In this document: piece by piece, positions 1 to 64,000 of the stretch
How positions within the stretch are numbered: position 1 is the first letter of the stretch
Layout of the letters: the number at the start of each line of letters is the position of its first letter
DNA from: Astropecten irregularis
Taxonomy: Eukaryota; Echinodermata; Asteroidea; Paxillosida; Astropectinidae
DNA: 64,000 nucleotides
Assembly (NCBI GenBank): GCA_963971285.1
Contig: OZ020265.1
Location: 5,620,270 to 5,684,269, forward strand
Reading direction: 5' to 3'
The notes under the pieces: model-generated
Told to the model about the DNA's origin: nothing
Database searches by the model: none
What the model saw: only the letters and a program-made list of their open reading frames with translations
Made by a program: the position numbers and the translations under genes

Positions 1-251
1 CACATCCATAATATACAAGAAAAATCATTTTGAAATTTTTTTATAATATTGTAAGGAAATCAGGGCCTACCGACCATTTGATCATAGCTCGATCTTTTTC
101 AAAAGCAAAATGGGAAATGTAATATTAACATGCCAGAGAAGATGTAAATGAATGGAAAAGATCTTCCGAACACAGGGGGGGGGGTATGTTCAGTAGGTTG
201 AGAAAAACAATATAATGATCGTTTTCTTTGCATTTGTGATTGTCTTGACAG

Positions 252-3200
252 CTGATTGTAGCATTAATGGTAACCCTTGTGCAAGTGGAGGATTTTGTAC
301 ATTAGATCCCACGGCTGCTGCTGGCTTCACCTGTACTTGTACACCTGGATACACAGGGGACACATGCGGCACAGGTGAAAATACATATCAATGATATACA
401 AGAAAAATCAATTGGAAAATGTTTTATAATATTGTAAGGAAATCAGAGCCTACCGACCATTTGATCATAGCAGGATCTTTTTCAAAAGCAAAATGGGAAA
501 TGTGATATTAACATGCCAGAGAAGACGTTCAAGAATGGAAAAGAGCTCCCGAACACAGGGGGAGTGGTTTGTTCAGTGGGTTGAGAAAAATAATATAATG
601 ATCGTTTTCTATTTGTGATTGTCTTGACAGCTGATTGTAGCATTAATGGTAACCCTTGTGCAAGTGGAGGATTTTGTACATTAGATCCCACGGCTGCTGC
701 GGGCTTCACCTGTACTTGTACACCTGGATACACAGGGGAAACGTGCGGCACAGGTGAAAATACACATCCATAATATTCAAGAAAAATCATTCTGAAATTG
801 TTTTAAAATATCGTAAGGAAATCAGGGCCTACCGACCATTTGATCATAGCTGGATCTTTTTCAAAAGCTAAATGGGAAATGTGATATTAACTTGCCAAAG
901 AAGATGTACACGAATGGAAAAGAGCTTCCGAACACAGGGGGGGGGGGGGTGTTCAGTAGGTTGAGAAAACAAATAAAATGATCGTTTTCTATTTGTGATT
1001 GTCTTGACAGCTGATTGTAGCATTAATGGTAACCCTTGTGCAAGTGGAGGATTTTGTACATTAGATCCCACGGCTGCTGCGGGCTTCACCTGTACTTGTA
1101 CACCTGGATACACAGGGGACACATGCGGCACAGGTGAAAATACACATCCATAATATACAAGAAAAATCATTTTGAAATTGTTTTATAATATTGTAAGGAA
1201 ATCAGGGCCTACCGACCATTTGATCATAGCTCGATCTTTTTCAAAAGCAAAATGGGAAATGTAATATTAACATGCCAGAGAAGATGTAAATGAATGGAAA
1301 AGAGCTTCCGAACACAGGGGGGGGGGTATGTTCAGTAGGTTGAGAAAAACAATATAATGATCGTTTTCTTTGCATTTGTGATTGTCTTGACAGCTGATTG
1401 TAGCATTAATGGTAACCCTTGTGCAAGTGGAGGATTTTGTACATTAGATCCCACGGCTGCTGCTGGCTTCACCTGTACTTGTACACCTGGATACACAGGG
1501 GACACATGCGGCACAGGTGAAAATACATATCAATGATATACAAGAAAAATCAATTGGAAAATGTTTTATAATATTGTAAGGAAATCAGAGCCTACCGACC
1601 ATTTGATCATAGCAGGATCTTTTTCAAAAGCAAAATGGGAAATGTGATATTAACATGCCAGAGAAGACGTTCAAGAATGGAAAAGAGCTCCCGAACACAG
1701 GGGGAGTGGTTTGTTCAGTGGGTTGAGAAAAATAATATAATGATCGTTTTCTATTTGTGATTGTCTTGACAGCTGATTGTAGCATTAATGGTAACCCTTG
1801 TGCAAGTGGAGGATTTTGTACATTAGATCCCACGGCTGCTGCGGGCTTCACCTGTACTTGTACACCTGGATACACAGGGGAAACGTGCGGCACAGGTGAA
1901 AATACACATCCATAATATTCAAGAAAAATCATTCTGAAATTGTTTTAAAATATCGTAAGGAAATCAGGGCCTACCGACCATTTGATCATAGCTGGATCTT
2001 TTTCAAAAGCTAAATGGGAAATGTGATATTAACTTGCCAGAGAAGATGTACACGAATGGAAAAGAGCTTCCGAACACAGGGGGGGGGGGGTGTTCAGTAG
2101 GTTGAGAAAACAAATAAAATGATCGTTTTCTATTTGTGATTGTCTTGACAGCTGATTGTAGCATTAATGGTAACCCTTGTGCAAGTGGAGGATTTTGTAC
2201 ATTAGATCCCACGGCTGCTGCGGGCTTCACCTGTACTTGTACACCTGGATACACAGGGGACACATGCGGCACAGGTGAAAATACACATCCATAATATACA
2301 AGAAAAATCATTTTGAAATTTTTTTATAATATTGTAAGGAAATCAGGGCCTACCGACCATTTGATCATAGCTCGATCTTTTTCAAAAGCAAAATGGGAAA
2401 TGTAATATTAACATGCCAGAGAAATGTAATATTAACATGCCAGAGAAGATGTAAATGAATGGAAAAGAGCTTCCGAACACAGGGGGGGGGGGGGGTATGT
2501 TCAGTAGGTTGAGAAAAACAATATAATGATCGTTTTCTTTGCATTTGTGATTGTCTTGACAGCTGATTGTAGCATTAATGGTAACCCTTGTGCAAGTGGA
2601 GGATTTTGTACATTAGATCCCACGGCTGCTGCTGGCTTCACCTGTACTTGTACACCTGGATACACAGGGGACACATGCGGCACAGGTGAAAATACATATC
2701 AATGATATACAAGAAAAATCAATTGGAAAATGTTTTATAATATTGTAAGGAAATCAGAGCCTACCGACCATTTGATCATAGCAGGATCTTTTTCAAAAGC
2801 AAAATGGGAAATGTGATATTAACATGCCAGAGAAGACGTTCAAGAATGGAAAAGAGCTCCCGAACACAGGGGGGAGTGGTTTGTTCAGTGGGTTGAGAAA
2901 AATAATATAATGATCGTTTTCTATTTGTGATTGTCTTGACAGCTGATTGTAGCATTAATGGTAACCCTTGTGCAAGTGGAGGATTTTGTACATTAGATCC
3001 CACGGCTGCTGCGGGCTTCACCTGTACTTGTACACCTGGATACACAGGGGAAACGTGCGGCACAGGTGAAAATACACATCCATAATATTCAAGAAAAATC
3101 ATTCTGAAATTGTTTTAAAATATCGTAAGGAAATCAGGGCCTACCGACCATTTGATCATAGCTGGATCTTTTTCAAAAGCTAAATGGGAAATGTGATATT

Positions 3201-6200
3201 AACTTGCCAGAGAAGATGTACACGAATGGAAAAGAGCTTCCGAACACAGGGGGGGGGGGGGGGGGAGGGGTGTTCAGTAGGTTGAGAAAACAAATAAAAT
3301 GATCGTTTTCTATTTGTGATTGTCTTGACAGCTGATTGTAGCATTAATGGTAACCCTTGTGCAAGTGGAGGATTTTGTACATTAGATCCCACGGCTGCTG
3401 CGGGCTTCACCTGTACTTGTACACCTGGATACACAGGGGACACATGCGGCACAGGTGAAAATACACATCCATAATATACAAGAAAAATCATTTTGAATTT
3501 TTTTTATAATATTGTAAGGAAATCAGGGCCTACCGACCATTTGATCATAGCTCGATCTTTTTCAAAAGCAAAATGGGAAATGTAATATTAACATGCCAGA
3601 GAAGATGTAAATGAATGGAAAAGAGCTTCCGAACACAGGGGGGGGGGGGGGTATGTTCAGTAGGTTGAGAAAAACAATATAATGATCGTTTTCTTTGCAT
3701 TTGTGATTGTCTTGACAGCTGATTGTAGCATTAATGGTAACCCTTGTGCAAGTGGAGGATTTTGTACATTAGATCCCACGGCTGCTGCTGGCTTCACCTG
3801 TACTTGTACACCTGGATACACAGGGGACACATGCGGCACAGGTGAAAATACATATCAATGATATACAAGAAAAATCAATTGGAAAATGTTTTATAATATT
3901 GTAAGGAAATCAGAGCCTACCGACCATTTGATCATAGCAGGATCTTTTTCAAAAGCAAAATGGGAAATGTGATATTAACATGCCAGAGAAGATGTAAATG
4001 AATGGAAAAGAGCTTCCGAACACAGGGGGGGGGGGGGTATGTTCAGTAGGTTGAGAAAAACAATATAATGATCGTTTTCTTTGCATTTGTGATTGTCTTG
4101 ACAGCTGATTGTAGCATTAATGGTAACCCTTGTGCAAGTGGAGGATTTTGTACATTAGATCCCACGGCTGCTGCTGGCTTCACCTGTACTTGTACACCTG
4201 GATACACAGGGGACACATGCGGCACAGGTGAAAATACATATCAATGATATACAAGAAAAATCAATTGGAAAATGTTTTATAATATTGTAAGGAAATCAGA
4301 GCCTACCGACCATTTGATCATAGCAGGATCTTTTTCAAAAGCAAAATGGGAAATGTGATATTAACATGCCAGAGAAGACGTTCAAGAATGGAAAAGAGCT
4401 CCCGAACACAGGGGGAGTGGTTTGTTCAGTGGGTTGAGAAAAATAATATAATGATCGTTTTCTATTTGTGATTGTCTTGACAGCTGATTGTAGCATTAAT
4501 GGTAACCCTTGTGCAAGTGGAGGATTTTGTACATTAGATCCCACGGCTGCTGCGGGCTTCACCTGTACTTGTACACCTGGATACACAGGGGAAACTTGCG
4601 GCACAGGTGAAAATACACATCCATAATATTCAAGAAAAATCATTCTGAAATTGTTTTAAAATATCGTAAGGAAATCAGGGCCTACCGACCATTTGATCAT
4701 AGCTGGATCTTTTTCAAAAGCTAAATGGGAAATGTGATATTAACTTGCCAGAGAAGATGTACACGAATGGAAAAGAGCTTCCGAACACAGGGGGGGGGGG
4801 GGGGGTGTTCAGTAGGTTGAGAAAACAAATATAATGATCGTTTTCTATTTGTGATTGTCTTGACAGCTGATTGTAGCATAAATGGTAACCCTTGTGCAAG
4901 TGGAGGATTTTGTACATTAGATCCCACGGCTGCTGCGGGCTTCACCTGTACTTGTAAACCGGGATACACAGGGGACACATGCGGCACAGGTGAAAATACA
5001 CATCCATAATATTCAAGAAAAATCATTCTGAAATTGTTTTAAAATATCGTAAGGAAATCAGGGCCTACCGACCATTTGATCATAGCTGGATCTTTTTCAA
5101 AAGCTAAATGGGAAATGTGATATTAACTTGCCAGAGAAGATGTACACGAATGGAAAAGAGCTTCCGAACACAGGGGGGGGGGGGGGGTGTTCAGTAGGTT
5201 GAGAAAACAAATAAAATGATCGTTTTCTATTTGTGATTGTCTTGACAGCTGATTGTAGCATTAATGGTAACCCTTGTGCAAGTGGAGGATTTTGTACATT
5301 AGATCTCACGGCTGCTGCGGGCTTCACCTGTACTTGTACACCTGGATACACAGGGGACACATGCGGCACAGGTGAAAATACACATCCATAATATACAAGA
5401 AAAATCATTTTGAATTTTTTTTATAATATTGTAAGGAAATCAGGGCCTACCGACCATTTGATCATAGCTCGATCTTTTTCAAAAGCAAAATGGGAAATGT
5501 AATATTAACATGCCAGAGAAGATGTAAATGAATGGAAAAGAGCTTCCGAACACAGGGGGGGGGGGGTATGTTCAGTAGGTTGAGAAAAACAATATAATGA
5601 TCGTTTTCTTTGCATTTGTGATTGTCTTGACAGCTGATTGTAGCATTAATGGTAACCCTTGTGCAAGTGGAGGATTTTGTACATTAGATCCCACGGCTGC
5701 TGCTGGCTTCACCTGTACTTGTACACCTGGATACACAGGGGACACATGCGGCACAGGTGAAAATACATATCAATGATATACAAGAAAAATCAATTGGAAA
5801 ATGTTTTATAATATTGTAAGGAAATCAGAGCCTACCGACCATTTGATCATAGCAGGATCTTTTTCAAAAGCAAAATGGGAAATGTGATATTAACATGCCA
5901 GAGAAGACGTTCAAGAATGGAAAAGAGCTCCCGAACACAGGGGGAGGGGTTTGTTCAGTGGGTTGAGAAAAATAATATAATGATCGTTTTCTATTTGTGA
6001 TTGTCTTGACAGCTGATTGTAGCATTAATGGTAACCCTTGTGCAAGTGGAGGATTTTGTACATTAGATCCCACGGCTGCTGCGGGCTTCACCTGTACTTG
6101 TACACCTGGATACACAGGGGAAACGTGCGGCACAGGTGAAAATACACATCCATAATATTCAAGAAAAATCATTCTGAAATTGTTTTAAAATATCGTAAGG

Positions 6201-9200
6201 AAATCAGGGCCTACCGACCATTTGATCATAGCTGGATCTTTTTCAAAAGCTAAATGGGAAATGTGATATTAACTTGCCAGAGAAGATGTACACGAATGGA
6301 AAAGAGCTTCCGAACACAGGGGGGGGGGGGGGGGGGTGTTCAGTAGGTTGAGAAAACAAATATAATGATCGTTTTCTATTTGTGATTGTCTTGACAGCTG
6401 ATTGTAGCATAAATGGTAACCCTTGTGCAAGTGGAGGATTTTGTACATTAGATCCCACGGCTGCTGCGGGCTTCACCTGTACTTGTACACCTGGATACAC
6501 AGGGGACACATGCGGCACAGGTGAAAATACACATCCATAATATTCAAGAAAAATCATTCTGAAATTGTTTTAAAATATCGTAAGGAAATCAAGGCCTACC
6601 GACCATTTGATCATAGCTGGATCTTTTTCAAAAGCTAAATGGGAAATGTGATATTAACTTGCCAGAGAAGATGTACACGAATGGAAAAGAGCTTCCGAAC
6701 ACAGGGGGGGGGGGTGTTCAGTAGGTTGAGAAAACAAATAAAATGATCGTTTTCTATTTGTGATTGTCTTGACAGCTGATTGTAGCATTAATGGTAACCC
6801 TTGTGCAAGTGGAGGTTTTTGTACATTAGATCCCACGGCTGCTGCGGGCTTCACCTGTACTTGTACACCTGGATACACAGGGGACACATGCGGCACAGGT
6901 GAAAATACACATCCATAATATACAAGAAAAATCATTTTGAAATTTTTTTATAATATTGTAAGGAAATCAGGGCCTACCGACCATTTGATCATAGCTCGAT
7001 CTTTTTCAAAAGCAAAATGGGAAATGTAATATTAACATGCCAGAGAAGATGTAAATGAATGGAAAAGAGCTTCCGAACACAGGGGGGGGGGGGGGTATGT
7101 TCAGTAGGTTGAGAAAAACAATATAATGATCGTTTTCTTTGCATTTGTGATTGTCTTGACAGCTGATTGTAGCATTAATGGTAACCCTTGTCCAAGTGGA
7201 GGATTTTGTACATTAGATCCCACGGCTGCTGCTGGCTTCACCTGTACTTGTACACCTGGATACACAGGGGACACATGCGGCACAGGTGAAAATACATATC
7301 AATGATATACAAGAAAAATCAATTGGAAAATGTTTTATAATATTGTAAGGAAATCAGAGCCTACCGACCATTTGATCATAGCTGGATCTTTTTCAAAAGC
7401 TAAATGGGAAATGTGATATTAACTTGCCAGAGAAGATGCACACGAATGGAAAAGAGCTTCCAAACACAGGGGGGGGGGGGGTGTTCAGTAGGTTGAGAAA
7501 ACAAATAAAATGATCGTTTTCTATTTGTGATTGTCTTGACAGCTGATTGTAGCATTAATGGTAACCCTTGTGCAAGTGGAGGATTGTGTACATTAGATCC
7601 CACGGCTGCTGCGGGCTTCACCTGTACTTGTACACCTGGATACACAGGGGAAACGTGCGGCACAGGTGAAAATACACATCCATAATATTCAAGAAAAATC
7701 ATTCTGAAATTGTTTTAAAATATCGTAAGGAAATCAAGGCCTACCGACCATTTGATCATAGCTGGATCTTTTTCAAAAGCTAAATGGGAAATGTGATATT
7801 AACTTGCCAGAGAAGATGTACACGAATGGAAAAGAGCTTCCGAACACAGGGGGGGGGGGGGGGGGTGTTCAGTAGGTTGAGAAAACAAATAAAATGATCG
7901 TTTTCTATTTGTGATTGTCTTGACAGCTGATTGTAGCATTAATGGTAACCCTTGTGCAAGTGGAGGATTTTGTACATTAGATCCCACGGCTGCTGCTGGC
8001 TTCACCTGTACTTGTACACCTGGATACACAGGGGACACATGCGGCACAGGTGAAAATACATATTAATGATATACAAGAAAAATCATTTGGAAAATGTTTT
8101 ATAATATTGTAAGGAAATCAGGACCTACCGACCATTTGGTCATAGCAGGATCTTATTCAAAAGCTAAATGGGAAATGTGATATTAACTTGCCAGAGAAGA
8201 TGTACGCGAATGGAAAAGAGCTTCCGAACACAGGGGGGGGGGGTGTTCAGTAGGTTGAGAAAACAAATATAATGATCGTTTTCTATTTGTGATTGTCTTG
8301 ACAGCTGATTGTAGCATTAATGGTAACCCTTGTGCAAGTGGAGGATTTTGTACATTAGATCCCACGGCTGCTGCGGGCTTCACCTGTACTTGTACACCTG
8401 GATACACAGGGGACACATGCGGCACAGGTGAAAATACACATCCATAATATACAAAAAAAATCTTTTTGAAAATGTTTTATAATATTGTAAGGAAATCAGG
8501 GCCTACCGACCATTTGATAATAGCAGGATCTTTTTTCAAAAGCAAAATGGGAAATGTGATATTAACATGCCAGAGAAGATGTACATGAATGGAAAAGAGC
8601 TCCCGAACACAGGGGGAGGGTTATGTTCAGTAGGTTGAGAAAAATAATATAATGATCGTTTTCTTTGTATTTGTGATTGTCTTGACAGCTGATTGTAGCA
8701 TTAATGGTAACCCTTGTGCAAGTGGAGGATTTTGTACATTAGATCCCACGGCTGCTGCTGGCTTCACCTGTACTTGTACACCTGGATACACAGGGGACAC
8801 ATGCGGCACAGGTGAAAATACATATTAATGATATACAAGAAAAATCATTTGGAAAATGTTTTATAATATTGTAAGGAAATCAGGGCCTACCGACCATTTG
8901 ATCATAGCAGGATCTTTTTCAAAAGCTAAATGGGAAATGTGATATTAACTTGCCAGAGAAGACGTTCAAGAATGGAAAAGAGCTCCCGAACACAGGGGGA
9001 GGGGTTTGTTCAGTAGGTTTAGAAAAAAAATATAATGATCGTTTTCTTTGTATTTGTGATTGTCTTGACAGCTGATTGTAGCATTAATGGTAACCCTTGT
9101 GCAAGTGGAGGATTTTGTACATTAGATCCCACGGCTGCTGCGGGCTTCACCTGTACTTGTACACCTGGATACACAGGGGACACATGCGGCACAGGTGAAA

Positions 9201-12200
9201 ATACACATCCATAATATACAAAAAAAATCATTTGGAAATTGTTTTAAAATATCGTAAGGAAATCAGGGCCTACCGACCATTTGATCATAGCTGGATCTTT
9301 TTCAAAAGCTAAATGGGAAATGTGATATTAACTTGCCAGAGAAGATGTACACGAATGGAAAAGAGCCTCCGAACACAGGGGGGGGGGGGGGTGTTCAGTA
9401 GGTTGAGAAAACAAATAAAATGATCGTTTTCTATGTGTGATTGTCTTGACAGCTGATTGTAGCATTAATGGTAACCCTTGTGCAAGTGGAGGATTTTGTA
9501 CATTAGATCCCACGGCTGCTGCGGGCTTCACCTGTACTTGTACACCTGGATACACAGGGGACACATGCGGCACAGGTGAAAATACACATCCATAATATAC
9601 AAGAAAAATCATTTTGAATTTTGTTTATAATATTGTAAGGAAATCAGGGCCTACCGACCATTTGATCATAGCTCGATCTTTTTCAAAAGCAAAATGGGAA
9701 ATGTAATATTAACATGCCAGAGAAGATGTAAATGAATGGAAAAGAGCTTCCGAACACAGGGGGGGGGGGGTATGTTCAGTAGGTTGAGAAAAACAATATA
9801 ATGATCGTTTTCTTTGCATTTGTGATTGTCTTGACAGCTGATTGTAGCATTAATGGTAACCCTTGTGCAAGTGGAGGATTTTGTACATTAGATCCCACGG
9901 CTGCTGCTGGCTTCACCTGTACTTGTACACCTGGATACACAGGGGACACATGCGGCACAGGTGAAAATACATATCAATGATATACAAGAAAAATCAATTG
10001 GAAAATGTTTTATAATATTGTAAGGAAATCAGGGCCTACCGACCATTTGATCATAGCAGGATCTTTTTCAAAAGCAAAATGGGAAATGTGATATTAACAT
10101 GCCAGAGAAGATGTTCAAGAATGGAAAAGAGCTCCCGAACACAGGGGGAGGGGTTTGTTCAGTGGGTTGAGAAAAATAATATAATGATCGTTTTCTATTT
10201 GTGATTGTCTTGACAGCTGATTGTAGCATTAATGGTAACCCTTGTGCAAGTGGAGGATTTTGTACATTAGATCCCACGGCTGCTGCGGGCTTCACCTGTA
10301 CTTGTACACCTGGATACACAGGGGACACGTGCGGCACAGGTGAAAATACACATCCATAATATTCAAGAAAAATCATTCTGAAATTGTTTTAAAATATTGT
10401 AAGGAAATTAGGACCTACCGACCATTTGATCATAGCAGGACCTTTTTCAGAAGCTAAATGGGAAATGTGATATTTACTCGCCAGAGAAGATGTACACGAA
10501 TGGAAAAGAGCTTCCGAACACAGGGGGGGGGGGGGGTGTTCAGTAGGTTGAGAAAACAAATATAATGATCGTTTTCTATTTGTGATTGTCTTGACAGCTG
10601 ATTGTAGCATAAATGGTAACCCTTGTGCAAGTGGAGGATTTTGTACATTAGATCCCACGGCTGCTGCGGGCTTCACCTGTACTTGTACACCTGGATACAC
10701 AGGGGACACATGCGGCACAGGTGAAAATACACATCCATAATATTCAAGAAAAATCATTCTGAAATTGTTTTAAAATATCGTAAGGAAATCAGGGCCTACC
10801 GACCATTTGATCATAGCTGGATCTTTTTCAAAAGCTAAATGGGAAATGTGATATTAACTTGCCAGAGAAGATGTACACGAATGGAAAAGAGCTTCCGAAC
10901 ACAGGGGGGGGGGTGTTCAGTAGGTTGAGAAAACAAATAAAATGATCGTTTTCTATTTGTGATTGTCTTGACAGCTGATTGTAGCATTAATGGTAACCCT
11001 TGTGCAAGTGGAGGATTTTGTACATTAGATCCCACGGCTGCTGCGGGCTTCACCTGTACTTGTACACCTGGATACACAGGGGACACATGCGGCACAGGTG
11101 AAAATACACATCCATAATATACAAGAAAAATCATTTTGAATTTTTTTTATAATATTGTAAGGAAATCAGGGCCTACCGACCATTTGATCATAGCTCGATC
11201 TTTTTCAAAAGCAAAATGGGAAATGTAAAATTAACATGCCAGAGAAGATGTAAATGAATGGAAAAGAGCTTCCGAACACAGGGGGGGGGGTATGTTCAGT
11301 AGGTTGAGAAAAACAATATAATGATCGTTTTCTTTGCATTTGTGATTGTCTTGACAGCTGATTGTAGCATTAATGGTAACCCTTGTGCAAGTGGAGGATT
11401 TTGTACATTAGATCCCACGGCTGCTGCTGGCTTCACCTGTACTTGTACACCTGGATACACAGGGGACACATGCGGCACAGGTGAAAATACATATCAATGA
11501 TATACAAGAAAAATCAATTGGAAAATGTTTTATAATATTGTAAGGAAATCAGAGCCTACCGACCATTTGATCATAGCAGGATCTTTTTCAAAAGCAAAAT
11601 GGGAAATGTGATATTAACATGCCAGAGAAGACGTTCAAGAATGGAAAAGAGCTCCCGAACACAGGGGGAGGGGTTTGTTCAGTGGGTTGAGAAAAATAAT
11701 ATAATGATCGTTTTCTATTTGTGATTGTCTTGACAGCTGATTGTAGCATTAATGGTAACCCTTGTGCAAGTGGAGGATTTTGTACATTAGATCCCACGGC
11801 TGCTGCGGGCTTCACCTGTACTTGTACACCTGGATACACAGGGGAAACGTGCGGCACAGGTGAAAATACATATCCATAATATTCAAGAAAAATCATTCTG
11901 AAATTGTTTTAAAATATCGTAAGGAAATCAGGGCCTACCGACCATTTGATCATAGCTGGATCTTTTTCAAAAGCTAAATGGGAAATGTGATATTAACTTG
12001 CCAGAGAAGATGTACACGAATGGAAAAGAGCTTCCGAACACAGGGGGGGGGGATGTTCAGTAGGTTGAGAAAACAAATATAATGATCGTTTTCTATTTGT
12101 GATTGTCTTGACAGCTGATTGTAGCATAAATGGTAACCCTTGTGCAAGTGGAGGATTTTGTACATTAGATCCCACGGCTGCTGCGGGCTTCACCTGTACT

Positions 12201-15200
12201 TGTACACCTGGATACACAGGGGACACATGCGGCACAGGTGAAAATACACATCCATAATATTCAAGAAAAATCATTCTGAAATTGTTTTAAAATATCGTAA
12301 GGAAATCAAGGCCTACCGACCATTTGATCATAGCTGGATCTTTTTCAAAAGCTAAATGGGAAATGTGATATTAACTTGCCAGAGAAGATGTACACGAATG
12401 GAAAAGAGCTTCCGAACACAGGGGGGGGGGGGGGTGTTCAGTAGGTTGAGAAAACAAATAAAATGATCGTTTTCTATTTGTGATTGTCTTGACAGCTGAT
12501 TGTAGCATTAATGGTAACCCTTGTGCAAGTGGAGGATTTTGTACATTAGATCCCACGGCTGCTGCGGGCTTCACCTGTACTTGTACACCTGGATACACAG
12601 GGGACACATGCGGCACAGGTGAAAATACACATCCATAATATACAAGAAAAATCATTTTGAAATTTTTTTATAATATTGTAAGGAAATCAGGGCCTACCGA
12701 CCATTTGATCATAGCTCGATCTTTTTCAAAAGCAAAATGGGAAATGTAATATTAACATGCCAGAGAAGATGTAAATGAATGGAAAAGAGCTTCCGAACAC
12801 AGGGGGGGGGGGTATGTTCAGTAGGTTGAGAAAAACAATATAATGATCGTTTTCTTCGCATTTGTGATTGTCTTGACAGCTGATTGTAGCATTAATGGTA
12901 ACCCTTGTGCAAGTGGAGGATTTTGTACATTAGATCCCACGGCTGCTGCTGGCTTCACCTGTACTTGTACACCTGGATACACAGGGGACACATGCGGCAC
13001 AGGTGAAAATACATATCAATGATATACAAGAAAAATCAATTGGAAAATGTTTTATAATATTGTAAGGAAATCAGAGCCTACCGACCATTTGATCATAGCA
13101 GGATCTTTTTCAAAAGCAAAATGGGAAATGTGATATTAACATGCCAGAGAAGACGTTCAAGAATGGAAAAGAGCTCCCGAACACAGGGGGAGTGGTTTGT
13201 TCAGTGGGTTGAGAAAAATAATATAATGATCGTTTTCTATTTGTGATTGTCTTGACAGCTGATTGTAGCATTAATGGTAACCCTTGCGCAAGTGGAGGAT
13301 TTTGTACATTAGATCCCACGGCTGCTGCGGGCTTCACCTGTACTTGTACACCTGGATACACAGGGGAAACGTGCGGCACAGGTGAAAATACACATCCATA
13401 ATATTCAAGAAAAATCATTCTGAAATTGTTTTAAAATATCGTAAGGAAATAAGGGCCTACCGACCATTTGATCATAGCTGGATCTTTTTCAAAAGCTAAA
13501 TGGGAAATGTGATATTAACTTGCCAGAGAAGATGTACACGAATGGAAAAGAGCTTCCGAACACAGGGGGGGGGGGGGGGGTGTTCAGTAGGTTGAGAAAA
13601 CAAATATAATGATCGTTTTCTATTTGTGATTGTCTTGACAGCTGATTGTAGCATTAATGGTAACCCTTGTGCAAGTGGAGGATTTTGTACATTAGATCCC
13701 ACGGCTGCTGATGGCTTCACCTGTACTTGTACACCTGGATACACAGGGGACACATGCGGCACAGGTGAAAATACATATCAATGATATACAAGAAAAATCA
13801 ATTGGAAAATGTTTTATAATATTGTAAGGAAATCAGAGCCTACCGACCATTTGATCATAGCAGGATCTTTTTCAAAAGCTAAATGGGAAATGTGATATTA
13901 ACTTGCCAGAGAAGATGTACACGAATGGAAAAGAGCTTCCGAACACAGGGGGGGGGGGGGGGGGGGTGTTCAGTAGGTTGAGAAAACAAATAAAATGATC
14001 GTTTTCTATTTGTGATTGTCTTAACAGCTGATTGTAGCATTAATGGTAACCCTTGTGCAAGTGGAGGATTTTGTACATTAGATCCCACGGCTGCTGCGGG
14101 CTTCACCTGTACTTGTACACCTGGATACACAGGGGACACATGCGGCACAGGTGAAAATACACATCCATAATATACAAGAAAAATCATTTTGAATTTTTTT
14201 TATAATATTGTAAGGAAATCAGGGCCTACCGACCATTTGATCATAGCTCGATCTTTTTCAAAAGCAAAATGGGAAATGTGATATTAACATGCCAGAGAAG
14301 ACGTTCAAGAATGGAAAAGAGCTCCCGAACACAGGGGGAGGGGTTTGTTCAGTGGGTTGAGAAAAATAATATAATGATCGTTTTCTATTTGTGATTGTCT
14401 TGACAGCTGATTGTAGCATTAATGGTAACCCTTGTGCAAGTGGAGGATTTTGTACATTAGATCCCACGGCTGCTGCGGGCTTCACCTGTACTTGTACACC
14501 TGGATACACAGGGGAAACGTGCGGCACAGGTGAAAATACACATCCATAATATTCAAGAAAAATCATTCTGAAATTGTTTTAAAATATCGTAAGGAAATCA
14601 GGGCCTACCGACCATTTGATCATAGCTGGATCTTTTTCAAAAGCTAAATGGGAAATGTGATATTAACTTGCCAGAGAAGATGTACACGAATGGAAAAGAG
14701 CTTCCGAACACAGGGGGGGGGTGTTCAGTAGGTTGAGAAAACAAATATAATGATCGTTTTCTATTTGTGATTGTCTTGACAGCTGATTGTAGCATAAATG
14801 GTAACCCTTGTGCAAGTGGAGGATTTTGTACATTAGATCCCACGGCTGCTGCGGGCTTCACCTGTACTTGTACACCTGGATACACAGGGGACACATGCGG
14901 CACAGGTGAAAATACACATCCATAATATTCAAGAAAAATCATTCTGAAATTGTTTTAAAATATCGTAAGGAAATCAAGGCCTACCGACCATTTGATCATA
15001 GCTGGATCTTTTTCAAAAGCTAAATGGGAAATGTGATATTAACTTGCCAGAGAAGATGTACACGAATGGAAAAGAGCTTCCGAACACAGGGGGGGGGGGG
15101 GTGTTCAGTAGGTTGAGAAAACAAATAAAATGATCGTTTTCTATTTGTGATTGTCTTGACAGCTGATTGTAGCATTAATGGTAACCCTTGTGCAAGTGGA

Positions 15201-18200
15201 GGATTTTGTACATTAGATCCCACGGCTGCTGCGGGCTTCACCTGTACTTGTACACCTGGATACACAGGGGACACATGCGGCACAGGTGAAAATACACATC
15301 CATAATATACAAGAAAAATCATTTTGAAATTTTTTTATAATATTGTAAGGAAATCAGGGCCTACCGACCATTTGATCATAGCTCGATCTTTTTCAAAAGC
15401 AAAATGGGAAATGTAATATTAACATGCCAGAGAAGATGTAAATGAATGGAAAAGAGCTTCCGAACACAGGGGGGGGGGGTATGTTCAGTAGGTTGAGAAA
15501 AACAATATAATGATCGTTTTCTTTGCATTTGTGATTGTCTTGACAGCTGATTGTAGCATTAATGGTAACCCTTGTCCAAGTGGAGGATTTTGTACATTAG
15601 ATCCCACGGCTGCTGCTGGCTTCACCTGTACTTGTACACCTGGATACACAGGGGACACATGCGGCACAGGTGAAAATACATATCAATGATATACAAGAAA
15701 AATCAATTGGAAAATGTTTTATAATATTGTAAGGAAATCAGAGCCTACCGACCATTTGATCATAGCTGGATCTTTTTCAAAAGCTAAATGGGAAATGTGA
15801 TATTAACTTGCCAGAGAAGATGCACACGAATGGAAAAGAGCTTCCAAACACAGGGGGGGGGGGGGGGGTGTTCAGTAGGTTGAGAAAACAAATAAAATGA
15901 TCGTTTTCTATTTGTGATTGTCTTGACAGCTGATTGTAGCATTAATGGTAACCCTTGTGCAAGTGGAGGATTGTGTACATTAGATCCCACGGCTGCTGCG
16001 GGCTTCACCTGTACTTGTACACCTGGATACACAGGGGAAACGTGCGGCACAGGTGAAAATACACATCCATAATATTCAAGAAAAATCATTCTGAAATTGT
16101 TTTAAAATATCGTAAGGAAATCAAGGCCTACCGACCATTTGATCATAGCTGGATCTTTTTCAAAAGCTAAATGGGAAATGTGATATTAACTTGCCAGAGA
16201 AGATGTACACGAATGGAAAAGAGCTTCCGAACACAGGGGGGGGGGGGGTGTTCAGTAGGTTGAGAAAACAAATAAAATGATCGTTTTCTATTTGTGATTG
16301 TCTTGACAGCTGATTGTAGCATTAATGGTAACCCTTGTGCAAGTGGAGGATTTTGTACATTAGATCCCACGGCTGCTGCTGGCTTCACCTGTACTTGTAC
16401 ACCTGGATACACAGGGGACACATGCGGCACAGGTGAAAATACATATTAATGATATACAAGAAAAATCATTTGGAAAATGTTTTATAATATTGTAAGGAAA
16501 TCAGGACCTACCGACCATTTGGTCATAGCAGGATCTTATTCAAAAGCTAAATGGGAAATGTGATATTAACTTGCCAGAGAAGATGTACGCGAATGGAAAA
16601 GAGCTTCCGAACACAGGGGGGGGGGGTGTTCAGTAGGTTGAGAAAACAAATATAATGATCGTTTTCTATTTGTGATTGTCTTGACAGCTGATTGTAGCAT
16701 TAATGGTAACCCTTGTGCAAGTGGAGGATTTTGTACATTAGATCCCACGGCTGCTGCGGGCTTCACCTGTACTTGTACACCTGGATACACAGGGGACACA
16801 TGCGGCACAGGTGAAAATACACATCCATAATATACAAAAAAAATCTTTTTGAAAATGTTTTATAATATTGTAAGGAAATCAGGGCCTACCGACCATTTGA
16901 TAATAGCAGGATCTTTTTTCAAAAGCAAAATGGGAAATGTGATATTAACATGCCAGAGAAGATGTACATGAATGGAAAAGAGCTCCCGAACACAGGGGGA
17001 GGGTTATGTTCAGTAGGTTGAGAAAAATAATATAATGATCGTTTTCTTTGTATTTGTGATTGTCTTGACAGCTGATTGTAGCATTAATGGTAACCCTTGT
17101 GCAAGTGGAGGATTTTGTACATTAGATCCCACGGCTGCTGCTGGCTTCACCTGTACTTGTACACCTGGATACACAGGGGACACATGCGGCACAGGTGAAA
17201 ATACATATTAATGATATACAAGAAAAATCATTTGGAAAATGTTTTATAATATTGTAAGGAAATCAGGGCCTACCGACCATTTGATCATAGCAGGATCTTT
17301 TTCAAAAGCTAAATGGGAAATGTGATATTAACTTGCCAGAGAAGACGTTCAAGAATGGAAAAGAGCTCCCGAACACAGGGGGAGGGGTTTGTTCAGTAGG
17401 TTTAGAAAAAAAATATAATGATCGTTTTCTTTGTATTTGTGATTGTCTTGACAGCTGATTGTAGCATTAATGGTAACCCTTGTGCAAGTGGAGGATTTTG
17501 TACATTAGATCCCACGGCTGCTGCGGGCTTCACCTGTACTTGTACACCTGGATACACAGGGGACACATGCGGCACAGGTGAAAATACACATCCATAATAT
17601 ACAAAAAAAATCATTTGGAAATTGTTTTAAAATATCGTAAGGAAATCAGGGCCTACCGACCATTTGATCATAGCTGGATCTTTTTCAAAAGCTAAATGGG
17701 AAATGTGATATTAACTTGCCAGAGAAGATGTACACGAATGGAAAAGAGCCTCCGAACACAGGGGGGGGGGGTGTTCAGTAGGTTGAGAAAACAAATAAAA
17801 TGATCGTTTTCTATGTGTGATTGTCTTGACAGCTGATTGTAGCATTAATGGTAACCCTTGTGCAAGTGGAGGATTTTGTACATTAGATCCCACGGCTGCT
17901 GCGGGCTTCACCTGTACTTGTACACCTGGATACACAGGGGACACATGCGGCACAGGTGAAAATACACATCCATAATATACAAGAAAAATCATTTTGAATT
18001 TTGTTTATAATATTGTAAGGAAATCAGGGCCTACCGACCATTTGATCATAGCTCGATCTTTTTCAAAAGCAAAATGGGAAATGTAATATTAACATGCCAG
18101 AGAAGATGTAAATGAATGGAAAAGAGCTTCCGAACACAGGGGGGGGGTATGTTCAGTAGGTTGAGAAAAACAATATAATGATCGTTTTCTTTGCATTTGT

Positions 18201-21200
18201 GATTGTCTTGACAGCTGATTGTAGCATTAATGGTAACCCTTGTGCAAGTGGAGGATTTTGTACATTAGATCCCACGGCTGCTGCTGGCTTCACCTGTACT
18301 TGTACACCTGGATACACAGGGGACACATGCGGCACAGGTGAAAATACATATCAATGATATACAAGAAAAATCAATTGGAAAATGTTTTATAATATTGTAA
18401 GGAAATCAGGGCCTACCGACCATTTGATCATAGCAGGATCTTTTTCAAAAGCAAAATGGGAAATGTGATATTAACATGCCAGAGAAGATGTTCAAGAATG
18501 GAAAAGAGCTCCCGAACACAGGGGGAGGGGTTTGTTCAGTGGGTTGAGAAAAATAATATAATGATCGTTTTCTATTTGTGATTGTCTTGACAGCTGATTG
18601 TAGCATTAATGGTAACCCTTGTGCAAGTGGAGGATTTTGTACATTAGATCCCACGGCTGCTGCGGGCTTCACCTGTACTTGTACACCTGGATACACAGGG
18701 GACACGTGCGGCACAGGTGAAAATACACATCCATAATATTCAAGAAAAATCATTCTGAAATTGTTTTAAAATATTGTAAGGAAATTAGGACCTACCGACC
18801 ATTTGATCATAGCAGGACCTTTTTCAGAAGCTAAATGGGAAATGTGATATTTACTCGCCAGAGAAGATGTACACGAATGGAAAAGAGCTTCCGAACACAG
18901 GGGGGGGGGGGGTGTTCAGTAGGTTGAGAAAACAAATATAATGATCGTTTTCTATTTGTGATTGTCTTGACAGCTGATTGTAGCATAAATGGTAACCCTT
19001 GTGCAAGTGGAGGATTTTGTACATTAGATCCCACGGCTGCTGCGGGCTTCACCTGTACTTGTACACCTGGATACACAGGGGACACATGCGGCACAGGTGA
19101 AAATACACATCCATAATATTCAAGAAAAATCATTCTGAAATTGTTTTAAAATATCGTAAGGAAATCAGGGCCTACCGACCATTTGATCATAGCTGGATCT
19201 TTTTCAAAAGCTAAATGGGAAATGTGATATTAACTTGCCAGAGAAGATGTACACGAATGGAAAAGAGCTTCCGAACACAGGGGGGGGGGGTGTTCAGTAG
19301 GTTGAGAAAACAAATAAAATGATCGTTTTCTATTTGTGATTGTCTTGACAGCTGATTGTAGCATTAATGGTAACCCTTGTGCAAGTGGAGGATTTTGTAC
19401 ATTAGATCCCACGGCTGCTGCGGGCTTCACCTGTACTTGTACACCTGGATACACAGGGGACACATGCGGCACAGGTGAAAATACACATCCATAATATACA
19501 AGAAAAATCATTTTGAATTTTTTTTATAATATTGTAAGGAAATCAGGGCCTACCGACCATTTGATCATAGCTCGATCTTTTTCAAAAGCAAAATGGGAAA
19601 TGTAAAATTAACATGCCAGAGAAGATGTAAATGAATGGAAAAGAGCTTCCGAACACAGGGGGGGGGGGGTATGTTCAGTAGGTTGAGAAAAACAATATAA
19701 TGATCGTTTTCTTTGCATTTGTGATTGTCTTGACAGCTGATTGTAGCATTAATGGTAACCCTTGTGCAAGTGGAGGATTTTGTACATTAGATCCCACGGC
19801 TGCTGCTGGCTTCACCTGTACTTGTACACCTGGATACACAGGGGACACATGCGGCACAGGTGAAAATACATATCAATGATATACAAGAAAAATCAATTGG
19901 AAAATGTTTTATAATATTGTAAGGAAATCAGAGCCTACCGACCATTTGATCATAGCAGGATCTTTTTCAAAAGCAAAATGGGAAATGTGATATTAACATG
20001 CCAGAGAAGACGTTCAAGAATGGAAAAGAGCTCCCGAACACAGGGGGAGGGGTTTGTTCAGTGGGTTGAGAAAAATAATATAATGATCGTTTTCTATTTG
20101 TGATTGTCTTGACAGCTGATTGTAGCATTAATGGTAACCCTTGTGCAAGTGGAGGATTTTGTACATTAGATCCCACGGCTGCTGCGGGCTTCACCTGTAC
20201 TTGTACACCTGGATACACAGGGGAAACGTGCGGCACAGGTGAAAATACATATCCATAATATTCAAGAAAAATCATTCTGAAATTGTTTTAAAATATCGTA
20301 AGGAAATCAGGGCCTACCGACCATTTGATCATAGCTGGATCTTTTTCAAAAGCTAAATGGGAAATGTGATATTAACTTGCCAGAGAAGATGTACACGAAT
20401 GGAAAAGAGCTTCCGAACACAGGGGGGGGGGGGATGTTCAGTAGGTTGAGAAAACAAATATAATGATCGTTTTCTATTTGTGATTGTCTTGACAGCTGAT
20501 TGTAGCATAAATGGTAACCCTTGTGCAAGTGGAGGATTTTGTACATTAGATCCCACGGCTGCTGCGGGCTTCACCTGTACTTGTACACCTGGATACACAG
20601 GGGACACATGCGGCACAGGTGAAAATACACATCCATAATATTCAAGAAAAATCATTCTGAAATTGTTTTAAAATATCGTAAGGAAATCAAGGCCTACCGA
20701 CCATTTGATCATAGCTGGATCTTTTTCAAAAGCTAAATGGGAAATGTGATATTAACTTGCCAGAGAAGATGTACACGAATGGAAAAGAGCTTCCGAACAC
20801 AGGGGGGGGGGTGTTCAGTAGGTTGAGAAAACAAATAAAATGATCGTTTTCTATTTGTGATTGTCTTGACAGCTGATTGTAGCATTAATGGTAACCCTTG
20901 TGCAAGTGGAGGATTTTGTACATTAGATCCCACGGCTGCTGCGGGCTTCACCTGTACTTGTACACCTGGATACACAGGGGACACATGCGGCACAGGTGAA
21001 AATACACATCCATAATATACAAGAAAAATCATTTTGAAATTTTTTTATAATATTGTAAGGAAATCAGGGCCTACCGACCATTTGATCATAGCTCGATCTT
21101 TTTCAAAAGCAAAATGGGAAATGTAATATTAACATGCCAGAGAAGATGTAAATGAATGGAAAAGAGCTTCCGAACACAGGGGGGGGGGGGGGGTATGTTC

Positions 21201-24200
21201 AGTAGGTTGAGAAAAACAATATAATGATCGTTTTCTTCGCATTTGTGATTGTCTTGACAGCTGATTGTAGCATTAATGGTAACCCTTGTGCAAGTGGAGG
21301 ATTTTGTACATTAGATCCCACGGCTGCTGCTGGCTTCACCTGTACTTGTACACCTGGATACACAGGGGACACATGCGGCACAGGTGAAAATACATATCAA
21401 TGATATACAAGAAAAATCAATTGGAAAATGTTTTATAATATTGTAAGGAAATCAGAGCCTACCGACCATTTGATCATAGCAGGATCTTTTTCAAAAGCAA
21501 AATGGGAAATGTGATATTAACATGCCAGAGAAGACGTTCAAGAATGGAAAAGAGCTCCCGAACACAGGGGGAGTGGTTTGTTCAGTGGGTTGAGAAAAAT
21601 AATATAATGATCGTTTTCTATTTGTGATTGTCTTGACAGCTGATTGTAGCATTAATGGTAACCCTTGCGCAAGTGGAGGATTTTGTACATTAGATCCCAC
21701 GGCTGCTGCGGGCTTCACCTGTACTTGTACACCTGGATACACAGGGGAAACGTGCGGCACAGGTGAAAATACACATCCATAATATTCAAGAAAAATCATT
21801 CTGAAATTGTTTTAAAATATCGTAAGGAAATAAGGGCCTACCGACCATTTGATCATAGCTGGATCTTTTTCAAAAGCTAAATGGGAAATGTGATATTAAC
21901 TTGCCAGAGAAGATGTACACGAATGGAAAAGAGCTTCCGAACACAGGGGGGGGGGGGTGTTCAGTAGGTTGAGAAAACAAATATAATGATCGTTTTCTAT
22001 TTGTGATTGTCTTGACAGCTGATTGTAGCATTAATGGTAACCCTTGTGCAAGTGGAGGATTTTGTACATTAGATCCCACGGCTGCTGATGGCTTCACCTG
22101 TACTTGTACACCTGGATACACAGGGGACACATGCGGCACAGGTGAAAATACATATCAATGATATACAAGAAAAATCAATTGGAAAATGTTTTATAATATT
22201 GTAAGGAAATCAGAGCCTACCGACCATTTGATCATAGCAGGATCTTTTTCAAAAGCTAAATGGGAAATGTGATATTAACTTGCCAGAGAAGATGTACACG
22301 AATGGAAAAGAGCTTCCGAACACAGGGGGGGGGGGGGGGGGGTGTTCAGTAGGTTGAGAAAACAAATAAAATGATCGTTTTCTATTTGTGATTGTCTTAA
22401 CAGCTGATTGTAGCATTAATGGTAACCCTTGTGCAAGTGGAGGATTTTGTACATTAGATCCCACGGCTGCTGCGGGCTTCACCTGTACTTGTACACCTGG
22501 ATACACAGGGGACACATGCGGCACAGGTGAAAATACACATCCATAATATACAAAAAAAATCTTTTTGAAAATGTTTTATAATATTGTAAGGAAATCAGGG
22601 CCTACCGACCATTTGATAATAGCAGGATCTTTTTTCAAAAGCAAAATGGGAAATGTGATATTAACATGCCAGAGAAGATGTACATGAATGGAAAAGAGCT
22701 CCCGAACACAGGGGGAGGGTTATGTTCAGTAGGTTGAGAAAAATAATATAATGATCGTTTTCTTTGTATTTGTGATTGTCTTGACAGCTGATTGTAGCAT
22801 TAATGGTAACCCTTGTGCAAGTGGAGGATTTTGTACATTAGATCCCACGGCTGCTGCGGGCTTCACCTGTACTTGTACACCTGGATACACAGGGGACACA
22901 TGCGGCACAGGTGAAAATACACATCCATAATATACAAAAAAAATCATTTGGAAATTGTTTTAAAATATCGTAAGGAAATCAGGGCCTACCGACCATTTGA
23001 TCATAGCTGGATCTTTTTCAAAAGCTAAATGGGAAATGTGATATTAACTTGCCAGAGAAGATGTACACGAATGGAAAAGAGCCTCCGAACACAGGGGGGG
23101 GGGGTGTTCAGTAGGTTGAGAAAACAAATAAAATAATCGTTTTCTATGTGTGATTGTCTTGACAGCTGATTGTAGCATTAATGGTAACCCTTGTGCAAGT
23201 GGAGGATTTTGTACATTAGATCCCACGGCTGCTGCGGGCTTCACCTGTACTTGTACACCTGGATACACAGGGGACACATGCGGCACAGGTGAAAATACAC
23301 ATCCATAATATACAAGAAAAATCATTTTGAATTTTTTTTATAATATTGTAAGGAAATCAGGGCCTACCGACCATTTGATCATAGCTCGATCTTTTTCAAA
23401 AGCAAAATGGGAAATGTAATATTAACATGCCAGAGAAGATGTAAATGAATGGAAAAGAGCTTCCGAACACAGGGGGGGGGGGTATGTTCAGTAGGTTGAG
23501 AAAAACAATATAATGATCGTTTTCTTTGCATTTGTGATTGTCTTGACAGCTGATTGTAGCATTAATGGTAACCCTTGTGCAAGTGGAGGATTTTGTACAT
23601 TAGATCCCACGGCTGCTGCTGGCTTCACCTGTACTTGTACACCTGGATACACAGGGGACACATGCGGCACAGGTGAAAATACATATCAATGATATACAAG
23701 AAAAATCAATTGGAAAATGTTTTATAATATTGTAAGGAAATCAGGGCCTACCGACCATTTGATCATAGCAGGATCTTTTTCAAAAGCAAAATGGGAAATG
23801 TGATATTAACATGCCAGAGAAGATGTTCAAGAATGGAAAAGAGCTCCCGAACACAGGGGGAGGGGTTTGTTCAGTAGGTTGAGAAAAATAATATAATGAT
23901 CGTTTTCTATTTGTGATTGTCTTGACAGCTGATTGTAGCATTAATGGTAACCCTTGTGCAAGTGGAGGATTTTGTACATTAGATCCCACGGCTGCTGCGG
24001 GCTTCACCTGTACTTGTACACCTGGATACACAGGGGACACGTGCGGCACAGGTGAAAATACACATCCATAATATTCAAGAAAAATCATTCTGAAATTGTT
24101 TTAAAATATTGTAAGGAAATTAGGACCTACCGACCATTTGATCATAGCAGGACCTTTTTCAGAAGCTAAATGGGAAATGTGATATTTACTCGCCAGAGAA

Positions 24201-27200
24201 GATGTACACGAATGGAAAAGAGCTTCCGAACACAGGGGGGGGGGGGGTGTTCAGTAGGTTGAGAAAACAAATATAATGATCGTTTTCTATTTGTGATTGT
24301 CTTGACAGCTGATTGTAGCATAAATGGTAACCCTTGTGCAAGTGGAGGATTTTGTACATTAGATCCCACGGCTGCTGCGGGCTTCACCTGTACTTGTACA
24401 CCTGGATACACAGGGGACACATGCGGCACAGGTGAAAATACACATCCATAATATTCAAGAAAAATCATTCTGAAATTGTTTTAAAATATCGTAAGGAAAT
24501 CAGGGCCTACCGACCATTTGATCATAGCTGGATCTTTTTCAAAAGCTAAATGGGAAATGTGATATTAACTTGCCAGAGAAGATGTACACGAATGGAAAAG
24601 AGCTTCCGAACACAGGGGGGGGGGGGTGTTCAGTAGGTTGAGAAAACAAATAAAATGATCGTTTTCTATTTGTGATTGTCTTGACAGCTGATTGTAGCAT
24701 TAATGGTAACCCTTGTGCAAGTGGAGGATTTTGTACATTAGATCCCACGGCTGCTGCGGGCTTCACCTGTACTTGTACACCTGGATACACAGGGGACACA
24801 TGCGGCACAGGTGAAAATACACATCCATAATATACAAGAAAAATCATTTTGAATTTTTTTTATAATATTGTAAGGAAATCAGGGCCTACCGACCATTTGA
24901 TCATAGCTCGATCTTTTTCAAAAGCAAAATGGGAAATGTAAAATTAACATGCCAGAGAAGATGTAAATGAATGGAAAAGAGCTTCCGAACACAGGGGGGG
25001 GGGGTATGTTCAGTAGGTTGAGAAAAACAATATAATGATCGTTTTCTTTGCATTTGTGATTGTCTTGACAGCTGATTGTAGCATTAATGGTAACCCTTGT
25101 GCAAGTGGAGGATTTTGTACATTAGATCCCACGGCTGCTGCTGGCTTCACCTGTACTTGTACACCTGGATACACAGGGGACACATGCGGCACAGGTGAAA
25201 AAACATATCAATGATATACAAGAAAAATCAATTGGAAAATGTTTTATAATATTGTAAGGAAATCAGAGCCTACCGACCATTTGATCATAGCAGGATCTTT
25301 TTCAAAAGCAAAATGGGAAATGTGATATTAACATGCCAGAGAAGACGTTCAAGAATGGAAAAGAGCTCCCGAACACAGGGGGAGGGGTTTGTTCAGTGGG
25401 TTGAGAAAAATAATATAATGATCGTTTTCTATTTGTGATTGTCTTGACAGCTGATTGTAGCATTAATGGTAACCCTTGTGCAAGTGGAGGATTTTGTACA
25501 TTAGATCCCACGGCTGCTGCTGGCTTCACCTGTACTTGTACACCTGGATACACAGGGGAAACGTGCGGCACAGGTGAAAATACACATCCATAATATTCAA
25601 GAAAAATCATTCTGAAATTGTTTTAAAATATCGTAAGGAAATAAGGGCCTACCGACCATTTGATCATAGCTGGATCTTTTTCAAAAGCTAAATGGGAAAT
25701 GTGATATTAACTTGCCAGAGAAGATGTACACGAATGGAAAAGAGCTTCCGAACACAGGGGGGGGGGGGTGTTCAGTAGGTTGAGAAAACAAATATAATGA
25801 TCGTTTTCTATTTGTGATTGTCTTGACAGCTGATTGTAGCATTAATGGTAACCCTTGTGCAAGTGGAGGATTTTGTACATTAGATCCCACGGCTGCTGAT
25901 GGCTTCACCTGTACTTGTACACCTGGATACACAGGGGACACATGCGGCACAGGTGAAAATACATATCAATGATATACAAGAAAAATCAATTGGAAAATGT
26001 TTTATAATATTGTAAGGAAATCAGAGCCTACCGACCATTTGATCATAGCAGGATCTTTTTCAAAAGCTAAATGGGAAATGTGATATTAACTTGCCAGAGA
26101 AGATGTACACGAATGGAAAAGAGCTTCCGAACACAGGGGGGGGGGTGTTCAGTAGGTTGAGAAAACAAATAAAATGATCGTTTTCTATTTGTGATTGTCT
26201 TAACAGCTGATTGTAGCATTAATGGTAACCCTTGTGCAAGTGGAGGATTTTGTACATTAGATCCCACGGCTGCTGCGGGCTTCACCTGTACTTGTACACC
26301 TGGATACACAGGGGACACATGCGGCACAGGTGAAAATACACATCCATAATATACAAAAAAAATCTTTTTGAAAATGTTTTATAATATTGTAAGGAAATCA
26401 GGGCCTACCGACCATTTGATAATAGCAGGATCTTTTTTCAAAAGCAAAATGGGAAATGTGATATTAACATGCCAGAGAAGATGTACATGAATGGAAAAGA
26501 GCTCCCGAACACAGGGGGAGGGTTATGTTCAGTAGGTTGAGAAAAATAATATAATGATCGTTTTCTTTGTATTTGTGATTGTCTTGACTGCTGATTGTAG
26601 CATTAATGGTAACCCTTGTGCAAGTGGAGGATTTTGTACATTAGATCCCACGGCTGCTGCTGGCTTCACCTGTACTTGTACACCTGGATACACAGGGGAC
26701 ACATGCGGCACAGGTGAAAATACATATTAATGATATACAAGAAAAATCATTTGGAAAATGTTTTATAATATTGTAAGGAAATCAGGGCCTACCGACCATT
26801 TGATCATAGCAGGATCTTTTTCAAAAGCTAAATGGGAAATGTGATATTAACTTGCCAGAGAAGACGTTCAAGAATGGAAAAGAGCTCCCGAACACAGGGG
26901 GAGGGGTTTGTTCAGTAGGTTTAGAAAAAAAATATAATGATCGTTTTCTTTGTATTTGTGATTGTCTTGACAGCTGATTGTAGCATTAATGGTAACCCTT
27001 GTGCAAGTGGAGGATTTTGTACATTAGATCCCACGGCTGCTGCGGGCTTCACCTGTACTTGTACACCTGGATACACAGGGGACACATGCGGCACAGGTGA
27101 AAATACACATCCATAATATACAAAAAAAATCATTTGGAAATTGTTTTAAAATATCGTAAGGAAATCAGGGCCTACCGACCATTTGATCATAGCTGGATCT

Positions 27201-30200
27201 TTTTCAAAAGCTAAATGGGAAATGTGATATTAACTTGCCAGAGAAGATGTACACGAATGGAAAAGAGCCTCCGAACACAGGGGGGGGGGGTGTTCAGTAG
27301 GTTGAGAAAACAAATAAAATAATCGTTTTCTATGTGTGATTGTCTTGACAGCTGATTGTAGCATTAATGGAAACCCTTGTGCAAGTGGAGGATTTTGTAC
27401 ATTAGATCCCACGGCTGCTGCGGGCTTCACCTGTACTTGTACACCTGGATACACAGGGGACACATGCGGCACAGGTGAAAATACACATCCATAATATACA
27501 AGAAAAATCATTTTGAATTTTTTTTATAATATTGTAAGGAAATCAGGGCCTACCGACCATTTGATCATAGCTCGATCTTTTTCAAAAGCAAAATAGGAAA
27601 TGTAATATTAACATGCCAGAGAAGATGTAAATGAATGGAAAAGAGCTTCCGAACACAGGTGGGGGGTATGTTCAGTAGGTTGAGAAAAACAATATAATGA
27701 TCGTTTTCTTTGCATTTGTGATTGTCTTGACAGCTGATTGTAGCATTAATGGTAACCCTTGTGCAAGTGGAGGATTTTGTACATTAGATCCCACGGCTGC
27801 TGCTGGCTTCACCTGTACTTGTACACCTGGATACACAGGGGACACATGCGGCACAGGTGAAAATACATATCAATGATATACAAGAAAAATCAATTGGAAA
27901 ATGTTTTATAATATTGTAAGGAAATCAGGGCCTACCGACCATTTGATCATAGCAGGATCTTTTTCAAAAGCAAAATGGGAAATGTGATATTAACATGCCA
28001 GAGAAGATGTTCAAGAATGGAAAAGAGCTCCCGAACACAGGGGGAGGGGTTTGTTCAGTGGGTTGAGAAAAATAATATAATGATCGTTTTCTATTTGTGA
28101 TTGTCTTGACAGCTGATTGTAGCATTAATGGTAACCCTTGTGCAAGTGGAGGATTTTGTACATTAGATCCCACGGCTGCTGCGGGCTTCACCTGTACTTG
28201 TACACCTGGATACACAGGGGACACATGCGGCACAGGTGAAAATACACATCCATAATATTCAAGAAAAATCATTCTGAAATTGTTTTAAAATATCGTAAGG
28301 AAATCAGGGCCTACCGACCATTTGATCATAGCTGGATCTTTTTCAAAAGCTAAATGGGAAATGTGATATTAACTTGCCAGAGAAGATGTACACGAATGGA
28401 AAAGAGCTTCCGAACACAGGGGGGGGGGGGGGTGTTCAGTAGGTTGAGAAAACAAATAAAATGATCGTTTTCTATTTGTGATTGTCTTGACAGCTGATTG
28501 TAGCATTAATGGTAACCCTTGTGCAAGTGGAGGATTTTGTACATTAGATCCCACGGCTGCTGCGGGCTTCACCTGTACTTGTACACCTGGATACACAGGG
28601 GACACATGCGGCACAGGTGAAAATACACATCCATAATATACAAGAAAAATCATTTTGAATTTTTTTTATAATATTGTAAGGAAATCAGGGCCTACCGACC
28701 ATTTGATCATAGCTCGATCTTTTTCAAAAGCAAAATGGGAAATGTAAAATTAACATGCCAGAGAAGATGTAAATGAATGGAAAAGAGCTTCCGAACACAG
28801 GGGGGGGGGGGGTATGTTCAGTAGGTTGAGAAAAACAATATAATGATCGTTTTCTTTGCATTTGTGATTGTCTTGACAGCTGATTGTAGCATTAATGGTA
28901 ACCCTTGTGCAAGTGGAGGATTTTGTACATTAGATCCCACGGCTGCTGCTGGCTTCACCTGTACTTGTACACCTGGATACACAGGGGACACATGCGGCAC
29001 AGGTGAAAATACATATCAATGATATACAAGAAAAATCAATTGGAAAATGTTTTATAATATTGTAAGGAAATCAGAGCCTACCGACCATTTGATCATAGCA
29101 GGATCTTTTTCAAAAGCAAAATGGGAAATGTGATATTAACATGCCAGAGAAGACGTTCAAGAATGGAAAAGAGCTCCCGAACACAGGGGGAGGGGTTTGT
29201 TCAGTGGGTTGAGAAAAATAATATAATGATCGTTTTCTATTTGTGATTGTCTTGACAGCTGATTGTAGCATTAATGGTAACCCTTGTGCAAGTGGAGGAT
29301 TTTGTACATTAGATCCCACGGCTGCTGCGGGCTTCACCTGTACTTGTACACCTGGATACACAGGGGAAACGTGCGGCACAGGTGAAAATACACATCCATA
29401 ATATTCAAGAAAAATCATTCTGAAATTGTTTTAAAATATCGTAAGGAAATCAGGGCCTACCGACCATTTGATCATAGCTGGATCTTTTTCAAAAGCTAAA
29501 TGGGAAATGTGATATTAACTTGCCAGAGAAGATGTACACGAATGGAAAAGAGCTTCCGAACACAGGGGGGGGGGGGTGTTCAGTAGGTTGAGAAAACAAA
29601 TATAATGATCGTTTTCTATTTGTGATTGTCTTGACAGCTGATTGTAGCATAAATGGTAACCCTTGTGCAAGTGGAGGATTTTGTACATTAGATCCCACGG
29701 CTGCTGCGGGCTTCACATGTACTTGTACACATGGATACACAGGGGACACATGCGGCACAGGTGAAAATACGCATCCATAATATTCAAGAAAAATCATTCT
29801 GAAATTGTTTTAAAATATCGTAAGGAAATCAAGGCCTACCGACCATTTGATCATAGCTGGATCTTTTTCAAAAGCTAAATGGGAAATGTGATATTAACTT
29901 GCCAGAGAAGATGTACACGAATGGAAAAGAGCTTCCGAACACAGGGGGGGGGGTGTTCAGTAGGTTGAGAAAACAAATAAAATGATCGTTTTCTATTTGT
30001 GATTGTCTTGACAGCTGATTGTAGCATTAATGGTAACCCTTGTGCAAGTGGAGGATTTTGTACATTAGATCCCACGGCTGCTGCGGGCTTCACCTGTACT
30101 TGTACACCTGGATACACAGGGGACACATGCGGCACAGGTGAAAATACACATCCATAATATACAAGAAAAATCATTTTGAAATTTTTTTATAATATTGTAA

Positions 30201-33200
30201 GGAAATCAGGGCCTACCGACCATTTGATCATAGCTCGATCTTTTTCAAAAGCAAAATGGGAAATGTAATATTAACATGCCAGAGAAGATGTAAATGAATG
30301 GAAAAGAGCTTCCGAACACAGGGGGGGGGGGGTATGTTCAGTAGGTTGAGAAAAACAATATAATGATCGTTTTCTTTGCATTTGTGATTGTCTTGACAGC
30401 TGATTGTAGCATTAATGGTAACCCTTGTGCAAGTGGAGGATTTTGTACATTAGATCCCACGGCTGCTGCTGGCTTCACCTGTACTTGTACACCTGGATAC
30501 ACAGGGGACACATGCGGCACAGGTGAAAATACATATCAATGATATACAAGAAAAATCAATTGGAAAATGTTTTATAATATTGTAAGGAAATCAGAGCCTA
30601 CCGACCATTTGATCATAGCAGGATCTTTTTCAAAAGCAAAATGGGAAATGTGATATTAACATGCCAGAGAAGACGTTCAAGAATGGAAAAGAGCTCCCGA
30701 ACACAGGGGGAGTGGTTTGTTCAGTGGGTTGAGAAAAATAATATAATGATCGTTTTCTATTTGTGATTGTCTTGACAGCTGATTGTAGCATTAATGGTAA
30801 CCCTTGTGCAAGTGGAGGATTTTGTACATTAGATCCCACGGCTGCTGCGGGCTTCACCTGTACTTGTACACCTGGATACACAGGGGAAACGTGCGGCACA
30901 GGTGAAAATACACATCCATAATATTCAAGAAAAATCATTCTGAAATTGTTTTAAAATATCGTAAGGAAATAAGGGCCTACCGACCATTTGATCATAGCTG
31001 GATCTTTTTCAAAAGCTAAATGGGAAATGTGATATTAACTTGCCAGAGAAGATGTACACGAATGGAAAAGAGCTTCCGAACACAGGGGGGGGGGGTGTTC
31101 AGTAGGTTGAGAAAACAAATATAATGATCGTTTTCTATTTGTGATTGTCTTGACAGCTGATTGTAGCATTAATGGTAACCCTTGTGCAAGTGGAGGATTT
31201 TGTACATTAGATCCCACGGCTGCTGATGGCTTCACCTGTACTTGTACACCTGGATACACAGGGGACACATGCGGCACAGGTGAAAATACACATCCATAAT
31301 ATTCAAGAAAAATCATTCTGAAATTGTTTTAAAATATCGTAAGGAAATCAGGGCCTACCGACCATTTGATCATAGCAGGATCTTTTTCAAAAGCTAAATG
31401 GGAAATGTGATATTAACTTGCCAAAGAAGATGTACAAGAATGGAAAAGAGCTCCCGAACACAGGGGGGAGGGGTTTGTTCAGTAGGTTTAGAAAAAAAAT
31501 ATAATGATCGTTTTCTTTGTATTTGTGATTGTCTTGACAGCTGATTGTAGCATTAATGGTAACCCTTGTGCAAGTGGAGGATTTTGTACATTAGATCCCA
31601 CGGCTGCTGCGGGCTTCACCTGTACTTGTACACCTGGATACACAGGGGACACATGCGGCACAGGTGAAAATACACATCCATAATATACAAAAAAAACTTT
31701 TTGAAAATGTTTTATAATATTGTAAGGAAATCAGGGCCTACCGACCATTTGATAATAGCAGGATCTTTTTTCAAAAGCAAAATGGGAAATGTGATATTAA
31801 CATGCCAGAGAAGATGTACATGAATGGAAAAGAGCTCCCGAACACAGGGGGGGGGGGGGGGGGGGGGTTATGTTCAGTAGGTTGAGAAAAATAATATAAT
31901 GATCGTTTTCTTGGCTTTTTCGCGGAAGCGAAAAGCCTTTATTTTTGTTCTGTTTTTTTTTTCTTCTTCTTCTTCTTCTTCTTCTTCCATTTTGATTTCC
32001 CATAGACTTTGCACAGGGGCGTTCTACCCATCAAATTGGTCAGTTTTAAATAATCGATTTTAACCAAACTTGGTCTGGAGGAAGTCCATATAGAGTAGTT
32101 GTATGCCGAAACTTTTCAACATCATGACGTCATCAGGTGTCATGTGACAAGTGATTTGAATTTAATAATCAAAATCTTTAAAAATCCACAAAAAATCAAC
32201 GGTTTGAGATATTAAGTTGATTCTTTCACCAAAAGTGATTGTTAGGCAGGGTCTTTCTTTGTGACACATTGCTTGACCTCTGTGACCTCTACTTCCGGTT
32301 AAACAGGAAGTAGGTCCTCATTTAAAAGTGGTAAGAGCTAGGATCATGATTCTTTCACCAAAAGTGAATGTTAGGCAATGTCTTTCTTTGTGATACATTG
32401 GTTGACCCCTGTGACCTCTACTTCCGGTCAAACAGGAAGTAGCTCCTCATTTAAAAGTGGTAAGAGCTAGGATCATCATTCTTTCACCAAATATCAATGT
32501 TAGGCAAGATCTTTCTTGGTGACACATTGCTTGACCTTTCTGACCTCTACTTCCGGTCAAACCGGAAGTAGCTCCTCATTAAAAAGTGGTAAGAGCTAGG
32601 ATCATGATTCTTTCACCAAAAGTCCATGTTAAGCAAGGTCTTTCTTTGAGACACATAGCTTGACCTCTGTGACCTCTTCTTCCTGCCAAACAGGAAGTAG
32701 CTCCTCATTAGAAAGTGGTAAGAGCTAGGATAATGATTTTTTTTTCCATTTGTCCCATTGAGGGATCCCTTTCTTTGTATAGCATATTATATATCTATAT
32801 ATCAATTTAAAATACCATATGCGGAAAAGCCTTATGCGCTGTTTCTAACAGCCATAAACTCTAGTTTGTATTTGTGATTGTCTTGACAGCTGATTGTAGC
32901 ATTAATGGTAACCCTTGTGCAAGTGGAGGATTTTGTACATTAGATCCCACGGCTGCTGCTGGCTTCACCTGTACTTGTACACCTGGATACACAGGGGACA
33001 CATGCGGCACAGGTGAAAATACATATTAATGATATACAAGAAAAATCATTTGGAAAATGTTTTATAATATTGTAAGGAAATCAGGGCCTACCGACCATTT
33101 GATCATAGCAGGATCTTTTTCAAAAGCTAAATGGGAAATGTGATATTAACTTGCCAAAGAAGATGTACAAGAATGGAAAAGAGCTCCCGAACACAGGGGG

Positions 33201-36200
33201 AGGGGTTTGTTCAGTAGGTTTAGAAAAAAAATATAATGATCGTTTTCTTTGTATTTGTGATTGTCTTGACAGCTGATTGTAGCATTAATGGTAACCCTTG
33301 TGCAAGTGGAGGATTTTGTACATTAGATCCCACGGCTGCTGCGGGCTTCACCTGTACTTGTACACCTGGATACACAGGGGACACATGCGGCACAGGTGAA
33401 AATACATATCAATGATATACAAGAAAAATCATTTTGAAAATGTTTAATAATATTGTAAGGAAATCAGGGCCTACCGACCATTTGATCATAGAAGGATCTA
33501 TTTCAAAAGCAAAATGGGAAATGTAATATTAACATGCCAGAGAAGATGTACATGAATGGAAAAGAGCTCCCGAACACAGGGGGAGGGTTATGTTCAGTAG
33601 GTTGAGAAAAACAATATAATGATCGTTTTCTATTTGTGATTGTCTTGACAGCTGATTGTAGCAATAATGGTAACCCTTGTGCAAGTGGAGGATTTTGTAC
33701 ATTAGATCCCACGGCTGCTGCTGGCTTCACCTGTACTTGTACACCTGGATACACAGGGGACACATGCGGCACAGGTGAAAATACACATGCATAACATTCA
33801 AGAAAAATCATTCTGAAATTGTTTTAAAATATTGTAAGGAAATCAGGGCCTACCGACCATTTGATCATAGCAGGATCTTTTTCCAAAGGAAAAATGGGAA
33901 ATGTGGTATTAACATGCCAGAGAAGATGTACATGAATGGAAAAGCGCTTCCGAACACAGGGGGAGGGGTATGTTCAGTAGGTTGAGAAAAAATAATATAA
34001 TGTACTGTACCTGTACTTGTACACCGGGATACACATGGGATCAAAAATACGGCCGACCCTGTTTTTTTTCTGACCGTTTCTCATTGTTGTATTCCATGGT
34101 CTTACACTAGCGCGCGTGGAACTTTGGAGTCAAACTGATCGAACATGCAGTGGATTGGACAAGCCCTATATTACACAGTAAAAAAAAACATCCCGACCTA
34201 CCTACCCTATTTTTGGGGGACTGTTAACCAACATAACAATTGTTTAGGCCTAATCCGTGATATGGCCATGCCATACACATCAATGGAAAAGAATTTCCAA
34301 AAATGTGGGTAGAGTGCTGAGTGAGTGAAAGATATAATGGTCGTTTTGTTTGTATATTCATTTCCTAACGAAACCTAAGCAACACGCACCCGCTACAGCT
34401 ACTATGGCCTCGAATTTTGGCTTTGTAACACCATATCTTTAAAACGGCCCATGTAATAAATTTGCTTCTTTCAGCATAAAGAAGGCCCATTATTCTTCTT
34501 CAGATTGGTATCTTAATATAATCTTGTTGTGAAAAAAACCCCGTAATTTTCATTGTATTTTTATGTTCCGATTCTCTTGACAGCTGATGTTTGTACTCCC
34601 AACCCTTGTTTGAACGGAGGAAAATGTACAAAAGAAGGCATGCTGTACACATGTTTTAATTGTGATGACGGATACACAGGGACCAACTGTGAAACAGGTG
34701 ACTGCACATGAAAAGCTTACGACCCTAATAAAATCCGGTTATGAGGTTTCGCTCATAAGGGATTACATTTTCATTATTCCTCACTTGGTCACATTTATTT
34801 ATGTTTTTTTTTTTTTTTTTTTTTTTCATTTATTTATTTATTAGATAAACAACATAAGACACCTGTCAATTACAGGTATCATGAGGAAAAATTGTAGATG
34901 CACTACACATCGCAAAATTTACAAAATGCAGCCCTTATAGCCCCTTTCACACCGTGCCTCCGTAGAGTTGTAAATGTTCGTAGTGCGACGGCGTATGGTT
35001 GCGTACCCTGGGCAGAGGCACCGCGTACCTACCAGAATAATAAAACTAGAGGTTGTGTCTGTTAAAAACAGAACACATGGCTTTTCCGCATAATGATATA
35101 AAATATTTCTCCAATTAAAACACATCACTTATTTTGTTTGATTGAGACAGATTTTTTAAAAGTGACCGTATCTAAATGTAGAAAACTTGAGTTAAACAAA
35201 TCACTTTTGGAGTTTTGAAGTGTGCCCCTTTCATCTTACGTCAGGTGTCTTGGCCACATAAAGTGGTTTTATAAAACTATGTGTGACTGTGTGCCATATA
35301 CATGTGTAGATGCAAACGGGTAAACACTGCTGTCTGACAACAAAGCACCCCTGGCATGGCCTAACGAATAACAGTCATCCGAGCAGACAGTTTTGAATGG
35401 AGCCCTCTTTTGATTAAAACAAGCAACTATGTACTTTGATTAATCAAAAGAGGGCGCCATTCAAAACCGTTTGCTCGGATTACCGATTCATGCATTACTG
35501 AAAACGGTCTAAGTAGATTGTTGCGCGTGCGTGGTTGTCTTGTCAAAAACAGCATTTACGCTGTAGGCAGCTATGATAAGGAAAAGAAGGAGAACACGGC
35601 ATATATAAAGCAGGCAAACAACCTTTCGCGCGCCTGGCATGAATGGTGTTTCAATCGTATGTTTCATTTTATGACCAATATTTTCACGTACAGAGCTCTG
35701 TACAAGTCATTGGGCTAGCGTGAGAAAGATTTAATAAATCATAAACATTCAAGTGATGACGCCGTCGTGACGTAACTTCATAATAACGATCCGCAACTTC
35801 CATTTCCCCAACCTACCAATTTTCGAGGCGATCGGACGTTTCTACTGTGTGTTATAAAAAATGCAATTTTTATGACGTCATGATGACATCACCGATTTTT
35901 TCTCTATGCAGTGTTCATCTATGGTGTATGCTTAAGAATTATCAAAAAGAAATTCAAAGAAATCTTGTTTTGTTTACTTGATATCGTTAAAAGAACTTTA
36001 ATAACCCAAAATTTCAATAAATCATAAAACAATCAGAGAATGACGTCATGATGACGTCATTGCAATTTTTGGATATAACACTTCCCGACTTAGATACATA
36101 CCAAGTTTCAACTCAATCAAACTTAAGGTTCGTTCATAATTGATGTCTGAAGTTTGCCCCTTTAAGACACTGTCACGTGACACCTGATGACGCCATGATG

Positions 36201-39200
36201 ACGACATTGAAATTTTTCGATATAACACTTCCCGACTTAGATACATACCAAGTTTCAACTAAATCAAACTTAGGGTTCGTTCATAATTGATGTCTGAAGT
36301 TTGCCCCTTTAAGACACTGTCACGTGACACCTGATGACGCCATGATGACGACATTGAAATTTTTCGATATAACACTTCCCGACTTAGATACATACCAAGT
36401 TTCAACTCAATCAAACTTGGGGTTCGTTCATAATTGATGTCTGAAGTTTGCCCCTTTAAGACACTGTCACGTGACACCTGATGACGTGATGATGACGTCA
36501 TTGAAATTTTTCGATATAACACTTCCCAACTTAGATACATACCAAGTTTCAACTCAATCAAACTTAAGGTTCGTTCATAATTGATGTCTGAAGTTTGCCC
36601 CTTTAAGACACTGTCACGTGACACCTGATGACGCCATGATGACGACATTGAAATTTTTCGATATAACACTTCCCGACTTAGATACATACCAAGTTTCAAC
36701 TAAATCAAACTTAGGGTTCGTTCATAATTGATGTCTGAAGTTTGCCCCTTTAAGACACTGTCACGTGACACCTGATGACGCCATGATGACGACATTGAAA
36801 TTTTTCGATATAACACTTCCCGACTTAGATACATACCAAGTTTCAACTCAATCAAACTTGGGGTTCGTTCATAATTGATGTCTGAAGTTTGCCCCTTTAA
36901 GACACTGCCACGTGACACCTGATGACGTGATGATGACGTCATTGAAATTTTTCGATATAACACTTCCCAACTTAGATACATACCAAGTTTCAACTCAATC
37001 AAACTTAGGGTTCGTTCATAATTGATGTCTGAAGTTTGCCCCTTTAAGACACTGTCACGTGACACCTGATGACGTCATAATGACGAAAAGTTTTGGGAGA
37101 CAACTACCCTATATGGACTTCCTACCTACCAAGTTTGGTTAAGATCAGCCGTTTAAAAGTGACCAAAGTGGCGTGTAGAATGCCCCTGTACAAAGTCTAT
37201 ACGAAATCTGCAGGAAGAAGAGGAAGAAAAAAAGAAAAAAAAAACAGAACAAAAATAAAGGGTTTTCGCTTGCGCGGAAAACCCAATAAGCGTACAGGCG
37301 CGTATAATTGCGTATAACACACGTAGGGTAGCGTACCAGTGCGTAGGCATGGCATACAATAGCGTAATGTTGCGTAGACTTGCGTAAAACTGCGTATGTC
37401 CGGTGTCCAGTGTTTAACATGTTTATTTTGTTGCGTACATCTCACGTACTCCTTCTGCGTACTCGGCGTATTGTTACGTAAGCCAGCGTAGACTAGCGTA
37501 GAAAAAGAGTAGGGCAGCGTAGTCACTACGCAACGCTACGCAACTGTACGTAAGGCCCGGTGTGAATGGGGCTTATTCGACAATCCATTCCAATATATTT
37601 ATTGCTATTTGCATTAAAAAACACAATATAAATTATCTTGGCTCTCGTGCTTAAAAAAAAATATATAATAAGTTTTAAAACCTAATCATTATTTTGACAC
37701 AGAGTAGTAAATAAATGTATATATAGCTGTACAAGAAAATGCAATATTTCAAAACCTAAAAAAATAACAGATTACAATATATAAGTTACCAGATAATTCA
37801 AAATAACATTCACCATATACACTACAAATATTTTCTATAAAAAGATCCCTATGTACTTATATATCACAATACAAACAACATTTTAAGGCAGGTTATAATA
37901 CATGTATGCCATTTAACAGGATATTTACAATTGTTATATGGCCGACCACTTAAAATCCCCCATTTAATTCCCTTACCCCCAGTTGAATAAAAATTTCTCC
38001 TACCTAAACCTTTCTGTTTTGCATTGAATGGCCCTGTATCGCTTCCCTGACAGTAGTAACTAAAAAAACAACAGAATACAAGCAACCATATAAACGAAAA
38101 ATAATACGGTACGAATGAAGTAGGCTCTACTTGATTATGGATAGGTAAAGTCTGTGCTAGGAAATAATATTTCTCTAAATATGTTTACGAACAAAGTACA
38201 GTGTCCGTGTGCCAAACACATTGCATATTTCTTAAAGTCGTTATTATGTTGATGAAAACCTCGAAACAAATCCTTGTTCGGTTGCCAACCAGTTGTATGC
38301 GAACAAAAGAGCGAATCATACATGCCATCGGAAGCAGTTAAAGTGATGACTGTGTGCTATTTTGACGCACTTAATGAATCACAATATATTGAACAAGTAC
38401 GGCCTATTCGTGTATAATAATATAACTGTGAAGCATGTTTTTATTAGCACCAGCGTAGACGGTTACAAATACAGAGTTGGGAATTCTTCGCAGATACCCA
38501 ATGATTTTTTTTTTCAATGATATGCCGGTTATAAAGAAAACGTGTCCATACCCCTTTCAATAAACATTGCTGATTGACTAATGTGCCCGCATAAATCGTT
38601 AATTTGGTCGGTTTCACTTGCATAATTCACAACCCAGCTTCCTACACAAGCCTTACATCTCCCTTGTGTCATCTCAGTATTGTATTAAGCCTGGCATTCA
38701 CAAATTGCATTGACGGCAAACATTGCGGTTTATCCATTGCCACATTGCAGGCTGTACAATGTTTGGTATAAACCATTACCCAACTGAAAAAAAAAATTAA
38801 ACAGGGTGCACCCAAGTAAATAGTGCCAAAATCCGTCCGTCGAGCTCATTAATAAAAGTTAAGCACTCAATATATTTTAAATAAGAGAGTTGTGAGAGCT
38901 ATGAAAATGAAGGATTGAAGAAATATGGCACTGGACCTCCTGCCTGGACTCTGGGCTTCCATTGGTGACCATTTTGGATGCAATTGGGTGAGAAAGTGGG
39001 TCTATTTCAGCCGCTTTGCAGAGAGATGTTTTTTTTTTTAATTGCTTCTTTGACTGGAGTGATCCATACCTTGTTTTAGGGGTGGTCAGCTGAGAATGAG
39101 TATATCTCAAAAGTTCACTGGTCAACCTACCATAAAATGAAAAGAAAATGAGAGGTTACATGTTCATTTTTCTGCCCAACTTGAACAGCTGTGAGAGTTC

Positions 39201-42200
39201 TGTATACACCCCTGTTTTTTGAAGTTTGAGGATTTACCAATGCTGTCTATGGGAGTTTATTTACTTGGGTGCAACCTACATGATCCCGTCTTCTGCCCCT
39301 ATAAACCTAACATTTTTTCGATGAAAACAACATTAATATGCTGTAATAAAACACAGCAAGTGCATTTCCATAGAGGATAAGGTCACAGCTAGCTAGCTGG
39401 CTCGGTACGCGGTACGCGGTACGCGGTACGTATGGTACGCGGAGGTTGGTGTTACAGTACGGCCGCCGGCCGGGTGCCCCTGATCGCTCACCGGGAACTG
39501 CTTCATAGCCTTGGTCAAGGCTATAATTTGCCTTGTCTGTGTGTATGTTCAATCGGAAAAAAAAATAAAATAATAATAACTACGAGGGTAATGATTTATA
39601 ACAAATTAAGAAACCTGACTGAAGCAAAAAAAAAATTAACTAACCTTTGGAATGTCATTGAGGCATCACACTCATTAAAGTTGTGTTATTTCTCAAAATT
39701 ATTTTCATATTCATAAGATTAATATAATGAATTATGACCTTGTTTTTACAGCATGTTCATTGTCAACTTCCAGCTGTGCCAATTCTCAGGTATTTGATGC
39801 TGCGGCTTGTGAGTGTGTTTGCCCAATGACTCATTCTGGGCCCGATTGCTCGGGTAAATATTAAAAAATATTATATCTTTGGGATTAAAACTCCCGTTGT
39901 TGTATTTTCTTGTGTTTTAACAAAACTTAGGCGTACATGGTTTCTGATACGCAAAATGCACATTATCCGTCCACGGATGAATATTGGGCTTGTGGTCAGT
40001 ATTAATTCATACAATTTAATCGTAATTTATGAAAAAAATCCGTACTTTCGAATCATTTTGTATTCAGGAAATAACCCCTGTTTATCAACCAGCGGCCTCT
40101 GCTCTGATACAGAAGACTGTCAACCAGCCACAAATACTGCAGGATATACATGTGAATGTCGTGCCAGAGATGGGTTGTTTAGAAATGGAGACGGCTCTTG
40201 CACATGTAAATATTATTGTGTATTCCACGAAGTCTTACATTACTCAAAAACGTTACATTTATGTTCTTCCAACTATGATCTTTTTAATTCAAACCTCATG
40301 TTTTCCTTTTTTACCTCCCAATTTAGCTCGTCCATCTGTTACGTTAACGATAACAATGCCTTCCTTGCGTTTCTATGTGGCGTACAGCAATCCTACCACC
40401 GAAGCGTTTAAACAATTGACTGCTATAATGGAAAATTTGGTAATATTTTACGGAATTATTATGCAATATATTAATCCAAGTTTAAACAATAATGTTATTG
40501 TTCAGCACTCTTTTGATTATTATCTAGATGGTGTCCCTTTTTTTCTTAACAAAAGGAAAGCTTGTCATTAACGGCGATATATATATTTGATCACTATGCT
40601 TGTGACGGTATCATTCCAATCTTTTATTTTTGTATTGCATATTGTTCCTATAATTTTAACATAGAATCAAATCTAGTCTCATCTAATCATAACATATAAT
40701 TTCGATGCACATTTTCTCATCTCTGCAGATAAGCAATAAACTTAACTTACTTAGCAATGTTTTGGCTGTAAAAATCAACGGATTTTCAAGGGGAAGTGTT
40801 GTTGCAACATTTGCAGCAGCATACGCTGATAGTCAGGATCCAATCCAATTCCATCCAATTCATCTTTACGGCAAGCTTTCAGTACCTTGAATGTGGGTGG
40901 TATTGCTATACCTGTTCAGTCCGTCATAGTTGGAGGTAAGGAATTTGCATGGGTTATGTTAATCTTCAATATCTAATTGAAACTGGTTGGTAGCCGTGTC
41001 AGTCTATCAAAATAATTCAGAAAATTAGGGTAGCACTTAAAGACTAACTATGAGAACAACTACATAAGCTTTCGTAGTAACAACTACTTCATCAGATGTA
41101 ATGAAGTGGAGCATCATCAATATGGGTATCTCATCTGGTATAATGCAATGAAGCATGTCCAAACAAAAGGGGGCACGATGAGTCATAACTGGGAGTATTT
41201 GTGGGACATGAAACCACGGTCCAACGGTCCCTATTGGCAACTGATCAATGGCCACAAGTTTGACATTCGACACCAGGATGTGGAGAAGCCTGTGTCCCAA
41301 CACTTCAATCTCCCTGGCCATTCCATCGCTGACCTGGGAGTGGCTGTGCTCAAACAAAAGAACTTCAAAACCAGGATGGACAGAGAAGCAGAGGAACAAA
41401 AAATAATCCACAGACTGGACTGCATTGACTCTGGACTCAATAGGGACCGTGGTTTCATGTCCCACTACTACTCCCAGTTATGACTCATCATGCCCCATTT
41501 TGATTGGACATGCTTCATTGCATTATACCAGTTTATATACTCATGTTGATGATGCTCCACTTCATTACATCTGATGAAGTAGTTGTTACTACAAAGGCTT
41601 ATGTAGTTTTTCTCATAGTTAGTCTTTGAGTGCTACCCTAATTTTCTTTATTAATTGAAAAGAACCAAACATAGCTGGAACATCAGTCAAAGAAAATATA
41701 CTTTATAAGGCCTTATTTTTGGGGTCTTTTGTTGATTTTCAGTAGGCCTACTGATCGACGAGTTGTACTACTGTATTTGTCTTCCCAGTTTGATAAACAA
41801 CCAATGCCCACCAATGTGCCAAACAACATGCGATTTCCGCAAATAATGACAGCCAGTGATTAATTTGTTTATCAAATCGGAATGACTATATTAACATCAA
41901 AGTGTTACTTTTGCATTTCTCTTGCAGGAATTCATGGTATATCCACTGAAATACCAAGAACAGAAGGTAATAGAGTCTACAATTTCAATTGGTAACCTAG
42001 CATTTCAAATTTTTTAGTATGGAAGGGATAGACATCTATAAACCTTTATAATCATGGTTTTCATTCACATTTTTTGTTGCAGAATCTTCAAGCATATCTA
42101 GCCAAACGCCAAGTGCAGAAGGTAAAATTGTCTTTAATATGCACGTTCTCACACACCAAAAAGCGCGACTATTTGGGTCGCACTCCAAATCGCGACCCAA

Positions 42201-44879
42201 ATAGTCGCGCTTTTTTGGTGTGTGAGAACGTACCTAATAACATCAGTTCATCCTGCTTTATATACAACACGACGACTAGTGTAGTTAGTGTGTAAAATGC
42301 AAATGTTGGCTGTACACGTGAGATCAGGAATAAGATGTTAAATTGCGTAACATACATGGCATACATGGCATACATGTTACGTATTGATTATGCTAATGCT
42401 CTATTGTTCAAGGCATCTTCTGACCAACTTGCTAAATTACAACATGCTCAACATTCTGCTTCTCGGATCCTCAGTGGAACTTACAAATTCTCACACATCA
42501 CCCCTGTTCTCAAATATATTCATTGGCTTCCAGTATCCAACAGAATAGAATTTCAGATATTGATACTTACTTGGAAGGCACTTCATGACCGGGCCCCAAA
42601 TATCTTGCAAAATCTCATCTCAGAGTATATTCCTTCAAGAAATCTCCGCTCTACAAATTCCAGACAAATAACCGTCCCAAGAACTTCATCCTAGCTCGAA
42701 GAAAAGGCTTCTCATGTTCAGCCCCACTTCTGTGGAACGCTCTTCCACTGCGGATCCTATCAGCAGAATCCTTAGATACGTTCAAGTCAGATCTGAAGTC
42801 CTATATGTTCTCACTTTATTTTCGTTACATTGTATGTTTTTGAATTTTTTTCCCTAAGTTTACATTTCATCTTTTATTTTCCCTCTGCTTCATTATAATT
42901 ATTAACAGTCAACAAAATTTAATGATTCATACTAACTGTTTGGATTAATCTTTGTCAATTACATTTGTGTTATTACAGGAATTTCAACTACATCTACTCA
43001 AACGCCAAGTACAGAAGGTACACATTCTCATTCACTTAAAACCACAAAATGTACATTTGTCTGATTGTATCAATTTCAACCATGAAATTGATTTGAAATT
43101 AAATTTGACAAAATAAACTATTACATTGTTTTTATCCACACTATTAATGCAAAATGAATGGCTATATACATGTTTACGCTAATTTAAATGCTTCATTTTG
43201 GTCCCAAAGTAAAACAAACCAGTACCCCCCCACCCCCCCCCCCCCCCCGGAACTGATCCATGCCACAATGCGTGTGACGTCATCGGCAGAACAAGTAGGC
43301 TCGCACCGCAGTAGCTCATACGGGCTCTCGCGCCCATTGTATGTAGGATTTGGCTCTTCAATTTGAACAAAAACGCGGGGTCGGCAGTTGTGCAACTTGT
43401 ATACTGTGTGGCGTTCTGCCGGTGACGTAGCGAGGTTTTTCGTCGTGAGAAGTCGGGTGCTAAATTATGGAAGTAAAATACCTCTTTTGTACACTTTTTT
43501 TGTACACTTTTTTTTTGCACAAACAATAATAGACATCTTGACTTTTATGACAATACAGATGTATTTCTTTTCATACGAGTTTTTATTTCAGGTACCCTTT
43601 AATTCAAGCATTTAAGTTTTCAGCAGTAGCCCCCGAAGAGATCAATATAACTTTAAGGTTGTTAATATTTACTAGTAGATAACATGTCAGGAACGGTTTT
43701 AAAGGTTGTGTCCGTAAATATAATCTTCTACTTAAAGCAAATATGCAGTATATTATGAATTAGATAAATGTTCAACGTTATTGTTTAATATTGCCTATTG
43801 TTATCCAGGTGCTTTGACCACCGTGCTTATCATCATCGGGTCCATTGTCTTCATATTGGCGCTAGTGGGCTTAGTTTTCTGTACCTGTTTCATACTACGA
43901 CGCAGATATGAGACAATTCTTGCTCACAGCGGCCTTGATGTGTATCCCGGTAATCCAAAAGATGACTATGGTATGGTTGATCACAACATGTACAGAGGTG
44001 GTATATACCGTACCAACGAATACAGGGATGAAGAAGGACGCCTGAATCTTATGATGAGGGCTGTAAGCCGTTCACCATACCTGCAGCAGGTTAGACACTG
44101 ATTTACTTTATTATCACGTTGAGCAATCCGATACAAAGTTGTACCTTATTTAAACATCCTCACTGCATAAAATTAAATATCTACCAAAACAGCCACCATT
44201 TAAAGGCTTTATTATGTGTGAATTCATTTACAGGATTTGCCAGGCGGGCATTCATTCATGCGCCCTTATTTGGCGTCAGGGATGGAGGCAGCACTCCATG
44301 AGCAGAACCCATAGGTAAGCTGTACAGATAAATCGTTTTATGTGTATTTTCTTATCACTACCTTTTCGCTAGGAAACAAATTCTCAAACCTCGGCAATAA
44401 CCCCACATAAAACTGCATTTGCACACATATTTTTTTTATTTATTTTTTTTTATTTTTTTTTTTTTTTGGGGGGGAGGTCTAGAAGAGCCATTTGAACTTG
44501 TTATGTTAAGGGGGCTGGGGCCAGACTTATTGCATTCGACGTCATGTTGTAACACTTGCTTCCGCTATGTATTATATGGAATAGGAATTTCAACCTTTAC
44601 CCAAACGGCGGTTTTTTTTTCAACTTATTGGCGCGTAATACCTGAAAATTATTTGATATAATGTTTACTTTTTGTGGGGCAAAAGCCTGCCTTGCAGACC
44701 CCCCCCCCCCCCCCCTCACCCCACCAAACGCCCCTGCAGTTTCCAATAACTCTTGTGAAAGCTAATTAAACAAATGTTTGTTTCTTACAATAAATAAACT
44801 ACAGACTGATAGAAGTGATGCTACTGGTCGTGTGGTGTACAATCCTGTCGCCTACCTTGAACTACATCACCTGGAATGA
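252..44879 (+). CDS. Giant multi-EGF, SEA-like, single-pass membrane protein gene (3' portion, multi-exon)
   Basis: This is one spliced gene read on the + strand, with its 5' end outside the window. Exon modules in order are 86 near-identical EGF exons (252-33774), a diverged EGF exon, a short Cys-rich exon, an EGF exon, two SEA-like exons, three 13-codon Ser/Thr-rich mini-exons, a TM/cytoplasmic exon and two tail exons ending with TGA at 44877-44879. Reading phases agree across all junctions (phase 1 throughout, phase 0 inside SEA and after TM) except for a 5-bp duplication in the SEA exon. The visible EGF array alone would encode 86 x 41 = 3526 residues. The architecture (long EGF ectodomain, SEA, Ser/Thr stalk, one TM, short Tyr-containing tail) is that of a type I cell-surface or mucin-like adhesive protein; ligand and function are unknown. 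No gene symbol can be assigned. No transcript evidence is available, so exon use is inferred from splice signals and phase. Confidence 0.8.
5877..14270 (+). repeat. Higher-order repeat block, copy 1 (exons 16-37, 22 units, about 8.39 kb)
   Basis: The order of diagnostic variants here is repeated in the next block. They are a Pro codon in the exon at 7163, a Leu codon at 7543, the gtacgcg intron variant before 8305, tatgtgtg before 9453, ctttttcagaagc before 10598, ttcttcgca before 12880, a TGC-GCA codon pair at 13259, an Asp codon in the exon at 13642, and a cttaacag acceptor at 14028. Offsets to the second copy are 8376-8394 bp; most of the difference comes from poly-G length. Confidence 0.85.
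14271..22550 (+). repeat. Higher-order repeat block, copy 2 (exons 38-59, 22 units)
   Basis: This block carries the same private variants in the same order as copy 1: 15547 (Pro), 15930 (Leu), before 16688, before 17833, before 18974, before 21261, 21640, 22019 (Asp) and 22404 (cttaacag acceptor). The intron before exon 38 is a hybrid. Its left half (about 14151-14270, with agctcgatc) is of the type that normally precedes an A-type exon, and its right half (gacgttcaag) is B-type. This places the duplication breakpoint near 14270. Confidence 0.85.
22551..31663 (+). repeat. Rearranged third copies of the higher-order repeat (exons 60-83)
   Basis: Exon 60 (22788) has the upstream intron of exon 45 but the exon and downstream intron of exon 46, i.e. 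a one-unit deletion hybrid. Exons 61-67 then follow the order of exons 47-53, 68-69 follow 58-59, 70-74 follow 45-49, 75-77 follow 51-53, and 78-82 follow 54-58. Exons 61 and 72 share a private aaataatcg intron variant absent from exons 25 and 47. The junctions before exons 60 and 70 are the same type, so this part was itself re-duplicated (offset about 3.8 kb). Confidence 0.75.
26591..26713 (+). pseudogene. EGF exon 70 with mutated splice acceptor
   Basis: The exon body is intact and identical in type to exons 23 and 45. The base pair before it is TG (26589-26590, gtcttgactg) where nearly all other copies have the cag acceptor. Without AG this exon is probably skipped. Because exon borders are phase 1-1 and the length is 123 nt, skipping would delete exactly one EGF module and keep the frame. 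A later AG inside the exon could serve as a cryptic site but would remove the first cysteine region. Confidence 0.7.
31913..32864 (+). mobile_element. Non-autonomous hairpin-ended DNA element, copy 1 (inside the intron before exon 84)
   Basis: The element interrupts the normal intron string cgttttc-ttt-gtatttgtg, giving a 2-bp TT duplication (31911-31912, 32865-32866). Its left end is a hairpin (GGCTTTTTCGCGGAAGCGAAAAGCC) followed by a TTC-rich tract. Its right end has GCGGAAAAGCC, a small CTGTT/AACAG-type hairpin and a terminal CTAG. It contains four 129-bp tandem repeats from 32220 to 32736 and no coding capacity. Copies 2 and 3 in this window share both ends. Confidence 0.75.
32220..32736 (+). 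repeat. Four 129-bp tandem repeats inside element copy 1
   Basis: Units start ttctttcacc at 32221, 32350, 32479 and 32608. Each contains gacctctacttccggt and the near-palindromic ccggt-caaac-aggaagtag segment. Confidence 0.85.
32890..33774 (+). CDS. Last three intact EGF array exons (84-86)
   Basis: The exons are 32890-33012, 33273-33395 and 33652-33774, all 123 nt with standard acceptor and donor. Exon 84 lies directly behind a transposon that split its upstream intron, leaving the last 23 nt of the normal intron including ttgacag. Exon 86 is the most diverged of the array: Ile to Asn after the first cysteine, and several private changes in the flanking introns, as expected for an array edge that escapes homogenisation. 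Confidence 0.85.
34009..34037 (+). pseudogene. Truncated 87th EGF exon remnant
   Basis: After a recognisable array intron (33775-34000) the sequence jumps into the middle of an EGF exon (acctgtacttgtacaccggg...). The first two thirds of the exon and the ttgacag acceptor are gone, and the 3' end degrades into unrelated sequence with no donor. It cannot be spliced as an exon. Confidence 0.75.
34584..34697 (+). CDS. Diverged EGF-like exon, phase 1-1 (38 codons)
   Basis: The acceptor is attctcttgacag and the donor is g|gtgactg. The exon encodes a complete six-cysteine EGF module (C at VC, PC, KC, TC, NC, NC; DDGYTGTNCE near the end) clearly related to, but distinct from, the array module. Its upstream intron (from about 34244) keeps traces of the array intron: aatggaaaagaatttcc, a degenerate gttgag-like stretch and ataatggtcgttttgtttgtat. 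So this unit looks like a diverged sister or founder of the array unit. It lacks the poly-G tract. Confidence 0.85.
35374..35481. repeat. Inverted repeat, about 44-bp arms, inside element copy 2
   Basis: The left arm (tccgagcagacagttttgaatgg... to attaa) pairs with the right arm (ttaatcaaaagagggcgcca... to ctcgga) around a spacer of about 20 bp. Only a few mismatches are visible. Confidence 0.8.
36046..37080 (-). repeat. Seven 147-bp tandem repeats with TGACGTCA and CACGTG palindromes
   Basis: The marker cacttccc occurs at about 36079, 36227, 36373, 36520, 36667, 36814 and 36961, a 147-bp period. Variants recur every three units (441 bp). Units contain gatgacgtcat-type CRE palindromes and tcacgtgac E-box palindromes. 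Because 147 is divisible by 3, a long open frame appears on the minus strand, but this is a by-product of the repeat and not evidence of a gene. Confidence 0.9.
37576..38802. other. AT-rich intron sequence without recognised features
   Basis: Open frames here are short and have no domain character. No splice-bounded exon of matching phase was found. Confidence 0.5.
38803..39277. mobile_element. MITE with GGGTGCACCCAAGTAAATA inverted termini
   Basis: The left terminus is AGGGTGCACCCAAGTAAATA; the right terminus TTTATTTACTTGGGTGCAACCT is its reverse complement with one or two changes. It is about 475 bp long with no coding capacity, and lies in the intron before the Cys-rich exon. Confidence 0.65.
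39404..39441. repeat. Short tandem repeat of ggtacgc
   Basis: About four successive 7-bp units (ggtacgc) are followed by a degenerate one, in the intron before 39752. Confidence 0.8.
39752..39853 (+). CDS. Short Cys-rich exon, phase 1-1 (34 codons)
   Basis: The acceptor is ttgtttttacag and the donor is cgg|gtaaat. The exon encodes a small module with five cysteines (C at positions 2, 9, 20, 22 and 24, then DC near the end, six in total counting the last), ending HSGPDCSG, which resembles a compact EGF module. The 5-kb intron before it is occupied by nested transposons and MITEs. Splice phases fit the neighbouring exons. I do not recognise a specific family. Confidence 0.7.
40068..40205 (+). 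CDS. EGF-like exon, phase 1-1 (46 codons)
   Basis: The acceptor is tttgtattcag and the donor is cat|gtaaat. The translation has NPCLSTSGLC, then DC, GYTCEC and a final SC, i.e. six cysteines in EGF order with the Tyr-Thr-Cys-x-Cys signature. A calcium-binding consensus is not obvious. It lies directly before the SEA-like exons, a common EGF-SEA order in membrane mucins and adhesion proteins. Confidence 0.8.
40327..40439 (+). CDS. SEA-like domain, first half (phase 1 in, phase 0 out)
   Basis: The acceptor is cctcccaatttag and the donor is ttg|gtaata. It encodes about 37 residues, beginning SRPSVTLTITMPSLRFYVAY and containing NPTTEAFKQLTAIMENL. This fits the SEA pattern of a first beta strand followed by an amphipathic helix with a spaced Tyr and Leu. 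The phase 0 exit matches the following exon at 40729. Confidence 0.65.
40729..40935 (+). CDS. SEA-like domain, second half, with GSVV motif and apparent frameshift
   Basis: The acceptor is tctctgcag and the donor is gag|gtaagg. Read in phase 0 the exon contains FSRGSVVATFAAAY; GSVV (codons at 40792-40803) is the position where SEA domains undergo autoproteolysis between Gly and Ser. At 40840-40849 the pentamer CCAAT occurs twice in tandem. After it, phase 0 runs into TGA at 40888-40890. Frame +2 stays open to the donor and looks SEA-like (STLNVGGIAIPVQSVIVG), ending in the phase 1 that the next exon needs. A single CCAAT insertion would explain this exactly. As written, the product would end inside SEA and lose the membrane anchor. 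Confidence 0.65.
40840..40849 (+). repeat. Tandem CCAAT duplication causing frameshift
   Basis: CCAAT CCAAT occurs in a slippage-prone context (followed by TCCATCCAATT). Exon length is 207 nt; minus 5 nt it becomes 202, which converts an exit phase of 0 to phase 1, the phase of the next exon. Confidence 0.7.
41018..41647 (+). mobile_element. Penelope-like element remnant with inverted arms
   Basis: About 180-bp inverted arms (41020-41198 and 41468-41647) flank a spacer that encodes a HFNLPGHS...RMDREAEEQKIIHRL...GLN-like segment. This is typical of the C-terminal GIY-YIG endonuclease region of Penelope-like elements (recognised by pattern; not searched). The tgatgaagtagttgttactacgaaagctta motif in the arms resembles the post-ORF tail of such elements. 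It sits in the intron between the SEA exon and the first stalk mini-exon. Confidence 0.6.
41106..41483 (+). pseudogene. Fragment of Penelope-like polymerase C-terminus (GIY-YIG region)
   Basis: A 125-codon open frame. Its conserved core is VSQHFNLPGHSIADLGVAVL and the following RMDREAEEQ segment; the Cys/His and Arg-Glu pattern fits the end of retroelement endonuclease domains. There is no RT in the element, so it is a dead 3' fragment. Its first and last parts lie inside the inverted arms. Confidence 0.55.
41928..41966 (+). CDS. Ser/Thr stalk mini-exon 1 (13 codons, phase 1-1)
   Basis: The acceptor is tttctcttgcag and the donor is g|gtaata; the exon is 39 nt. It encodes GIHGISTEIPRTE. It is paralogous to the two following mini-exons: same length, same phase, same closing codons (AGCRCAGAAG pattern). 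It is probably part of a membrane-proximal, O-glycosylatable stalk between SEA and TM. Confidence 0.65.
42083..42121 (+). CDS. Ser/Thr stalk mini-exon 2 (13 codons, phase 1-1)
   Basis: The acceptor is ttttttgttgcag and the donor is g|gtaaaa; the exon is 39 nt. It encodes ESSSISSQTPSAE and is close to mini-exon 3 (QTPSTE ending). The donor is followed after about 20 nt by an 89-bp inverted repeat. Confidence 0.65.
42143..42231. repeat. 89-bp near-perfect hairpin in the intron after mini-exon 2
   Basis: The left arm ACGTTCTCACACACC... to GGGTCGC (42143-42181) is followed by a loop of about 10 nt and its reverse complement (to 42231), with only one A/T-run length difference. It could be a minimal foldback MITE. 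It would form a strong stem in the pre-mRNA 22 nt after a splice donor. Confidence 0.9.
42335..42842 (+). pseudogene. LINE (non-LTR retrotransposon) RT C-terminal fragment
   Basis: The fragment reads as the end of a CR1/L2-type reverse transcriptase polyprotein: IDYANALLFKASSDQLAKLQ, then HITPVLKYIHWLPVSNRIEF, ILTWKALHDRAPNIL, and after a frameshift near 42690 APLLWNALPLRILSAESLDT. Catalytic RT motifs lie further N-terminal and are absent. It is 5'-truncated, as usual for LINE insertions. Family assignment rests on motif memory. Confidence 0.75.
42979..43017 (+). CDS. Ser/Thr stalk mini-exon 3 (13 codons, phase 1-1)
   Basis: The acceptor is tgtgttattacag and the donor is g|gtacac; the exon is 39 nt. 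It encodes GISTTSTQTPSTE. A LINE fragment and a hairpin expanded the intron between this exon and mini-exon 2 to 857 bp, while the intron between mini-exons 1 and 2 is 116 bp. Confidence 0.65.
43226..43248. repeat. C-rich homopolymer tract in intron
   Basis: Nearly uninterrupted C run; similar G/C tracts occur at 44461-44477 and 44699-44715. Confidence 0.9.
43809..44089 (+). CDS. Transmembrane segment and cytoplasmic tail exon
   Basis: The acceptor is ttgttatccag (phase 1) and the donor is cagcag|gttaga (phase 0 out). The exon starts GALTTV, followed by a hydrophobic stretch of about 23 residues (VLIIIGSIVFILALVGLVFC) and then the basic stop-transfer FILRRR, which gives type I topology with the EGF array outside. 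The tail has several tyrosines (DDYGMVDHNMYRGGIYR) and ends SPYLQQ at the splice border; YLQQ matches the YxxQ pattern of STAT3-binding sites (inference only). Reading through the donor gives three codons and a stop (TGA 44099-44101), so intron retention would also yield a short-tailed product. Confidence 0.85.
44234..44314 (+). CDS. Cytoplasmic tail exon ending in TAG at the donor (possibly skipped or stop-gained)
   Basis: The acceptor is attcatttacag and the donor is ag|gtaagc; the exon is 81 nt, phase 0 in and out. It reads DLPGGHSFMRPYLASG then MEAALHEQNP and its last codon is TAG (44312-44314), directly at the splice donor. If used, translation stops here. If skipped, the preceding exon joins 44805 in frame. 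A C-to-T change of a CAG codon would be a simple origin for the TAG, but alternative termination is equally possible. Confidence 0.6.
   Translation, partial: DLPGGHSFMRPYLASGMEAALHEQNP
44805..44879 (+). CDS. Terminal coding exon
   Basis: The acceptor is aaataaactacag. Phase 0 reading gives 24 codons, TDRSDATGRVVY then NPVAYLELHHLE, then TGA at 44877-44879. YLEL fits the YxxPhi endocytic sorting pattern. This is a plausible receptor C-terminus, supported by compatible phase with both 43809-44089 and 44234-44314. The 3' UTR follows; I saw no clear AATAAA close behind the stop. Confidence 0.65.
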   Translation, partial: TDRSDATGRVVYNPVAYLELHHLE

Positions 44880-45539
44880 GACTACATTTTCAATATATCA
44901 AAACTCCCTCGCGGGAAAACAAATCGCCCGTGTGCCACCATATTATCTGCAAACGTCTAGAAACCAATCGTTCTGTCTAGATGTATCCACTTAAGGCTGA
45001 ACCCCAAATAGTGACTACTTTGCAAGAGTGACTGTCTAATTTATAGTATCACTTCTCTGTCTGCTTTATAACGTGAGTGATGTCCTACAGGAATTGTAGT
45101 TACTCAGATGTGTCCACGTATATCTGGAACGATATGTTGAACTGATGCTTATTTCATGATTTTTTTTTTTATTATACATGTAACATAATTGGATAATACA
45201 TAATTACGGTGTATGTATTACTGACTTCTAATTAAAAATGCGAAATTGTTTTTGAATAATGAATGAATGTTTCTTGGTTCTCATCCATTGCAAACAAATG
45301 TAATAATCCAAAATTTAGGATAACATTATAACAACGTCATCAAAACCACTACTGTAAAAGAAGCAATATAATTACTGAAATGTCATGCACAAGAACAGTT
45401 GTTCAAATTTCTTTGAATTGACGACTTCCATAGCTATCTCAATGTGTCTTCATAATTATTTGGCTGGTTTTAAAATGAAAATTTCATAATGCAGAGTATA
45501 CACTGTCAACATTTTCGGCAACAATAGTCGTATTTAATT

Positions 45540-47580
45540 TGGAGGTTTTCAGTTTTGTTGTTTTGTAGCTTTAAGTTTAACTCGAGGTATAGCTTAGAAC
45601 TCGGTTTCATACCGTACTTACCCAGATGCTGCATGGTGATTAAGATGTTGTTTTGCTGTTGTTACTTTGTAGCTTAAGGCTGAACTTGTGGTATAAACAG
45701 ATATTGCGTTTGTACAGGGTGTCCCAGACAAAACGCAACACTATGTCGGGAACCATTATGTACAAATTTAACTCAAATTTAACTTTAAGACTTAGATATG
45801 TGATACAACTCTGCCCTGGCTATCACCATGTAAAATTTAAGCAAAATCTGGAAATAAAATTGCAAAAAATATGACATATTGAAAGAGTACTCTTGTAAAA
45901 AAAACATTTGCAGTATTTCAGAACAAGTGGTAAAAACACACATAATGTGTATGAAAGAAAGATGAAAATCGGGTTTTCAGGTTGGGTTTTAGTTTTTTTC
46001 CCTCGATTTCAATCATTTTTGCTCAAATTATACATGGTAATAGCCAAGACACTGTTGTGTTCTAGATCTGAATTCTGAAGTGATAAACAGTTTATTTTTA
46101 ATAAAATCGCTCTCGACGCAAGTGTTGCGTTATTTTGGGACACCCTGAATATTGTGATACCCAGATGTTGCATGATTTTTTTTTTTTTACAATTTGGATG
46201 TTGAATTTTTGTTGTTGCTTTGTAGCTTGTGGTATAAGCCGATATTGAATCTGTATATTGTACTTCGCAGATGTTGCATGATATGCTTATTTAATTTGCA
46301 GGTTTAAAATGTTGTTGTTTTGTGGCGTTAGATTTAACTTGAAGTACAGCTTAGAATTCGGTTTACCGTACTTACCCAGATGTTGAATTTCTTTTGAACA
46401 AAAGGCTCCCATATCAATCACGAAATCACACAGATTTGTCTACTGCCCCGTTGATGAAATTCAGATAATCTGAGTTTTAGGAGTTTGCGGGCTGAGAGAA
46501 AAATCATCAAAAAAGACTGTGTCTGTGTTTAATGTGAGATAAATAGTTTTTGTTCTCATGTCAAGAATTTAAGGCTATTTTTCTGAGAAATAAAGCGCGG
46601 TTTGTTGAGTGGTAAACATTCCGCTCTTAAAACTTAGAGCGTAACCTGATATTTAGTTTGTATAACTGTACAACCAAGATGTTGCATGATAATCTTATAT
46701 AATTTGGAGGTTAAAAGTGTTTTGTTTCGTTGCTTGAGGTTTAACTTGGAGTATAAACTAATACTGTAGTGAGTTTGTATATCGTACTACCCAGATGTTG
46801 CATTATATTCTTATATGATTTGTAGGTTAGAATTGTTTTGTTTGTACTTTGAGGTTTAACTTGGGGTATAAACTTATATATTGGATTTGTATACTGTACT
46901 ACCCAGATGTTGCATGATTATTTTATATAATTTGGAGGTTAAAAGTGTTTTGTTTCGTTGCTTGAGGTTTAACTTGGAGTATAAACTAATACTGTAGTGA
47001 GTTTGTATATCGTACTACCCAGATGTTGCATGATATTGATATATGATTTGTGGGTTTAGAATGTTTTGTTTGTAGCTTGAGGTTTAACTTGAAATTTAAA
47101 CTTATATTGGATTTGTATACTGTATTACCCAGATTTTGCATGATAATCTTATATGATTTGGAGATTAAAAGTGTTTTGTTTTATTGTGTAAGGGTTTAAT
47201 TCGGGTTATAAGGTAATATTGAGTTTGTTTACTGTACTACGAAGATGTTGCCTGATATTCCAATACATAAGTTTCAAAATGTGTTGTTTTGTAGCTTTAG
47301 GTTTTACTTCAGTTATAGTTAAATATTTGCTTTTATACCGTATTTACCCGGATTTTGCATGGTCTTTTTAAAAGTCTGGATGTTGATTTTGTTGTTGTTA
47401 CAGTAGTTTTGTAGCTTGAAGTTTAACTTCTGTAGTTTTTTTACCGGACTTACCGATATATTGCATGATGCTAATTATAATTTGGCAGATAAACATTTTG
47501 TTGCTGTTTTGTAGCTTAAGGTTTAACTTGGGGCATGGCTAATATTGTGGTTTTATAACATACTTACCAAGATGTTGCGT
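45540..47580 (+). repeat. Diverged tandem repeat of about 108-119 bp downstream of the gene
   Basis: The marker (a)cccagatgttgcat and its variants recur at about 45620, 46159, 46267, 46375, 46672, 46791, 46899, 47017, 47125, 47237, 47345, 47451 and 47568, with tagcttgaggtttaacttgg between them. A last unit continues after 49344, beyond two inserted elements. Copies differ by many substitutions, so this array is old, in contrast to the EGF array. Confidence 0.8.
45715..46147. mobile_element. Mariner-like MITE (CAGGGTGTCCCA termini), copy 1
   Basis: It starts CAGGGTGTCCCAGACAAAAC and ends TTTTGGGACACCCTG, with subterminal cgcaacac and gtgttgcg also inverted. It is inserted in one unit of the 110-bp tandem repeat, whose two halves flank it. 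Confidence 0.75.
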
Positions 47581-47586
47581 TATATT

Positions 47587-48059
47587 GTCGCCGTTTCCAC
47601 GAAGAGACAAAATTTACTAAAATCTATATTTTTTTTGGAAATGCTTTATTTGTTGGCCTAATTCGATTGAAGGTATTGCAAGGGACATCTTAGAGAACCA
47701 ATTTGTTGAACTCAAATCAAATAATAGAGATAACGGATATCCAAAAAAGGCAAATATCACCGAAATGGCATTTAACATTTTCACAAAGAGACAAAGTCGA
47801 GTGCTAGCCAAACTATTTTCTTGTTTTAATTTTGGAGAGATAAATATCTATGGACGTAAAAGGGGTCAATTAACTTTTGAATAGCACCTCGTATCAGTTT
47901 GACTTTCGAGCTTCAAATTGGCATACAAATATTTTAAACATGCCCTCATAAAGTAGGAGTAATCTTCAATTTCAAAAGGGTTCAACTTTAAAGTCGATTT
48001 TTCTGTAAACAATGAATCAACGCCCCGTGGCAAATTTGTCTCTTCGTAAAAATCGTGAC
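47587..48059. mobile_element. MITE with ACGAAGAGACAAA inverted termini
   Basis: The left terminus is GTCGCCGTTTCCACGAAGAGAC; the right terminus GTCTCTTCGTAAAAATCGTGAC is its reverse complement with several mismatches. It interrupts the downstream tandem repeat. A 64-codon minus-strand frame inside has no recognisable domain. Confidence 0.6.
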
Positions 48060-48093
48060 CATATATATTCTTTTAATTCGACTGTTGACTTTT

Positions 48094-49343
48094 GGCATTT
48101 CCGATTGTGATTGCAAATTTTTTTTTTTTTTTTTTAGGATTGTTTTTTCTTCTTCTTCTTCTACTTCTTGTAGTTCAAAATCTCATGTACTTTGTACATA
48201 GGCATAGTAAATCACACTTTGGTCACTTTTAAACAGCCGGTCTTAACCAAATAAGAACATAGAAGAAAAAGTTAAAACAGTGCACAATAAAGAAATAGAT
48301 GACCCAAGCTAACCAAACATGTCCCTATAACAGAATTGTATGCCGGCCATTTGCATCATCATTTAGTTACCGTGTGCCACGTGACATTGTCTTAAAAGGG
48401 CAAAATTCAAACATGAATTATGAACGAACCATAAGTTCAATTGGGTTGAAACTTGGTATATATCTTAGGGTGAAGTGTTATATTGACACATTGATATGAC
48501 GTCATCACCAGTCACGTGGGAGCATATTTAATAAGCAAACTTTACATGCCAATTAAGAACAAACCATAGCATCGATTATGTTTAAACATGGCATTATATA
48601 AAAGTAGGGAAGTGTTATATCAACTAAATTGCAATGACGACATCATGACGTCATCACGAGTCACGTGACACGGCCATAAAAGGGTTAACTTCACATATAA
48701 ATTATGGACAAATCCTACGTCCGATTTGGTCGGGAAGTGTTACATTGAAAATAAAAATTCCTAACGTCATCACGACGTTATCCTCCGATTTTATTTATTC
48801 ATTGACATTTGGGTCATAAAAGTTCTTAACGATATCTTGTGAAAGAAAAAAAAAAATTTTGATTTTCTTTTTGATAATTCTGAAACATACTGAACAAGTT
48901 GAACACCGTAAACAAAAACACTGTGACGTCATCGTGACTTCATCAGAAATGATCAAATATAGGTTGGGTTTGAAATTATGAAGTTGAAAGTTATGAATTA
49001 CTTCATAAATGCGTCATCCCTTGAAATTGTATGAATTTCTAATCTTATTGTCAGAAAACCCCATTGACTTTGTTCAAAGTTGTGTACTTGGGCAAGTTTG
49101 GTAAGTTACCAGCACTTTATATGTCGACTTTACCACTTAAGCTATCATTTACTTAATGCCCTGATTAGTACCAGCTGGCACTGGAAGATGGCTGCAATCT
49201 GTTTTATGGGGATTGTCTCAGTGGAGTGTGGTGCTCATAAAGTGGGCTTGTTTCTGTTATGTGTATTATACCATGGAAAAGGGAAGACTCAAAACTTCGG
49301 AAAAGCCTTATGTTCTTTTGTCTTCAACATACAAATTGTCTAG
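48094..49343 (+). mobile_element. Hairpin-ended DNA element, copy 3 (degenerate)
   Basis: It has the same layout and orientation as copy 1: a degenerate left hairpin (ggcatttccg...), a TTC tract at 48150, a tttggtcacttttaaacagccgg segment as in copy 2, several gacgtcat/cacgtgac-containing units, then ggaaaagcc and terminal ctag (49340-49343). It lies in the 110-bp tandem repeat, which resumes directly after it. Confidence 0.6.
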
Positions 49344-49579
49344 TTTGTTGTTACAGTTGCTTTGTAGCTTGACTTTTAACTTGGGGTATTAGCTAAGATT
49401 GAGTTTATATACTTATTATTTTCTTATATATACTATATTTTACCCATCACACGTTATATGATAATTATTTTAATAAATTGGATTTCATATAGAATCCAGA
49501 GGGTGTAAGGGGATATAGTGTGAGTTTAACATTGATTAATTATTACGGCGTTGACAAGTGAACAAAGTAAGCAAAAATT
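49344..49579. other. Remainder of the 110-bp tandem repeat and AT-rich sequence
   Basis: tgctttgtagcttgacttttaacttggggtatt continues the repeat unit interrupted by element copy 3; the rest is AT-rich. Confidence 0.6.
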
Positions 49580-49652
49580 TACTGAAACGGGATTCGAACC
49601 AGCGACCCAAGGAATACCGCACCGGTGCTCTCACCGACTGAGTTATCCAGCA
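49580..49652 (-). tRNA. tRNA-like sequence, probably a SINE head or tRNA pseudogene
   Basis: On the minus strand a 73-nt sequence has a 7-bp acceptor stem (TGCTGGA with TTCAGTA, using G-U pairs), a D-arm region TAACTCAGTCGGTGAGAGC (A-box-like) and a perfect B box GGTTCGAATCC. The anticodon arm does not pair (CCGGT against TCCTT) and position 33 is C, not U. A functional tRNA is therefore unlikely, and a tRNA-derived SINE is the better reading. Confidence 0.5.
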
Positions 49653-49989
49653 CTACGTTGGTGATGTTCCTCGTACTCAATTATATCTGTTTGTTTGGCA
49701 GTCAGAAGCTATGAAATCACTCACAAAATCCAAGACACCACAATTATTTGATGAGTATATTGATTGAAAAGCCGCATCCTCGTGTAGGGTTCGCCTATGT
49801 AGGCCTACTCTTTCTTTTAGTGCTTGGCGTATCGATACAATGATCCCGAATCTGCGGCATCGATTCAAAAGGAACGATATCACACCTATGTGCGTAATTG
49901 TTTCTGATTCCTACTAATAATTCAGATAATCCGATCATAAGTAAAATAGCCAGTATTACCAATATTAACTTTTTAGATGCAGTGGAAAA

Positions 49990-50600
49990 CGAAAGGATAA
50001 TTACAGGGTCTAAAAAAAAAAAAAAAAAAAAAACATCATCATGAAGTCATTGTATGTCACGTGACAACGCCTTCAATTAAGGAGTGCCAAATTTGAGTCC
50101 TACATTTAAAGTGTTTAAAACTGGGTTTTGTACATCATGGTGATGCTCTGTTTTTTTTTTTTTAAGATCTTAGATAAAACACAAGAGGTGTGTGTATCAA
50201 GTCAAAGTTCCTATACGTGTTTAGATTTTAAAAGACCAAGGATGAAGAAGAAGACGAAGAAGACAAACTAAGCATTATTTCGGTTGAAAACACAACATAA
50301 AACTTTTCCGAGGTTTCAGTCAATCGGACAACACATCCGACGAATATATTATGTAATACTCATTACAGAAACGTACCACTTTATGAACACCACACTTCAA
50401 TGATATAATCTCCCGAGGTGGATAAGACACCCTTCAGCAATTAGTAAAATGATATCATAAGTGGTAACTCTTTGCCCTCTTATGAAATCATGATGACGTA
50501 GTATTTTGTCTATACAATGTTCATCTATGTTGTATGCTTAAGAATTATCAGAAGAAATTCAATATATTTCCTTTCGTTCACAAACAAAATCTAAGGAACA
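49990..50600. mobile_element. Relics of the hairpin-ended element family
   Basis: The catcatcatgaagtcattg/tgtcacgtgac segment, a gaagaagaagacgaagaagac tract and a ttcatctatgttgtatgcttaagaattatc segment match parts of element copy 2 (35870-35960 and its repeats) but are out of order, without termini. Confidence 0.4.
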
Positions 50601-50826
50601 AAAATTTCAATACAATCATACAAAATAGAGGATGCTTATTCTACATCCAAATAGGTTAAAACGTAGATTTATACATCATAAAATGGCCTTTTTAAAACAT
50701 AATATCTAAATTATCTAAAAGTGGTATGTGTATCAAGTTGGGATGCAAAATTTCCATACGTGTTTAAATGTAAATGAAACGCATGCTTCGGAAAAAAAAT
50801 GTTCCAGACACATAATGTATCTCAAT

Positions 50827-51402
50827 TCTCTTTTTGCTCTGCTTCGCCCTTCTTTTGTTATGGCCAGTTGGGGATGAATTAGCACAACCTACAAAAAGTG
50901 TGGTTAGTTGCAGTTGGATTGCAAGTAAAAAAACAGGAAGACTACTTCGCTTCAAGAAATGTCCCTTCTGTTCATGTTGCCAATATCCCCCATTTTCATT
51001 TCTATTTGTCTTCCATCCCGAGGACATGGAACATCAAATGGGGATTAAAAAGTGAAGTTAAAAACCCACGAATTCGTTGATAAAAAGATGTAAATATTGA
51101 CCCCATTCACGGCGGAAATGTTCAGCCCAAAATTCTCATCTTCTGATGCAGGCAGCAAACGTCGCTTTGCTAGATTATTTTCAGGCATGACTAGACTCTG
51201 ATGGATTAAAATTTGAAACTCCTTGGTTTTGAGACTTTTTAATGTAAAGCAAATTTAATAAGCTGTCTGTTTACTGCATCTAGACCACTTTATGACATTT
51301 TAAGATGATGGTGGATTGTCAATTTTGTTTGAGTTAATAATAATGTGCCAAATCAAAGCACAAATTATGTCAATTATTGTTAAAGCCAAGTGGAACGTTT
51401 GA
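50827..51402. repeat. Diverged direct duplication, copy A
   Basis: About 550 bp similar in order to copy B at 53650-54225: aagtgtggtt..., agactacttcgcttcaagaaatgtccc, gacatg-aacatcaaat, attctcatcttctgatgcaggcag, tctagaccac-tatgacat and gtcaattttgtttgagttaa. No coding frame is conserved between copies, which argues for a dispersed repeat and not a gene pair. Confidence 0.7.
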
Positions 51403-52637
51403 CAAAAATCTTCCACTAATTATAGTTTCGAGGTAAAATGTGTGCAGATAAATCAATAGACTGTCATTTGTCAGCCATGTTTGATCGTATTTTGATGTTG
51501 CGCGTTGCCGCCCAGTCGCGTGACTCAATTGTCAACATGTCTGGAGCCTCTTTGCGGTACTTACGCGCAGACGCTAGGTTGTGCTCTCAAAAATGCATTG
51601 TCATGCCACGAACTAAGATGGCCGATATATTGCCATTGTTGATGTCATGTGCAATCCACCCGTACTTAAAAGAACACAGTTTGTATATCACGCAATCGGG
51701 CAAAGCCATATCATCGTTGGGAACAGTGAGATTGTTCCCAATGGATGAAGATATACATAGGCCTAACTTTCAAGACAATACAGGAACTTGTCGACTTAAC
51801 ATCAAATTCAAAACCTGGAATCGAACAGGTTTGAGCGAACTCTAACGATATATCTGAGGCAAAAAATCGGGATTGAGCAGTGCAGTTTCGTACTCAGGGC
51901 AAGATGCGGTGGTCGCCATGACACATGACACTAGGGGCGCGCATTCCATTATTCACAGCGTGGAATTAACTATGCATATCATGTGCAAGTGAGTAAAGAA
52001 TGGTGGTGCGGGAGGGACATTGCACATCACAAGTACCTTAGCACATATGTGTGATGTTTGATACATCGTACATCACAAATTCACAAATATCTGCGCATAT
52101 TTTGTGATGTGAGATGTTTGCACATAACAAATATCTGTGCACGTAATGACATGCGATATATCTTATTACACATCTGAGCACATTTTCGTTATGTGTTTTG
52201 CTTTCTTTGTGTCATGATTGTTTCTGAATAATCTTTGTTTACTTAGTAACGGTACGAAGAACTAACGAATGTAAACAAAGAGATATTAAAACAGCGGCCA
52301 TTTGCCACAATATGCACAATAACCGAGTGCAGTTACCCCCGATGTGATTCGCCCATATGTAATGGTGGCCACCAAAGGTCGTAATGACACTTTTGTCGTT
52401 TTCTTAAAACCTATACATACTATAACGAGCCTAATTTGAATAATTGGTGGCAGTAATCCACAAGGTGGGATGATTATGTGATGACAATCACACATTATGT
52501 ATTTGAATAGCGCGCCCCTCTCGCTCGTAAAGTAGACCTGTACACCGCAAGCCAAAGGAGGGACTAGGTATTAATGGATTTCTTTTTCTGTTTGGTTGAC
52601 AATGCTTACAATTCCAATGCGCATGTAACATCTCACT
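51403..52637. other. No supported gene; unrecognised ORF and short dispersed repeats
   Basis: A 135-codon + frame at 51438-51845 has no domain I recognise and contains an aagatggccgatat word (YY1-like). From 51960 to 52200 short related words (cacatatgtg, catcacaaat, atatctg-gcacat) recur irregularly. Neither is convincing as a gene. Confidence 0.4.
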
Positions 52638-52688
52638 GTGCATTTAGGACAAGTTTGTAGCGCGCTTGCGTTAGCCTCGACCTTCATG

Positions 52689-52859
52689 AAGTTAATGGCG
52701 GCTCACGAACAGGAACATTTTGCTGCTTTTACTGACACCGATCTCGAGCCATGTACATCAGAAGCCATTATCAGAAGCCATAACAATGAAAAGAATCTTG
52801 ATGATAATGGGAAGAGATTATTTTTCATGATCAACAATGTAACCGTGGTGGATATCTAG
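52689..52859 (+). CDS. Small unrecognised ORF (possible first exon or lone remnant)
   Basis: An ATG in good context (gttaATGGCGG) opens a 56-codon frame: MAAHEQEHFAAFTDTDLEPC near the start, then an acidic and basic mixed segment, then a hydrophobic end before TAG. The composition is protein-like, but no family is recognised and there are no introns or partners. It is listed because it is the most protein-like frame in the 51-54 kb interval. Confidence 0.2.
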   Translation, partial: KLMAAHEQEHFAAFTDTDLEPCTSEAIIRSHNNEKNLDDNGKRLFFMINNVTVVDI

Positions 52860-53289
52860 GAACTGTTTTATTATTAAAACATGCTAGCTGTTATGCCGAC
52901 ATTAGATATATATCTCTTGTGCTGCAGGTATTAAGTTCCAAATTTAGTAACAGGTATCTTAAGCATAGGAACATGGAAGCCTGTTAGTAGTTAAATGAAT
53001 AATTTGAGAGGCTGGAGAAGAAAAAAAAAATAAGAACTTTAAATGTGAGCAATTTGATTTTATTCTGATTGGCTTATCTTAAAGTCTGCTATATTCTTAT
53101 TTGGAAGGAGATGTGAAGGAAAAGTGATGTTTTGTTTGAACCTGGGAAAATTACTAGCTCTGGAAGGAACAATAAGCTGGCAACAAAGCTTATAATTATT
53201 ACAATTATCTATTTCTTGTTTATCCTGGGTTTACCTGCTAAGTGAAACACACTGTTTTCCAGAGGTTCCCAGCAATTACAATATGACTT

Positions 53290-53530
53290 ATGAAGGATGG
53301 TGCTACACGTGACAGAGTAGCAGACTTTCAGGGGCGCCCTTTGGCAGACAGGTACATCAACCGACATATGATCACGAAGCACAGCTTAAGATCAAAAGTG
53401 TTTGGTTTTTGTGGAGGAAGGAAAACCGGAAAACCCGGAGAAAAACCCTCGAAGCATAGGAGAGAACCAAACGCACAACTCTACTCACATATGAAGCAAG
53501 CTGGGATCAAACCCGGGCCACATTGGTGAG
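53290..53530. repeat. Possible SINE-type repeat tail
   Basis: ggaaaaccggaaaacccggagaaaaaccc and gggatcaaacccgggccacattggtgag resemble conserved blocks found in dispersed invertebrate repeats. I recognise the pattern but cannot name the family; the frame across it is not a convincing protein. Confidence 0.35.
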
Positions 53531-53649
53531 TGGCGAGTGCATGATTTTTTTAAAAATTTAGCTTTTCAAGATTTTGTTTTTACATATTAGATATAGGCAA
53601 CGAGGTTAATGAAAATACCCTGCTTTAGTAAGTAAGTTTCTAAGCTTTG

Positions 53650-54225
53650 CTGTTTAACTCTGCTCTTCTCTGTTTTGCTTTGCTTTGCTCCACCCTTTTT
53701 TAATTACAAAAGGTGTGGTTCATGAATGTCAGTTTGGTTGCAAGTAAACAAGCATACAGACTACTTCGCTTCAAGAAATGTCCCTTCTGATCCGATTACC
53801 CATTTCCCCTCTTTTCATTATTTATCTTCCATCCCTCTGACATGCATGAAACATCAAATCGGAAATAAAAAGCGAAGTTAAAAGCCCACAAATTCATTAA
53901 TTAAAAATGTAAATATTGACCACATTTACGGTGGAAAATGTTCAGCCTAAAATTCTCATCTTCTTATGCAGGCAGCTATCGTCGCTTTGCTAGATTTGTT
54001 TACAGGCATGACTAGACATCGGAATGATTAAATTATGAATTATCATTGGTTGGAGGCTTTTTATCTAAAGCAAATCTAATGGGCTGTCTTGTTACTTCAT
54101 CTAGACCAGTTAATGACATTTAAAGATGATGGTCGATTGTCAATTTTGTTTAAGTTAATGGAGACGTGTCAATCACAGAACAAATTATGTCAATTATTTT
54201 TAAGGCCAGGGGACCGTTTGAATAA
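53650..54225. repeat. Diverged direct duplication, copy B
   Basis: Partner of copy A at 50827-51402, separated by about 2.25 kb. Similar blocks appear in the same order and orientation. Confidence 0.7.
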
Positions 54226-54699
54226 TGTTGGCCATGTCTGATGTCTGAAACTCCAGAATCACTTTGAGGAAAAGGTAAAAAAAAAAAAATAGGCTGACAT
54301 TGTATGAGATTGGTCTAGTTTCTGTGTGTCAATTGGTCTCCTGCATCCGACGTGAAATCATTCTGAAGCCAAGTTCGCTTTAAAAGAGTGTGTGTCTGAT
54401 CGTAACCTTAGTTATTACAGAGCAGTGTGACGAGTAGGAGCTAGCCCTGTATTACGTGCATAACGAATACTGCATGCGATTCCATTCACTCTGCAAGTAG
54501 CCGTGTTCGTGTGGACTTCCAACGCCCTGCAGTTTACCGTCCTTTCAGCTACAAACTACCTTTGCTTGGTTTTCAACTGCGATGTAATCCAAAAGATGAA
54601 TTTGATGTAGATGAAAGGAGAGCAGTTTCAAAGAGAAGAAAAGAACAGGTATGTGAAGTAATTAATTGATTGGCTTATTTAATTTGGTGTCTCCCAACA

Positions 54700-56000
54700 C
54701 ACACCAAGTTGGCAGACGGCCCACAGATATTCTGTATTGGTTTTTGTATGGGGAATACAGTTACGAAAACGGATTTCTATCCGATACCTCAAAACAGAAG
54801 GTTGCATTGGTAAAGTAGGAAAAGCACAATTTTGCGGGAAAATACATTTATTAAAGGGGAATTTTGACACAGAAAGCATGGGACAAATCTGCTTCAGTGC
54901 ACACCCGATGGTTTATATCAATGTAATGGTTATGCCTTTTTGGCATGAATTGTTTTTCCCCAGCAACCTTCCAAAGGCTTTATGAATAATATTACTGAAC
55001 GTCTTAATAACTGTGTATTTTATAATGTGCAGGGTGTTCAAAAAACGCAATATTTTGTGTCGAGAACTATTAATGCGAATTTGTTTTTTAAGAGTACTCT
55101 TTCAATTGGTCATATTTTCGCCAATTTCAGCCCCATTTGCTTAATTCAACACGGCGATAACCAAGACATAGTTGTATCGTATGAAACTTGAAGTGATAAA
55201 CAGTTAGATTTTAACATAATGGTTCTCGACAAAGTGTTGCCCTTTTTGGCGGGGGCACGCTGTATAGACGATATAATTGCATATTTTGGTAACTGGTAGG
55301 ATCATGTAAAACATATCGGTGAATTAATGTGGGCCTCACTAAAGCAAACTGGCCTTGGTGATAAACCTGAAAAAGAGTGAGTTTGCGAAAGCCCATGTTA
55401 CATATTTAGGACAAGTTGTGAGTCAGGGTAGAGTTTGCCCGGGAGAAGCCAAATAAAAATGTCATTGTATATTAACCCACTCCTACCAACAGATGGGAGT
55501 TACGTGGAGTTATTGATTGGCACGGTTGTTTGTAAGAAACTGTACTGAAAGTTTAAAAGAAACTTTAGTGACAACTTTATGGCACGCCACAATTCAATGA
55601 ACTGAGATCAGTCTTGAGTAACAAGCCTGTTTAAGCGACCATAAAATTCGAGCTTCAATTCGCTGTTTTGCTTCAAGATTAATGTTAAATTTGAGTGAGC
55701 TGTTATTCGTTTTTTTTGGCGAAAACTTAATAAAAACACCCAAAAAGGTATTCCACGTTTGAAGAGGAAACATGTTTGATTTTGGCTTCTACAGCATTTC
55801 GAAATTTATGTTACCTCAGAAACAGGGGACGTGGTAGTATTACACTGATCACAACACTCTCGTATTTTTGGATAAATACATAACCAAGAAAAGGGGATTA
55901 TTTCATTGGAGTCTCCTGTTACAGCCACACGCTTTGAAGTTTGCACTCATTGCCGGTAAAGCAAATGCAAATGCCGACACAATTTATCGATGGTAGCAAA
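54700..56000 (+). pseudogene. Decayed Ty3-type reverse transcriptase / RNase H relic
   Basis: Fragments in the order of a Ty3/gypsy polymerase are spread over three frames. RT N-terminal part near 54740-54990 (VTKTDFYPIP-like, then a DGLYQ-MPFG-like region and an ATFQRLMNNITERLNNC-like segment), the IDD of the catalytic box just after 55262, the NLKKSEF/VTYLGQ region at 55350-55420, and the RNase H YTDHN...FLDK and RWSLLLQP-like segments at 55830-55960. Numerous stops and frameshifts, plus a MITE at 55030-55262, mean it is dead. The clade cannot be given without alignment. Confidence 0.7.
55030..55262. mobile_element. Mariner-like MITE, copy 2 (inserted in the RT relic)
   Basis: It starts CAGGGTGTTCAAAAAACGCA and ends in a degenerate gggggcacgctg. 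Interior segments (tctcgac-aa-gtgttg, aagtgataaacagtt, ccaagacat-gttgt) match copy 1 at 45715-46147. It lies immediately before the codons for the RT catalytic IDD. Confidence 0.65.
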
Positions 56001-57106
56001 ATGATAGTAGTATAACAAAACTTAAATTGAAGACCTTTTTTTTTCTGGCCGGAGGTATTCACGGTATTGTAATACCTTGGTAGTATAACCTTCACACAAT
56101 TCACTTTAACTTACAAAGTATAAAGATGGTAGAAACATACTATTGAAATGTGTCTGCCTGAAATGCTGTATGTATCCAAAAAGCAGAACCCAAAAACCTT
56201 TGATCTCGGGGTGAGGTCCGAACTCCTGTGGATTAATTTGAATATACCATGAGAGTTTATCACTGTTTTCTACAAAAATGCGAACTGTATGAGACTTGGA
56301 ATTTCACACATGACTGTCACTGTATCTTTCTTAATATTCATTGCATTGCATTTCATAGTATGTTTCATTTTCAAGTACAGTAGGGTATAATTCTTTATGT
56401 TCAGTAAATTAAAAACAAGCAACAACGGACGAGCATTCTAATCCAACATAGAAAACAGTTATATGCAGTTGTTTCTGTTGCTGAAATCGCCAGCCCACAC
56501 AACACCGGGTGGCCACAGAGTCCCGCTCCAATCAACCTTTCTCAGTTCACTTTACACTGACTTCAAATTAATTCAGTAAACATTTCCCTAACGCACGCGG
56601 TAATTTGTTGATGAAAGCAAAATTTATCATCATTGAGTTTGGTACATTACCGGGGAAAGATTGTTGGGTGGGGTGAGAAGAGAATGTTGCACCCCTCCAT
56701 CCCCCACCCCCGACAAAACAATGCGGTTCCTCCAGGGGGAGTTCCGGACGCGCTCTGCCGTAGAACGAGACAGTCCCCCGGCAAGACAACGGCCGTTGGG
56801 TCCTGTTCACGAGCCCATGGACGTCGGACGACACTACGGTAACGTCAGGAGCTAAGTCCCCAAAGTCCGACGAAATCGTCAACCAGACCAGGGGTCGATT
56901 CCACGAAGCCCTGCGATCGGTCGCAACTCGAGTTACGAAGAATTGCACATCTTATCATATCTAGGGCTGCAATGCATCATAAGTCCTGGGATGAGTTTGG
57001 TAAATTCGATTCATGGCATCACTGCTACTTTTCCCAAACAAAACTCCTTGCTCTCGCATACGGCATCGTTCAGGACAACCGCCAGCGATGCATCCCCGGA
57101 CTTGGT
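56000..57106. other. No supported gene
   Basis: The AT-rich part to about 56640 has no feature I can name. From 56640 to 57106 the sequence is GC-richer and may be the mutated 3' end of the minus-strand Ty3 element, but no domain is readable. Confidence 0.4.
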
Positions 57107-59156
57107 CTACGGGCGCGTGCAACAAGGGGGTCCACTCCCCTTAGCTGCCGGCAAGTCCAGAGCCACTCTTTCAACAGGGGCACCCACTCTGTACTGCTGT
57201 AAAGGAGCAACTCTCCTTTTTGACGGCGACTTTCGCCTCTGACACAGTTCACAACAGCGAAGGTGTGACCTCACATCGGCAGTCATACCTGGCCAGTAGT
57301 ATCGCAACTTCACTTTGGCCAGTGTTTTCCTCAACCCCAATTGTCCACCAGCACTACCACCATGCAACACATGGACCACACCCCTGCGGTTCTCCTCTGG
57401 CAGCACCATCTGCCAACGAATTGACTTCCCATCGTCAGACTCCCACCTTCGGTGCAATATAAACTGCTCATGCACTTCCAACTGTCCCCACATAGACCAC
57501 AAGGTCTTATGTGTCTTGGAAGTGTGCGAGACCTCACCCCAGTCTGGCCGATCGCTTCCACCTTCCTTTAACTCGATCAACCACCTGAAACAAGGATCTG
57601 CCATCTGGGCATTCCTCACATCCTCTCGGGATACACCAGGCTCAACAAGAATACCTCGCACTGTTGACTCATCAACCTCTGAGACTTCTGTTGCGGGCAG
57701 CTTTGGGTCAAAAAAATGCTTCACCAGCATCAACAGTTCAAGACACCTTAGTAAGGTCTCCACCTCGTCCACACTGTTTGCACTGCCTGCGAGACAAGCA
57801 ATCAGCATTACCATGTTTGCGACCAGGCCTATGCTGAATTGTCACATCATACTCGGACACCACTTGCAACCACCGTGCAAGTTGACCCTCCGGGTCCTTG
57901 AAGTTGAGCAACCACCTCAGAGCTTCATGATCCGCATTCACCGTAATGCTACGGCCATACAGATATTGCTTGAAGCGTTTGAGGTTAACTACACCGGCTA
58001 ATATTTCCCGCCTGGTCACACAGTAGTTCCTCTCAGCCTTGTTCAGCTTGCGGCTGTCATAGGCCACCACATTTTCCTCCCCATCTTGGACCTATGATAG
58101 AACCGACCCTATCCCATCACCACTTGCATCGGTATCCAAGATGTAGTCACCATCCGCCAACGGTTAAGCCAGAATCGTGCTTGACTGCAGCCGCTGTTTC
58201 AGCTCTTCAAAGGCCCACTGGCATGCATCAGTCCACAGGAACTCACGTGACTTACATGTCAGCTCATGCAACGGAGATGAGATCTCCGCGAACCCCTGGA
58301 TGAACTTCCGGTATTAGGAAGTAAGCCCTACGAAGCTTCTTACTTCCTTGACACAACTTGGCACCGGCCATTCAGCCACCGCTGATACTTTCTCAGGATC
58401 GGTCGCCACCCCTTCAGCAGACACGATATGGCCGAGGTACTTGACAGACCACTGAAATAGACTGCACTTTCTGGGCTTCAATTTAAGGCCAGCCTTACGC
58501 AACCGCTCAAACACCACCCTGAGACGCTGTATCTCTTCTTCCACAGTCTTCCCAAAAACGATTACACCATCAAGATAGACCAAAAGAATCTCCCACTGGA
58601 GGCCAACCATCACCTTATACATTAACCTCTCAAAAGTCGCCGGAGCGTTGCATAACCCAAATGGCATACACTTCCACTTGAACAACCCGTTGCGAACAAC
58701 GAAGCTCGACTTCTGACTAGCATCATCGTCAAGGGCAACCTGCCAAGAGCCGGAGGCCAGATCGAGTGTCGAAAACCATTGAGAGCCGCCCAACTCGTCC
58801 AATGTCTCGTCTATGCGACGGGTATGCATCTTTTATGGTGCGTGCATTCAAACCCCTGTAGTCGACACAAAGCCTCCTCGATCCGTCCTTCTTCATAACC
58901 AAGACAACATTTGCAGCCCAAGGGCTATCCGACGGCTCGATCAAACCCCTTCCCTCCAGGTCATGCACCTGCCTCGTGATCTCTTCCTGGTCCCCTCTCG
59001 GATACCGCCTCAGCCGCTCCTTGACTGGTTTCGCATCATTTGTGTCGATGCTGTGCTTCACGACTTCTGTCCGACCAATGTCTCGGTCAACCCGTGAAAA
59101 CACATCCTGGTAATCAGAAAGACACCTTTCTACCTTGCGATGGTCCTCATCATCCC
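57107..59156 (-). pseudogene. Ty3-type pol: RT, RNase H and integrase N-terminus (broken)
   Basis: Domains in order on the minus strand: RT (59103-58314; [44 protein letters not shown]), RNase H (about 58070-57740; RHKLNKAERNYCVTRREI-like start, ADHEALRWLL, HRPGRKHGNADCLSRR), and integrase zinc-binding region (about 57430-57200; H-x3-H, YYWPGM, C-x2-C). The chain ends soon after the first core Asp region. Breaks are a frameshift near 58825, stops between RT and RNase H, and an RT catalytic box reading YLDG, with Gly (58566-58568) in place of the second Asp. PR-RT-RH-IN order is that of Ty3/gypsy elements. The 5' part continues at 63426-64000, beyond the inserted element. Confidence 0.85.
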
Positions 59157-59306
59157 TCAGCGCCAGTGGTTGTTATTGCGCCCTCTTGCGTCCTTGACCT
59201 CTGACCCGTGTGGGTTGTCTTTACCGTTGTCCTATTTACGGACGGTTGCGTATTTTACGATCTCATTAAAGTTACTCAGTTATCTTGACGAACTGTTCTA
59301 CAGTTG
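59157..59306 (+). repeat. 5' LTR
   Basis: About 94-96% similar by eye to 63277-63425. Shared blocks include ctctgacccgtgtgggt, gtctttaccgttgtcctattta and gttactcagttatcttgacg. Confidence 0.85.
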
Positions 59307-59524
59307 TGGTTTATGTGTGTCAGGAGTTTCCTCTCCCTCCTTACTGGCGTGGTGGCAGCGTTCTGAAACGGATCCTCGCCTTGGAAAGTGTGGAAAACCG
59401 CTACAAAACCCCGAGTTATCGGCGCACAATAAGCCGTATCACATACACGGTGAGTGACTGTACAGTTGTATACAAACAATTGAAGGAATTGTTCGTCATT
59501 TATTCCTTATTTTCTGAGTTCACC

Positions 59525-60343
59525 ATGGCATCTACGCACCGCGCACCGAATCAGTGGTGCTTGAGTAAAGTGGAGACTGTAAACTCCTTTGAGAACTGGC
59601 GACAGTACTTGCAATATACCCTCTCACTCGACCCGAACTTTGCCCCATTCTTAGTGGAGGGTTGCCAGTGGGGAAAGAAGACCAAAACTGACCCCCTCCG
59701 CAGTTTTGAAGATGACACTGATGCAGTTCCAGCTGATAAAAGAAAGACTGCTCAACAGAAAGTCACCCTCCTTGAGCTTATGCTGGGGCAAATTGCCATT
59801 TACTGCCCGGTGATTTCCCGTAACACCATTATCAAGATCTCAACCTCGATCCAGTCCATATGGCAAGCCATTCGCCTACATTAGGGATTTCAATCTACTG
59901 GTGCTCACTTTATCGACTTCTCTGATATCCACCTCAGCCCCGATGAACGCCCTGAAGACTTGTACCAACGCCTCATGGCATTCGCGGAGGACAATTTACT
60001 CCAGTCTGACAGCGGAATTACTCAGCATGGCCAGCCTGTACCTGAAGACGAGGAGCTGTCCCCCTCATTGGAGAACTTTATCGTCCTCACATGGCTGAGG
60101 CTCGTACACACCGATCTGCCAAAGTTAGTGAAGCAGCGCTATGGCACAGAGCTCCGTTCCCGCACTCTGGCATCCATGAAACCAGAGATCTCACAGGCAC
60201 TTCAGTCACTCCTCGAGGAGCTCCATACATCTGATGATGCCAAAGCCATGCGTGCCGCAGTTCCTCAACGGACTCCTCCCTTGCGCCCGTCCTTCACTAC
60301 TCCCGATCTGCGCCGACAGCGCCCGTCCCGCACCAGAAAGTAG
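59525..60343 (+). pseudogene. gag of the nested LTR retrotransposon (two stop codons)
   Basis: The ATG at 59525 (accATGG) opens a frame with an N-terminal segment ([20 protein letters not shown], then [17 protein letters not shown]) typical of capsid precursors. TAG at 59882-59884 interrupts it, and the same frame continues ([20 protein letters not shown]). A second TAG at 60341-60343 precedes the zinc knuckle CPLC...H...C in the same frame. Confidence 0.7.
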
Positions 60344-63055
60344 TGTCCACTCTGCAAACAAGTTGGACGTAATAAATATGATCATTTCTTGAGCGAGTGT
60401 CCCCACCTCCCTCAGCAGGACCGACGCTTCATGCTTAAAGCCCGTCAAATTGCCAACATCTTGGATGATCCTACTCCTGATGAGGAACCGCATGGTGTTG
60501 ATGAGGACAAGATCAGAGCAACAGACCGTAACACAGACATCCCATCTGCCTTTCGTGTCCAAACAAGACAGTATCCATATCTAGACACTTTCTGTGGTTA
60601 TCACACCATCCGCATAACCATCGATACTGGAGCGACTGGCAACATGATCAGTGCATCCGCTGCTAAGCGTATTGGGGCCACAGTCAAGGAGAGCTCTCAG
60701 TCCGCCCATCAAGCAGACGGCGCATCCCCCCTTACAGTATCCGGTGAGACACACCTCCTCCTCTCCCGTGATGATCATGTGTTCACATTCGAAGCTCTTG
60801 TGATTGAGAACCTGATGTTGATGCACTCGGCGGTATGCCCTTCATGGAGCTCAATGACCTATTTGTTCGTCCCGCCAAACGCCAGATCTCTCTCGTCGAT
60901 GGGACTACAGTTCTTTACGGTTCATCCCCCGTCCATGCCTCCAGACCTCACCTTGTTCGCCGTGCACATGTTCTTCGTGCCCCTCCCTGCTCTACCACTG
61001 TTTGGCCCGGAGAGTTTATCGAGTTACAGCTGCCCACGGACATTCCAACCCAAGACTGCACCTTCACAATTGAGTCCCGCCTTGATGCTCCTGTTGCTCG
61101 TGCAACAGACTCCACCCGATCATGGCCACCCCCTGACATCGTTGAAAGTGTGGCTGGGAAAATCCGCATTCCCAACTTAACCGTGGGGCCACAAGTACCG
61201 AAACGTCATGAGCACTTTTGTCAGGTCTGCCCTGTCTTCGTTCCGCCCCTGCCCGACGACGAAGCATACGTACCTCACAGCGAGCCATCAAAGCCCACTT
61301 CCCCCTCATCTCTGCATTCCAATCAAGTTTCCCTTGATCCTGACAACATCCTGCCCATAGACACCAGAGCCGCATTTTCGGCCCTCAATCAGGAGTTCGA
61401 TGGAGTCTTTAACCCTGACTTTAAGGGTTACAATGGCCATGCTGGCCGTTTTGAGGCTGTTGTCAACATGGGCCCTGTCCAGCCCCCTTAGCGCAAAGGA
61501 CGTGTTCCACAGTATGCCAAGGACAAGCAACAGGAACTCCAGCAGAAGTTCGACGATCTGGAGAAACAAAGTGTCTTTGCTCGACCAGAAGAACTTGGTA
61601 CAACAGTCGAGTACCTTAACCCTTCCTTCCTTGTCAAAAAGGCTAATGGAGGTTTCCGTTTAGTCACAGCCTTCTCTGAAGTAGGCCGCTATAGTAAGCC
61701 TCAGCCAGCCCTCATGCCTGATGTCAATTACACTCTCCGTCAAATCGCACAGTGGAACCATGTCATCGCTACCGACCTCACCAGTGCCTTTTACCAGATT
61801 CCCCTGGCTCGCATTATATTAAGTACTGCGGAGTTGCAACCCCCTTTCGTGGAGTACGTGTATACACCAGGTCCAAAATGGGTATGCCAGGCTCTGAAAC
61901 TGCACTGGAGGAGCTGATGTGCCGTGTTCTTGGAGACTTGTTGACGGAGGGCATAGTTGCCAAGATCGCTGATGACCATTACTGTGGCGGCAACACATAC
62001 AGTGAACTCTTGCACAACTGGAGACGAGTACTGCCGCACTCTATCAATGTGACCTACGTCTCTCCGCCAAAAAGACCGTGATATGCCCCCAAACCACCAC
62101 TATCCTTGGATGGATCTGGTCACAGGGCACCCTTCATGCCAGTCCACACCGCATTGCCACTCTCGCTTCATGCTCTATCCCAGAGAGGGTTGCAGGCCTA
62201 CGTTCCTTCATCGGGGCTTACAAAGTTCTTGCACGTTTACTCCCCAATTGTGCCTCCATCATATCACCACTCGATGGGTTGGAGGACAATCTACTGCGGC
62301 AGGACCCCATGGGAGGCTCAGTGTCTCCACTGACTCTCGCAGTGGCCACATATTGCCTAAATTCTCGCATCCGTACTCGTGGACTATCCGCTCGTGAGAT
62401 GATGTTTCAACGAGACCAGTTCACCAACGACCAAATTCCCTGCACCGACCAGCAGCTCATTCGTGACCAACATGATCTCCGCATCACCAATCACCCCTAC
62501 AGTGAGAAATCTAAGACACCATCAGGCAAAAAGGCCCCTGACACTGTTGTGGCTATTGGTGATTTGGTGTATCTCCACAGTGACCGCAACAAAACCAAAA
62601 GCCGAAACAGCTATCTTGTCACAGCCGTCGATTGGTTGTGGTGCAACATCCGGAAATTCACCGGCAATCAGCTCAGAAATACCTCCTACCGTGGCAAGCG
62701 CTCCGAGTGTTTCTGCGTCCCCTCCCGTTCTGACAGCGACACAGCGTCCTTCCAGCCAGACACCCACGAAAGCACTGATGATGAGGACACCCCCATCAAG
62801 CCGGTTGCTCCACCGCCACCTACCATCCCCGCTGTTCTATCTGCTCCTCAGCAAGACCCCAGCTTGCCCCCTCTGGACATCACTTTTGAACCTCCCGAGC
62901 AGCCCCTTGAGCAGCCTCCTATAACACCAACCCAACAGTCAATAACTCTTACTGATGATTCGACCGCCGTTGGCACTTCTGGTGCCCGCAAACCACCGAG
63001 GCGCTCTTCCCGCCAACGCAAACCACCATCATACCTAGATGATTACTTGACTTGA
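60344..63055 (+). pseudogene. pol of the nested LTR retrotransposon (RNase H and integrase core deleted)
   Basis: After the knuckle (CPLCKQVG...SECPHLP) the frame reads a retropepsin start (RITIDTGATGNMISASAAKR), breaks near 60816, continues in another frame to TAG 61489-61491, then RT ([55 protein letters not shown], a [10 protein letters not shown] catalytic box) with further frameshifts near 61815 and 62080. Just past LRSFIGAYKVLARLLPN the text jumps (about 62300) to an integrase C-terminal part (CLNSRIRTRGLSAREMMFQR, then a VAIGDLVYLHSDRNKTKSRN segment) and a Pro/Ser-rich tail ending at 63055. The jump marks deletion of RNase H and the DDE core. Confidence 0.75.
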
Positions 63056-63276
63056 CTTTATCCTGGCCTCTGACTTTTCCAGTTCCGTTGTTTACTTTTT
63101 TGTCATGCGCTTCGCTTGTTTTTTTGTGCCAGAGTGTTGCCTGTGATTGGCATTTTTTTTTTCGGCCCTGTTATTTCACTGTTTTCATGCCTCTTTTTGA
63201 ATTTTCAAGCTGTTCATGATCAATGTTTTTTCCACTTATTTTCAAGCTTTTCCCTTTTAAGAAAGGAAAAAAGAGG

Positions 63277-63425
63277 TCACGCCAGTGGTTGTGATTGCGC
63301 CCTCCTGCGTCTGTGACCTCTGACCCGTGTGGGTCGTCTTTACCGTTGTCCTATTTACGGACGGTTGCGTATTTTACGAGCTCATTAAAGTTACTCAGTT
63401 ATCTTGACGAACTGTTCTACAGTTG
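63277..63425 (+). repeat. 3' LTR
   Basis: Direct repeat of the 5' LTR, preceded by a polypurine tract. Confidence 0.85.
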
Positions 63426-64000
63426 CTTTCCTACAAGAGATATTCTGACCTTGGTCAACCTCAACCTGAGAAACCATCCCTATGGTGGTACCTTGCCACA
63501 CAACTCGCTTCTCCCTGTTGGGGTTATGAACAACCGCAACGGTAGCACCTCTTGATCACACTCAACCAATGATCTCGCTAAAATTAAACCTCGCTGTGCC
63601 AACAAGTACTGGGCCGGAAACAACCGTACACAACCTACGAATCGCACCTGGCACCTCAGCCTCGTGGCCGGAGGGAATCACTTTCGTCTCAGTGACAACC
63701 ACCTTCCCCACGAAGGCTCACCAACACCATTTGTGCATCGTATTTGTTCACCATTCAACTTCAGCTGCAGGGTCTGCAGATCCAAACTTGCACCCATAGA
63801 CAACAAGGAATTCATCCCCAGAATTCCTGAATACGGCATGTCAGCAAAAATCACCTTCACAGTGGCTACAGATTTTCCAATCTGTACTTCCACCCAGGCA
63901 GTACCTATTGCTGCCAACAGACTGCCGTCTACCTGCTCAATTTTCAAAAATCTCAGTTTGCAAAATTTGCCTCTGTTCCTTCGGAATACTGTGATACACC
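63426..64000 (-). pseudogene. Protease/linker part of the interrupted Ty3-type pol
   Basis: On the minus strand, 63947-63678 reads as the C-terminal half of a retropepsin-like domain (VEVQIG, then GILGMNSLLSMGASLDLQTL) and is followed by a frame-disrupted linker (VVSGPVLVGTARF-like, VVHNPNREKRVVWQG-like). It joins the segment at 59156 in sense and order, so both are one element separated by the insertion 59157-63425. The remaining 5' part is beyond the window. Confidence 0.7.

Follow-up and report, generated by a model that had tools for sequence, protein, structure and literature searches.

How does a gene come to carry dozens of nearly identical exons in tandem, and can such an array still encode one unbroken protein? 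We examined these questions in a 64,000-nt stretch of the Astropecten irregularis genome (contig OZ020265.1, hereafter the window). A sliding ungapped match detected 86 copies of a 123-nt exon, all of them matching at 119 or more of the 123 bases, the first at 252–374 and the last at 33652–33774, with a repeat unit (exon plus intron) of ~379 bp. All 86 exons have phase 1 borders at either end, and once joined they read in one open frame with no stop across 3525 full codons (86 × 41 = 3526). An earlier sequence-only reading had claimed 86 exons of exactly 123 nt with symmetric phase 1 borders, which we recovered at 252–33774, and tandem exon duplication with in-frame gain or loss of modules, which the symmetric borders support. 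Its claim that the array continues leftward also held: the window starts within an intron copy, the array therefore extends further left, and the gene contains at least 86 of these exons. The features of the array are as follows.

1–251, + strand: intron copy clipped by the left edge of the window
252–33774, + strand: 86 tandem EGF exons (123 nt, phase 1 borders) together with their introns
6013–22403, + strand: units 16–36 and 38–58, the same 21 units in order (1 substitution in 7983 bp)
14028–14406, + strand: unit 37, separating the near-identical blocks; a recombinant, type C followed by type A
26586–26590, + strand: the only acceptor of 86 without AG
31913–32864, + strand: insertion within one array intron (ends approximate, read by eye)
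33775–34040, + strand: array edge, a further intron copy followed by a 32-bp exon scrap at 34009–34040

The donor GTGAAAA follows every array exon (86/86), and the preceding acceptors read GACAG (82/86), AACAG (3/86) or GACTG (1/86), the last being the single AG-less acceptor, in front of the exon at 26591. Intron length is 253–288 nt in 84 of the 85 introns and 1226 nt in the remaining one, as a result of an insertion. The exons comprise 17 DNA versions and 9 protein versions; protein sequence is identical in 61 of the 86 modules and all six cysteines are present in every one. The modules belong to the EGF-like domain family PF00008, whose profile matches three stretches in three modules (68.1 bits, cut-off 21.5, E 7.2e-19); Delta-like 1 and Notch are among their relatives of solved structure. 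The calcium-binding EGF profile PF07645 (EGF_CA) scored 10.2 bits, below its cut-off of 27. Each of the 86 modules contains the EOGT consensus site C5xxGx(T/S)GxxC6, as given in the available text of PMC3650022.

The array looks coding, as its silent sites vary in the way that intron sites do and amino-acid changes are depleted. Based on the intron rate and spectrum, 8.9 distinct silent exon changes were expected and 9 observed, whereas 28.3 distinct amino-acid changes were expected and only 8 observed (pN/pS = 0.17); pairwise differences at codon positions 1, 2 and 3 amount to 0.11%, 0.46% and 3.7%, respectively. Among rare exon changes (at most 4 copies), 7 of 13 alter an amino acid, a proportion not clearly different from neutral (P 0.066), so recent selection could be weak. 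These comparisons indicate that homogenisation covers the whole ~379-bp unit, with protein-level selection added on top. The sequence-only reading was thus right to invoke homogenisation and not protein-level selection alone, given that silent exon changes stand at the intron level, but its description of introns as almost as uniform as exons was too strong, since pairs of introns differ on average by 6.3%, pairs of exons by 1.4%. We also considered a conserved intron element and rejected it, as the least variable 20 bases mid-intron (from unit position 198 on) are no less variable than chance allows (P 0.36).

Nested higher-order repeats of units are the aspect that our analysis adds to the earlier observation. 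The units fall into three or four types arranged in runs such as ABC and ABBC, and the A-B-C-A order is kept at 58 of 81 steps versus 27 expected, a value reached in none of 20000 shuffles (44 of 60 steps without units 38–58). Units 16–36 and 38–58 share an identical order at an offset of 22 units. Over 7983 bp they are distinguished by a single substitution and by 46 gap bases, the latter all in one intronic G-run whose length differs between the blocks in 15 of 21 unit pairs. Adjacent units are on average 94.5% alike, versus 99.99% over 21 units for the block at lag 22, and the doubled 22-unit block corresponds to 8.4 kb or 902 residues. These values come from unit-by-unit alignment; a whole-block MAFFT alignment (units 19–36 versus 41–58) slipped register and yielded many false differences. 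Besides this block, there are many smaller nested repeats at 99.4–99.9% identity, and units 1–82 contain 25 repeated runs of at least three adjacent units at ≥99.4%; when the unit order was shuffled 200 times, the mean was 1.5 and the maximum 6. By its sequence arrangement, the array is a higher-order repeat, as in alpha satellite.

Individual units also bear signs of exchange. With parent units chosen by us, a two-parent fit beats a one-parent fit by at least 4 mismatches in 14 of 84 units; these recombinants have 7 different breakpoints, all within the intron at unit positions 151–275, and weaker two-parent fits (a gain of 2 mismatches) break at 113–147, spanning the end of the exon. The exon holds only 5 of the 49 informative sites, and breakpoints within it could therefore go unseen. 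The four-gamete test fails for 321 of the 1176 informative-site pairs. Some of these marks would also be left by gene conversion without crossing-over.

At the right-hand edge, worn sequence occurs only beyond the intact units. A centre-to-edge gradient was rejected because units 84 and 85 resemble the others at 95.1% and 94.7%, within the range of 94.6–96.2% found for 84 units. The worn edge counts for the explanation proposed below, the missing gradient against it. Past the edge scrap lies a diverged EGF-like exon with a border phase matching the array, the first of ten downstream exons. The earlier observation leaves out this downstream end of the gene as well.

34584–34697, + strand: exon A, EGF-like but diverged (PF00008 at 18.0 bits, under its 21.5 cut-off)
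39752–39853, + strand: exon B, module with six cysteines (no profile reaches its cut-off)
40068–40205, + strand: exon C, module with six cysteines (no profile reaches its cut-off)
40327–40439, + strand: exon D, where the SEA match begins
40729–40935, + strand: exon E, SEA match containing G-S-V-V; internal frame break, TGA at 40888–40890 as assembled
41928–41966, + strand: exon F, 39 nt, Ser/Thr-rich
42083–42121, + strand: exon G, 39 nt, Ser/Thr-rich
42979–43017, + strand: exon H, 39 nt, Ser/Thr-rich
43809–44089, + strand: exon I, hydrophobic segment, then Arg-Arg-Arg and tail (read by eye)
44234–44314, + strand: exon J, where the tail ends, with a TAG in frame with exons F–J

GT-AG borders are kept at all ten exons, and exons F–J are open in one frame. 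The SEA profile PF01390 scores 27.0 bits against a cut-off of 26.4 when an X is placed at the frame break, covering only positions 3–76 of 106, and 26.3 bits against the same cut-off with the part before the break alone. With the sequence behind the frameshift included, the match extended no further than position 76, and the frameshift therefore rests on the frames of exons D–J and not on homology. No solved SEA structure matched this part, for which the single match was a lipolytic enzyme at chance level (E 0.5). Exon E includes G-S-V-V, which we take to be a cleavage-type motif. The claim of a cell-surface protein stands in part: a hydrophobic segment and a tail do lie downstream, but in the assembled sequence the frameshift in the SEA exon leaves this membrane end out of frame. 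The sequence-only reading also proposed that the array might set cell-surface reach or adhesion valency and might vary in length between individuals. Two protein classes were rejected. For a transmembrane mucin, only three 13-residue Ser/Thr-rich exons lie by the SEA match in the visible part of the gene, whose 5' end is outside the window; for a Dumpy-type protein, EGF-DPY-EGF triads are absent and the 41-residue modules directly adjoin.

In searches for relatives, a 33-base exon stretch had no exact counterpart in a collection of viral contigs (viral_contigs), and no encoded relative was confirmed among 3 stretches fitting the pattern there or among 40 in prokaryote genomes (genome_contigs); given the content of these collections, such misses say little. 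No Rfam family reached threshold, and ARAGORN with the bacterial code found no tRNA. Among the literature matches listed, neither the array itself nor nested higher-order repeats in an EGF-exon gene were reported.

We interpret the locus, with a probability of roughly 0.74, as the 3' portion of a gene of animal type that encodes a giant extracellular EGF protein, probably membrane-tethered, and whose array of ~379-bp units is driven by unequal crossing-over. The exon-plus-intron unit would expand, contract and homogenise through repeated exchange, largely within introns, and the array exons would be spliced into one mRNA. Such exchange would keep the frame, so that the array could jump by whole modules (22 units being 902 residues) with the protein unbroken. 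The predicted protein would form a long stalk whose near-identical EGF modules lack the calcium-binding profile and all bear a consensus site for extracellular O-GlcNAc. The stalk would be followed by a putative SEA-like domain, a short linker of Ser/Thr type, a membrane segment and finally a tail. As one module can stand in for another, the protein should withstand the loss of a single splice site or one radical change. More tentatively, and with somewhat less than even confidence, we propose a coding gene ordered like satellite DNA, with folded-domain exons and introns in nested higher-order repeats, in which one exchange may shift up to ~900 residues and alleles in the population may differ by hundreds to thousands while almost all modules remain alike.

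The sequence-only reading had cautioned that copy number might be an assembly artefact, justifiably so, chiefly for the 22-unit block. A real array with a falsely duplicated second block would account for the lone substitution between the blocks and for gaps confined to a G-run, an error-prone place for reads. We nevertheless consider it unlikely, though well short of negligible, as the blocks differ in G-run length in most unit pairs as well as by that substitution, the intervening unit 37 is a recombinant and not of one known type, smaller nested repeats abound, and alternating unit types provide landmarks for an assembler. Gene conversion without net crossing-over, acting on an array expanded in one old event, also predicts recombinant units and four-gamete failures; it appears improbable to us, since ordered blocks of up to 21 units at 99.99% require block duplication, and short conversion tracts would smear the order of units instead of reproducing it.

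The locus might instead be a decaying allele or pseudogene, a former membrane-protein array now free to expand, in line with the frameshift and TGA in the SEA exon, the one acceptor lost out of 86 and the proportion of amino-acid changes among rare changes, which is not clearly reduced. The overall depletion of amino-acid changes, the retained GT-AG borders of ten downstream exons and the shared open frame of exons F–J make this quite unlikely; the stop-free array frame adds weakly, as ~1.7 distinct stop changes would be expected under neutrality. Satellite DNA within an intron, its exons mostly skipped and the protein of ordinary size, would fit the satellite-like higher-order arrangement and the AG-less acceptor, but retention of frame, splice borders and amino-acid constraint, with the same donor throughout, renders it very improbable.

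Over its 86 internal replicates, the array separates two forces that are usually blurred, as silent sites track introns and amino-acid sites are held back. It offers a way to test whether higher-order repeats in a coding gene arise by unequal crossing-over, which has been asked chiefly for non-coding satellites, and to what extent an extracellular protein can vary in length. A practical lesson is that long reads are required for gene models and copy numbers at loci of this kind.

Coding arrays of exon plus intron are already known (LPA KIV-2, SmPoMuc, SOWgp and spider MaSp2); the scale and order of this one are unusual. The arrays of Coccidioides SOWgp and mammalian tenascin-X are much smaller and consist mostly of domains other than EGF. 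In both, repeated exons and introns evolve in concert, and EGF repeats are homogenised within tenascin genes too (second hand, via passages of PMC2576457, PMC9779670 and PMC2267704). With exon and intron repeated together, in frame, and introns homogenised, the present sequence would belong to the LPA KIV-2 kind, in which whole exon-plus-intron units likewise lie in tandem inside a coding gene, with subtypes distinguished by silent changes (PMC6314250, available text). The KIV-2 unit, however, is 5.6 kb long with two exons for a kringle domain, is present in 1 to over 40 copies and varies in number per allele, whereas our array is known from one sequence; a nested ABC/ABBC order is not described in the available text of that paper.

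According to excerpts of PMC2576457, Schistosoma mansoni SmPoMuc also carries an exon and its flanking introns as tandem genomic repeats under concerted evolution, with more than 94% identity between intronic parts, a unit that contains purine tracts, and unequal crossing-over thought probable, but its 27-bp exon, unit of about 1 kb and at most 20 genomic copies encode a mucin-type repeat and not a folded domain. In Argiope MaSp2, homogenised introns separate repeated exons, some genes alternating two types, and the authors were aware of no other eukaryotic gene with two alternating types of homogenised introns (PMC9779670, available text); those are silk repeats, whereas here a folded EGF module occurs in three or four types and nested blocks. 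Halocynthia HrVC70/HrVC120 have extracellular tandem EGF repeats, one of which was gained in a sister species, but number 12–13 with a ZP domain (PMC9265791, in part). Drosophila Dumpy, an Eogt substrate, is a giant protein with over 300 EGF modules and one region in concerted evolution (PMC2930355 and PMC3650022, in part). It alternates EGF with DPY, and its nearly identical PIGSFEAST repeats are not EGF, whereas the array here is pure EGF, one exon per module, with introns.

The first 33.8 kb of the window carry 86 copies of a 123-base exon, every one with the donor GTGAAAA and 82 of them with the acceptor GACAG. The joined exons have a single open frame, free of stops over 3525 codons. Each exon encodes a 41-residue module; six cysteines are present in all 86, and the module matches Pfam PF00008 EGF (E 7.2e-19, three modules searched). 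The module occurs in nine protein versions, the commonest one in 61 of the 86 copies. A GACTG at window 26586-26590 is the one acceptor of the 86 without AG; the counterpart unit 25 units before retains it. Window bases 1-251 are themselves an intron copy, so the array extends further left and 86 copies is a minimum, to which the length beyond the window edge adds. These counts rest on one assembled sequence.

The repeat units, each an exon with its intron (about 379 bp), are 95.3% alike on average, a mean difference of 4.7% over the 84 alignable units, which leave out the unit with an insertion and the last exon. The mean difference is 1.4% in exons versus 6.3% in introns, and reaches 0.11, 0.46 and 3.7% at codon positions 1, 2 and 3. 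We derived a neutral expectation for the exon from the rate and spectrum of change at 233 intron sites, with splice borders and the G-run excluded. Silent exon changes numbered 9 versus 8.9 expected, and silent sites thus evolve like intron, while amino-acid changes numbered 8 versus 28.3 expected, a depletion of about 3.5-fold. Taken together, these results indicate that the homogenising process is blind to the borders of exons, and that the EGF module's translation has been of consequence. Among rare exon changes alone, 7 of 13 alter an amino acid and the depletion is not clear (P 0.066), as expected if a change in one of many modules is cheap or if selection has recently relaxed.

Clustering at 4.5% resolved three main unit types, A, B and C, the order of which is far from random. 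Steps from A to B, B to C or C to A make up 58 of 81 (27 expected; 0 of 20000 shuffles reach as many), 44 of 60 without units 38-58, and 23 of 29 in the first 30 units. The array starts as ABCABCABC, with a period of 3 units, and further on adopts ABBC, with a period of 4 units, plus longer blocks. Ordered recurrences of at least three units at ≥99.4% identity number 25 among units 1-82; 200 unit-order shuffles gave 1.5 on average and never more than 6. The largest pairs units 16-36 with units 38-58, 21 units with 1 substitution in 7983 bp and 46 gap bases, every one in one intronic G-run. This G-run, at about unit position 306-318, varies between about 8 and 21 bases among array introns. Between the two blocks, uninterrupted runs differ in length in 15 of 16 cases and interrupted runs in 0 of 5 (hand count), a pattern that would be expected from slippage or homopolymer read error.

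A two-parent fit beats a one-parent fit by at least 4 mismatches in 14 of 84 units, among them unit 37, which lies between the near-identical blocks. The breakpoints in these units take 7 different positions, all at unit positions 151-275, inside the intron (124-379). Avoidance of exons is not claimed, since the exon holds only 5 of the 49 informative sites and weaker two-parent fits have breakpoints at 113-147, spanning the exon end. Past the last array exon, one further intron copy is followed by a 32-bp exon scrap (34009-34040) and then by a diverged EGF-like exon with the array's border phase; the edge looks as it would in an array held uniform by unequal exchange. No similarity gradient was seen among intact units. 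A single array intron carries an insertion (31913-32864) containing a 129-bp tandem repeat, and parts of it resemble 37053-37289 and 35043-35092 on the opposite strand.

We propose that misaligned units would exchange at corresponding positions, whether intronic or exonic, and that the resulting gene would each time keep an integral number of 41-residue modules and an unbroken frame. Exchanges of this kind would spread unit variants and create multi-unit duplications, which could then become the new period.

The gene carries on along the plus strand through ten downstream exons (A-J, the diverged EGF-like exon being A), all with GT-AG borders. Exons A, B and C hold six cysteines apiece; exon A scores 18.0 bits against the EGF profile, under the cut-off of 21.5, and the profile search gave no match above cut-off for exons B and C. 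Exons A and B are separated by an intron that contains a 147-bp tandem repeat (36040-37086, 7 copies, 96% matches). Exons D and E give a borderline SEA match (27.0 bits versus a cut-off of 26.4, positions 3-76 of 106 only), exons F, G and H are Ser/Thr-rich and 39 nt each, exon I, judged by eye, encodes a putative hydrophobic segment followed by Arg-Arg-Arg and a tail, and exon J terminates in TAG. The frame changes within exon E (40729-40935). A CCAATCCAAT tandem lies there at 40840, and beyond it the incoming frame runs into a TGA (40888-40890); exons F-J need the other frame. The assembled sequence therefore codes for the array and part of SEA, without the membrane end; the break could be erroneous, specific to one haplotype or a genuine loss.

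EGF modules in the visible part of the array amount to 336 kDa. The EOGT consensus given in PMC3650022 is present in 86/86 modules. The array modules gave no match above cut-off to the calcium-binding EGF profile, and the O-fucose and O-glucose motifs each occur in 0/86. We infer that the product is a long stalk uniformly bearing O-GlcNAc. Roughly 3 nm per EGF module predicts a length on the order of a quarter micrometre for it, and a barrier, adhesion or gamete coat are possible functions.

Downstream of the gene, a tandem repeat of about 116 bp occupies 46655-47181, where a 228-bp period scores higher, and two further features follow.
57107-58832, minus strand: broken Gypsy-type retroelement with integrase zinc-binding, RNase H and reverse transcriptase matches
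59161-59306 and 63280-63425: 146-bp direct repeat (95.9%) flanking plus-strand frames with an aspartyl protease match
The Gypsy-type element sits where G+C is about 50%, and 59161-63425 is possibly a second retroelement.

A mucin, Dumpy or Notch relative was not taken as the class of this array, which belongs with the exon+intron coding arrays under concerted evolution. Coding arrays of whole exon+intron units that evolve in concert are already known, LPA KIV-2 being one (PMC6314250). The SmPoMuc repeats form another and hold purine tracts (PMC2576457), and SOWgp and tenascin-X are reported second hand in PMC2576457, PMC9779670 and PMC2267704. Argiope MaSp2 shows two intron types in alternation, and its authors state that they were aware of no second such case (PMC9779670). 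What the present array adds to these is that the repeated module is a folded EGF domain, that at least 86 copies are present, and that the units fall into three to four types and form nested higher-order blocks.
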